Below are positions 1-64,000 of a DNA stretch of 64,000 nt, one piece after another. The DNA comes from Arenicola marina (taxonomy: Eukaryota > Annelida > Polychaeta > Arenicolidae). Below the pieces are notes generated by a model. It saw only the letters and a program-made list of their open reading frames with translations. It made no database searches and had not been told where the DNA came from. The translations under genes were made by a program, and so were the position numbers. The stretch is from the NCBI GenBank assembly GCA_964019135.1, contig OZ025258.1:9319961-9383960 (forward strand), read 5' to 3'. How positions within the stretch are numbered: position 1 is the stretch's first letter; each line of letters opens with the position of its first letter.

Positions 1-344
1 CACGAGATATGACGCATGACGTCGCGAGATATGACGCATGACAGGACAGGATATGACGTATTATGTGACGAGATGTGACGACACGCATGCTTCATACATT
101 CAATAAAAGATAAATACAAGCAGAGAAAGTCCTAGTTTACGATTGACTAGATCCGGAATGATACGAAGAACAGATAGCGACATGGGTTTCCTAATTGAGG
201 ATAACACTGAATTGCATGAGGAAGGCTCTGTTAACGCGATACATTTTCAGACAAGACTTTAAGGTGAGGCGGTATACCCTGTACATCTACATCATCAAGC
301 TTCTGTCAAACCGTTCGCAGCCGCAATAATGTAATGGCATAACA
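1..344. other. Downstream flank of HPS4, no gene seen
   Basis: No convincing coding sequence is seen. The first 80 bases hold several short direct repeats of the form gagatatgacgcatgac, rich in the half-site TGACG. The rest looks like ordinary AT-rich flank. Confidence 0.5.
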
Positions 345-350
345 TTTATT
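345..350 (-). promoter_or_regulatory. Candidate polyadenylation signal for HPS4
   Basis: On the minus strand this reads AATAAA. It is the first canonical hexamer I see beyond the minisatellite that follows the HPS4 stop codon. If used, the whole 22-bp array would lie in the 3' untranslated region. Position is the only support, and transcription may end inside the array instead. Confidence 0.3.
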
Positions 351-447
351 ACATCCAGCAAGTATGTAGCCGCGTCACATCTATTACAACCAACCGGCTA
401 CTTAAGTCTTATTTCAACCATAGATATCTTCGTCTCTCATCAGCGTT

Positions 448-2214
448 AGAGCTGTACTCCGTCACGGGTTGAGGCGTGCGCCGTCACTGGTTGAGGTATA
501 CGCCGTCACGCGTTGAGGTGTACGCCGTCAGGGGTGAAGGTGTACGTCCTCAAGGGTCGAGGTGTACGCCGTCAGGGGTTGAGGTCTATGCCGTCAGCAT
601 TAGAGGTGTACGCCGTCACGGGTTGAGGCGTACGCCGTCACTGGTTGAGGTATACGCCGTCACGGGTTGAGGCGTACGCCGTCACTGGTTGAGGTATACG
701 CCGACACGCGTTGAGGTGTACGCCGTCAGGGGTTGAGGTCTATGCCGACAGCATTAGAGGTGTACGCCGTCACGGGTTGAGGCGTACGCCGTCACTGGTT
801 GAGGTATACGCCGTCACGGGTTGAGGCGTACGCCGTCACTGGTTGAGGTATACGCCGACACGCGTTGAGGTGTACGCCGTCAGGGGTTGAGGTCTATGCC
901 GTCAGCATTAGAGGTGTACGCCGTCACGGGTTGAGGTGTACGCCGTCACGGGTTGAGGTGTACGCCGTCAGGGGATGACGTGTACGCCGTCAGGGGTGGA
1001 GGTGTACGCCGTCACGGGTTGAAGTGTACGCCCTCAGGGGTGGTGTACGCCGTCATGGGTGGAGGTGTACGCCCTTACGGGTGGAGGTGTACGCCCTCAG
1101 GGGTGGAGGTGCACGCCGTCATGGGTGGAGGTGTACGCCCTTACGGGTGGAGGTGTACGCCCTCAGGGGTGGAGGCGTACGCCGTCCGGGCTTGAGGTGT
1201 ACGCCGTCACAGGCTAAGGTGTACGCCGTCAGGGGTGGAGGTGTACGCCCTCAGGGGTGGAGGTGTACGCGGTCGGGGGTGGAGGTGTACGCCCTCAGGG
1301 GTGGAAGTTTACGCCCTCATAGGTGGAGGTGTACGCCATCGGGTGTGGAGGTGTACGCCCCCAGGGGTGGAGGTGTACGCACTCAGGGGTGGAGGTGTAC
1401 GCCCTCATGGGTTGAGCTGTAGCTCGTCAGGGGTGGAGGTATACGCCGTCATGGATTGAGGTGTACGCCGTCAGGGGCTAAGATGTACGCAATCAGGGGT
1501 GGAGGTGTACGCCCTCAGGGGTGGAGGTGTACGCGGTCAGGGGTGGAGGTGTACGCCCTCAGTGGTGGAGGTGTACGCGGTCAGGGGTGGAGGTGTACGC
1601 CCTCAGGGGTGGAGGTGTACGCTCTCAGGGGTAGAGGTGTACGCCCTCATGGGTTGAGCTGTACGTCGTCGGGGTGGAGGTGTACGCCGTCAGGGGCTAA
1701 GGTGTACGCAATCAGGGGTGGAGGTGTACGTCGTCAGGGGTGGAGGTGTACGGCGTCAGGGGTGGAGGCGTACGCCGTCAGGGGTTGAGGTTACGTCCTC
1801 AGGGGTGGAGGTGTACGTCGTCAGGGGTGAAGGTGTACGGCGTCAGGGGTGGAGGCGTACGCCGTCAGGGGTGGAGGTGTACGCCCTCAGGGGTGGAGGT
1901 GTACGCCCTCAGGGGTGGAGGTGTACGCCCTCAGGGGTGGTGGTGTACGTCGTTAGGGGTGGAGGTGTACGCCGTCAGGGGTGGAGGTGTACGCCGTCAG
2001 GGATGGAGGTGTACGCCGTCACGGATGGAGGTTACGCCACACGGGTTGAGGTGTACGCCCTCAGGAGTCGAGGTGTACGCCGTCAGGGGTCGAGGTGTAC
2101 GCCCTCAGGGGTGGAGGTGTACGCCCTCAGGGCTGGAGGGGTACGCCGTCAGGGGTGAAGGTGTACGCCCTCAGGGGTGAAGGTGTACACCCTCAGGGGT
2201 GGAATGGTACGCCC
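448..2214. repeat. 22-bp minisatellite overlapping the HPS4 stop codon
   Basis: About 80 tandem copies of a 22-bp unit, gaggtgtacgccctcaggggtg on the plus strand with many single-base variants. On the minus strand the unit reads ggcgtacacctccacccctgag, nearly the same as the last codons of HPS4 (ggc gta cca ttc cac ccc tga). The array therefore begins inside the coding sequence, and each unit repeats the stop-codon context. Copies nearest HPS4 are the most alike; those near 450-950 are more diverged and follow a gttgaggcgtacgccgtcac pattern. Short open frames on the plus strand (GVRPQGWRCTPSG type) are translations of the repeat and not genes. Confidence 0.9.
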
Positions 2215-2367
2215 TGCTGGCGGAGGAGACGTTGGCACTCCTTGGCGTCCAGACACATCGTGGTGTCCCGTGTGGAGGGTACGCCGACGGGGGGTCTGGC
2301 GGTCCTGGGCTGCAGGAAGACCTCCTCGCTCTGGGCGCGGTGGCCAAACACACACGTCGTGTAGTTC
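2193..2367 (-). CDS. HPS4: HPS4 coding exon 12 (stop codon)
   Basis: 175 bp, acceptor ttggcgacag, ending at TGA (2193-2195). Encodes NYTTCVFGHRAQSEEVFLQ, then a short variable piece, DTTMCLDAKECQRLLRQQGV and PFHP; human ends AKQKLLKHGVNLL. The last seven codons are also the first unit of the 22-bp minisatellite. Confidence 0.9.
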
Positions 2368-5300
2368 CTGTCGCCAAACAACACGTGAATGAACATCAGA
2401 GGCCGTATTCGTAATCCCCTCGTAAGTTACGCACGAAATGTGCATTTTCGTCTTAGCTCACCAGCTACCTCACCAGCTTGTTGTGATGGTACTCATGATT
2501 AAGAAATCGTTTTCAATATAATTTTAGCACTTTTTTAATTTGGAAGATCGATTTCTTGGGTGGCGATTATGATACGGTCCCAAACACATTGATAACACGT
2601 ATGCCATAAAAAAGCATTTTACAGTGACAAATATTTGTCAAACAGAACGTTAAGACCAGTTCAAGAACATATATCATTATCCAGCTAGGATATCCAAATG
2701 TTACATTAAGTTGATGTGAGGTAATTATTAGGGAAAGTACTTCTGATGAGAGATAATGCACGATGCTGACTAAATACGCATGGATGGTGGCGCCACCTGA
2801 GAGTCATGTCCGACAGCGAAGGTTCCTTCCGGAAGTCGTGGTGCATCATGACAGAAGTCCCGCAGAAATCAAGTTCCTGGTGACTCATTGGCTGAAGCAT
2901 TCCTTTAACCATGGAAATCTTGCCTGAAAGGGATGGCAATGGCATAATCAGGAAAGTTCTGCGTGGAAAAATGGAAGGTGGCAGGGTGTGAAAGTTTTTT
3001 CGGACAAGGAAGATTACAAGGACAATAAAGATACAACAACGTTACTATAATGTTATAGAGCCAACGGGAATATCCCTCAATATACCTCCAAACCGAATAA
3101 GAATGACACAAGTTTATATGTAGTTATGTGTTAAAAGTTACTTTTCTGTAATTTTGACTACTTGGGGCGTTTGAACAAGGTTTACCTGACAATGTCTGCG
3201 TGAAGCTGTTGTAGGTCAGGTAGTTGTAATCACTACCGGAGTCCTGGTGGAAGAAATAACAGACACACAATTACTGATAGAAAAAAAAACAGTTACACAG
3301 AAGCAGTTACACAGAATCAAATCTGTTAATAAGACAATCTTAACGTTTTAAGGGGCATATAAATCTAATCTCCATAGCAAGGAGAGTGGACTTCCGGTCA
3401 GACAGTGGCGGATCCAGGGGGGGGGGGGCCATCTTTTTACGTAAAAGGCCAATTTCGTCCATTTTCAGCGGCATTGAGACGCTAAAATGACGCGTGCACC
3501 CCCTTTTCAGACTTGTGCTTCTCATTTGGCCAAGTCCTGGATCCGCGAGTCCGCGTCACGTGACGGGCGTGGCGTACCTGCGTCCTGTTGTCCAGGTCGG
3601 CGTGCTGTCTGAGGTAGACCTCCAGCTCTGCCAGTTGAGGCAACATCTGGGCCCACTGCATCGAACAACACGGGCATACCAATCAGTAGCATACATCAGA
3701 ATACAAATGTTTAGCTAGAAGAAACGCTGCAACCGATGTTAAGAAACACAATGGTGACGTCATATAACGTGCGATAACTTATTATAACGCGACGTATAAT
3801 ATATTGTTCTCCGAGTGCATTTAGCGTCACATACCGTGTCATAACGTCACATACCGTGTCATAACGTCACATATCGTCATAACGTCACATATCGTGTCAT
3901 AACGTCACATACCGTGTCATGACGTCACATACTGTCATAACATCACATATCGTCTCATAGCGTCACATACCGTGTCATAACGTCACATATCGTGTCATAA
4001 CGTCACATATCGTGTCATAACGTCAAATATCGTGTCATAACGTCACACACCGTGTCATAACGTCACATATCGTGTCATAACGTCACATATCGTGTCATAA
4101 CGTCACATACCGTGTCATAACGTCACATATCGTGTCATAACGTCACATATCGTGTCATAACGTCACATACCGTGTCATAACGTCACATATCGTGTCATAA
4201 CGTCACATATCGTCTCATAGCTTCACATACTGTGTCATAACGTCACATATCGTGTCATAACGTCACATATCGTGTCATAACGTCACATACCGTGTCATAA
4301 CGTCACATACCGTGTCATAACGTCACATACCGTGTCATAACGTCACATATCGTGTCATAACGTCACATATCGTGTCATAACGTCACATATCGTGTCATAA
4401 CGTCACATATCGTGTCATAACGTCACATACCGTGTCATAACGTCACATATCGTGTCATTACGACACACGATGAATGTGTGGCATGAGTTACGATACCTAT
4501 TAAGTGATTTTAAAGTTTTCCGTAATAAAATACGGTAAATATCTCGGTTCTGTAAAGTATTGTCAGTTTTGACGTTTTTATCGTGGTCATAAAGTAAATT
4601 TACAGTAAAATTACGTTGCTGTCGTAGTCTCAGTTTCAAATTCTCAACGAGGTCAGATTCCCGCGACCTCTCTAAAAACATTCGCAGCTCAGAAATGTTA
4701 AAATGTGGATGTTTCCGGCAATTTTTGTGCAAAAATAGACTAAATGGGGCCAAGTGACCTCCCGGAGGGTGGCAGCTCAGAAGGATTCCGCCAAAATGGC
4801 TCTAAAATGATATTTATAATATAAATAATATAATATAAAGACTGGGCTACCCCCGGAGGCATTACCTCACGTGACTCACCAAGGCGTTGAGCTTTTCCCT
4901 TCTGGAGAGCGTTCCTTCCTCCATCAGGAGCAGCAGGACCGTGTCCGAGTTACCCTGGATATAGAGCTCCAGCTGCTGCAGGTCGCGGACGTCCGGCTCC
5001 AGACTGAGTTCCAACAGCGTCTCCCTGTCCCCGGGACTGTCGAGCAGATCCGGATCATCGGGATTCATAGTCAGCTTTTCCCAGGGACTCTCCGTTCGTT
5101 CCTCGTTGAAGCCACCATCGAGGGTTTCCGGTTCCTTTGAATCCGGATCGACGGATATCGGAAGTAGACTACCCGGACGTCTTCCCGGATACCCGGGGCT
5201 GCGTTCGCGTGCACTGGGGTGTACATCCGGGTCTTCATCCGCCGACGCCAACGCCGACGCCGCTGATATCCTGTGATACTCCTCTATACTGATATCCTCG

Positions 5301-8300
5301 AAGGTGAAATGCGTCCTGTCACACTCTCCCGTCTTATTCAACGCTACCTCACCCACCTCACCTGGATCAGGCGGCGCCGACGCAGCGTCAAGGTCAAGGT
5401 CACGGGCGATATGTGACGTACGGCTGGGAGACGCTTCCTGGGAAGCCGGACGTGCGTGGTCTACGCAGTCTGCCGTTACTCGGTCCCTCTCTTGGGCTGC
5501 AGGGTCCGGTGAACGCCTGTCCTCAGGGTCTGGTGAACGCGTGTCTGCAGGGTCTGGTGAATGCGTGTCCGCAGGGTCTGGTGAACGCGTGTCCGCAGGG
5601 TCTAGTGAACGCGTGTCCGCAGGGTCTAGTGAACGCGTGTCCGCAGGGTCTGATGAACGCGTGTCCGCAGGGTCTAGTGAACGCGTGTCCGCAGGGTCTA
5701 GTGAACGCGTGTCCGCAGGGTCTGGTGAACGCGTGTCCGCAGGGTCTGATGAACGCGTGTCCGCAGGGTCTAGTGAAGGCGTCTCGGCGTGGCCTGTCAG
5801 TGGACTACCATCAGGGACACAACCGTCCAGTGCATCACTGACCACATCGTCAGTCGACGAGCATCGTTCAGTTGCTGTTTGAGAATCAGTTACGCCTGTC
5901 ACAGAACATTCAGCGCTACCTGGCGTTCGAGTGTGGACGAGATTGATAGGATCACAGTTAGCGCCACCAGACTTGTCTACTACTTGGGGTGAATTAACAT
6001 CAACAGAAGCACCAGGACCAGGATGTAGCTCTGTCGACGACCACGTGGCCGGAGTGGGACTGGGAACACCCCCCGGGTCGTTCAAGCCTGTCACACGGTC
6101 TTCACCATCGGCCGACGGCAGACTGGACTTACCATGATCAACGGTCAGCGATAGAGCATTGTCAACCCCCCGGGACACTACAGCGCCATGAGAACCAGCA
6201 CCCTGGGGACCCCCAGCGCGGGGCCCCCCAGCGCGGGTGGGACCCCCTCCCTGGGCGTCATCCTCGCTGTCATCCGGACCCGAGGTGGCGGCGTCCATCT
6301 GGCGCGCCAAGTCCTCCAGAATGTCCTTGTTTTGGGCGGCGATTCGCTTCACGTTCCGGAACAGGGATTTGACGCCCATGGCGGCGCTGTCCATCGGCAG
6401 CAGGAAGGTCGCCTGCGGGGTGGTCCGGCTGGGGGACACCCCCCCGACGGCGGAGTCCAGAGGCGACGGCGAGAACACCGGGTCGTCGTCGAACAGGGCG
6501 AAGGGACCCGCGTCCCTATCGCTCTGTGGTGACGTAACGCCGGATCGGTCACGTGGTTCATTTTCATTTGGCGACGGAAACACGTCTGTTGGGTTATCAC
6601 GAGATTCCGGAATGCTAGCGTCGGGGGAATTCAGTGGTGTGGATTCTCTGATAGCCAATGACGTTATATCCGGTGATAAAATGTCCTCTCTGGCGTCGAC
6701 CGGGTCATTGTCCACCACATCCTCAAACACATCGCCATCGGAATCCTCGCCATTCACGTCCACCCGTTCACGTATTCCACTGGTGCCGGTGGTGTCTGCA
6801 GGATGGGACTGTTGACGTCTGTCACACATGGCACCCCTGTCTTCAGAGTCCGCACGCTGGGCAGCCGCACCGACAGATTCCATGTGGGCATCATTCCCTT
6901 GTGACATCACGGGTTCAGGATTCCCTTGTGACGTCAAGGGTGCATCATTCCCTTGTGACGTCAAGGGTGCATCATTCCCTTGTGACACCAAGGGTGCGTG
7001 TTTGTCTAGCGACACCAAGGGAGGGTCATTCTTTTGTGACAACAAGGGAGCACCATTCCCTTGTGACACCAGTGGAGCACCATTCCCTTGTGACGCCAAG
7101 GGTGCATCATTCCCTTGTGACACCAGTGGAGCACCATTCCCTTGGGACACCAGTGGAGCACCATTCCCTTGTGACGCCAAGGGTGCATCATTCCCTTGTG
7201 ACACCAGTGGAGCACCATTCCCTTGTGACACCAGTGGAGCACCATTCCCTTGTGACGCCAAGGGTGCATCATTCCCTTGTGACACCAGTGGAGCACCATT
7301 CCCTTGTGACACCAGTGGAGCACCATTCCCTTGTGACGCCAAGGGTGCATCATTCCCTTGGGACACCAGTGGAGCACCATTCCCTTGGGACACCAGTGGA
7401 GCACCATTCTCTTGTGACGTCAATGGATTCCATTGTGACGTCAAGGGAGCATCCTTCCCTTGAGACACCAAGGGAACATCATTCCCCGGGGACACACGAC
7501 CGAAGCAGACGATATTTGACGCCGTCATCTCCAGACTAGTTTGCCTTGCCAGTGTCACCTTCACACCGATGTTCTCCTTCAGTGTGTCACACCCAGCGTT
7601 CGTTTCCTCAGAATCCTTGTCCGTAGAACGCTTCTTCCGTCTAGGAGACTTAGGTTTAGTCTTAGCGGACGTAAATCCCGGCTCAGATCCAATACGCTGC
7701 TGCCTAGATCCCGAACCCTGATTACCCAGGGGCCTCGTCTCTCCTTGTGCTTGCTCTTTGAATTGCACCGACTGACTCCTGGTCGAACCACCATCCTCCC
7801 CGATTATCGCTCTCCTCTTACTGGGACTTTTACTGGGGCTGAGCGCCGAGCCGCCCCGGGGCTTACGACCGGAAGTCGTGACGTCATAGGTCGTCTGCTT
7901 CCGGCGCGTCTCGCTGACGTGGCGTTCGAAGGGCTTCCGGCTCCAGCGCGCGTTGTTGACCATGGGAGCGGAGAAGCCGGTGACCCGGTCAGCCTCGCCA
8001 AGCTCCGTCCACTCCTCGGGCGTCAGAAACACTCTCAGGATTCTCACGCCGGAGGGCGCTTCGAACTCTGCAACACATACGAGTACTTGTCATTGTCTTC
8101 AGCGCGGGTCATGTATCATTGCCACGTCACATGATACTGTCTCACAATTGTCTACGTTAATTAATATTGCGGCGACCTTAACATCCCGAAAGATCATTTT
8201 GTATTACTTTCACCGCACGACGGTAGGCAAACTGTGTCAACTTCTGGCATGGTGATGGCACGAAAATGCCAATAATTTCACTTCAATGACTACCATGAAA

Positions 8301-11300
8301 TACTAATAAAGAGACTTACCTAATTTTACTGGCAAACCAGGGAACTGAAATGAAGGTCAACAAAATATTAGAAACCATAGATGGCGACCAGCATTGTAAT
8401 ACAAACCAACCATAAGAGACCTAGGAGAGGTCCGAAGAACATTTAGACATTCATTTTAATATGTGTTTAATCAAAATAGAATGTTTCAATTCGGTGCGTT
8501 AACCACGGGCTCCACATTTTGACAATAATGTCACGATGTTTAACCAGATATGTAACAAATACCCCGCCACCAGAAGCAAAACTAAGTAAAGTACAAATAT
8601 CCAGAAGCCTCACGTGAGCTTGTTTCGGTCGCAGAATCAGCATTCTGGCGGTCACGTTGGGATGGAATTGAGAGTACAGCACCCTAAACAGAGAGACATA
8701 TTATATCAAAGATTGACTTATGACAGCGAAAACATCTAAAGTTTTCAACGCAACGGTATAATAAAGACCGATTACACAGGGAGAGTCAGACCTGTTCTTG
8801 TAGAGGAGGCAGCCCGTGTGAACCCTTACTACAGATTACACAGGGAGAGTCAGACCTGTTCTTGTAGAGGAGGCAGCCCGTGTGAACCCTTACTACAGAT
8901 TACACAGGGAGAGTCAGACCTGTTCTTGTAGAGGAGACAGCCCGTGTGAACCCTTACTACAGATTACACAGGGAGAGTCAGACCTGTTCTTGTATAGGAG
9001 ACAGCCCGTGTGAACCCTTACTACAGATTACACGGGGAGTCAGACCTGTTCTTGTAGAGGAGGCAGCCCGTGTGAACCCTTACTACAGATTACACAGGGA
9101 GAGTCAGACCTGTTCTTGTATAGGAGACAGCCCGTGTGAACCCTTACTACAGATTACACAGGGAGAGTCAGACCTGTTCTTGTAGAGGAGACAGCCCGTG
9201 TGAACCCTTACTACAGATTACACAGGGAGAGTCAGACCTGTTCTTGTATAGGAGACAGCCCGTGTGAACCCTTACTACAGATTACACAGGGAGAGTCAGA
9301 CCTGTTCTTGTAGAGGAGACAGCCCGTGTGAACCCTTACTACAGATTACACAGGGAGAGTCAGACCTGTTCTTGTAGAGGAGGCAGCCCGTGTGAACCCT
9401 TACTACAGATTACACAGGGAGAGTCAGACCTGTTCTTGTAGAGGAGACAGCCCGTGTGAACCCTTACTACAGATTACACAGGCAGAGTCAGACCTGTTCT
9501 TGCACAGGAGGCAGCCCGTGTGAACCCTTACTACAGATTACACGGGGAGTCAGACCTGTTCTTGTAGAGGAGACAGCCCGTGTGAACCCTTACTACAGAT
9601 TACACGGGGAGTCAGACCTGTTCTTGTAGAGGAGACAGCCCGTGTGAACCCTTACTACAGATTACACAGGGAGAGTCAGACCTGTTCTTGTATAGGAGAC
9701 AGCCCGTGTGAACCCTTACTACAGATTACACAGGGAGAGTCAGACCTGTTCTTGTAGAGGAGACAGCCCGTGTGAACCCTTACTACAGATTACACAGGGA
9801 GAGTCAGACCTGTTCTTGTAGAGGAGGCAGCCCGTGTGAACCCTTACTACAGATTACACAGGGAGAGTCAGACCTGTTCTTGTAGAGGAGACAGCCCGTG
9901 TGAACCCTTACTACAGATTACACAGGGAGAGTCAGACCTGTTTTTGTAGAGGAGGCAGCCCGTGTGAACCCCTGGTGTTCGCTGGGATTGCTGCAGGATG
10001 TGCGAGGCCCGCAGAAAGGACGCTGAACCCGCCTGTAAGGTCAAACAAAGGTCACACTAAATAGACTAAATAGACAACTTTCCTTTTATATCATATTGCC
10101 GAGATGGAAAGCAGATATCATTTGTTATTCGTCCATACAAGTAAAACGTATTATATCCTTAGATCACTTGTGTAGATACTTCATATTAGCGGGAGAGAGT
10201 ACCAGAGAAACAGAGACAACAAATCTTGACAGTTGGCATGCGCCATTCTGAAGATCAAGGCCTCGTTACTTGTGACATCACCGCGGTAAGGGAGTCTTTA
10301 TTTTCTCATCGTAATATTGTTACATCACTTATATAACTTGAAACCAATTGTAAAACCAAAACACCTGGATCCAATCGAAAGCTTCAAGATCACAGAGATA
10401 AGTCACGTGTACTGCATGATCTCTCAGAGTTTCGGGGCCGAACTGTACACGCAGCATTATTATATCACTCATGGGCGTACCAACCACTGCTTCCCACGTA
10501 CGTGTGGTTTGTACTCGTACTCGACTCATTTAACGACAAGTACTCACGTCTGGTAAGTCCACTGATGGCAAAGACTCAAAGGCCGCAGCAACGCTGTCGC
10601 CATAGCGACGGATGAAGGGCAGATAGCAATCCCAAATATCTTGCATCACATCCGCGAAGGCCTTACCAGATGCCTCGGCGGTCTGAGTAAATAAACCTGT
10701 ATGCCATTAGGATACATGTTGCATGTATGTTAATTGCTAGAATTGGTTCTCCTGTTTTTACTCTTAATGCCAAAATTAGCATGGAAAATAGTTAGTATCA
10801 GGTATACGGTACAGGTATCTTATTTGTTGGCTAAATATTTGAGCAATCATTTCGTACAAATCATTTACGTGTACCAAATAGATTCTATCAAATATAAATA
10901 AAACTACCTGTTCTTCACTCGATGCCACAAATTGAATATAATGCAATCAATTAGACTTCTTTGGAAGCAAAATATTTTGGATACGGTGAAAGCGAGGCAG
11001 CAACCTGTTCGACATGACGCATGCTTCCTTGGTAGAGGGTGAACAGTCTGTGGAGGTAGTCTAGCTGTCCAGTCACCACCTCGTCTGGTTCCTCGCGGTT
11101 ACCACCCAGAGCCTGATACACAAATACACCATTGTAGACACAGTCCAGAGCCTGACACACAAATACACCATTGTAGACACTGCCCACAGCCTGATACACA
11201 AATACACCATTGTAGACATTGCCCAGAGCCTGATACACAAATACACCATTGTAGACACTGCCCACAGCCTGATACACAAATACACCATTGTAGACAGTGC

Positions 11301-14300
11301 CCACAGCCTGATACACAAATACACCATTGTAGACATTGCCCAGAGCCTGATACACAAATACACCATTGTAGACACTGCCCACAGCCTGATACACAAATAC
11401 ACCATTGTAAACACTGCCCACAGCCTGATACACAAATACACCATTGTAGACACTGCCCACAGCCTGATACACAAATACACCATTGTAAACACTGCCCGGA
11501 GCCTGATAGACAAATAAACGATTGTAAACACTGCCCACAGCCTCATACACAAATAGACCATTGTAGATACAACAAATAGCTCGGATGTATTCCGCAACCT
11601 TTGGCCTTAATCAGGGATAACCTTTGTTTATTTCCTTTGTTTACCTTGTGAACCACTATTTGCTTGTATTGTTACGTTATTCATTCAGAAAAATAAATGA
11701 GACTTTGACTTTTACTTGACTACAGCCACTGCGCAGAGGCTGATACTCAGACACAGACAAGTACACCACAATAAGATGCACTATTATGAGTCAGAGCCCC
11801 TGACATGATAAACTAAACCACAATTTTCATGGAACTATTTTAACAGTCCACTTACCAAAGTATATTTGCCTAAGTGCTTGATGGCCATTTTGTTTTTCTG
11901 CAGGATAAAGATGGCTGGCGGAGAAGCGATGAAAGAGGTGAAGAACTCCACCATGCCCATCAGCTGCCCACAAATGGCACATTGATCATCAACAGACATC
12001 TGCAACAGACCGCAAAAATGACTACAGTGGTCCCTTCATTATGCAACATTTTGGCAATGCACCGAACACATGTTAAAGGCCCTGTATTCTGTGCCTCCCT
12101 GACTGACACAACTTACAAGGTTTGAGGTTTGGGCCAGTCCTATGACAAGCATTTGTAATTCCTACTTTCCATATTCAATGTCAGTGTTGCTGGTATCTTG
12201 TGCGGCAGTCCAGCCACATCTGATCGGCGGGAGGCAACCAACACCTTGAATTGTGTAATCTAACTGGACTTCATTGTGTACCTCATTGCTGGCACAATGG
12301 ATGTCATATACTGGTAATGCAGAGATACAATAATATACTAGAGGTAACTTCTGTGCACAAATGGGTTTGCCTGACCAAGTTGCCTCTGGGGATAGATAGG
12401 GGATAAGGTGAAAGAGAAACGAATTACGGGTAAGGCCACGCTGAGTGAATACATTTCTTATACAGCTGCTGATAATTAATATGTCAAATAGCATTTTTCC
12501 AGAACACTGACTGTATACAGTATCCAGTAATGGATGAATCCTTAATTAAGTAAGGGCTATCTGAAAATATATGAAGGATAAATTGTAAAATATCTTAAAC
12601 TTAAAAATATAATTACCGTCATTTACGTATGTTTTGGAACACCCGAAAAATAATTACAAACCCGGGTGTTCCAAAACATACAGTCAAAAAAATAAATTCA
12701 TTTGGAGCTGTTCCAAAACTTTGATACTTTTCTTTTTGGGTGGGGCGGTGGGAGGGTGGTAAAGGGTAGGGGGCTTGCACGGTCAGTCAGCCTAAACTTC
12801 CGTAGCCGTAGCCACCACAGGATGCGTGTAAGGGGCAGGGTGGGGTAAGGTCAGCACACAGTATTTGACTTCCTTGCTTCCTCTCAAACAAAGCCTGGCA
12901 CGAGTGTAAAGGGATCGGTCGAGAAGGAGGGGGAGGGGGGAGGTGTCACAAACTTAGCCTCTTCGTCACCGCAGGCACTTGGCGAGCTGAGAGGAACGGC
13001 CCTCCTCTGACGACGGGGGTGGGGTGGGCAGTGGTTGGAATGGGGATTACTGTCAGTCAACCAGCTCTGATGGAGAGAAGAGAAGCAGAGAAATGTGCGT
13101 CACATGGCTAGGCAGGGTGGAGGGTTGGCGCAAGTGCCCCCAGGCAAGCCCGCTTCTCTAGGGGCACAACGGTAACAATGTTAAAATCCTTCGACGTTAG
13201 TAGGGAATCGACTGTAGCTTTTATTATAATGCGGGCGCGTACAATAATAGTGCTTACGTATTCTATATATTTTGTTCTATCTTCTGACATCAAGAAAGTG
13301 TGTCAACACTAGATTGTTCCAGTCATATTTTCGCGAACAAATGTTGGAGCATGCGACTTTTCCCTACCAACCGCCATGTGTATGCAGCGCCACCTGGCGA
13401 ATCCCACCACCATTTGAACCATATGTAGCCTGGGTCCCAAACTTTGTAACAGTCAATGACCTGTGAAAGAGGGCGCTGCTGTTGTCCTTAAGTTCAAAGT
13501 GAGCGACTGACAAGGCCCTCTAGCGGAGAGTCATATGCTAACGGAGAGGAGGAACCAACTCGCATTCACAGGTACCGGCATCCGCCAAAAACAAATATGG
13601 GGGATGGCTGGTCGGGAACAGTTGTGTGCTCCAACATTTCTTCGCGAAAATATAATCGAAACAACCTAGTGTCGACACACTTTTTTGATGTCAGATGATA
13701 GAACAAGGTATATAGAATACGTAAACACTATGATTGTTTGAGGACACATTATAATAAAAGCTACAGTCGATTCCCTACTAACGTCGAAGGATTTTAACAT
13801 TGTTACCGTTGTGCCCCTAGAGAAGCGGGCTAGCCTGGGGACACTTGCGCCAAGGTGGAGGGTGGTGCACACAGAGCAGTCAGGCAGCGCAGAAATAAAA
13901 CAATGTATGCGAGTCGGGGAGAGTGGGGTGGAAGGGGGTGCAGGGAGAGGCGGTCAGTCAGGCAGTGCAGACATATATACAATGAACGCGAGGATACCAC
14001 CGCGAGTTTTGACTGACATTTGATATGCCCCGAAACGAACACAACTCCTTTACAACATAACCCATTTGAGTAGCTTGAGTGATATTGGATGGGCGGTAAG
14101 CGTGGGAACTGATGCCTGAAAGTTGGGAGGGTGCTGGATCGGAGGTTGATACTCCCCTATTGCCCTATTGAGACCGATTTCAATGTTATATGTCTTATAT
14201 CTTCATGGCCGCGACCTAAATAAATAGATCTATTTCCGGAAAACTAGGGTGTACTAAAACATTGATACAAAAAAATTACCCACCATCTGTGGTGTACTAA

Positions 14301-16586
14301 AACATACAGCCACAAAAAATTATTATTTTTTCAAAAATTGGGGGTGTTCCAAAACATAAGGAACATTTTTGGTGTTCCAAAACATACGTAAATGACGGTA
14401 TCCAGACATTAATCATATTATGATCAGTAGTATTATCACTCACAGAAGAAGGAAAGAAGTAGATAACAGCATCTTTAAGATCATCCTGTTCTCTCTTCAA
14501 TGCTGTATGATCATAGATGAAAAATATCTGGTCTTCAGTTCTGTAAGGTAATCAAAAAACTAATTATTAAGAAAATGCATAGCCAGATAGGCCTTTCAAT
14601 GTACTTTCTTATATTATCTTTAATTTAACCTAGAGGATGCTCTATTTAATTATGTATAATTTTATTTCAATATCTTTCATATTGCTTACCGAAAAAATTA
14701 TAGTAACAGATTTTTTCTAAGAGTCATCCCTGGTTTCTGACAAACTAGGCACTCCAGACATCCCTATCCATGTATACTTAAATTTTATAGATTGTGACAA
14801 TGTCACTTAAGTCTCTTAACTTGGTCATGAATAAAAAGACATATCTGTGATCCAGGGAGATTAATATGCTAAGGGTGTTCAAGTATGGAATAAAATTTGA
14901 AGAAGATTGACCTAGTTATTTGTTTCCTATTCTTTATTCCAATAACGCCCATCAACTTGCATCGAATATCACCTACTACATATGTTAGATGGTAGAATTG
15001 TAATAGTCAGATCTGTAAATCTGTACTGTAGTTGTTAGCTTATTCATTTTTGCAACAACAGTCCCAACCTTGTTCATGTTGTTAGCCCAGATACCCCAGT
15101 GACTTAACAAGCTTATCCTAAGTTTATTAAGAAGTTTATCAAAACCCTGGGATCCGAAGATGTGACTTATACACCAGTGCCTCATATATACGGCTCAAGT
15201 CTCAATATTTCTTAAAATCGGCTGGTGTGACTTATACACCAGTGCGACTTATACCCTGGAAATTACAGTAGTTATACTTAGTTCCATCTGAAATGGTTAA
15301 GTCAGCTGTCACTTACTACATATTGCATACCCTCTAGACACCTATAAACGAACTGTCATAAGACAGAGCTAAGGCAATAGTAGTTCAAACCATATGATGA
15401 TTACTGCCTTAATCTTAACCCCACTCATCTGCCCATTGGTGTATAGACAAGTCAGTTTCAGTACCACTCCTGCCATATGGAAGGATGCATAATCAAAACT
15501 TCATGACAATGGTCATTTGAAACTTGTCAAATATAATGGCACACACTAAAATGAGGAAGTCAACTGAGGAAGTAGAATGAACTTTTGAGGAAGTACTTTT
15601 AAGGCAGATATGGTGGCAGGTATATATATATAATTGATGTGAGCTGAAAGACTTAATTGTATGAATGCTGTACATGAAAATCCAACTTATTTAGTATCCA
15701 TTTGACCGAGATATATCCACTTCTGTCAAGGGCTGTTATTCAAATGACCAATATCGCTGTTTGCGGCCTGCGAAAGTCTCGTCGGCAAACCCTCCCCCAC
15801 CCCCACCACCCATGTCAACTCTTGCCCAGGCTTCACCAACCAGCTAGCCATGTTGGCGTAGCCAGTAATTCTCCTCCCCCACCTCCCTCCCATCACACCC
15901 TATGCCAACATCTTGCAACCCGGCTCACCCCGGCTGGCAGCCACGGGCGCGAGATTTTGGTTCGCCAACGAAACTTCTGCAGGCCGCAAACGGCGATATT
16001 GGTCATTTGAATAACAGTCTTCGACAGAAGTGGATATATCTCAGTCAAATGGATACTAAATAAGTTGGATTTTCGTGTACGGCTTTCGAAGAAGTAAGTC
16101 TTTCAGCTCACATCAATTATATATCTGTACCTGCCACCTTATCTGCCCTAAAAGAACTTCCTCAAATTTTTATCCTAGATCTACTTCCGAACTTCCGTAG
16201 TCACTTCCGCGTTATATTGAGTGCCGCATATGGCAGCTATATTAACCTGTCAGAGACATGGACAAAATTTAGTGTAAACGGTGTGAACGGGAGTTATGAA
16301 TTTGAACGTAGTGAGTAAGTCTTACAAGATTCAAGAACGAAGAACTTCAAAAAGTGTCAATCTTCAAAGCCAAACTTAGCAAAGGCACAAAGCCAAGGCA
16401 ATGCGCATTTGTTTTGTTCATACATCATTAGGCATTACCCTGTCCCCCAACCTCCGTCACTTAGTGTGCCTTTAACACGTATTAAAGAAGTATGTCTGAT
16501 AAATGTCAGTGTCACAATCTAACCGTAAGTATATATATTGTTTGAAACTAAAAATATCTCTCCACTCGCTACCTGACAGCGGCCAT
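2193..16586 (-). CDS. HPS4: HPS4 homologue, BLOC-3 complex subunit (12 coding exons, complete)
   Basis: HPS4 pairs with HPS1 as BLOC-3, the guanine nucleotide exchange factor for Rab32 and Rab38 in the biogenesis of lysosome-related organelles. The twelve exons sum to 4287 nt, or 1428 residues plus stop, with every junction phase agreeing. Conserved blocks in order, compared with remembered human HPS4: FFIYDHTALKREQDDLKDAV (human [20 protein letters not shown]), CGQLMGMV (CGQIAGVV), ALGGNREEPDEVVTGQLDYL ([20 protein letters not shown]), QRTPGVHTGCLLYKN (QRSPHILAGCILYKG), VRILRVFLTPEE (VQIIPVFVTKEE), and a C-terminal longin-like part with LSDMTLRNYTTCVF (LYEMTVRNASTAVY). The N-terminal longin part is about residues 1-165 and the C-terminal part about 1260-1428. 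Human HPS4 is about 708 residues; the extra length is nearly all in exon 8, which is low in complexity and carries two coding minisatellites. The first exon, and so the start, is the least certain part. Confidence 0.92.
2368..2796 (-). other. HPS4 intron 11
   Basis: 429 bp of AT-rich intron between exons 11 and 12. I see no repeat or gene in it. Confidence 0.6.
2797..2923 (-). CDS. HPS4: HPS4 coding exon 11
   Basis: 127 bp, phase 1 in and phase 2 out, acceptor ccctttcag and donor gtggcg. Encodes GKISMVKGMLQPMSHQELDF, then CGTSVMMHHDFRKEPSLSDMTLR; human has [20 protein letters not shown], then AQLPALYEMTVR. Confidence 0.9.
3186..3243 (-). CDS. HPS4: HPS4 coding exon 10
   Basis: 58 bp, phase 0 in and phase 1 out, acceptor tccaccag and donor gtaaac. 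Encodes DSGSDYNYLTYNSFTQTLS, aligned to human SSTYNFTHYDRIQSLL. Confidence 0.87.
3244..3577 (-). other. HPS4 intron 9
   Basis: 334 bp. The only notable item is a run of ten G on the plus strand near 3418. Otherwise nothing is seen. Confidence 0.55.
3578..3655 (-). CDS. HPS4: HPS4 coding exon 9
   Basis: 78 bp, 26 codons, phase 0 at both ends, acceptor cgatgcag and donor gtacgc, residues 1284-1309 (WAQMLPQLAELEVYLRQHAD, then LDNRTQ). Matches human SSLASLNGLEVHLKET. Confidence 0.88.
3824..4460. repeat. 20-bp minisatellite in HPS4 intron 8
   Basis: About 32 tandem copies of cgtcacatatcgtgtcataa, alternating between ...catat... and ...catac... variants, with two or three shortened units near 3870-3950. 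Each unit carries CGTCA, a cAMP-response half-site. The array does not touch either neighbouring exon (3655, 4880). The rest of intron 8 (3656-3823 and 4461-4879) shows nothing else. Confidence 0.92.
4880..8065 (-). CDS. HPS4: HPS4 coding exon 8, giant repeat-bearing exon
   Basis: 3186 bp, 1062 codons, phase 0 at both ends, residues 222-1283. It opens with a conserved longin strand (FEAPSGVRILRVFLTPEEW) and closes with the start of the C-terminal domain (LELYIQGNSDTVLLLLMEEG, then TLSRREKLNAL before gtgagt). Between them is about 1000 residues of Ser/Pro/Asp/Gly-rich, probably disordered sequence with basic KSPSKRR and PRRKKR patches, the 9-residue repeat GNGAPLVSQ and the 8-residue repeat DPADTRSL. 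The acceptor is a close pair (cagag); phase selects the second AG. This region accounts for the protein being about twice the usual length. Long open frames on the opposite strand are shadows of the codon-multiple repeats. Confidence 0.9.
5512..5790 (-). repeat. 24-bp coding minisatellite in HPS4 exon 8
   Basis: About 12 tandem copies of a 24-bp unit (gtccgcagggtctagtgaac on the plus strand) that encode DPADTRSL on the minus strand with S/L/P variation. The unit is a whole number of codons, so copy-number change keeps the HPS4 frame. Acidic, Asp/Ser/Pro-rich and probably disordered. Confidence 0.9.
6893..7490 (-). repeat. 27-bp coding minisatellite in HPS4 exon 8
   Basis: About 23 copies of a 27-bp unit (ttcccttgtgacaccagtgg...) encoding GN(G/D)APL(V/A/T)SQ. 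In the middle the copies form an 81-bp trimer (G-G-D types) repeated about five times; the two edges are more diverged. Nine codons per unit keep the frame. The opposite strand is open too, which is a consequence of the codon-multiple period. Confidence 0.9.
8066..8613 (-). other. HPS4 intron 7
   Basis: 548 bp of AT-rich intron; nothing recognisable is seen. Confidence 0.55.
8614..8683 (-). CDS. HPS4: HPS4 coding exon 7
   Basis: 70 bp, acceptor tctgtttag and donor gtgagg, phase 2 in and phase 0 out. Encodes residues 198-221 (VLYSQFHPNVTARMLILRPK, then QAH), matching human LIVSTQLPPSLTAKVLLHR. Confidence 0.9.
8771..9970. repeat. 64-bp minisatellite spanning the HPS4 exon 6 splice donor
   Basis: About 19 copies of a 64-bp unit (plus strand attacacagggagagtcaga...), a few of 62 bp. 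On the minus strand each unit holds the last 32-33 bases of exon 6 (ggttcacacgggctgcctcc, then tctacaagaacag) followed by the same donor gtctgactctccc. It also contains a pyrimidine-rich stretch ending tctgtag just before the next exon-like segment. The unit at 9938-9970 is the real exon end. Copies differ at only a few sites (aggaggc/aggagac, tagagg/tatagg). Confidence 0.95.
9938..10032 (-). CDS. HPS4: HPS4 coding exon 6
   Basis: 95 bp, phase 0 in and phase 2 out, acceptor ccttacag and donor gtctga. Encodes residues 167-198 (AGSASFLRASHILQQSQR, then TPGVHTGCLLYKNR). The last 33 bases and the donor form the first unit of the 64-bp array in intron 6, so the donor is followed by about 18 near-exact copies of itself. 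Confidence 0.92.
10033..10547 (-). other. HPS4 intron 5
   Basis: 515 bp with no repeat or gene seen. Intron 4 (10683-11004) is likewise plain and AT-rich. Confidence 0.55.
10548..10682 (-). CDS. HPS4: HPS4 coding exon 5
   Basis: 135 bp, 45 codons, phase 0 at both ends, acceptor ttactcag and donor gtgagt, residues 122-166 (TAEASGKAFADVMQDIW, then CYLPFIRRYGDSVAAAFESL). It corresponds to the human helical stretch EELSTEWDTFIEQIL. Confidence 0.9.
11005..11112 (-). CDS. HPS4: HPS4 coding exon 4
   Basis: 108 bp, 36 codons, phase 0 at both ends, residues 86-121 (ALGGNREEPDEVVTGQLDYL, then HRLFTLYQGSMRHVEQ). The acceptor gtgtatcag lies inside the last unit of a 39-bp tandem array, so identical-looking acceptors recur every 39 bp upstream. 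The open frame continues without a stop into the array. The donor gttgct is weaker than the gene's other donors. Confidence 0.9.
11105..11573. repeat. 39-bp minisatellite spanning the HPS4 exon 4 splice acceptor
   Basis: Twelve copies of a 39-bp unit. In gene orientation each reads gctctgggcaatgtctacaa, then tggtgtatttgtgtatcag, so it ends with the exon 4 acceptor gtgtatcag and continues with the first exon bases gctctggg. The unit is 13 codons, has no stop in the exon frame and translates as A(V/L)G(S/N)VYNGVFVYQ. The copies farthest from the exon (11500-11573) are the most changed. Confidence 0.95.
11856..11999 (-). CDS. HPS4: HPS4 coding exon 3
   Basis: 144 bp, 48 codons, phase 0 at both ends, acceptor ctgttgcag and donor gtaagt. 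Encodes residues 38-85: MSVDDQCAICGQLMGMVEFF, then SPPAIFILQKNKMAIKHLGKYTL. The human counterpart runs CGQIAGVVRC to LRKLKFAIKVDGDYLW. Confidence 0.92.
12000..12615 (-). other. Distal part of HPS4 intron 2
   Basis: About 600 bp between exon 3 and the foldback element; nothing recognisable is seen. Confidence 0.5.
12616..14398. mobile_element. Foldback DNA element with TA target duplication
   Basis: Terminal inverted repeats begin ccgtcatttacgtatgtttt on the left (12616) and end as the reverse complement on the right (14398). TA sits immediately outside both ends (12614-12615 and 14399-14400), as for Tc1/mariner-type insertion. Motifs such as ggtgttccaaaacata recur in inverted orientation at both flanks. 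A second, longer inverted pair lies inside (about 13119-13365 against 13630-13865, roughly 245 bp each). No transposase is seen, so this is a non-autonomous element, perhaps with a second foldback nested in it. It lies in HPS4 intron 2, 45 bp from the donor of exon 2. Confidence 0.75.
14444..14540 (-). CDS. HPS4: HPS4 coding exon 2
   Basis: 97 bp, acceptor ccttacag and donor gtgagt, phase 2 in and phase 0 out. Encodes residues 5-37, including FFIYDHTALKREQDD and IYFFPSS, the first strands of the N-terminal longin fold (human [14 protein letters not shown] and CYFYPSQ). Confidence 0.9.
14541..16572 (-). other. HPS4 intron 1
   Basis: A 2-kb intron. It contains the 0.65-kb foldback element described separately and a small direct duplication of gtgacttatacaccagtgc near 15165 and 15225, probably the worn end of another small element. 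Nothing else coding is seen. Confidence 0.5.
15550..16206. mobile_element. Foldback (MITE-like) element in HPS4 intron 1
   Basis: Two inverted arms of about 200-240 bp: left from about 15580 to 15775 (ttgaggaagtacttttaagg ... gaccaatatcgctgtttgcg) and right from about 15975 to 16175, with a roughly 200-bp pyrimidine-rich centre. The outermost 30 bp on each side still match weakly through repeated gaagt/acttc. No coding capacity; family unknown. Confidence 0.7.
16573..16586 (-). CDS. HPS4: HPS4 coding exon 1 (start codon)
   Basis: Reads ATG GCC GCT GTC AG followed by gtagcg. It ends in phase 2, exactly what exon 2 needs (AG plus A gives Arg), giving MAAVRTEDQIFFIYDH. The ATG sits in a good initiation context (aaacATGG). 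An N-terminus this short before the first longin strand is a little shorter than the human one. The call is by phase and position only, so another upstream exon is possible. Confidence 0.5.
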
Positions 16587-16923
16587 GTTTGTTTTGGTTC
16601 TGTCTGACCCATTTTCATAAAAGCTGAAAATAACCGTCATGCACCGACTTTACTGGACAGTGGTGATAGCGAGCGTAAGCGAGCTCTTTAGGTAACATGC
16701 ATGCATATTCAAAGTCCATTTCAAGCATAGGCTTAGGACTTTCATTTTGCGTAACAACCCCCATGAGACGTTTTCGGATTCGGAGTAAATATCAGCTGTG
16801 CATAAATATTTTCAAGCAAAGAGAGGTCGAAGCGAAGAGGTTATAAGCGACGGGCTAAATGTCTGTTGCCAAGCAGAGCGCTCTTGGTGACCGCCCATCG
16901 GCTGCTGTCATATTGAGTAGTTA

Positions 16924-16953
16924 TGACGTCAAAATGTTATAAACATGACGTCA
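16924..16953. promoter_or_regulatory. Pair of CRE octamers upstream of HPS4
   Basis: Two perfect palindromic TGACGTCA octamers at 16924-16931 and 16946-16953, 22 bp apart centre to centre, about 340 bp upstream of the proposed HPS4 start codon. TGACGTCA is the consensus CREB/ATF site. That they regulate HPS4 is inference from position. Confidence 0.4.
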
Positions 16954-17763
16954 CAATGAGTGTTCCTAAGCAACCGAATGATATGCCACAAGCACGTGTA
17001 TGGTACACGTCATCCCGCCAAAGATATTCTTTATGGCAAGCCGAAGTGAGATTAATTTTAAATATTAATCTAGATGTATCCCCTCGGAATATCTGAATTA
17101 ATAAATATACGCTCGCATTTTTTAGGTAACACATATCCATATTAGACGAACTATATATCTGCCAATCACTGTGTGGTCACTCGGTCGAAAAACTATCTGG
17201 TTCAAGGATGCCCAAATGTGAGATATGGGCGTGTCTTTAGTCGTTAAATATATATAAAGCACTGAGCTTCATAGCAGACTTGATGAGCCTCCTGATCTGA
17301 GGCCTGATACATACATAATATAGGTCTCAACGTCGCGGTTGCCAGCGCGTACTGCGAGCAATGTAAGACAGAAGGGAATTCATATAAAACCGCGTTATAA
17401 GAAAAGACAAACGATCGAAATGAAGCAGGTATTAAAACAAAAACTAATGACTGCAAATTGGATGCGTTTTTTCAGGATCTATAAGGAGGTCAGCGCCTTC
17501 TATAATAGCTACATAATCTTAATTAACCTAATGCTAATTTATATACTGTTCCCATCTATATAAATAAATATTTTGAACATCATCAAGTTTTACAAAGTCA
17601 TGGTTAAAAGTACATGTTATGTTCGTTTGAAAACGAAGGTGTCATCATGTTGTGGTGTGTAGACTCTTCAGTGCAAGAATTTTCGTCGTTAAGGATTTTG
17701 GAAGGGGTAAATGGCGACACGCGACACAGGCATATTGGAAAAATACATCGGTCACCGGTGCCG

Positions 17764-18275
17764 CGGGCGGGGGCCGCACGTCTGTTAGAACCCAAAACGT
17801 CATAGTGACCAAAACGTCATACCTTGGTAGAATGAAATATACAGTTTAAAGTTTAATTTCAACCATCCCGGTTATCGCTGACACAACCTTGCGTGGCGTT
17901 TCTGAAGGAGACAGGGCGGGGCCACTCCGAGCTAAAGGATTGATTGATTGACAATTAGAGACCACTTGGAGGCCGAAAATTGCGAATTAAGGCGCAGGAA
18001 AATAAGGAAATCTAAGGTTTCTTGAAATAAGAGGTTCCAAGGGATGGACCCGGAAGGAGGTGGGGGGGGGGCGATACCCATATTCCATTGTTTATGAAAG
18101 CAGTTAAATATATCTGAAACTGAAGAGTTACTGCCTCATATATTCATAGCCCCAGTCAAGAGACACTGCGATCGAGGCACAGTGGGAAACTGTACATTTG
18201 CTCCTAGATGGCTCAGACCGTGTGATCTGACGTTTTCGTCACTATGACGTTTTGGGCCCTAACACACGTCGGCCT
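17764..18275. repeat. Inverted repeat, arms about 45 bp
   Basis: 17779-17815 (tgttagaacccaaaacgtca ...) is matched in reverse complement at about 18227-18265 (tgacgttttgggccctaaca). Weaker similarity extends outward in GC-rich sequence. It could be the ends of a small DNA element of about 0.5 kb; no coding sequence lies between. Confidence 0.5.
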
Positions 18276-18446
18276 CGACACAACCGGCATTGCGGCTCAG
18301 GACGACGCACAGCTAGTTGTCCCGACTGAGAATGCCCAGTGTGCATATTGGCTAGATGCTTCCGGCCCGCGGTCGCTTTCCGGTACCATGCAATAGTCCC
18401 CCATGGGACAGATGTAATGGGTGACAAGGCTCATATGCTTAGCTCT

Positions 18447-18524
18447 CCAGTGATCGTGTAGTGGTTAGTATTTCTCGTTTTGGCCGAGACAATTACCCAG
18501 ATTCGAATCCTCATCACGGCACCA
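18447..18524 (+). pseudogene. tRNA-His-like pseudogene or SINE head
   Basis: The sequence follows the animal tRNA-His pattern closely: gtgatcgtgtagtggttagt (D arm, A box), then the anticodon region cgttTTGgccg and agattcgaatcctcatcacg (T arm, B box). A genuine tRNA-His has GTG where this has TTG. About two of the seven acceptor-stem pairs are broken, and CCA follows directly in the DNA. A genomically present CCA and decay favour a retroposed copy or a SINE head over a working gene. Confidence 0.6.
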
Positions 18525-19711
18525 AATGTGATATTTCTGTTCACACAAAAAGGGAAAATACGATTTAATACTGTATTTGACGGCTCCCGGCCAGCCAGAC
18601 CCTTTGCCAGACTGTCACATGAACTACCGACACCCCTATGGAGAACCGAAGGCGTTAGGATCGGGGCGTTATGATTGGTCTAAATTCCCCAAATACTACA
18701 TATGCACCATGCAATTTGGCTATAATAACTATTGTGTCGCTCACCTTAATACTGCAAACAGTATTTCCTCTTGCTACACATCGAAATAAACCGTAAATGA
18801 TCGGGCCATTTGAAGAGTTTACATATTTTGCCTTGATGTTTTATATTGCTTAAACACTATATCTATATGGTCAATGTGGTTTTAACTGGTAATTATTTAA
18901 CCTTACACGTCATCCCCATGAGAATGACTTATTACAAAATAAATAAGTCACTCGTGCTTGGTTTAATTACATTTACTGTCAGTATCACAAATATTTTGTT
19001 CCTGTAAGGACGGATTCTTGTTGAAGTTATCAGTGAAGAAATAGCTTTCGCTTTTTTTCGTTCGGCAGTCAACTATTTCCGGCATTTAGGCACTACTGAA
19101 GGTGCGAACAATTATATAATGGCCTTATATAATTTCGGCCCAGTGCTGGCGATTTTACTTTGATTTGTCGGTTCAAGTCTTCACTGGGACGTTGTGTGAG
19201 TCATGTTTTGTATCAAATGTTGCATTTGTTATATAAGTGACTGGTATTATTTGTATAGGTAACGTCTAACTGTGCGGAGATATCCAGGATATCAACCACA
19301 ACGATCGTTTCAATGACAATGAAATAAAAAATAAAAAATAAAAAAAGCGTGACACTGCCATGCCATGGGCATGGTCACTGACACTGACAGGGCACCGGGC
19401 GTGCCGATAGGGCAATGACATGCATACACCTTTCCTATCTGGTGCACATAGGGGCACTGGAACCCATCTGCCCATCTACTCGATCTCATCACCTTTCAAT
19501 TAGCCGACATCTTTTCCTGAATGTCCTGTGCTGTTTTGAATGGGGCACATCAGTATAGCGAATAGATACAAAATCACTCCAGCTGGGCATCCCAGGCATT
19601 CATTATATCTTTTTCCTATTGGCCCGATGGAGAAAAAAAAATGTACCCCTTGCAGTCATTGACAAGGTCATATAAGTTGAATACAACTTGAAAACTTCAG
19701 AAGTCAAAGTG

Positions 19712-19882
19712 TATTTCAATACATATGTTCCTTATTATATGTACGAAATGAATCGTTCGGTCCGGTTTAGATAATACAACAACAACCACAGCTTGGTGTT
19801 ACATCCGGGCTCCTTTTATTATAATTGTTTGGAATACACTAGGCGTATAAAATTGAGGAGGTCAATATGAAATATTGAGACA
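19712..19882 (-). repeat. 3' LTR of the gypsy element
   Basis: 171 bp, about 98% identical to the other LTR and bordered outside by AAGTG. A purine-rich tract lies just inside it. Confidence 0.9.
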
Positions 19883-22800
19883 TCCTTTCCATCAAATAAA
19901 ACGGCAGCTGCTTATGACCGTACGAAACGGCATAGAACTTAAAAGTTCATGTGTGAAACATCAAGGACATTTAAGTCACTTCGCGACAAAATCATGCAGG
20001 TGTGTAGGCGTTCTGGTGACCCTGCCGGACCTCCTGAGGGCACACGGGCTTGGGTTTGTGTGACCGGATTCCTGCCCGGTTGGTGTAGCTTTCCCGACCT
20101 CTCCGTTCTCTGCATCTGATCTCGGAAGAGACACACCTGTTAGTTGGGGACTCGTTTCTTGGGTCTGTCGAAGGTGAACCCTATTTCTTCGGAAGGTGCC
20201 GCTTGGTGTTTCCACCTCATAGGATCTTTCGTCTAATCTCTTGCTGACCACGACCTTGTCCCACTCCTTGCGTCCCAATCTGAAAGGTTGCATCCGCACA
20301 ACATCTCCTTCCTCCAAGACCGGCAGGTCTTTCGCCGTTTTGTCATATTCCTTTGCCTGGTACTTTTTCTGTTCAATTAACTTTTCCCTATCCCTGTTAA
20401 GGGCGTCTTCGCCCCTTGGCGCCAAGAGTTTGCTCGTCATTGGCAGCAACGTTCTTGTGCGTCTGTTCAAGAACCTTTGTGCAGGACTGGTCCCAACGCC
20501 TTGGGTCGGCGTGTTGCGTATCTCCAGCAGGGCCATATAAGGGTCGGTCCTCGATGATTTACATTTCTTTAGCATGTATTTTGCTGCTTTCACAGCAGAT
20601 TCCGCCTTGCCGTTGGCACTTTGATGTCCAGGGGCACTCGTTTGGTGATTAAAGTCCCATTTCTCAACAAAGTCCTGAAATTCTGCAGAGGTGTACTGAG
20701 GCCCATTGTCGGTAACGACGAGAGACGGAATGCCACATCGCGCAAAGTGTGCCTTAAGCTTCTTGATGACATTCTTGGTGGTCGTTGTATACAGTCTGTC
20801 AATCTCCCAGAAGTTGCTCATCTGATCCACTATAACTTCCCACGAGAACATGTCAATGCCAACTTGCTCCCACTGCCTTGCTGGCGTATCATGGGGCATG
20901 AGAGTCTCCTTTTGTTGTGCCTTTTCGTATGTCCTACACGCCTCACAAGTTTCCACAACCTGTTTTATGTCCACTGACATACAGGGCCAATAGACACATT
21001 CTCTGGCGCGCCGCAGGGTGCTCTCAATACCTAGATGGGATCGGTGGAGGGCCTCCTTGACGCTCTTCCTCATTCCTTCGGGGACAATGACGCGTTCACC
21101 TCGGAATACGAGCCCGTCGTGGACAGTGTATTCATCTCGCGTACTGAAGTACGCATGCACTTGGCTCGGTAGATCTTCCTTGGTCTCCGGCCAGCCATGT
21201 TGTATCACGCTTTTTAGAGTCTGCATGGAATCATCATTCATCGTAGCTAACTGGAGTACTTTAAGGCGGCCCAAACTGATTGGTAGATGTTGGACAGCAT
21301 TTACAGCGGTGAACGATTCTGTGTTTCCCTCGTAAGGCAGGGAATCACGTGACAACATATCCGAAATGAGCATCTTGCTCCCTTGTTGGTATTTCACGTC
21401 ACAGTCATACTGCAGAAGCCGCATTAACATGCCCTGGAGACGTTTGGGTGCCTTGTGCAGAGGCTTCTGCACCATCATCTCCAGCGGTTTGTGGTCGCTC
21501 AGTACGATCGTCTTCCGCTCGTACGTATATTGGTGAAACCGTTCAAGCGCGAATACTATCGCAAGGCACTCCTTTTCAATCTGTGCGTATCTGGTTTCAG
21601 TGTCAGTTAGTGCTCGACTAGCGTATGCAAGGGGCTTGTTTCTCTGTAAGAGTGCGGCGCCCAGACCTGTCTCACTGGCATCACACTCTATTACAAGTTC
21701 CTCACGCGGATCGTAGTATGCGAGAATTGGGCTCTCAGTCGCAAGCTTTTTGACTTGTTCAAACGCTCGATCCTGCAGGTCCGTCCAATGCCAAGAAACG
21801 TCAGGCCTGGTCAACCTCCGGATCGGCTCCATGACGTCGGATAACCCGGGAAGGAACTTCGCTAGATAGCCCACTGTCCCTTGTAGCCGCTGGACACTTT
21901 TGACATCGGTGGGTTTCTTCAGCTGGAGAATTGCTTCCACTTTCTTTTCATCTGGCTTCAACCCGTCTGCAGTGACGCGATGTCCCATGAACTCAACTTC
22001 TCCAGTCTTAAACTGGGACTTCTCCCCGTTCAATTTGAGACCCTTTTCTTCGCATCTCTCGAGAAAGAACTTCATGTTCCGGTCATGGTTCTCATCATCA
22101 CATCCGAAAACTAATATATCGTCTGCGATGCACGCCACTCCTGTCAAACCTTCAATCGCCTGGTGAAGCTTCCGCTGGAATATTTCCGAACTGACACACA
22201 TTCCAAATGGGAGACGTAACCACCTGAACCTCCCAAATGGTGTGATACTTGTTGTGAGGATACTGCTTTCATAGTCGAGCTCACAGTGCCAGTACCCAGA
22301 TCGCAGGTCTAGCTTTGAAATTACGCGGGCCTTCGCAAGTTCAGGCAACACGTCATCCATTGTAGGCAGTGGGTATCTCTCCCGTTGAAGAACCTTGTTG
22401 AGTGGTCGCGGGTCTATGCATACTCGAAGCGATCCGTTCTTCTTCTGTTGCACCGAGATCTGGCTGCACCAATCAGTCGGGTCCTCAATAGGACACAATA
22501 CACCCATTCTGACCATTCGGTCTAGTTCTGCCTTGAGTTTCGTCTTCATAGATATTGGTACCCGCCTTGGGGGACACTGCACTGGTTTCGCACCCTCTGC
22601 AACACGTAGGTGAACCTGTCCTGGCAGTGTGCCGAGGACGTCATCATCAAAAACCTTCGAGAACGCGTTGAGTAGTCCTCTCGGAGAGCTTTGGCTATTC
22701 ATACCGCTGATTTGCTCAAAATTGTCATAATTCACTGTTATAAGGTTCATAGCCTCTGCTGCTTTCCTACCTTACAGCGGCATGAAATCGTCTTCCACGA

Positions 22801-24119
22801 TCTGGAATTCTAGGGAGTACTTCTTTTTGTTCTTTGGATTCTTTACTGAGACTCGGGTCTTCCCTGAGACAGACCGCGTGGTTTTGTTCCACATCTGTAG
22901 CGTGACGTCAGAGGGTTCCAAGCTGGTTCTGTCAACGTACTTTGCAGGAAGCACATTAACTGTGGCGCCGTCATCTATCTGAAACTTCACGGAGTTTCCA
23001 TGTAGCAGCATGTGAGCATACAGCGGACCTTTAGTACGCTTGTCGTTTTGCACTGTGGAGACCTGCTGTACGGACAGTACATATTCCTCACTGCTCAAGT
23101 CAGAGTTTGATGGATCACCATCAACCCCATGTATCAGCTTACGTCCAGCCTGGAAGCAGCAGACAGCGAAATGGTTTCTCTTTTTGCACTTGGCACACGA
23201 TTTACCCCAGGCCGGGCAAAACTCTTTTTTTCGTGTGTAGCTGAGACCACAGAACTTGCACTGTATGGTCGGCGCTTCACGTGGGTAACGGTAGTGTTCT
23301 TGCTTCCTTGGGAAGTGACCTTGGTTGGCTCTGTCACCTGACTTTGGCTTCGCTGTGTGAGTAACCTTGTGTACCGCTTCTGTTCCTGTATCACCCATTG
23401 TCAACACCTGAGTCGATGCAGCTTCAGCTGATCGGCAAATATCCACAGCATTTTTGAATGTCAGGCGCCTCCTTTGTAACAGCAATTTCCTTGTTGTCGC
23501 ATCTCTTATGCCTGTCACGATATGGTCTCTCATCAGTGAATCGCTCAGGCAATCACAAAAATTTTATGATTTGGACATATGTTGCAGCACAGAAAGATAA
23601 GCATCAAAAGACTCATCTGGTTTTTGCTCTCGTTTGTTAAAAACGTATCTTTCATATGTCTCGTTCACTTCCCCTTGTATAACTGTGTCCAGTTTTTGAA
23701 TGATCAGCTGCACATCATCTTTGTCTTCAGTGGCAGTGAAAGTCAGTGCGTTGTAGAGCTTTAGCCCAACAGGACCCATGGCATTGAGGAATACTGCCAG
23801 TTTGTATGACTTTTCATGCTTGTCCAGTTCTGTTATTATACCGTAGTTGTGATACAACTGCTTGAACATACTCCATTCCTCTTTCGCATCCTCTTTTAGT
23901 TTCAATTGCGGTGGAGGGTTACCGTGCAGTGGTTTTGCAGCCATGTTCAGTTGTGGAGTTTTGGCGAGCAGTGTAGTTCTTTGTTCTGGCCTTAGCGTGG
24001 CTTGAGCGCGACTTGCTCTCGGCACTTGTTCTCAGAGTTCATATGTGTTCACCACATTATACATTAACCAGAAACAGTTCATACCTTGACCTCCATCATC
24101 CATCCCACCGCTGTCACCA

Positions 24120-24290
24120 TGTTTCAATACATATGTTCCTTAGTATATGTACGAAATGAATCGTTCGGTCCGGTTTAGATAATACAACAACAACCACAGC
24201 TTGGTGTTACATCCGGGCTCCTTTTATTATAATTGCTTGGAATACACTAGGCGTATAAAATTGAGGAGGTCAATATGAAATATTGAGACA
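24120..24290 (-). repeat. 5' LTR of the gypsy element
   Basis: 171 bp with TG...CA ends, followed in element orientation by the primer-binding site at 24104-24119 and bordered outside by AAGTG. Confidence 0.9.
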
Positions 24291-24295
24291 AAGTG

Positions 24296-25150
24296 TGAAA
24301 CAGTTTGTCAAACTTTTCCCACCGAATTTAAGCCTAGGTGACCTATATATCACAACTTGCAGAAAATATGATTGTTTCATTCTATAAATTCAGAAACTTA
24401 ATAAATATCATCATTTTGGCTGTGATCTGACAAATGTATCTATCCTGAGATACAGCAGAACTCTGTCATCAGTACTGATACTTATAGCAAAGCATCGGGA
24501 AGTATAAAAACTGATAACATTTACCACTAAGTTAAAAACCTGTAGTTAATTGAAATCACAGGTACGGCTAAGAGACTCAATTTGGCGGTCTGGCATGCAT
24601 AAGATATAGGCAAAAGAAATTTTAGATGATTCAACATGTTAAAGGACTGACTCCTATTTGTATGTTGACCTCTTTAGTTTGGGCAGGAAAAACTCAATAT
24701 GCCACTTTAAAAGACAAAACATGTCACAAATGAGGACTGTTTGATGTAGCCTCCTCATAATCCACTTGTAAACTTCTGTTAAAATAGTTTTCTCACACCT
24801 TTAATGTCTATAGTTTCTATATCATGTATATCTTAAAATATATGGTCAAATATATAGAGTTGTAGCTATTTAGAAATATATGGAAAAACTCTGCTTGTAT
24901 TGTTAAAAAAGTTATTAAAATCATAATTCTAGATAGCCTGAAAATATGATGTTAAAGTTATATGACTGTTCATGCAGGTTATGTCAGTACGCTGATGTCA
25001 CCTCACAAGTCTGTATCGCCACTCATCATGCTGATCCAATGTTGAACTTTTGTTGAAATATTAAGTTTAATTGTATGTTATGTTACATGCAACCATCTTG
25101 CTTCACTTAAATATATGCTTTCATGGAATTTATAAAGTGCTTGGGATGGG
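24296..25150. other. AT-rich spacer, no gene seen
   Basis: About 0.85 kb of AT-rich sequence between the retrotransposon and the large minisatellite. I see no coding signal. Confidence 0.5.
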
Positions 25151-28100
25151 GTAATGTTGTCCAGGGAAGAGGGAATGCTGTTTCTGGCATAAGAGTGCTA
25201 TCACCAGGGGATACTTCTATGGGGAAGTGGCAATGCTGCCCTGAGGAAAAGGGAATTCTGTCCTTGGGTGAAAGGGCATGCTTCCATGGCAGAGAGGGAA
25301 TACTGTCACTGGGGGAGAGGGAATACTGTCACTGGGGGAGAGGGAATACTGTCACTGGGGGAGAGGGAATACTGTCCTGGGGGAGAGGGTGTGCTGTCTT
25401 TGGGAGATAGGAAATGCTGTCTTTGAGGGAGATGGAATGCTGTGGCTCTAGGAAAGGGAATACTGTCCTGGGGGAGAGGGAATACTGTCCTGGGGGAGAG
25501 GGAATACTGTCCTAGGGGAGAGGGCATGCTTCCATGGAAGAGAGGGAATACTGTCCTGGGGGAGAGGGAATACTGTCCTAGGGGAGAGGGCATGCTTCCA
25601 TGGAAGAGAGGGAATACTGTCCTGGGGGAGAGGGAATACTGTCCTAGGGGAGAGGGCATGCTTCCATGGAAGAGAGGGAATACTGTCCTGGGGGAGAGGG
25701 AATACTGTCCTGGGGGAGAGGGCATGCTTCCATGGCAGAGAGGGAATACTGTACTGGGGAAGAGGGAATACTGTCCTGGGGGAGAGGGAATACTGTTCTG
25801 GGGGAGAGGGCATGCTTCCATGGAAGAGAGGGAATACTGTCCTGGGGGAGAGGGCATGCTTCCATGGCAGAGAGGGAATACTGTACTGGGGGAGAGGGAA
25901 TACTGTCCTGGGGGAGAGGGCATGCTTCCATGAATGAGAGGGAATACTGTCCTGGGGGAGAGGGAATACTGTCCTGGGGGGAGGGAATACTGTCCTAGGG
26001 GAGAGGGAATACTGTCCTGGGGGAGAGGGAATACTGTCCTGGGGGAGAGGGCATGCTTCCATGGAAGAGAGGGAATACTGTCCTGGGAGAGAGGGAATAC
26101 TGTCCTAGGGGAGAGGGCATGCTTCCATGGAAGAGAGGAAATACTGTACTGGGGGAGAGGGAATACTGTCCTAGGGGAGAGGGCATGCTTCCATGGCAGA
26201 GAGGGAATACTGTACTGGGGGAGAGGGCATGCTTCCATGGCAGAGAGGGAATACTGTACTGGGGGAGAGGGAATACTGTTCTGGGGGAGAGGGCATGCTT
26301 CCATGGAAGAGAGGGAATACTGTCCTGGGGGAGAGGGAATACTGTCCTGGGGGAGAGGGCATGCTTCCATGGCAGAAAGGGAATACTGTACTGGGGGAGA
26401 GGGAATACTGTCCTGGTGGAGAGGGCATGCTTCCATGGAAGAGAGGGAATACTGTCCTGGGGGAGAGGGAACACTGTCCTAGGGGAGAGGGAATACTGTC
26501 CCAGGGGAGAGGGCATGCTTCCATGGAAGAGAGGGAATACTGTCCTGGGGGAGAGGGCATGCTTCCATGGAAAAGAGGGAATACTGTCCTGGGGGAGAGG
26601 GAATACTGTCCTAGGGGAGAGGGCATGCTTCCATGGCAGAGAGGGAATACTGTACTGGGGGAGAGGGAATACTGTCCTGGGGGAGAGGGCATGCTTCCAT
26701 GGAAGAGAGGGAATACTGTCCTGGGGGAGAGGGAATACTGTCCTAGGGGAGAGGGCATGCTTCCATGGAAGAGAGGGAATACTGTCCTGGTGGAGAGGGA
26801 ATACTGTCCTAGGGGAGAAGGCATGCTTCCATGGAAGAGAGGGAATACTGTCCTGGGGGAGAGGGAATACTGTCCTGGGGGAGAGGGCATGCTTCCATGG
26901 AAGAGAGGGAATACTGTCCTGGGGGAAAGGGAATACTGACCTGGGGGAGAGGGCATGCTTCCATGGCAGAGAGGGAATACTGTACTGGGGGAGAGGGAAT
27001 ACTGTCCTGGGGGAGAGGGCATGCTTCCATGGAAGAGAGGGAATACTGTCCTGGGGGAGAGGGAATACTGTCCTGGAGGAGAGGGAATACTGTCCCAGGG
27101 GAGAGGGCAGGCTTCCATGGAAGAGAGGGAATACTGTCCTGGGGGAGAGGGCATGCTTCCATGGAAGAGAGGGAATACTGTCCTGGGGGAGAGGGAATAC
27201 TGTCCTAGCGGAGAGGGCATGCTTCCATGGCAGAGAGGAAATACTGTACTGGGGGAGAGGGAATACTGTCCTGGGGGAGAGGGCATGCTTCCATGGAAGA
27301 GAGGGAATACTGTCCTGGGGGAGAGGGAATACTGTCCTATGGGAGAGGGCATGCTTCCATGGAAGAGAGGGAATACTGTCCTGGGGGAGAGGGAATACTG
27401 TCCCGGGGGAGAGGGCATGCTTCCATGGAAGAGAGGGAATACTGTCCTGAGGGAGAGGGCATGCTTTCATGGAAGAGATGGAATACTGTCCTGGGGGAGA
27501 GGGAATACTGTCCTAGGGGAGAGGGCATGCTTCCATGGAAGAGAGGGAATACTGTCCTGGGGGAGAGGGAATACTGTCCTGGGGGAGAGGGAATACTGTC
27601 CTAGGGGTAAGGGCATGCTTCCATGGAAGAGAGGGAATACTGTCCTGGGGGAGAGGGAATACTGTCCTAGGGGAGAGGGCATGCTTCCATGGAAGAGAGG
27701 GAATACTGTCCTGGTGGAGAGGGAATACTGTCCTAGGGGAGAGGGCATGCTTCCATGAAAGAGAGGGAATACTGTCCTGGGGGAGAGGGAATACTGTCCT
27801 GGGGGAGAGGGAATACTGTCCTAGGGGAGAGGGCATGCTTCCATGGAAGAGAGGGAATACTGTCCTGGGGGAGAGGGAATACTGTCCTAGGGGAGAGGGC
27901 ATGCTTCCATGGAAGAGAGGGAATACTGTCCTGGTGGAGAGGGAATACTGTCCTAGGGGAGAGGGCATGCTTCCATGGAAGAGAGGGAATACTGTCCTGG
28001 GGGAGAGGGAATACTGTCCTGGGGGAGAGGGCATGCTTCCATGGAAGAGAGGGAATACTGTCCTGGGGGAGAGGGAATACTGTCCTAGGGGAGAGGGCAT

Positions 28101-31060
28101 GCTTCCATGGCAGAGAGGGAATACTGTACTGGGGGAGAGGGAATACTGTCCTTGGGGAGAGGGCATGCTTCCATGGAAGAGAGGGCATGCTTCCACGGAA
28201 GAGAGGGAATACTGTCCTGGGGGAGAGGGAATACTGTCCTGGGGGAGAGGGAATACTGTCCCAGGGGAGAGGGCAGGCTTCCATGGAAGAGAGGGAATAC
28301 TGTCCTGGGGGAGAGGGCATGCTTCCATGGAAGAGAGGGAATACTGTCCTGGGGGAGAGGGAATACTGTCCTAGGGGAGAGGGCATGCTTCCATGGCAGA
28401 GAGGGAATACTGTACTGGGGGAGAGGGAATACTGTCCTGGGGGAGAGGGCATGCTTCCATGGAAGAGAGGGAATACTGTCCTGGGGGAGAGGGAATACTG
28501 TCCTATAGGAGAGGGCATGCTTCCATGGAAGAGAGGGAATACTGTCCTGGGGGAGAGGGAATACTGTCCTGGGGGAGAGGGCATGCTTCCATGGAAGAGA
28601 GGGAGTACTGTCCTGGGGGAGAGGGCATGCTTTCATGGAAGAGAGGGAATACTGTCCTGGGGGAGAGGGAATACTGTCCTAGGGGAGAGGGCATGCTTCC
28701 ATGAAAGAGAGGGAATACTGTCCTGGGGGAGAGGGAATACTGTCCTATAGGAGAGGGCATGCTTCCATGGAAGAGAGGGAATACTGTCCTGGGGGAGAGG
28801 GAATACTGTCCTATAGGAGAGGGCATGCTTCCATGGAAGAGAGGGAATACTGTCCTGGGGGAGAGGGAATACTGTCCTGGGGGAGAGGGCATGCTTCCAT
28901 GGAAGAGAGGGAGTACTGTCCTGGGGGAGAGGGCATGCTTTCATGGAAGAGAGGGAATACTGTCCTGGGGGAGAGGGAATACTGTCCTAGGGGAGAGGGA
29001 ATACTGTCCTAGGGGTGAGGGCATTCTTCCATAGAAGAGAGGGAATACTGTCCTGGGGAAGAGGGAATACTGTCCTAGGGGAGAGGGCATGCTTCCATGG
29101 AAGAGAGGGAATACTGTCCTGGGGGAGAGGGAATACTGTCCTTGGGGAGAGGGCATGCTTCCATGGCAGAGAGGGAATACTGTACTGGGGGAGAGGGAAT
29201 ACTGTCCTGGGGGAGAGGGCATGCTTCCATGGAAGAGAGGGAATACTGTCCTGGGGGAGAGAGAATACTGTCCTAGGGGAGAGGGCATGCTTCCATGGAG
29301 GAGAGGGAATACTGTCCTGGGGGAGAGGGAATACTGTCCTGGGGGAGAGGGAATACTGTCCTGGGGGAGAGGGAATACTGTCCTAGGGGTGAGGGCATGC
29401 TTCCATGGAAGAGAGGGAATACTGTCCTGGGGGAGAGGGAATACTGTCCTAGGGGAGAGGGCATGCTTCCATGGAAGAGAGGGAATACTGTCCTGGGGGA
29501 GAGGGAATACTGTCCTAGGGGAGAGGGCATGCTTCCATGGCAGAGAGGGAATACTGTACTGAGGGAGAGGGAATACTGTCCTGGGGGAGAGGGAATACGG
29601 TCCTATGGGAGAGGGCATGCTTCCATGGAAGAGAGGGAATACTGTCCTGGGGGAGAGGGAATACTGTCCTAGCGGAGAGGGCATGCTTCCATGGAAGAGA
29701 GGGAATACTGTCCTGGGGGAGAGGGAATACTGTCCTGGGGGAGAGGGCATGCTTCCATGGAAGAGAGGGAATACTGTCCTGGGGGAGAGGGAATACTGTT
29801 CTGGGGGAGAGGGCATGCTTCCATGGAAGAGAGGGAATACTGTCCTGGGGGAGAGGGAATACTGTCCTGGGGGAGAGGGCATGCTTCCATGGCAGAAAGG
29901 GAATACTGTACTGGGGGAGAGGGAATACTGTCCTGGTGGAGAGGGCATGCTTCCATGGAAGAGAGGGAATACTGTCCTGGGGGAGAGGGAACACTGTCCT
30001 AGGGGAGAGGGAATACTGTCCCAGGGGAGAGGGCATGCTTCCATGGAAGAGAGGGAATACTGTCCTGGGGGAGAGGGCATGCTTCCATGGAAAAGAGGGA
30101 ATACTGTCCTGGGGGAGAGGGAATACTGTCCTAGGGGAGAGGGCATGCTTCCATGGCAGAGAGGGAATACTGTACTGGGGGAGAGGGAATACTGTCCTGG
30201 GGGAGAGGGCATGCTTCCATGGAAGAGAGGGAATACTGTCCTGGGGGAGAGGGAATACTGTCCTAGGGGAGAGGGCATGCTTCCATGGAAGAGAGGGAAT
30301 ACTGTCCTGGTGGAGAGGGAATACTGTCCTAGGGGAGAAGGCATGCTTCCATGGAAGAGAGGGAATACTGTCCTGGGGGAGAGGGAATACTGTCCTGGGG
30401 GAGAGGGCATGCTTCCATGGAAGAGAGGGAATACTGTCCTGGGGGAAAGGGAATACTGACCTGGGGGAGAGGGCATGCTTCCATGGCAGAGAGGGAATAC
30501 TGTACTGGGGGAGAGGGAATACTGTCCTGGGGGAGAGGGCATGCTTCCATGGAAGAGAGGGAATACTGTCCTGGGGGAGAGGGAATACTGTCCTGGAGGA
30601 GAGGGAATACTGTCCCAGGGGAGAGGGCAGGCTTCCATGGAAGAGAGGGAATACTGTCCTGGGGGAGAGGGCATGCTTCCATGGAAGAGAGGGAATACTG
30701 TCCTGGGGGAGAGGGAATACTGTCCTAGCGGAGAGGGCATGCTTCCATGGCAGAGAGGAAATACTGTACTGGGGGAGAGGGAATACTGTCCTGGGGGAGA
30801 GGGCATGCTTCCATGGAAGAGAGGGAATACTGTCCTGGGGGAGAGGGAATACTGTCCTGGGGGAGAGGGAATACTGTCCTAGGGGTGAGGGCATGCTTCC
30901 ATGGAAGAGAGGGAATACTGTCCTGGGGGAGAGGGAATACTGTCCTAGGGGAGAGGGCATGCTTCCATGGAAGAGAGGGAATACTCTCCTGGGGGAGAGA
31001 GAATACTGTCCTAGGGGAGAGGGAATACTGTCCCGGGGGAGAGGGAATACTCTCCTGGGG
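25151..31060. repeat. Giant minisatellite, 22-bp section
   Basis: About 5.9 kb of 22-bp units of two alternating types: ggaatactgtcctgggggag(ag) and ggcatgcttccatggaagag(ag). Order of types varies, usually two or three of the first for one of the second. A block of about 1 kb at 26.27-27.32 kb recurs almost unchanged at 29.79-30.84 kb (offset 3520 bp), and shorter blocks recur with a 308-bp offset near 28.5-28.9 kb. Long open frames on both strands exist only because the units lack stops; they encode [20 protein letters not shown] or EREYCPGGEGMLPWKRGNTV and are not genes. Confidence 0.92.
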
Positions 31061-34000
31061 GACAGGTAATGCTGTCTTTGGGGGAGAGGGAATGTTGTCT
31101 TTGGGGGAGATGGAATGCTGTGGCTCTGGGAAAGGGAATACTGTCCTGGGGGAGAGGACTTACTGACCTGGGGGAGAGGGAATGCTGTCACTGGAGGAGA
31201 AGGATTACTGTCGCTGGGGGAGAGGGATGGTTGTCACTGGAGGAGAAGGATTACTGTCCCTGGGGGAGAGGGATGGTTGTCACTGGGGGAGAAGGATTAC
31301 TGCCCTGGGGGAGAGGGAATGCTGTCACTGGGGGAGAAAGATTACTGTCCCTGGAGGAGAGGGATGGTTGTCACTGGAGGAGAAGGATTACTGTCCCTGG
31401 GGGAGAGGGATGGTTGTCACTGGAGGAGAAGGATTACTGCCCTGGGGGAGAGGGAATGCTGTCACTGGGGGAGAAGGATTACTGTCCCTGGAGGAGAGGG
31501 ATGGTTGTCACTGGAGGAGAAGGATTACTGTCCCTGGGGGAGAGGGATGGTTGTCACTGGAGGAGAAGGATTACTGTCCCTGGGGGAGAGGGAATGCTGT
31601 CACTGGGGGAGAAGGATTACTGTCTCTGGAGAAGAGGGAATGCTGTCACTGGGGGAGAGGGCAAACTTTCCTGAGGGAGAGGGAATACTGTCCCTGGGGG
31701 AGAGAACTTACTGACCTGGGGGAGAGGGAATGCTGTCACTGGAGGAGAAGGATTACTGTCCCTGGGGGAGAGGGATGGTTGTCACTGGAGAAGAAGGATT
31801 ACTGTCCCTGGGGGAGAGAGAAGGTTGTCACTGGAGCAGAAGGATTACTTTACCTGGGGGAGAGGGAATGCTGTCACTGGGGGAGAGGGCAAACTTTCAT
31901 GAGGCAGAGAGAATACTTTCCCTGGGGGAGAGGACTTACTGACCTGGGGGAGAGGGAATGCTGTCACTGGAGGAGAAGGATTACTGTCCCTGGTGGAGAG
32001 GGATGGTTGTCACTGGAGGAGAAGGATTACTGTCCCTGGGGGAGAGGGAAGGTTGTCACTGGAGGAGAAGGATTACTGTCCCTGGGGGACAGGTAATGCT
32101 GTCTTTGGGGGAGAGGAAATGTTGTCTTTGGGGAGGGAATACTGTCCTGGGGGAGAGGGAATACTGTCCTAGGGGAGAGGGCATGCTGTCTTTGGGGGAG
32201 AGGGAATGTTGTCTTTGGGGGAGATGGAATGCTGTGGCTCTGGGAAAGGGAATACTGTCCTGGGGGAGAGGGAATACTGTCCTGGGGGAGAGGGCATGCT
32301 TCCATGAAAGAGAGGGAATACTGTCCTGGGGGAGAGGGAATACTGTCCTAGGGGAGAGGGCATGCTTCCATGGAAGAGAGGGAATACTGTCCTGGGGGAG
32401 AGGGAATACTGTCCTGGGGGAGAGGGAATACTGTCCTAGGGGTGAGGGCATGCTTCCATGGAAGAGAGGGAATAGTGTCCTGGGGGAGAGGGAATACTGT
32501 CCTAGGGGAGAGGGCATGCTTCCATGGAAGAGAGGGAATACTCTCCTGGGGGAGAGAGAATACTGTCCTAGGGGAGAGGGAATACTGTCCCGGGGGAGAG
32601 GGAATACTGTCCTGGGGGACAGGTAATGCTGTCTTTTGGGGAGAGGGAATGTTGTCTGGAAAGGGAATACTGTCCTGGGGGAGAGGACTTACTGACCTGG
32701 GGGAGAGGGAATGCTGTCACTGGAGGAGAAGGATTACTGTCGCTGGGGGAGAGGGATGGTTGTTACTGGAGGAGAAGGATTACTGTCCCTGGGGGAGAGG
32801 GATGGTTGTCACTGGAGGAGAAGGATTACTGCCCTGGGGGAGAGGGAATGCTGTCACTGGGGGAGAAGGATTACTGTCCCTGGAGGAGAGGGATGGTTGT
32901 CACTGGAGGAGAAGGATTACTGTCCCTGGGGGAGAGGGATGGTTGTCACTGGAGGAGAAGGATTACTGTCCCTGGGGGAGAGGGAATGCTGTCACTGGGG
33001 GAGAAGGATTACTGTCCCTGGAGAAGAGGGAATGCTGTCACTGGGGGAGAGGGCAAACTTTCCTGACGGAGAGGGAATACTGTCCCTGGGGGAGAGGACT
33101 TACTGACCTGGGGGAGAGGGAATGCTGTCACTGGAGGAGAAGGATTACTGTCCCTGGGGGAGAGGGATGGTTGTCACTGGAGAAGAAGGATTACTGTCCC
33201 TGGGGGAGAGGGAAGGTTTTCACTGGAGCAGAAGGATTACTTTACCTGGGGGAGAGGGAATGCTGTCACTGGGGGAGAGGGCAAACTTTCCTGAGGGAGA
33301 GGGAATACTGTCCCTGGGGGAGAGGACTTACTGACCTGGGGGAGAGGGAATGCTGTCACTGGAGGAGAAGGATTACTGTCCCTGGGGGAGAGGGATGGTT
33401 GTCACTGGAGGAGAAGGATTACTCTCCCTGGGGGAGAGGGAAGATTGTCACTGGAGGAGAAGGATTACTTTCCCTGGGGGAGAGGGATGGTTGTCACTGG
33501 AGGAGAAGGATTACTGTCCCTGGGGGAGAGGGAATACTGTCACTGGGGGAGAAGGATTACTGTCCCTGGAGGAGAGGGAATGCTGTCACTGGGGGAGAGG
33601 GCAAACTTTCCTGAAGGAGAGGGAATACTGTCCCTGGGGGAGAGGGATTATTGTCCCTGGGGGAGAGGGATGGTTGTCACTAGAGGAGAAGGATTACTGT
33701 CCCTGGAGGAGAGGGAATGCTGTCACTGGGGGAGAGGGCAAACTTTCCTGAGGGAGAGGGAATACTGTCCCTGGGGGAGAGGACTTACTGACCTGGGGGA
33801 GAGGGAATGCTGTCACTGGAGGAGAAGGATTACTGTCCCTGGGGGAGAGGGAATGCTGTCACTGGGGGAGAAGGATTACTTTCCCTGGGGGAGGGATGGT
33901 TGTCACTGGAGGAGAAGGATTACTGTCCCTGGGGGAGAGGGAAGGTTGTCACTGGAGGAGAAGGATTACTGTCCCTGGGGGAGAGAGAATGCTGTCACTG

Positions 34001-37000
34001 GGGGAGAAGGATTACTGTCCCTGGAGGAGAGGGAATGCTGTCACTGGGGGAGAGGGCAAACTTTCCTGAGGGAGAGGGAATACTGTCCCTGGGGGAGAGG
34101 ACTTACTGACCTGGGGGAGAGGGAATGCTGTCACTGGACGAGAAGGATTACTTTCCCTGGGGGAGAGGGAATGCTGTCACTGGGGAAGAAGGATTACTGT
34201 CCCTGGGGGAGAGGGAAGGTTGTCACTGGGGGAGAAGGATTACTGTCCCTGGAGGAGAGGGAAGGTTGTCACTGGAGGAGAAGGATTACTGTCTCTGGGG
34301 GAGAGGAAATGCTGTCACTGGGGGAGAGGGCAAACTTTCCTGAGGGAGAGGGAATACTGTCCCTGGGGGAGAGGACTTACTGACCTGGGGGAGAGGGAAT
34401 GCTGTCACTGGAGAAGGATTACTGTCCCTGGGGCAGAGGGAATGCTGTCACTGGGGGAGAAGGGTTACTGTCTTTGGGGGAGAGGGAACGCTGTCACTGG
34501 GGGAGAGGGAACGCTGTCACTGGGGGAGAGGGAATACTGTCCCTAGGGGAGAGGACTTATTGACCTGGGGGAGAGGGAATGCTGTCACTGGAGGAGAAGG
34601 ATTACTGTCCCTGGGGGAGAGGGATGGTTGTCACTGGAGGAGAAGGATTACTGTCCCTGGGGGAGAGGGATGGTTGTCACTGGAGGAGAAGGATTACTGT
34701 CCCTGCGGGAGAGGAATGGTTGTCACTGGAGGAGAAGGATTACTGTCCCTGGGGGAGAGGGAATGCTGTCACTGGGGGAGAAGGATTACTGTCCCTGGAG
34801 GAGAGGGAATGCTGTCACTGGGGGAGAGGGCAAACTTTCCTGAGGGAGAGGGAATACTGTCCCTGGGGGAGAGGACTTACTGACCTGGGGGAGAGGGAAT
34901 GCTGTCACTGGAGGAGAAGGATTACTGTCCCTGGGGGAGAGGGATGGTTGTCACTGGAGGAGAGGGATTACTGTCCCTGGGGGAGAGGGAAGGTTGTCAC
35001 TGGAGGAGAAGGATTATTGTTCCTGGGGGAGAGGGAATGCTGTTACTGGGGGAGAAGGATTACTGTCCCTGGAGGAGAGGGAATGCTGTCACTGGGGGAG
35101 AGGGCAAACTTTCCTGAGGGAGAGGGAATACTGTCCCTGGGGGAGAGGACTTACTGACCTGGGGGAGAGGGAATGCTGTCACTGGAGGAGAAGGATTACT
35201 GTCCCTGAGGGAGAAGGAATGCTGTCACTGGGGGAGAAGGATTACTTTCCCTGGGGGAGAGGGATGGTTGTCACTGGTAGAGAAGGATTACTGTCCCTGC
35301 GGGAGAGGGAATGCTGTCACTGGGGGAGAAGGATTACTGTCCCTGGAGGAGAGGGAACGTTGTCACTGGAGGAGAAGGATTACTGTCCCTGGGGGAGAGG
35401 AAATGCTGTCACTGGGGGAGAGGGCAAACTTTCCTGAGGGAGAGGGAATAGTGTCCCTGGGGGAGAGGACTTACTGACCTGGGGGAGAGGGAATGCTGTC
35501 ACTGGAGGAGAAGGATTACTGTCCCTGGGGCAGAGGGAATGCTGTCACTGGGGGAGAAGGGTTACTGTCCCTGGGGGAGAGGGAATGCTGTCACTGGGGG
35601 AGAGGGAATACTGTCCCTAGGGGAGAGGACTTACTGACCTGGGAGAGAGGGAATGCTGTCACTGGAGGAGAAGGATTACTGTCCCTGGGGGAGAGGGATG
35701 GTTGTCACTGGAGGAGAAGGATTACTGTCCCTGGGGGAGAGGGATGGTTGTCACTGGAGGAGAAGGATTACTGTCCCTGCGGGAGAGGAATGGCTGTCAC
35801 TGGAGGAGAAGGATTACTGTCCCTGGGGGAGAGGGAATGGTGTCACTGGGGGAGAAGGATTACTGTCCCTGGAGGAGAGGGAATGCTGTCACTGGGGGAG
35901 AGGGCAAACTTTCCTGAGGGAGAGGGAATACTGTCCCTGGGGGAGAGGACTTACTGACTTGGGGGAGAGGGAATGCTGTCACTGGAGGAGAAGGATTACC
36001 GTCCCTGGGGGACAGGGATGGTTGTCACTGGAGGAGAAGGATTACTGTCCCTGGGGGAGAGGGAAGGTTGTCACTGGAGGAGAAGGATTACTGTTCCTGG
36101 GGGAGAGGGAATGCTGTCACTGGGGGAGAAGGATTACTGTCCCTGGAGGAGAGGGAATGCTGTCACTGGGGGAGAGGGCAAACTTTCCTGAGGGAGAGGG
36201 AATACTGTCCCTGGGGGAGAGGACTTACTGACCTGGGGGAGAGGGAATGCTGTCACTGGAGGAGAAGGATTACTGTCCCTGAGGAAGAGGGAATGCTGTC
36301 ACTGGGGGAGAAGGATTACTTTCCCTGGGGGAGAGGGATGGTTGTCACTGGAGGAGAAGGATTACTGTCCCTGGGAGAGAGGGAAGGTTGTCACTGGAGG
36401 AGAAGGATTACTGTCCTTGGGGGAGAGGGAACGTTGTCACTTGAGGAGAAGGATTACTGTCCCTGGGGGAGAGGGAAGGTTGTCACTGGAGGAGAAGGAT
36501 TACTGTCCCTGGGGGAGAGGGAAGGTTGTCACTGGAGGAGAAGGATTACTGTCCCTGGGGGAGAGGGAATGCTGTCACTGGGGGAGAAGGATTACTGTCC
36601 CTGGAGGAGAGGGATGGTTGTCACTGGAGGAGAAGGATTACTGTCCCTGGGGGAGAGGGAATACTGTCCTGGGGGAGAGGGCATGCTTCCATGAAAGAGA
36701 GGGAATACTGTCCTGGGGGAGAGGGAATACTGTCCTAGGGGAGAGGGCATGCTTCCATGGAAGAGAGGGAATACTGTCCTGGGGGAGAGGGAATACTGTC
36801 CTGGGGGAGAGGGAATACTGTCCTGGGGGAGAGGGCATGCTTCCATGAAAGAGAGGGAATACTGTCCTGGGGGAGAGGGAATACTGTCCTAGGGGAGAGG
36901 GCATGCTTCCATGGAAGAGAGGGAATACTGTCCTGGGGGAGAGGGAATACTGTCCTGGGGGAGAGGGAATACTGTCCTAGGGGTGAGGGCATGCTTCCAT

Positions 37001-40000
37001 GGAAGAGAGGGAATAGTGTCCTGGGGGAGAGGGAATACTGTCCTAGGGGAGAGGGCATGCTTCCATGGAAGAGAGGGAATACTCTCCTGGGGGAGAGAGA
37101 ATACTGTCCTAGGGGAGAGGGAATACTGTCCCGGGGGAGAGGGAATACTGTCCTGGGGGACAGGTAATGCTGTCTTTTGGGGAGAGGGAATGTTGTCTGG
37201 AAAGGGAATACTGTCCTGGGGGAGAGGACTTACTGACCTGGGGGAGAGGGAATGCTGTCACTGGAGGAGAAGGATTACTGTCGCTGGGGGAGAGGGATGG
37301 TTGTTACTGGAGGAGAAGGATTACTGTCCCTGGGGGAGAGGGATGGTTGTCACTGGAGGAGAAGGATTACTGCCCTGGGGGAGAGGGAATGCTGTCACTG
37401 GGGGAGAAGGATTACTGTCCCTGGAGGAGAGGGATGGTTGTCACTGGAGGAGAAGGATTACTGTCCCTGGGGGAGAGGGATGGTTGTCACTGGAGGAGAA
37501 GGATTACTGTCCCTGGGGGAGAGGGAATGCTGTCACTGGGGGAGAAGGATTACTGTCCCTGGAGAAGAGGGAATGCTGTCACTGGGGGAGAGGGCAAACT
37601 TTCCTGACGGAGAGGGAATACTGTCCCTGGGGGAGAGGACTTACTGACCTGGGGGAGAGGGAATGCTGTCACTGGAGGAGAAGGATTACTGTCCCTGGGG
37701 GAGAGGGATGGTTGTCACTGGAGAAGAAGGATTACTGTCCCTGGGGGAGAGGGAAGGTTTTCACTGGAGCAGAAGGATTACTTTACCTGGGGGAGAGGGA
37801 ATGCTGTCACTGGGGGAGAGGGCAAACTTTCCTGAGGGAGAGGGAATACTGTCCCTGGGGGAGAGGACTTACTGACCTGGGGGAGAGGGAATGCTGTCAC
37901 TGGAGGAGAAGGATTACTGTCCCTGGGGGAGAGGGATGGTTGTCACTGGAGGAGAAGGATTACTCTCCCTGGGGGAGAGGGAAGATTGTCACTGGAGGAG
38001 AAGGATTACTTTCCCTGGGGGAGAGGGATGGTTGTCACTGGAGGAGAAGGATTACTGTCCCTGGGGGAGAGGGAATACTGTCACTGGGGGAGAAGGATTA
38101 CTGTCCCTGGAGGAGAGGGAATGCTGTCACTGGGGGAGAGGGCAAACTTTCCTGAAGGAGAGGGAATACTGTCCCTGGGGGAGAGGGATTATTGTCCCTG
38201 GGGGAGAGGGATGGTTGTCACTAGAGGAGAAGGATTACTGTCCCTGGAGGAGAGGGAATGCTGTCACTGGGGGAGAGGGCAAACTTTCCTGAGGGAGAGG
38301 GAATACTGTCCCTGGGGGAGAGGACTTACTGACCTGGGGGAGAGGGAATGCTGTCACTGGAGGAGAAGGATTACTGTCCCTGGGGGAGAGGGAATGCTGT
38401 CACTGGGGGAGAAGGATTACTTTCCCTGGGGGAGAGGGATGGTTGTCACTGGAGGAGAAGGATTACTGTCCCTGGGGGAGAGGGAAGGTTGTCACTGGAG
38501 GAGAAGGATTACTGTCCCTGGGGGAGAGAGAATGCTGTCACTGGGGGAGAAGGATTACTGTCCCTGGAGGAGAGGGAATGCTGTCACTGGGGGAGAGGGC
38601 AAACTTTCCTGAGGGAGAGGGAATACTGTCCCTGGGGGAGAGGACTTACTGACCTGGGGGAGAGGGAATGCTGTCACTGGACGAGAAGGATTACTTTCCC
38701 TGGGGGAGAGGGAATGCTGTCACTGGGGAAGAAGGATTACTGTCCCTGGGGGAGAGGGAAGGTTGTCACTGGGGGAGAAGGATTACTGTCCCTGGAGGAG
38801 AGGGAAGGTTGTCACTGGAGGAGAAGGATTACTGTCTCTGGGGGAGAGGAAATGCTGTCACTGGGGGAGAGGGCAAACTTTCCTGAGGGAGAGGGAATAC
38901 TGTCCCTGGGGGAGAGGACTTACTGACCTGGGGGAGAGGGAATGCTGTCACTGGAGAAGGATTACTGTCCCTGGGGCAGAGGGAATGCTGTCACTGGGGG
39001 AGAAGGGTTACTGTCTTTGGGGGAGAGGGAACGCTGTCACTGGGGGAGAGGGAACGCTGTCACTGGGGGAGAGGGAATACTGTCCCTAGGGGAGAGGACT
39101 TATTGACCTGGGGGAGAGGGAATGCTGTCACTGGAGGAGAAGGATTACTGTCCCTGGGGGAGAGGGATGGTTGTCACTGGAGGAGAAGGATTACTGTCCC
39201 TGGGGGAGAGGGATGGTTGTCACTGGAGGAGAAGGATTACTGTCCCTGCGGGAGAGGAATGGTTGTCACTGGAGGAGAAGGATTACTGTCCCTGGGGGAG
39301 AGGGAATGCTGTCACTGGGGGAGAAGGATTACTGTCCCTGGAGGAGAGGGAATGCTGTCACTGGGGGAGAGGGCAAACTTTCCTGAGGGAGAGGGAATAC
39401 TGTCCCTGGGGGAGAGGACTTACTGACCTGGGGGAGAGGGAATGCTGTCACTGGAGGAGAAGGATTACTGTCCCTGGGGGAGAGGGATGGTTGTCACTGG
39501 AGGAGAGGGATTACTGTCCCTGGGGGAGAGGGAAGGTTGTCACTGGAGGAGAAGGATTATTGTTCCTGGGGGAGAGGGAATGCTGTTACTGGGGGAGAAG
39601 GATTACTGTCCCTGGAGGAGAGGGAATGCTGTCACTGGGGGAGAGGGCAAACTTTCCTGAGGGAGAGGGAATACTGTCCCTGGGGGAGAGGACTTACTGA
39701 CCTGGGGGAGAGGGAATGCTGTCACTGGAGGAGAAGGATTACTGTCCCTGAGGGAGAGGGAATGCTGTCACTGGGGGAGAAGGATTACTTTCCCTGGGGG
39801 AGAGGGATGGTTGTCACTGGTAGAGAAGGATTACTGTCCCTGCGGGAGAGGGAATGCTGTCACTGGGGGAGAAGGATTACTGTCCCTGGAGGAGAGGGAA
39901 CGTTGTCACTGGAGGAGAAGGATTACTGTCCCTGGGGGAGAGGAAATGCTGTCACTGGGGGAGAGGGCAAACTTTCCTGAGGGAGAGGGAATAGTGTCCC

Positions 40001-43000
40001 TGGGGGAGAGGACTTACTGACCTGGGGGAGAGGGAATGCTGTCACTGGAGGAGAAGGATTACTGTCCCTGGGGCAGAGGGAATGCTGTCACTGGGGGAGA
40101 AGGGTTACTGTCCCTGGGGGAGAGGGAATGCTGTCACTGGGGGAGAGGGAATACTGTCCCTAGGGGAGAGGACTTACTGACCTGGGAGAGAGGGAATGCT
40201 GTCACTGGAGGAGAAGGATTACTGTCCCTGGGGGAGAGGGATGGTTGTCACTGGAGGAGAAGGATTACTGTCCCTGGGGGAGAGGGATGGTTGTCACTGG
40301 AGGAGAAGGATTACTGTCCCTGCGGGAGAGGAATGGCTGTCACTGGAGGAGAAGGATTACTGTCCCTGGGGGAGAGGGAATGGTGTCACTGGGGGAGAAG
40401 GATTACTGTCCCTGGAGGAGAGGGAATGCTGTCACTGGGGGAGAGGGCAAACTTTCCTGAGGGAGAGGGAATACTGTCCCTGGGGGAGAGGACTTACTGA
40501 CTTGGGGGAGAGGGAATGCTGTCACTGGAGGAGAAGGATTACCGTCCCTGGGGGACAGGGATGGTTGTCACTGGAGGAGAAGGATTACTGTCCCTGGGGG
40601 AGAGGGAAGGTTGTCACTGGAGGAGAAGGATTACTGTTCCTGGGGGAGAGGGAATGCTGTCACTGGGGGAGAAGGATTACTGTCCCTGGAGGAGAGGGAA
40701 TGCTGTCACTGGGGGAGAGGGCAAACTTTCCTGAGGGAGAGGGAATACTGTCCCTGGGGGAGAGGACTTACTGACCTGGGGGAGAGGGAATGCTGTCACT
40801 GGAGGAGAAGGATTACTGTCCCTGAGGAAGAGGGAATGCTGTCACTGGGGGAGAAGGATTACTTTCCCTGGGGGAGAGGGATGGTTGTCACTGGAGGAGA
40901 AGGATTACTGTCCCTGGGAGAGAGGGAAGGTTGTCACTGGAGGAGAAGGATTACTGTCCTTGGGGGAGAGGGAACGTTGTCACTGGAGGAGAAGGATTAC
41001 TGTCCCTGGGGGAGAGGGAATGCTGTCACTGGGGGAGAGGGCAAACTTTCCTGAGGGAGAGGGAATACTGTCCCTGGGGGAGAGGACTTACTGACCTGGG
41101 GGAGAGGGAATGCTGTCACTGGAGGAGAAGGATTACTGTCCCTGAGGGAGAGGGAATGCTGTCACTGGGGGAGAAGGATTACTTTCCCTGGGGGAGAGGG
41201 ATGGTTGTCACTGGAGGAGAAGGATTACTGTCCCTGGGAGAGAGGGAAGGTTGTCACAGGAGGAGAAGGATTACTGTCCTTGGGGGAGAGGGAATGCTGT
41301 CACTGGGGGAGAAGGATTACTGTCCCTGGAGGAGAGGGAATGCTGTCACTGGGGGAGAGGGCAAACTTTCCTGAGGGAGAGGGAATACTGTCCCTGGGGG
41401 AGAGGACTTACTGACCTGGGGGAGAGGGAATGCTGTCACTGGAGGAGAAGGATTACTGTCCCTGAGGGAGAGGGAATGCTGTCACTGGGGGAGAAGGATT
41501 ACTGTGCCTGGGGGAGAGGGAATTTTGTCACTGGGGGAGAGAGAATGCTGTCACTGGGGGAGAGGACTTACTGACCTGGGGGAGAGGGAATGCTGTCACT
41601 GGAGGAGAAGGATTACTGTCCCTGGGGGAGAGGAAATGCTGTCACTGGGGGAGAAGGATTACTGTGCCTGGGGGAGAGGGAATGCTGTCACTGGGGGAGA
41701 GAGAATGCTGTCACTGGGGGTGGGAGAATGCTGTCACTGGGGGAGAAGGATTACTGTCCCTGGGGGAGAGGACTTACTGACCTGGGGGAGAGGGAATGCT
41801 GTCACTGGAGGAGAAGGATTACTATCCCTGGGATAGAGGGAAGGTTGTCACTGGAGGAGAAGGATTACTGTCCTTGGGGGAGAGGGAATGCTGTCACTGG
41901 GGGAGAGAGAATGCTGTCCATGGGGCAGAGGAAAGGTTGTCACTGGAGGAGAAGGATTACTGTCCCTGGGGGAGTGGGAATACTGTCACTGGGGGAGAAG
42001 GAATGCTGTCACTGGAGGAGAAGGATTACTGTCCGTGGGGGAGAGGGAATGCTGTCACTGGGGGAGAAGGATTACTGTCCCTGGGGGAGAGGGAATGCTG
42101 TCACTGGGGGAGAGAGAATGCTGTCCCTGGGGGAGAGAGAATGCTGTCACTGGAGGAGAAGGGTTACTGTCCCTGGGGAAGAGGACTTACTGACCTGGGG
42201 GAGAGGGAATGCTGTCACTGGAGGAGAAGGATTACTGTCCCTGGGGGAGAGGGAAGGTTGTCACTGGAGGAGCAGGATTACTGTCCCTGGGGGAGAGGGA
42301 ATGCTGTCACTGGGGGAGAGAGAATGCTGTCACTGGGGGAGAGGGCAAACTTTCCCGAGGGAGAGGGATTACTGTTCCTGGGGGAGAGGACTTACTGACC
42401 TTGGGGAGAGGGAATGCTGTCACTGGAGGAGAAGGATTACTGTCCCTGGGGGAGAGGGAATGCTGTCACTGGGGGAGAAGGATTACTGTCCCTGGGGGAG
42501 AGGGAATGCTGTCACTGGGGCAGAGAGAATGCTGTCACTGGGGGAGAGAGTGCTGTCACTGGGGGAGAAGGGTTACTGTCCCTGGGGGAGAGGGATTACT
42601 GTCCCTGGGGGAGAGGACTTACTGACCTGGGGGAGAGGGAATGCTGTCACTGGGGGAGAAGGATTACTGTCCCTGGGGGAGAGGGAAGGTTGTCACTGGA
42701 GGAGAAGGATTACTGTGCCTGGGGGAGAAGGATTACTGTCCCTGGAGGAGAGGGAATGCTGTCACTGGGGGAGAGGGCAAACTTTCCTGAGGGAGAGGGA
42801 ATACTGTCCCTGGGGGAGAGGACTTACTGACCTGGGGGAGAGGGAATGCTGTCACTGGAGGAGAAGGATTACTGTCCCTGGGGGGAGAAGGAAGGTTGTC
42901 ACTGGAGGAGAAGGATTACTGTCCCTGGGGGAGAGGGAATGCTGTCACTGGGGGAGAAGGACTACTGTCCCTGGGGGAGAGGGAATGCTGTCACTGGGGG

Positions 43001-43210
43001 AGAGAGAGTGCTGTCCCTAGGGGAGTGGGCATGCGGTCACTGGGGGAGAAGGGTTACTGTCCCTGGGGGAGAGGGTCTACTCTCCTGGGGGAGAGGGAAT
43101 GCTCTCACTGGGGGAGAGCGCATACTGTCCTGGGGGAGAGGAAATACTGGCCCTGGGTGAGAGGAAATGCTGTCACTGGGGGAGAGGGCATATCGTCCCT
43201 GGGTGAGAGG
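31061..43210. repeat. Giant minisatellite, 23-bp section
   Basis: About 12 kb of 23-bp units: ggattactgtccctggggga(gag), ggatggttgtcactggagga(gaa), ggaatgctgtcactggggga(gag) and a rarer ggcaaactttcctgaggga(gag). They are related to the 22-bp units but carry one extra base. Patches of the 22-bp types return at 32.1-32.6 and 36.6-37.15 kb. A block of about 4.2 kb (about 32.26-36.48 kb) is repeated at about 36.80-41.02 kb, offset 4541 bp, changing to 4543 after a 2-bp difference near 33.89 kb. The plus strand is very G-rich with runs GGGGGAGAGGG. Confidence 0.92.
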
Positions 43211-43212
43211 GG

Positions 43213-43213
<1 letters not shown>

Positions 43214-43253
<40 letters not shown>

Positions 43254-43319
43254 TATATATATATGTATATATATATATGTATATATATATATGTATATAT
43301 ATATATGTATATATATATG
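43214..43319. repeat. (AT)n microsatellite
   Basis: About 105 bp of alternating AT interrupted by periodic GTAC/GTAT steps (atatatatatatgtatatat). It marks the right edge of the giant minisatellite. Confidence 0.95.
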
Positions 43320-44825
43320 CTCCCTGTAGTCACTAGGGTACCCTCGATAATCATTATCCTGACACCACTTGAATTAATATCGGTGTAATTTTAAAGGGTG
43401 TCCTCCTGTAAGTCTGGTGTTGGTCTTGGTGATATGTCGGTGTTCGCTGAAGCTTCAGGTGTCCTCCATTCTCAACTACGAGCCGCAATGTGGCTGCGGC
43501 GTATATGTTATGATCGATTACCAAGCAACGTTGAAACCCCACAAACCTGTTAACCACCATATCGGTGATATTTTCACCCTGGATATCTTGTCCCGCTGGC
43601 CCATTGGCCTGCCGCCCCTACTGCACTCCTGCTGTACCCCCTCTTCCCCACCCCTCGCCCACCCCGCCCGGGCCGGCTACAGCCCCACCACCGCTGGTAT
43701 TTATAGCGGGGAGCGGGGTGGGATGGCGCCGCACGGCCTTTTAGTCATCCGGGAGGGGAAGACAGCGGTAAGTGTGGGTGGACGGTATTGGGCGAGACGA
43801 GCGTGTGGATACACGGGAGGGGGCCGGGGAGGGGCAAGGGGTGGGGGCGTGCGGGTATATACACTGTGCGGGGCAGGCGGCCTGGAGGTAGAACCCGGCC
43901 ACGGATGCAGGTAGCACACACCACAGAGTACGAGTATAAACAGCGGTCTGGTTATAGCCACCCATATATATATTTAACCTGTATACCGTTTCTGAACCTG
44001 CCTGTACAATAGCCTTACCCCTCACGACCATCCCGTCCACGCAACTCGCTTTCACTTTGCCCTCCGACTTACGATTACCAACCACCTGTATTATGTGTGT
44101 GTGTGTATGATCAGTGGAGTCGGCCTGACCCAGTTGGCTTTTTTATCACCCTGCAGGTGATGGTGACCGAGAAACGGAGCGTAAACTGAGTCAAGGCCAT
44201 AGCACCCGGGGGCTTCACGTAACGTCCGGGTCGGCGCTCGATCGGCAGCGGCCACGTGTGTGCAGCGAGCGGGTCGGCCTCTCCTCAACCCCGTCATTAC
44301 GCAAACAACCCCAGGCGGAGGAGCTACGAGAGACAACGAACGGCCGCACTGAAGGAGCCACGTGTGGGGAACGCTCCCCATAATTGGCAGCCGACACCCT
44401 CTTGCCGCAGTGTGTGGCACTACCACCAGTCTCCCCCACCTCACTCAGGGATATCACCCACGTCACCTTGCTTGACTCACGCTCTCAGGAACCCTCTCGA
44501 CACCAAGCACCCTGCTCACCCACCGTCTGAAGTGTAAATTCCTACAGCGGATATTTATTTTGTTTGGAAATATTCGATGTCATAATTCATCGTATCTTCA
44601 TCGTATGGTCGTTATTGGCGCTGTGAAGCTTTACCACGCTTGGATATAGATATATCGATATATATTTTATATATATATCTTAACGTAAGTACAAAGCCTG
44701 TACTGGGGTCTTTCACCGTGTTGGATACAAGACATCCGTTCATCGTCGCCGCCATGTCACAGAGGCTCAGTGCTGCCCCCTGTTGTTGAAGAATGTCACG
44801 CCATTGACGTGACTTCCTGCCCAGG
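43320..44825. other. PHKG upstream region
   Basis: GC-rich in 43.6-43.9 and 44.2-44.5 kb, with a short GT run at 44.09 kb and an AT run at 44.65 kb. No independent gene is recognised; the open frames are short and have no domain I know. Confidence 0.4.
43698..43767 (+). promoter_or_regulatory. Possible PHKG core promoter and leader exon
   Basis: A TATA-like tatttatagc (43698-43707) lies in a GC-rich stretch. About 60 bp downstream is a consensus donor (acagcg then gtaagt, exon end 43767). Joined to the acceptor-like cttcctgcccag just before the PHKG ATG this would make a 5' untranslated leader; its own ATG at 43723 would be out of frame. The evidence is suggestive only. A second TATA-like tataaac lies near 43932. 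Confidence 0.28.
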
Positions 44826-44923
44826 ATGACCATTCCCGCAATGCAGCCGGAGGAAGACTTGCCGGACTCCTCTCTGGCCAAGGAATTCTACGCCAAGTAT
44901 GAGGTCAAGGACATCTTAGGAAA
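44826..44923 (+). CDS. PHKG: PHKG coding exon 1
   Basis: 98 bp from ATG to donor gtaagt, phase 2 out, 32 residues plus two bases (MTIPAMQPEEDLPDSSLAKE, then FYAKYEVKDILGK). A second in-frame Met at residue 6 could also start the protein. cttcctgcccag directly before the ATG looks like an acceptor, suggesting a spliced 5' leader. Confidence 0.9.
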
Positions 44924-47900
44924 GTAAGTCCCAAGAACGAACGAGTTGTCTGACGCACGAATAACGTTAAGTAACGTCGGTATATAGTTGGGAGGTCACT
45001 CCGTGGCCTGGTAGATAGCGCATTTGCCTACTTACTGTCGAGTGTGCTCTGCTAGGCCAGCCCAAGTGGCCAGTGCGTGGTTCGAGCCCCACATATGCCA
45101 TTGTTCCAGGTCTTTCTTCGCAAAGATTACGGGGTTACTCCCGGAGACATGGCTACTGGCTTACTCGACCTTCCGAATTGTCGCGATGTGATCTACGACG
45201 ATTAATGCATCCTATGTAAAAAACAAACCAACCAACGGTAGGCCTAAACAGTTGTAGCGCCATAGTGTTTCTCACATTGGTGTCAGTGGCACTGTATTGA
45301 TCATGGCGTGCACTGTTTATCACTCTGGGGTGTCAGCAGCACTGTATTGATCATGGCGTGCGCTGTTTATCACTCTGGGGTGTCAGCAGCACTGTATTGA
45401 TCATGGCGTGCACTGTTTATCACTCTGGGGTGTCAGCAGCACAGTATTGATCATGGCGTGCACTGTTTATCACTCTGGGGTGTCAGAAGCACTGTATTGA
45501 TCATGGCGTGCACTGTTTATCACTCTGGGGTGTCAGCAGCACAGTATTGATCATGGCGTGCACTGTTTATCACACAGGGGCGTCAGCAGCATTGTATTGA
45601 TCATGGCGTGCACTGTTTATCACTCTGGGGTGTCAGCAGCACTGTATTGATCATGGCCTGCACTGTTTATCACACAGGGGTGTCAGCAGCACTGTATTGA
45701 TCATGGCGTGCACTGTTTATCACACAGGGGTGTCAGCAGCACTGTATTGATCATGGCATGCACTGTTTATCACTCTGGGGTGTCAGCAGCACTGTATTGA
45801 TCATGGCGTGCACTGTTTATCACTCTGGGGTGTCAGAAGCACTGTATTGATCTTGGCGCGCACTGTTTATCACTCTGGGGTGTCAGCAGCACTGTATTGA
45901 TCGTGGCGTGCACTGTGTATCACTCTGGGGTGTCAGCAGCACTGTATTGATCATGGCGTGCACTGTTTATCACTCTGGGGTGTCAGCAGCACTGTATTGA
46001 TCATGGCGTGCACTGTTTATCACTCTGGGGTGTCAGCAGCACTGTATTGATCATGGCGTGCACTGTTTATCACTCTGGGGTGTCAGCAGCACTGTATTGA
46101 TCATGGCGTGCACTGTTTATCACTATGGGGTGTCAGCAGCACTGTGTTGATCATGGCGTGCACTGTTTATCACTCTGGGGTGTCAGCAGCACTGTATTGA
46201 TCATGGCGTGCACTGTTTATCACTCTGGGGTGTCAGCAGCACTGTATTGATCGTGGCGTGCACTGTTTATCACTCTGGGGTGTCAGAAGCACTGTATTGA
46301 TCATGGCGTGCACTGTTTATCACTCTGGGGTGTCAGCAGCACTGTATTGATCATGGCGTGCACTGTTTATCACATAGGGGCGTCAGCAGCATTGTATTGA
46401 TCATGGCGTGCACTGTTTATCACTCTGGGGTGTCAGCAGCACTATTGATCATGGCGTGCAGTGTTTATTACATAGAGGTGTCAGCAGCACTGTATTGATC
46501 ATGGCGTGCACTGTTTATCACTCTGGGGTGTCAGCAGCACTGTATTGATCATGGCGTGCACTGTTTATCACTGGGGTGTCAGAAGCACTGTATTGATCAT
46601 GGCGCGCACTGTTTATCACTCTGGGGTGTCAGCAGCACTGTATTGATCGTGGCGTGCACTGTTTATCACGTAGGGGTGTCAGCAGCACTGTATTGATCAT
46701 GGCGTGCACTGTTTATCACTCTGGGGTGTCAGCAGCACAGTATTGATCATGGCGTGCACTGTTTATCACACAGGGGCGTCAGCAGCATTGTATTGATCAT
46801 GGCGTGCACTGTTTATCACTCTGGGGTGTCAGCAGCACTGTATTGATCATGGCCTGCACTGTTTATCACACAGGGGTGTCAGCAGCACTGTATTGATCAT
46901 GGCGTGCACTGTTTATCACACAGGGGTGTCAGCAGCACTGTATTGATCATGGCGTGCACTGTTTATCACTCTGGGGTGTCAGCAGCACTGTATTGATCAT
47001 GGCGTGCACTGTTTATCACTCTGGGGTGTCAGAAGCACTGTATTGATCATGGCGCGCACTGTTTATCACTCTGGGGTGTCAGCAGCACTGTATTGATCGT
47101 GGCGTGCACTGTGTATCACTCTGGGGTGTCAGCAGCACTGTATTGATCATGGCGTGCACTGTTTATCACTCTGGGGTGTCAGCAGCACTGTATTGATCAT
47201 GGCGTGCACTGTTTATCACTCTGGGGTGTCAGCAGCACTGTATTGATCATGGCGTGCACTGTTTATCACTCTGGGGTGTCAGCAGCACTGTATTGATCAT
47301 GGCGTGCACTGTTTATCACTATGGGGTGTCAGCAGCACTGTGTTGATCATGGCGTGCACTGTTTATCACTCTGGGGTGTCAGCAGCACTGTATTGATCAT
47401 GGCGTGCACTGTTTATCACTCTGGGGTGTCAGCAGCACTGTATTGATCGTGGCGTGCACTGTTTATCACTCTGGGGTGTCAGAAGCACTGTATTGATCAT
47501 GGCGTGCACTGTTTATCACTCTGGGGTGTCAGCAGCACTGTATTGATCATGGCGTGCACTGTTTATCACATAGGGGCGTCAGCAGCATTGTATTGATCAT
47601 GGCGTGCACTGTTTATCACTCTGGGGTGTCAGCAGCACTATTGATCATGGCGTGCACTGTTTATTACATAGAGGTGTCAGCAGCACTGTATTGATCATGG
47701 CGTGCACTGTTTATCACTCTGGGGTGTCAGCAGCACTGTATTGATCATGGCGTGCACTGTTTATCACTGGGGTGTCAGAAGCACTGTATTGATCATGGCG
47801 CGCACTGTTTATCACTCTGGGGTGTCAGCAGCACTGTATTGATCGTGGCGTGCACTGTTTATCACGTAGGGGTGTCAGCAGCAATGTATTGATCATGGCG

Positions 47901-50900
47901 TGCACTGTTTATCACACAGGGGTGTCAGCAGCACTGTGTTGATCATGGCGTGCACTGTTTATCACTCTGGGGTGTCAGCAGCACTGTGTTGATCATGGCG
48001 TGCACTGTTTATCACTCTGGGGTGTCAGCAGCACTGTATTGATCATGGCGTGCACTGTTTATCACTCTGGGGTGTCAGCAGCACTGTATTGATCATGGCG
48101 TGCACTGTTTATCACTCTGGGGTGTCAGAAGCACTGTATTGATCATGGCGTGCACTGTTTATCACTCTGGGGTGTCAGCAGCACTGTATTGATCGTGGCG
48201 TGCACTGTTTATCACATAGGGGCGTCAGCAGCATTGTATTGATCATGGCGTGCACTGTTTATCACTCTGGGGTGTCAGCAGCACTATTGATCATGGCGTG
48301 CACTGTTTATTACATAGAGGTGTCAGCAGCACTGTATTGATCATGGCGTGCACTGTGTATCACATAGGGGCGTCAGCAGCATTGTATTGATCATGGCGTG
48401 CACTGTTTATCACACAGGGGTGTCAGCAGCACTGTTTTGATCATGGCGTGCACTGTTTATCACTCTGGGGTGTCAGCAGCACTATTGATCATGGCGTGCA
48501 CTGTTTATCACTCTGGGGTGTCAGCAGCACTGTATTGATCATGGCGTGCACTGTTTATCACACAGGGGTGTCAGCAGCACTGTATTGATCATGGCGTGCA
48601 CTGTTTATCACACAGGGGTGTCAGCAGCACTGTATTGATCATGGCGTGCACTGTGTATCAAATAGGGGCGTCAGCAGCATTGTATTGATCATGGCGTGCA
48701 CTGTTTATCACTCTGGGGTGTCAGCAGCACTATTGATCATGGCGTGCACTGTTTATCACTCTGGGGTGTCAGCAGCACTGTATTGATCATGGCGTGCACT
48801 GTTTATCACTCTGGGGTGTCAGAAGCACTGTATTGATCATGGCGTGCACTGTTTATCACTCTGGGGTGTCAGCAGCACTATTGATCATGGCGTGCACTGT
48901 TTATCACACAGGGGTGTCAGCAGCACTGTATTGATCATGGCGTGCGCTGTTTATCACTCTGGGGTGTCAGCAGCACTGTATTGATCATGGCGTACACTGT
49001 TTATCACTCTGGGGTGTCAGCAGCACTGTATTGATCATGCCGTGCACTGTTTATCACACAGGGGCGTCAGCAGCATTGTATTGATCATGGCGTGCACTGT
49101 TTATCACACAGGGGTTTCAGCAGCACTGTGTTGATCATGGCGTGCACTGTTTATCACTCTGGGGTGTCAGCAGCACTGTATTGATCATGGCGTGCACTGT
49201 TTATCACGTAGGGGTGTCAGCAGCACTGTATTGATCATGGGGTGCACTTTTTATCACTCTGGGGTGTCAGCAGCACTGTATTGATCATGGCGTGCACTGT
49301 TTATCACACAGGGGTGTCAGCAGCACTGTATTGATCATGGCGTGCACTGTTTATCACACAGGGGCGTCAGCAGCACTGTATTGATCATGGCGTGCACTGT
49401 TTATCACACAGGGGTGTCAGCAGCACTGTATTGATCATGGCGTGCACTGTTTATCACTCTGGGGTGTCAGCAGCACTGTATTGATCATGGCGTGCACTGT
49501 TTATCACTCTGGGGTGTCAGCAGCACTATTGATCATGGCGTGCACTGTTTATCACTCTGGGGTGTCAGCAGCACTGTATTGATCATGGCGTGCACTGTTT
49601 ATCACACAGGGGTGTCAGCAGCACTGTATTGATCATGGCGTGCACTGTTTATCACTCTGGGGTGTCAGCAGCACTGTATTGATCATGGCGTGCACTGTTT
49701 ATCACTCTGGGGTGTCAGCAGCACTGTATTGATCATGGCGTGCACTGTTTATCACTCTGGGGTGTCAGCAGCACTGTATTGATCATGGCGTGCACTGTTT
49801 ATCACACAGGGGCGTCAGCAGCAGTGTATTGATCATGGCGTGCACTGTTTATCACACAGGGGTGTCAGCAGCACTGTACGCCGGTGCGTACAGAAGGAGT
49901 CGGGCGTGGAGTACGCCGTGAAGATCATTGATCTGACAGGTGACAAGGACAATGAGTTTCAAACCGAGGAGTTTCGCCTCTCCACCAAGAAGGAAATCAA
50001 CATTCTGCGAATGTGCGCACAACACCCACATATCAGTGAGTACCACCCAAGCACTTGTATACTGAGTTTGCGTTTGTGGTGTCTGCGTTACAGGTTTACG
50101 CGTTTGTCAATACGTGTGGGCTGTTTGTGTTATGAGTTGTTAAAGTCTTCTCCTTTAAAATTGAACTGTTATCATCAAGCTAATACTGTTCTCATCAAGC
50201 TAATGCTGTTCTCATCAAGTTAATACTGTTATCATCAAGCTAATACTGTTATCATCAAGCTAATAGTGTTCGCATCAAGCTAATGCTGTTCTCATCAAGT
50301 TAATACTGTTATCATCAAGCTAATACTGTTATCATCAAGCTAATAGTGTTCGCATCAAGCTAATACTGTTCTCATCAAGCTAATGCTGTTCTCATCAAGT
50401 TAATACTGTTCTCATCAAGTTAATACTGTTATCATCAAGCTAATACTGTTCTCATCAAGCTAATGCTGTTTTCATCAAGCAAATACTGTTCTCATCAATT
50501 TAATACTGTTATCAGCAAGCTAATACTGTTCTCATGAAGCTAATACTGTTATCATCACGCTAATACTGTTATCATCAAACCTAATACTGTTCTTAACGAG
50601 CTAAAACTGTTCTCATCAAATCTAATACTGTTCTTATCAAGCTAAAACTGTTATCATCAAACCTAATACTGTTCTTATCAAACTTGAACTGCTTTCATCA
50701 AGCGAATATTGTTATCATCAAACTTGAAATGTTCTCATCAAGCTAATACTGTTCTCATCAAGCTAATACTGTTCTCATCAAGCTATTACTGTTCTCATCC
50801 AGCTAATACTGTTCTCATCAAGCTAATACTGTTCTCATCCAGCTAATACTGTTCTCATCTAACTTGAAATGATCTCATAACGTTAATACTGTTATCATCA

Positions 50901-53900
50901 AACTTTAACTGTTATGTATCATCAAACTTTAACTGTTATTTATCATCAAACTTTAACTGTTATTTATCATCAAACTTTAACTGCTTTCATCAAGCCAATA
51001 CTGTTATAGTCATGTTATAGTTGAAACGCTCTCATAAACACGATAAAGTTAATGCTGTTAGCATCAAACTTGAACTGTGATCGTCAAACTTTCCAGGGGA
51101 ACGTGTCAAGTGTGATATTGATATTTTACTAGCCATTTGGTCGAGATCTCATCCCGTACTGAGTGACTGACGGCACCAGCGTGTTTCTTCAAAAAGCTTC
51201 ACCCACACATCATGTTTACACACGTGCCTGTGGGGCGACGCCGGCGTCATAACACATGATGTTTATGTATTTGAACTGACCCCGTTCGCCCTGAGTGTCC
51301 TCACTGCACCGCTGACCGTCATACGAGACTGCTCGAGATTACAGTCATGGCGGTCTCACCCTGGCCATAATGTACGGCCACGTACGTGTCCGGCCAGGGA
51401 TGTGGCTCTGTACATGGCGGTCTCACCCTGGCCTTAATGTACGGCCACGTACGTGTCCGGCCAGGGATGTGGCTCTGTACATGGCGGTCTCACCCTGGCC
51501 TTAATGTACGGCCACGTACGTGTCCGGCCAGGGATGTGGCTCTGTACATGGCGGTCTCACCCTGGCCTTAATGTACGGCCACGTACGTGTCCGGCCAGGG
51601 ATGTGGCTCTGTACATGGCGGTCTCACCCTGGCCATAATGTACGACCACGTACGTGTCCGGCCAGGGATGTGGCTCTGTACATGGCGGTCTCACCCTGGC
51701 CATAATGTACGGCCACGTACGTGTCCGGCCAGGGATGTGGCTCTGTACTTGGCGGTCTCACCCTGGCCTTAATGTACGGCCACGTACGTGTCCGGCCAGG
51801 GATGTGGCTCTGTACATGGCGGTCTCACTCTGACCTTAATGTACGGCCACGTACGTGTCCGGCCAGGGATGTGGCTCTGTACTTGGCGGTCTCACCCTGG
51901 CCTTAATGTACGGCCACGTACGTGTCCGGCCAGGGATGTGGCTCTGTACATGGCGGTCTCACCCTGGCCTTAATGTACGGCCACGTACGTGTCCGGCCAG
52001 GGATGTGGCTCTGTACATGGCGGTCTCACCCTGGCCTTAATGTACGGCCACGTACGTGTCCGGCCTGGGATGTGGCTCTGTACTTGGCGGTCTCACCCTG
52101 GCCTTAATGTACGTCCACGTACGTGTCCGGCCTGGAATGTGGCTCTGTACATGGCGGTCTCACTCTGGCCTTAATGTACGGCCACGTACGTATCCGGCCT
52201 GGGATGTGGCTCTGTACATGGCGGTCTCACTCTGGGCTTAATGTACGGCCACGTACGTGTCCGGCCAGGGATGTGGCTCTGTACATGGCGGTCTCACCCT
52301 GGCCTTAATGTACGGCCACGTACGTGTCCGGCCAGGGATGTGGCTCTGTACATAGCGGTCTCACTCTGGCCTTAATGTACGGCCACGTACGTGTCCGGCC
52401 TGGGATGTGGCTCTGTACATGGCGGTCTCACTCTGGCCTTAATGTACGGCCACGTACGTGTCCGGCCTGGGATGTGGCTCTGTACATGGCGGTCTCACCC
52501 TGGCCTTAATGTACGGCCACGTACGCGTCCGGCCAGGGATGTGGCTCTGTACATGGCGGTCTCACCCTGGCCTTAATGTACGGCCACGTACGTGTCCAGC
52601 CTGGGATGTGGCTTTGTACATGGCGGTCTCACTCTGACCTTAATGTACGGCCACGTACGCGTCCGGCCAGGGATGTGGCTCTGTACATGGCGGTCTCACC
52701 CTGGCCTTAATGTACGGCCACGTACGCGTCCGGCCAGGGATGTGGCTCTGTACATGGCGGTCTCACCCTGGCCTTAATGTACGGCCACGTACGTGTCCGG
52801 CCAGGGATGTGGCTCTGTACATGGCGGTCTCACCCTGGCCTTAATGTACGGCCACGTACGCGTCCGGCCAGGGATGTGGCTCTGTACATGGCGGTCTCAC
52901 CCTGGCCTTAATGTACGGCCACGTACGTGTCCAGCCAGGGATGTGGCTCTGTACATGGCGGTCTCACCCTGGCCTTAATGTACGGCCACGTACGTGTCCG
53001 GCCAGGGATGTGGCTCTGTACTTGGCGGTCTCACCCTGGCCTTAATGTACGGCCACGTACGTGTCCAGCCAGGGATGTGGCTCTGTACATGGCGGTCTCA
53101 CCCTGGCCATAATGTACGGCCACGTACGTGTCCAGCCAGGGATGTGGCTCTGTACATGGCGGTCTCACCCTGGCCTTAATGTACGGCCACGTACGTGTCC
53201 GGCCTGGGATGTGGCTCTGTACATGGCGGTCTCACCCTGGCCATAATGTACGGCCACGTACGTGTCCAGCCAGGGATGTGGCTCTGTACATGGCGGTCTC
53301 ACCCTGGCCATAATGTACGGCCACGTACGTGTCCGGCCAGGGATGTGGCTCTGTACATGGCGGTCTCACCCTGGCCTTAATGTACGGCCACGTACGTGTC
53401 CAGCCAGGGATGTGGCTCTGTACATGGCGGTCTCACCCTGGCCTTAATGTACGGCCACGTACGTGTCCAGCCAGGGATGTGGCTCTGTACATGGCGGTCT
53501 CACCCTGGCCTTAATGTACGGCCACGTACGTGTCCGGCCAGGGATGTGGCTCTGTACATGGCGGTCTCACCCTGGCCTTAATGTACGGCCACGTACGTGT
53601 CCAGCCAGGGATGTGGCTCTGTACATGGCGGTCTCACCCTGGCCTTAATGTACGGCCACGTACGTGTCCAGCCAGGGATGTGGCTCTGTACATGGCGGTC
53701 TCACCCTGGCCTTAATGTACGGCCACGTACGTGTCCAGCCAGGGATGTGGCTCTGTACATGGCGGTCTCACCCTGGCCATAATGTACGGCCACGTACGTG
53801 TCCAGCCAGGGATGTGGCTCTGTACATGGCGGTCTCACCCTGGCCATAATGTACGGCCACGTACGTGTCCGGCCAGGGATGTGGCTCTGTACATGGCGGT

Positions 53901-56022
53901 CTCACCCTGGCCTTAATGTACGGCCACGTACGTGTCCAGCCAGGGATGTGGCTCTGTACATGGCGGTCTCACCCTGGCCTTAATGTACGGCCACGTACGT
54001 GTCCAGCCAGGGATGTGGCTCTGTACATGGCGGTCTCACCCTGGCCTTAATGTACGGCCACGTACGTGTCCAGCCAGGGATGTGGCTCTGTACATGGCGG
54101 TCTCACCCTGGCCATAATGTACGGCCACGTACGTGTCCAGCCAGGGATGTGGCTCTGTACATGGCGGTCTCACCCTGGCCTTAATGTACGGCCACGTACG
54201 TGTCCAGCCAGGGATGTGGCTCTGTACATGGCGGTCTCACCCTGGCCATAATGTACGGCCACGTACGTGTCCAGCCAGGGATGTGGCTCTGTACATGGCG
54301 GTCTCACTCTGGCCTTAATGTACGGCCACGTACGTGTCCAGCCAGGGATGTGGCTCTGTACATGGCGGTCTCACCCTGGCCATAATGTACGGCCACGTAC
54401 GTGTCCAGCCAGGGATGTGGCTCTGTACATGGCGGTCTCACCCTGGCCTTAATGTACGGCCACGTACGCGTCCGGCCAGGGATGTGGCTCTGTACATGGC
54501 GGTCTCACCCTGGCCTTAATGTACGGCCACGTACGTGTCCAGCCATGGATGTGGCTCTGTACATGGCGGTCTCACCCTGGCCTTAATGTACGGCCACGTA
54601 CGCGTCCGGCCAGGGATGTGGCTCTGTACATGGCGGTCTCACCCTGGCCTTAATGTACGGCCACGTACGCGTCCGGCCAGGGATGTGGCTCTGTACATGG
54701 CGGTCTCACCCTGGCCTTAATGTACGGCCACGTACGTGTCCAGCCAGGGATGTGGCTCTGTACATGGCGGTCTCACCCTGGCCTTAATGTACGGCCACGT
54801 ACGTGTCCAGCCAGGGATGTGGCTCTGTACATGGCGGTCTCACTCTGGCCATAATGTACGGCCACGTACGTGTCCGGCCTGGGATGTGGCTCTGTACATG
54901 GCGGTCTCACCCTGGCCATAATGTACGGCCACGTACGTGTCCAGCCAGGGATGTGGCTCTGTACATGGCGGTCTCACCCTGGCCTTAATGTACGGCCACG
55001 TACGCGTCCGGCCAGGGATGTGGCTCTGTACATGGCGGTCTCACCCTGGCCTTAATGTACGGCCACGTACGTGTCCGGCCAGGGATGTGGCTCTGTACAT
55101 GGCGGTCTCACTCTGGCCATAATGTACGGCCACGTACGTGTCCGGCCAGGGATGTGGCTCTGTACATGGCGGTCTCACCCTGGCCATAATGTACGGCCAC
55201 GTACGTGTCCAGCCAGGGATGTGGCTCTGTACATGGCGGTCTCACTCTGGCCTTAATGTACGGCCACGTACGTGTCCGGCCAGGGATGTGGCTCTGTACA
55301 TGGCGGTCTCACTCTGGCCTTAATGTACGGCCACGTACGTGTCCGGCCAGGGATGTGGCTCTGTACATGGCGGTCTCACTCTGGCCTTAATGTACGGCCA
55401 CGTACGTGTCCGGCCAGGGATGTGGCTCTGTACATGGCGGTCTCACTCTGGCCTTAATGTACGGCCACGTACGTGTCCGGCCAGGGATGTGGCTCTGTAC
55501 ATGGCGGTCTCACCCTGGCCTTAATGTACGGCCACGTACGTGTCCGGCCAGGGATGTGGCTCTGTACATGGCGGTTTCCCACAATGCTGGTATTTGTTCG
55601 CTTCCTTGTGCACCCGTGTATCCTGCCGGTAAGCTCAGTGGGTTAGAGCGCTCGCATTGAGTGCTCTGGTCACCTGAGAGCCTAACGGCACGTGGATCGA
55701 TGGTTCGCTGTGGCCCTGTCTGTGTGGTCGCAGGATAAAGATCCCATGCCCTTCTCCGCAAAGACTAGGGGGTTACCCCCGGGGACCTGGCTCCACTCTC
55801 CCGTCCTTCTCCCATTGACGCGATATGACCAAAAGTGGCTAAAGCGTCCTGAATATACAACCAACCATTGTTAACCCCTCCTCAAGATGCCTACCCTGAG
55901 TAAAATCTTGGTAAGTTCATTAGCCCATGCTGTAGTGTGCTAACGCAAGGTTGTTGTTTTATTCCAGTCGAGCTTCATGACACGTTTGAGAGCAATACAT
56001 TCATCTTCCTCGTCTTTGAAAT
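44826..56022 (+). CDS. PHKG: Phosphorylase kinase catalytic gamma subunit, N-terminal exons (partial)
   Basis: Phosphorylase b kinase gamma is the Ser/Thr kinase subunit that activates glycogen phosphorylase, in a complex with alpha, beta and calmodulin. Three coding exons (44826-44923, 49860-50035, 55968-56022) give 109 residues plus two bases, with all phases agreeing. Seen: N-terminus LAKEFYAKYEVKDILGKGVS like vertebrate AKEFYQKYDPKDVIGRGVS; glycine loop GKGVSSTV (residues 32-39); the VAIK-type lysine K54 in EYAVKIID; the helix C glutamate E78 in KKEINILR; QHPHIIELHDTF and FIFLVFEM, ending at the hinge. The catalytic loop, DFG and calmodulin-binding parts must lie beyond the window; I found no exon for KGELFDYLTEK up to 64 kb. 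Whether it is PHKG1- or PHKG2-like cannot be decided and it may predate that split. Confidence 0.93.
44924..49859 (+). other. PHKG intron 1
   Basis: 4.9 kb. It holds a SINE (about 44990-45235) and then a 50-bp minisatellite that fills it completely up to, and into, exon 2. Confidence 0.9.
44990..45235 (+). mobile_element. tRNA-derived SINE
   Basis: A-box-like tggcctggtagatagcgc and B box ggttcgagccc give a tRNA-like head. It is followed by a body with ttcgcaaagattacggggtt and an A-rich tail (aaaaaacaaaccaaccaacg). The head matches the SINE at 56.67 kb and the body matches those at 55.6 and 56.7 kb. Confidence 0.7.
45270..49878. repeat. 50-bp minisatellite spanning the PHKG exon 2 splice acceptor
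   Basis: About 92 copies of a 50-bp unit, tgtcagcagcactgtattga tcatggcgtgcactgtttat cactctgggg, with a few of 46-47 bp. The final copy reads cactgtttatcacacag then gggtgtcagcagcactgta, which is the real acceptor and the first 19 bases of exon 2. Copies come in two main types at the acceptor position: cactctgggg (most), which lacks the AG, and cacacagggg, cacatagggg or cacgtagggg, which keep it. A block of about 1.2 kb is repeated at an offset of 1196 bp (for example 45.5-46.68 against 46.7-47.88 kb). Confidence 0.96.
49860..50035 (+). CDS. PHKG: PHKG coding exon 2
   Basis: 176 bp, acceptor tttatcacacag and donor gtgagt, phase 2 in and phase 1 out. Encodes GVSSTVRRCVQKESGVEYAV, then KIIDLTGDKDNEF ... 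KKEINILRMCAQHPHI, the glycine loop, catalytic lysine and helix C. The first 19 bases belong to the 50-bp array. Confidence 0.93.
50162..51090. repeat. 20-bp minisatellite in PHKG intron 2
   Basis: About 35 copies of ctgttctcatcaagctaata with frequent atcatc/ctcatc variation to about 50870. It decays into looser 20-24-bp copies (atcatcaaactttaactgtt) to about 51090. It starts about 125 bp after exon 2 and does not overlap it. Confidence 0.88.
51346..55572. repeat. 67-bp satellite in PHKG intron 2
   Basis: About 63 head-to-tail copies of a 67-bp unit: ggccacgtacgtgtccggcc agggatgtggctctgtacat ggcggtctcaccctggcctt aatgtac. The period is nearly invariant, and variation is confined to a few positions (ccggcc/ccagcc, ccagg/cctgg, ccttaa/ccataa, cgtgt/cgcgt). 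Each unit contains the 10-bp palindrome CACGTACGTG. The overlapping 61-residue open frames every 67 bp are artefacts. Confidence 0.96.
55618..55873 (+). mobile_element. tRNA-derived SINE, second head type
   Basis: Head ggtaagctcagtgggttaga gcgctcgcat with a degraded B box (ggttcgctg), then body ccttctccgcaaagactagg ggg and tail tacaaccaaccattg. The body and tail resemble those of the SINEs at 45.0 and 56.7 kb although the head is different. Confidence 0.65.
55968..56022 (+). CDS. PHKG: PHKG coding exon 3
   Basis: 55 bp, acceptor ttttattccag and donor gtaagt, phase 1 in and phase 2 out. Encodes (I)ELHDTFESNTFIFLVFE(M), the strands leading to the kinase hinge (vertebrate LKDTYETNTFFFLVFDLM). 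Confidence 0.92.
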
Positions 56023-56342
56023 GTAAGTACGGCGCTCTAATAACGGCCGGCGTCTCCCGCCGCACTCTCCCAGCAGAGGTCGCTCTCAACGCTCATCAAA
56101 TAAGGCTACTCATGACTTTGATCTTTGTAATCTTCAGAAATATAGTTCGAAAACAATAGTGTCCTAAATTAAACAAAAATGTTGAAGTTTGTCACTTGTC
56201 ACGATATCATTGAGTGGTATAATTGATGCATCTCCTGCCAACTTACGAACATTCATTCGGAAACACTCGGAAACGGTTAAATTTGTTGACCTAATTTTAC
56301 GTGGGGCGGAGCGCCCTCTATCGGGAGATAGAGAAATATAGG

Positions 56343-56612
56343 GAAATATTATCTTCGTGGGTAAATATTATCTTCGTGGGTAAATATTATCTTCGTGGGT
56401 AAATATTATCTTCGTGGGTAAATATTATCCTCGTGGGTAAATATTATCTTCGTGGGTAAATGTTATCTTCGTGGGTAAATATTATCTTCGTGGGTAAATA
56501 TTATCTTCGTGGGTAAATATTATCTTCGTGGGTAAATATTATCTTCGTGGGTAAATATTATCTTCGTGGGTAAATATTATCTTCGTGGGTAAATGTTATC
56601 TTCGTGGGTAAT
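56343..56612. repeat. 19-bp minisatellite
   Basis: About 14 near-perfect copies of tattatcttcgtgggtaaa just downstream of PHKG exon 3, presumably in intron 3. Only three or four single-base differences are seen across the array. Confidence 0.95.
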
Positions 56613-56664
56613 GATGATTACGAACACTTGGCAATTTAATATGTCGCTTCCGGTCCGATTTGGC

Positions 56665-56910
56665 AGGGGTCACCCCCTGGCCCAGTAGATAGCGTATTCG
56701 GTTATTGTCGAGTGTTTGATCTGCTGGGCCAGCCCAAGCGGCAGGTTTGTGGTTCGATCCCCACCTATGCAAATGCCTGTGCAGGACAGGCACCCCATAT
56801 TTTATCTTGGCAAAGAGGTAACTCCCGGACACATGGCTCCTCTCTACCTTAACACTTTCTATTGTTGCCATATTACCTACAGGCCTACTTATAAACAACC
56901 AAACAGATAT
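56665..56910 (+). mobile_element. tRNA-derived SINE, same family as at 45.0 kb
   Basis: Head ctggcccagtagatagcgta with B box ggttcgatccc, body with cttggcaaagaggtaactcc cgg and tail aaacaaccaaac. The head aligns through its length with the 45.0-kb SINE (gtcgagtgt ... ctgggccagcccaag). Confidence 0.7.
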
Positions 56911-57284
56911 CACATCAATAGAGACATCCCTTTAGCGCATCAGCTTGGAGGCTTCAACACTCAAACCCTTTATCCCCCTGTTGTTCTCTAGTCCCCGTCA
57001 TGCGGAAAAAGGCCAGGGTTGACCGCGTGATTGGGAAATAGCGCGTAGACGTGCTTAGTTCTATCGACAAAGCCGAGCGAGGGAGATAGCGCACAAATCA
57101 TCTCCCTTGCCTGGCGGTACCCAACATTTAGGTTTATGACGCAGACAAACCCGGCCCACCGCAACGTTTTGTCGCCGACCAAACTATCAAAACATGTGCG
57201 TTGAGCAGACGACTGCACCTGTGTTATGGCGGGGTAAAGTCAATGAACACCGACCCATCGGCTCTGTTACCCAGTAGCACCTTA
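56911..57284. other. No gene seen
   Basis: About 370 bp of mixed-composition sequence in presumed PHKG intron 3; nothing recognised. Confidence 0.45.
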
Positions 57285-58312
57285 GAGGCAGGCAGGGGGC
57301 GCCCTATCACCACAGAGACAGAGGGCGCCCTATCACCTTAGAGGCAGGCAGAGGGCGCCCTATCACCATAGAGAGAGACAGAGGGCGCCCTATCACCATA
57401 GAGACAGACAGAGGGCGCCCTATCACCATAGAGACCGACAGAGGGCGCCCTATCACCATAGAGACCGGCAGAGGGCGCCCTATCACCATAGAGACCGGCA
57501 GAGGGCGCCCTATCACCATAGAGACCGGCAGAGGGCGCCCTATCACCATAGAGACAGACAGGGGGCGCCCTATCACCATAGAGACAGACAGGGGGCGCCC
57601 TATCACCATAGAGACGGACAGAGGGCGCCCTATCACAATAGAGACAGGCAGAGGGCGCCCTATCACCATAGAGACAAACAGGGGGCGCCCTATCACCATA
57701 GAGACAGAGGGCGCCCTATCACAATAGAGACAGGCAGAGGGCGCCCTATCACCATAGAGACAAACAGGGGGCGCCCTATCACCATAGAGACAGACAGAGG
57801 GCGCCCTATCACCATAGAGACAAACAGGGGGCGCCCTATCACCTTAGAGACAGAGGCGCCCTATCACAATAGAGACAGACAGGGGGCGCCCTATCACAAT
57901 AGAGACAGACAGGGGGCGCCCTATCACCATAGAGACAGACAGAGGGCGCCCTATTACCATAAAGACAGACAGGGGGCGCCCTATCACCATAGAGACAGGC
58001 AGAGGGCGCCCTATCACAATAGAGACAGACAGGGGGCGCCCTATCACCATAGAGACAGACAGAGGGCGCCCTATCACCATAGAGACAGACAGAGGGCGTC
58101 CTATCACCACAGAGAGAGGCAGAGGGCGCCCTATCACCATAGAGACAGGCAGGGGGTGCCCTATCACCATAGAGACAGACAGAGGGCGCCCTATCACCAT
58201 AGAGGAAGACAGGGGACGCCCTGTCACCATAGAGACAGACAGAGGGCGCCCTATCACACTAGAGACTAGACAGGGGGCGCCCTATCACCATAGAGACAGA
58301 CAGAGCGCCTGG
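57285..58312. repeat. 30-bp minisatellite with GGGCGCCC palindrome
   Basis: About 34 copies of agagggcgccctatcaccat agagacagac; a few units are shortened. Each has the 8-bp palindrome gggcgccc. The unit is ten codons, so the minus strand is open (MVIGRPLSVS repeated); this is not a gene. Confidence 0.93.
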
Positions 58313-59089
58313 AGGAAGCGCTGTTGTGTTTTTACGGTCTGGTGTGTGATACGTCGTTCGTATCTGTGCTATCCCGGAAGTACTACATCGCCCAGGACCA
58401 CGTGGTCTTTTTGTGTTCTAGGCTAAAGGGAACCGGAGTCTGACTTGCCGTCAATTCTTCCAGGCCGGTGCTGGGGTCTCATCGCTTGGCTGCGGCTGCA
58501 GGTTGTGGCGTTGCGATGGAAATAGAAAAAAAGGTTGCTTGGCTGCAGACAGAAAGTCAAGTGGCGATGTTTTAACCCGACGGGTTCGGTAGACCCTATA
58601 AATCATACGTTTGTTAATTGAGGGGTTTTCACTGAAATCCGGGTTACCGGCTGGCCCCCAGGAGCAAACAGCAGGACTTAATGTCCTCCACTCCTGCCTG
58701 CTGGGCCTTTTGGCAGGTGTTTTCGAGACGCTGTGTGCGTTGCTCGCCGTGGTTGACTTGTTGTGGGGTTGGTTCGCATGGTAACTAACGGTTGCAGCTT
58801 CTGGTCTGTGTGGTAGAGACAGGAAGATATAAGTGCTGTGTGGTGTTGGTGTATGTGCCTGGCGGTAAGCCCAGTCTGGCTGTGTTGGCAATGTGCTGTA
58901 CATAGCGGTCGCTCGGCATTACGCTGCGATATATTATTACATCATCTGGCGACCCACATTTATGGTCCATATTGCCAACCAATTTTTCGCCTTCGTTTTC
59001 GCCTGCTTTGTCTTCGACCACTACATACACTACAGCGGGAATGACACCCAACGTAGAAGTAGGGCCCCAGAGGGGCTTTTTCGACACGG
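58313..59089. other. No gene seen
   Basis: About 780 bp; candidate acceptors are present but no reading frame resembling a PHKG exon. Confidence 0.45.
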
Positions 59090-59270
59090 CGACACGGACG
59101 ATTTTTAAAATCGACAACGCGACATTGGGGCTGTCTTAGAATCGACATGCGACATAAGACTTAGCGACACGCGACATAGAACTTTTCTTAAAATCGACAC
59201 GCGACATGGACCTTTTCTTAAAATCGACACGCGACATGGACCTTTTCTTAAAATCGACACGCGACATGGC
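59090..59270. repeat. Short 30-bp tandem repeat
   Basis: About five degenerate copies of cgacacgcgacatggacctt ttcttaaaat, with the first copies more diverged. Confidence 0.8.
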
Positions 59271-59764
59271 TACCCCCCCTCAGGGGCCCTAGAAGTGTGG
59301 ATGGGGGCGAGAGGAAATTTTTGGGTGAAGCAAAACGCCTATAGATATTCCATACTTTCCATCCGGGAGCATCCCAGGGCATCCCTCGGGCCATGAAATG
59401 ACACTGTTTTTACTTCGTGCCTCTGAAAATCAGGTTAATGTATGCGCGTCAGTGCCGAGTGCTGCCTACCCGTCACTGGCGGGGGCGGGCGTTGGTGCGG
59501 GTGGCGGGTCGGCTCGGCCTTGTTGGTATGGGCAGGTGGGGGTGGGCTCGCCCCGGTGGTATGGGCAGGCGGGGGTAGCGGAGCCCTGCTGCTAGGGGTG
59601 GGGGTCCGGTGGGAGGGTTCGACTCACGAGTTCTAAGAAGCAGGTTTGGGGTGGGTACGCGTCGTCGCTCAGGGTCAGCTGATTGCTCCGTCCCGCCCGG
59701 CCCGTGCAAAAACGTCAAGGTCATCAGTGTGAGGCGCCGTGTATGTATTGAAGGAAAGGTAATG

Positions 59765-59972
59765 GGCGTAGTGCCCTGCCCCCCCCCCCCCCAGTCCAGA
59801 CCCCTGTGGGTAGGAGTAGGCAAAAGAATGGGCAGCAAAACTTTTCCATGCGCTCCCATTGTCTGGTTCATGTTTCCGCCCCCCCCCCGTTCCAGACCCC
59901 TGTGGGTAGGGGTTACCTTAGGTAGGGGTAGGCAAAAGAATCGGCAGCAAAACTTTTCCATGGTTCATGTTT
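59765..59972. repeat. Imperfect direct duplication with poly-C tracts
   Basis: A segment of about 100 bp, poly-C then cagacccctgtgggtaggag ... ggcagcaaaacttttccatg ... gttcatgtttccgc, occurs twice in tandem. Each copy begins with a run of 10-13 C. Confidence 0.8.
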
Positions 59973-61213
59973 CCGCAGCTCCAGCCTCTTGTCTCTTGAG
60001 TTGAGCAGACATCACTTGCCTCTGGTCGAAGGTCAAGGCCAGCGTTCCTGCATGGCGTTGCATAAGCTGCTTCGCGCAGTGGGTCGATAGATAATAAATA
60101 ACGGGGCCAGGAGAGGCCGCGGGGTGCAAGATTCAAGGGCGGAGTCGGATATAGAACTAGTTTACGGATATAGGTTACTATATCTCGGGCATGTTTCATT
60201 CCTTCATCCTTCATCGTCCCGGGAGGTTCCTTGGCCCAATTTAGCCTGTATGTGCACAAAAGTGGCCTAAAACACCAACATTTCATTTCTGAATTGTTGA
60301 AATAATTAAGAATTACACTAATATCCGCGGTGAAAGATCAAATCAAAATCAAAATATAGGACGTGTGTGGGGTGAGTGACGCCAAGTGACGCGGATCTAT
60401 ATTATCTAGGAACAAACACGAATATTCTGTAGGTCAATGCACCCTGTATGGGTTGATGTCAAGGAGTTTTAGATGCATATCTAATGGTCTCAAAATGGTG
60501 CAAGTTATCGCCGTTTATTCCGTGTTAAGTGTCGATTTTACCATGGCAGACACGCGTTGGCCCTGGCCGTTTGTCCGTCCTGTGTACACATCGACTGCTT
60601 CAAGAACTTCCCTTTGTCCTTGCTGGGTCGGACGGTGCACGTTGAAGGCACTCGCGCTTTACAAAACTAAGGGCCGAGTGTGTTTGCAAGGCACGAGGCG
60701 CAACATAATGTGAACCGTTAACCGGCACTACCAGGACCATGGTCTGGCACAGCTTGAATGCCAATACCTAATTCAGGGGTTATATCCAATGCTTGAATTG
60801 AGGATACGTGGTCTGAGTGAACGACACGTGGTCTGAAACGTGGTCTGAACGGCAGACACGTGGTCTAAACGGCAGACACGTGGGCTGTACTGGTGTACTG
60901 GGTCACATGATAAACAACTGTCTTTCATTCTTTATTCGGGATAAAAGGTGCACTGCGTTGTCTGTTTTGTTTTGTGTTGCCGACGGCTTCCCACGTCCAC
61001 CCAGACCCCCCCCCCCTCTCACTCTCCCGACCGACCGCAGCCGTAGGCCTTAGTGCGTGTCATGCGCTGACGGGGCCGGGGGAGGGGGGGGAGCACCAAG
61101 CTGCACTCGGCGTGCCCTGGCGGACTCTCCCCATCCCCACCACCCACGCACCACTGCGGAGTGAGGGGGCAGGGCTGCGCAGTTGCAGGCACGTGGTGGG
61201 GGAAGCTGAAGGA

Positions 61214-61301
61214 TGGGGGATGGGGGGCGGCGGGACGGGGGGGGACGACGAACGTTATAATGGGGGGCGGCGGGACGGGGGGGGACGACGAACGTTATAA
61301 T
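61214..61301. repeat. 44-bp G-rich direct duplication
   Basis: tggggggcggcgggacgggg followed by gggacgacgaacgttataa occurs twice back to back inside a GC-rich, CpG-rich stretch (about 59.4-61.6 kb). Confidence 0.85.
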
Positions 61302-61411
61302 GGTGGCCTCTGGGTGCGGGTAGCGGGTAGTTGGGGGGGGGGGCAGGGAATGGTAGAAAGCGGCGATTCCGCTATGAGAGGACAGCGACCCCTGCCGGTG
61401 CTAAGCTGGGG

Positions 61412-61536
61412 TATATAACGGCGACACCACGCCTGTGTGACGTTGTCCGGGGGCCGCCGTCGCTACGTCGACGTCGACGTCGACGCGTCGCTCCGCGGTG
61501 GTGGTTGAAGTGACGTCATGGACGTTAGTTGCCATG
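61412..61536 (+). promoter_or_regulatory. Candidate TATA promoter with CRE and short first exon
   Basis: TATATAA at 61412-61418, a GTCGAC-rich tract, a perfect TGACGTCA at 61511-61518, then ATG (61518) reading MDVSCH before the donor gtaagc (exon end 61536). The spacing fits a TATA promoter with a start near 61443. No downstream exon can be tied to it, so it may be chance in a GC-rich region or an alternative promoter. Confidence 0.25.
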
Positions 61537-61539
61537 GTA

Positions 61540-61760
61540 AGCACCGCGGGGGACGCGCTGCAGTGCCACCCTGGCTGTCCGGGGTTATGACGTCAGGGCT
61601 CTGAGTGACCCCGCCCTCACAGTCATCGAGCCGGCTGATCCAGGGCAGTCTGGTTCCTGGGTCAGCGGCTGGGCGGTCTGAATCCTGGATCAGCAGGTCT
61701 TCCAGACAGCTGAAGGACCCGGATTCCTGGGTTGATTCATCCAGCAGGTCCAATCGAGCG
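61540..61760. other. Unassigned stretch with coding-like minus frame
   Basis: The minus strand is open here with non-repetitive, acidic composition (DLLDESTQESGSFSCLEDLL, then IQDSDRPAADPG). I do not recognise it and see no good acceptor. It could be an exon of an unknown minus-strand gene or chance. Confidence 0.2.
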
Positions 61761-61869
61761 ATCGGTGAGTGACCCGCTAATACCGGCTATGCCATTTCCC
61801 GTTCCATTAATCAGTATTAGTAAGTAAGCGAACGTACTTCGTCCCAAACTACTGATCCAAATCTGACCC

Positions 61870-63690
61870 TGTCCCGTAATTTCTGATCCGTTCCGGTAAC
61901 GGCTGATCCATCCCCGTAACGGCTGATCCATTCCGGTAACGGCTGATCCATTCCGATAACGGCTGATCCATTCCCGTAACGGCTGATCCATCCCCGTAAC
62001 GGCTGATCCATCCCCGTAACGGCTGATCCATTCCGGTAACGGCTGATCCATCCCCGTAACGGCTGATCCATTCCCGTAACGGCTGGTCCGTCCCCGTAAC
62101 GGCTGATCCATTCCCGTAACGGCTGATCCATCCCCGTAACGGCTGATCCATTCCGGTAACGGCTGATCCATTCCCGTAACGGCTGATCCATTCCCGTAAC
62201 GGCTGATCCATCCCCGTAACGGCTGATCCATCCCCGTAACGGCTGATCCATTCCGGTAACGGCTGATCCATCCCCGTAACGGCTGATCCATTCCCGTAAC
62301 GGCTGGTCCGTCCCCGTAACGGCTGATCCATTCCCGTAACGGCTGATCCATCCCCGTAACGGCTGATCCATTCCGGTAACGGCTGATCCATTCCCGTAAC
62401 GGCTGATCCATTCCCGTAACGGCTGATCCATCCCCGTAACGGCTGATCCATTCCCGTAACGGCTGATCCATTCCGGTAACGGCTGATCCATTCCCGTAAC
62501 GGCTGATCCATCCCCGTAACGGCTGATCCATTCCCGTAACGGCTGATCCATTCCCGTAACGGCTGATCCATTCCGGTAACGACTGATCCATTCCCGTAAC
62601 GGCTGATCCATTCCCGTAACGGCTGATCCATCCCCGTAACGGCTGATCCATTCCGGTAACGACTGATCCACTCCGGTAACGGCTGGTCCGTCCCCGTAAC
62701 GGCTGATCCATTCCGGTAACGACTGATCCATTTCGGTAACGGCTGATCCATCCCCGTAACGGCTGCTCCATTCCCGTAACGGCTGATCCATTCCGGTAAC
62801 GACTGATCCATTCCCGTAACGGCTGATCCATTCCCGTAACGGCTGATCCCTTCCGGTAACGGCTGATCCATTCCGGTAACGACTGATCCATTCCGGTAAC
62901 GACTGATCCATTCCCGTAACGGCTGATCCATTCCCGTAACGGCTGATCCATCCCCGTAACGGCTGATCCATTCCGGTAACGACTGATCCATTCCGGTAAC
63001 GGCTGATCCATCCCCGTAACGGCTGCTCCATTCCCGTAACGGCTGATCCATTCCGGTAACGACTGATCCATTCCCGTAACGGCTGATCCATTCCCGTAAC
63101 GGCTGATCCATTCCGGTAACGGCTGATCCATTCCGGTAACGACTGATCCATTCCGGTAACGGCTGATCCATCCCCGTAACGGCTGCTCCATTCCCGTAAC
63201 GACTGATCCATTCCCGTAACGGCTGATCCATTCCCGTAACGGCTGATCCATTTCGGTAACGACTGATCCACTCCGGTAACGGCTGGTCCGTCCCCGTAAC
63301 GGCTGATCCATTCTCGTAACGGCTGATCCATTCCGGTAACGGCTGATCCATTCCGGTAACGGCTGATCCATTCCGGTAACGGCTGATCCATTCCCGTAAC
63401 GGATGCTCCATTCCCGTAACGGCTGATCCATTCCCGTAACGGCTGATCCATTCCGGTAACGACTGATCCACTCCGGTAACGGCTGGTCCGTCCCCGTAAC
63501 GGCTGATGCATTCTCGTAACGGCTGATCCATTCCGGTAACGACTGATCCACTCCGGTAACGGCTGGTCCGTCCCCGTAACGGCTGATGCATTCTCGTAAC
63601 GGCTGATCCATTCCGGTAACGACTGATCCACTCCGGTAACGGCTGGTCCGTCCCCGTAACGGCTGATGCATTCCGGTATTGGCTGATCCA
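61870..63690. repeat. 20-bp minisatellite
   Basis: About 90 copies of ggctgatccattcccgtaac in strict 20-bp register. Variants tccccg, ttccgg and the rarer ggctggtccgtccccgtaac and gactgatcca are arranged in 60- to 120-bp patterns, so higher-order repeats are present. All three minus frames stay open for about 2 kb (GMDQPLREWISRYGNGSAVT type) because no frame contains a stop; these are not genes. Confidence 0.95.
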
Positions 63691-64000
63691 TGTGTCGTCC
63701 CGCGCTTGCCGAGATTGATGACCATGCCATGTAAGTTGTACCCCCCCCCCTCCCACACACACACACCCCGGTGTTGTCGAGACAGCCAGCTGGTCAATGT
63801 ACGGTGTGACGGTCGCCCCAACCACCCCCACCCCGCTGTCCCCATCACTCTCACAGCTACCAGAACCAGAACCACGTGGTGCTGTGGCTCGAGCCTTCTC
63901 ATGTATTCCTACCTCTGAATTGATTCTGACTTTGAACCTCATCGAATACATATTGGTTGCCGCATGAATATTTATTGTTCTTGTAAAATGTGCGGTATCG
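63691..64000. other. Right edge, no gene seen
   Basis: Contains a poly-C run and a short CA run near 63740-63765. No PHKG exon is recognised before the window ends. Confidence 0.45.

Follow-up and report, generated by a model that had tools for sequence, protein, structure and literature searches.

Four minisatellites in the window analyzed here, a stretch of DNA 64,000 nucleotides long, lie across the ends of coding segments, three in an HPS4 gene and one in a PHKG gene. We consider it fairly probable that they are arrays of the type called "mirages" in amphioxus, and that, with duplication frequent everywhere along this DNA, edge-spanning arrays are tolerated since only their outermost copy is used.

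TRF returned 27 rows for the window, which were merged by hand into 20 arrays, with an AT microsatellite (43215-43318) set aside before counting. These arrays hold 36,244 of the 64,000 bases, so that the window as a whole is array-rich. An earlier note on this DNA had placed arrays with units of 22, 64, 39, and 50 bp at the HPS4 stop codon, the exon 6 donor, the exon 4 acceptor, and the PHKG exon 2 acceptor, and TRF confirms all four, the outermost copy of each holding the signal in question. The further description of all four as exon-boundary arrays stands for the three splice edges (one donor and two acceptors) but not for the stop codon, which is an end of coding sequence only. Strictly speaking, that array falls outside the mirages, because the exon presumably continues as 3' UTR. 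The arrays take in 8 coding bases at the exon 4 acceptor (about 8 of a 39-bp unit), 19 of 50 at the PHKG acceptor, 34 of 64 by TRF ends at the exon 6 donor, and, at the stop codon, 11 by TRF ends or about 21 when a diverged coding copy (GVPFHP-stop) is counted by eye, which is half to nearly all of the 22-bp unit. The overlap of about 8 to 33 bases reported earlier is thus roughly right. The four units are also unrelated in sequence, as had been claimed, no pair going beyond chance in six comparisons against 200 shuffles each: five pairs score at the shuffled level (a fraction of 0.06-0.91 of shuffles reaching the score), and the fraction of 0.02 for the PHKG 50-bp and 64-bp units is unremarkable among six pairs. 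As a side observation on the window, the best 120 of 4,418 proteins in a Gypsy-type polymerase protein search were mostly unnamed and gave no aid in placing the species.

The position of the arrays depends on the gene models (Table 1). HPS4 was rebuilt on the minus strand as 11 coding exons in phase to a single stop (1423 aa), in a model without the start exon; an acceptor for exon 8 lying two bases off was rejected as out of phase, and the two-base shift gives one open frame. Pfam identifies the first longin domain of INTU/CCZ1/HPS4 (E 6e-17), with the longin-3 domain slightly below the cut-off, and the match among solved structures is HPS4 of BLOC-3 (8zwc_B, E 1e-28). This alignment is gapless across both array-bearing junctions, at exon 4 and exon 6, with the outermost sites used. 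By eye, Lingula and Lineus HPS4 agree at both junctions, and Capitella HPS4 agrees at exon 3-4, its record diverging immediately after KN at exon 6-7. PHKG carries a kinase domain (Pfam) and matches phosphorylase kinase gamma (2y7j, E 7e-33); its later exons did not turn up when the plus-strand frames of 56001-64000 were scanned for a handful of kinase motifs.

Table 1. Arrays and coding exons of HPS4 and PHKG, in window positions
Feature	Position	Strand	Basis
22-bp minisatellite, ~80 copies, from last HPS4 codons and stop into presumed 3' UTR	449..2203	-	TRF; wraparound alignment
HPS4 last coding exon (H12), stop TGA 2193-2195 in outermost array copy	2193..2367	-	in-phase gene model
HPS4 coding exon	2797-2923	-	in-phase gene model
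HPS4 coding exon	3186-3243	-	in-phase gene model
HPS4 coding exon	3578-3655	-	in-phase gene model
HPS4 exon 8	4880-8065	-	in-phase gene model
Coding minisatellite, 24-bp unit, within HPS4 exon 8	5499..5782	-	TRF; multiple of 3; comparison array
Coding minisatellite, 27-bp unit and 81-bp higher order, within HPS4 exon 8	6884..7521	-	TRF; multiples of 3; comparison array
HPS4 exon 7 (H7), next exon past 64-bp array	8614..8683	-	gene model; 8zwc_B alignment
64-bp minisatellite, 19 copies, over HPS4 exon 6 donor; surplus copies presumably intronic	8770..9971	-	TRF; CAG/GTCTGA in 19/19 copies
HPS4 exon 6 (H6), last 34 bases in 64-bp array, coding VHTGCLLYKN(R)	9938..10032	-	gene model; gapless PDB 8zwc_B alignment across junction
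HPS4 coding exon	10548-10682	-	in-phase gene model
HPS4 exon 4 (H4), first 8 bases within 39-bp array	11005..11112	-	gene model; 8zwc_B alignment
39-bp minisatellite, ~12 copies, over HPS4 exon 4 acceptor; fully open in exon frame	11105..11567	-	TRF; wraparound alignment
HPS4 coding exon	11856-11999	-	in-phase gene model
HPS4 coding exon	14444-14540	-	in-phase gene model
PHKG coding exon 1 (P1)	44826..44923	+	gene model; structure-protein alignment
50-bp minisatellite, 92 copies, over PHKG exon 2 acceptor	45279..49878	+	TRF; wraparound alignment
PHKG coding exon 2 (P2), first 19 bases in array, coding GVSSTV	49860..50035	+	gapless PDB 2y7j, 8jfk alignment across junction
PHKG third coding exon	55968-56022	+	gene model

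Two of the arrays disclose where they came from. At exon 6 of HPS4 the donor in use, AACAG/GTCTGA, lies in the outermost copy, and the 19 donor copies share a near-identical context (median identity to consensus 0.98). Each of the 18 inner donors would lead to an early stop if used, only the first leaving the protein intact, and those copies are therefore presumably intronic. The 64-bp unit encodes GC-LYK, conserved between this animal's HPS4 and vertebrates; because the unit carries such residues, we take the exon to be its source and reject an invasion of the exon from the intron. Judged from its unit, then, the array was born from the exon 6 edge and grew outward. The 50-bp array of PHKG has the acceptor ACACAG/GGGTGTCAG in its outermost copy and, within the unit, GVSS, which is common to vertebrate PHKG. 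On the same grounds the exon is the source, invasion from the intron is rejected, and the coding content of the unit argues that this array was born at the exon 2 edge and extended outward. Retention of each signal was counted copy by copy through wraparound alignment. At the corresponding position, 30 of the 92 PHKG copies have AG and 62 have TG; use of any of the 29 inner acceptors with AG would bring an early stop, so that those copies too are presumably intronic. We make no claim of selection against surplus acceptors here, since homogenization could have carried a single variant copy through the array. In the last PHKG unit, what we take to be a branch-point-like TTGAT lies about 27 bases upstream of the AG, with no AG between.

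The other two arrays speak less clearly of their origin. The exon 4 acceptor, TATCAG/GCTCTGGG in the outermost copy, keeps its AG in 12 of 12 copies covering the site, and each of the 11 inner acceptors, if used, would preserve the frame through to the regular stop and lengthen the protein by 13 residues per copy; given this open frame, the extra copies could in principle be coding. Birth of the 39-bp array from the exon edge outward, with just 8 coding bases in the array, is likely by analogy. The same direction, from the coding end outward, is likely by analogy for the stop-codon array, which takes in only the last few, poorly conserved residues of HPS4; of the 80 copies that cover the equivalent position, 68 retain the TGA. 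A comparison within HPS4 bears on all four: the three arrays inside exon 8 all have units divisible by 3 (24, 15, and 27), in contrast to the edge units of 22, 64, 39, and 50, the edge copies being free of the reading frame.

These features can be put together in one sequence of steps. A short tandem duplication across the end of a coding segment would copy the junction and a small number of coding bases along with it. Of the resulting copies, the one adjoining the exon body would stay in use, as protein homology indicates. Additional copies would come to lie in the intron or 3' UTR, unconstrained in length and frame, and there the array could grow, presumably by slippage, unequal exchange, or conversion. 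Edge-spanning arrays would then be seen because arrays arise often throughout this DNA and those at edges are spared by selection.

Whether four such overlaps call for more than this depends on the number expected by chance. Because arrays inflate the window, each was collapsed to one unit before counting (28.4-28.6 kb remain), and random units were scored for spanning any of 28 coding edges (26 splice edges, one start, and one stop) with at least 3 bases on each side. Under this null, 4 of the 20 merged arrays span an edge against 0.50 expected (P 0.0013), as do 4 of the 14 arrays with at least three copies (0.38 expected, P 0.0004); for splice edges alone the counts are 3 of 20 (0.47 expected, P 0.010) and 3 of 14 (0.35 expected, P 0.004). 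When units that are not multiples of 3 are barred from exon interiors, 0.41-0.55 are expected and 4 seen (P 0.0018 for 20 arrays, 0.0005 for 14), with P 0.013 and 0.005 for splice edges. A circular shift of all arrays jointly gives P 0.0018 (20 arrays) and 0.0011 (14), and for HPS4 alone P 0.006 (3 of 8 arrays) and 0.004 (3 of 6). The earlier judgment that four chance overlaps would be unlikely in this window is thus upheld, at a nominal, post hoc P of about 0.001. All P values here are nominal, from a post hoc test of coding edges in one window; since the test is of this kind and non-coding exons lie outside the count, we treat the result as a lead and not as proof. Local duplicates above background were not seen at the remaining 24 edges (best 28-base match 14-17; background median 16 and 90th percentile 18 over 250 positions).

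Frequent duplication with tolerance at the edges draws support from several sides: units of two arrays hold coding sequence shared with vertebrates, homologues align without gaps to the outermost site, exon 8 units keep the frame and edge units do not, inner exon 6 donors and PHKG acceptors lead to early stops, the window is rich in arrays, the offset of the junction varies by array, and the matching anatomy in amphioxus comes with RT-PCR suggesting regular splicing, according to PMC3087553. However, tolerance alone does not predict as many as four edge arrays (P 0.0005-0.002 against the expectations above), the open frame at exon 4 leaves room for coding copies, and the few poorly conserved residues in the stop-codon array make its direction of birth open to doubt. 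A modest extra preference for exon edges on top of tolerance is possible, given the excess over the null. A stronger alternative, that exon edges are preferred birth sites where R-loops, nucleosome edges, or transcription-tied recombination or repair raise the duplication rate, would account for overlaps being 6 to 11 times as many as the collapsed null predicts (depending on the edges and arrays chosen) and for the repeated amphioxus gene cases described in parts of PMC3087553 and PMC3902484. We nevertheless think it unlikely: the excess comes from one window, post hoc, coding edges are missed by 16 of the 20 arrays, and arrays are absent from 24 of the 28 edges. An anchoring exact to the junction is unsupported, as offsets within the unit vary in the way that random duplications crossing an edge by accident would lead one to expect, although the cases number just four. 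This variation, together with the case of a stop codon, on which splicing has no action, argues against a process aimed at splice sites. Of the suggestion that edges act as seeds for array birth, what survives is that at least the 64- and 50-bp arrays were born there; there is no sign of a mechanism tied to splicing or transcription.

Edge arrays might instead differ in persistence and not in birth, if a constrained coding copy that cannot be deleted re-seeded or converted its neighbors so that such arrays decayed less. Neighboring copies are indeed similar in three edge arrays (identity 0.94-0.98; 0.84 in the stop-codon array), but some non-edge arrays also reach 97% matches in TRF, equal to the best edge array. 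Moreover, the copy on the exon side falls short of the average identity to consensus in all four arrays (0.92 in PHKG, 0.92 in the 39-bp, 0.97 in the 64-bp, and 0.86 in the stop-codon array), which does not suggest that it drives homogenization. It is never the lowest: copies as low or lower, itself counted, number 11 of 92, 3 of 11, 2 of 19, and 31 of 80, respectively, so that a weaker homogenization of the exon end is no more than a possibility here. Persistence is accordingly an improbable explanation. Pure chance, in an array-rich and exon-rich window chosen for its striking look, has the post hoc choice in its favor, with nominal P values of only about 0.0004-0.013, yet it appears very improbable for a recurring structure that passages of PMC3087553 and PMC3902484 report repeatedly in another phylum.

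Our preferred reading, tolerated edge-spanning duplication, places these arrays beside the amphioxus mirages. The report of exon-boundary minisatellites at an amphioxus Adh gene that the earlier note mentioned is real, as cited in PMC3087553 and PMC3902484, and these papers list Adh3, the globins BflGb6 and BflGb9, PGBD5, and troponin C, with PGBD5 added and troponin C named in PMC3902484. As described there, mirage arrays span 5' or 3' exon-intron boundaries and carry AG or GT in many but not all copies; inner copies are homogenized and boundary copies less so, and array length is unstable between alleles or in somatic tissue. Similarly, three of the four arrays here span a splice junction, donor and acceptor boundaries are both hit, and signals are kept in many but not all copies (19/19, 12/12, and 30/92). 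The Adh3 units of 10-72 bp in those papers likewise compare with 39-64 bp in the three splice-edge arrays. In contrast to amphioxus, one array lies on a stop codon, copies number up to 92 as against 6 and 3 in the two BflGb6 haplotypes (from the same papers), and gene trees indicate a spiralian host, probably an annelid, rather than a cephalochordate.

The assignment of the host follows from HPS4. In a tree of 14 proteins, which takes in 13 of the 14 hit proteins, omits a second sea-urchin record, and holds no cephalochordate or hemichordate protein, the window HPS4 pairs with that of the annelid Capitella (support 100/100). An N-terminal tree of 10 of the 14 hits plus a human fragment, rooted on the human long branch and likewise holding no cephalochordate or hemichordate protein, places it inside a spiralian group apart from echinoderms and human (99/97) and does not resolve the Capitella pairing. 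No Branchiostoma protein is among the 13 and 2 HPS4 hits of two length-limited searches, the second of which was confined in its scoring to the 7,997 candidates with the most words in common. Because HPS4 groups with Capitella, the mirage class probably reaches beyond cephalochordates into a spiralian. Passages of PMC3087553 suppose that mirages may be general in cephalochordates, and no exon-edge arrays outside amphioxus were recognized among the titles and abstract openings covered, a scope that leaves out most subscription journals. Two other systems come close. One is intron creation in which AG/GT segments are duplicated in tandem, which PMC3087553 cites from Rogers 1989 and from Gao and Lynch 2009; there too the tandem copies bear splice signals. 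However, the copies here lengthen an intron, and none of them is seen to have formed a new one. Earthworm metallothionein genes, as passages of PMC12783039 relate, are annelid genes with large arrays within an intron (intron 1, with monomers averaging 178 and 181 bp), but those passages describe no overlap with an exon edge.

What is new here is thus the spiralian member, the mirage anatomy itself being already known from amphioxus according to passages of PMC3087553 and PMC3902484. A far-reaching extension, which seems to us doubtful if possible, is that in animals with high minisatellite turnover, such as this spiralian and amphioxus, coding-exon edges are preferred birthplaces of arrays. 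Splice sites would then regularly be copied tens of times over, and the genes concerned would serve as natural experiments on spliceosome choice, the outermost of many near-identical sites being the one taken. The exon 6 array offers a ready-made test of such a choice, with 19 donor copies in a near-identical 64-base context, and collapsing arrays to one unit before overlaps are counted provides a simple way to a genome-wide test. If arrays of this kind are common outside cephalochordates, duplication at exon edges would be a way in which introns generally grow and perhaps also originate.

Several repetitive features lie in and around HPS4, the minus-strand gene, and PHKG, the plus-strand gene (see the table). 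The LTR element, presumably Gypsy-type by its domains, carries at its ends two direct repeats of 169 nt each with 99% identity, and its gag-pol frame is broken by two in-frame stops. By eye, foldback element 1 seems to lie nested inside another, larger element, whose inverted ends fall near 12610 and 14400. Putative tRNA-derived SINEs were also seen by eye at about 44990-45100, 55630-55790, and 56670-56790; ARAGORN found no tRNA genes within the 64-kb window.

Coordinates and structure of repetitive features near HPS4 and PHKG
Feature	Coordinates	Location	Strand	Structure
Foldback element 1	13125-13853	HPS4 intron following exon 2		arms 248 nt, 89% complementary
Foldback element 2	15573-16177	upstream		arms 219 nt, 88% complementary
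LTR element	19714-24290		minus	end repeats and gag-pol frame
18 kb tandem array	25206-43211	between HPS4 and PHKG		23-bp units, 66-bp higher-order periods

At the position where the used acceptor of PHKG exon 2 reads ACACAG, 62 of the 92 units in the 50-bp array (45279-49878) carry TG, nearly always in the form ACTCTG (58 of these 62). One variant, the TG-type unit, has come to occupy most of this array.

Exon 8 of HPS4 (4880-8065, 3.2 kb) contains three coding minisatellites, with units of 24, 15, and 27 bp, which lengthen the middle part of the protein. Preceding exon 4, the 39-bp array (11105-11567) retains the acceptor in 12/12 copies and, read in the frame of this exon, has no stop codon anywhere, so that inner acceptors, those in copies farther from the exon, would add repeat residues to HPS4. 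Judged from the sequence, their use would insert 1-11 extra copies of a 13-residue, AVGSVYNGVFVYQ-like repeat, and the predicted site of these additions would be the first longin domain.
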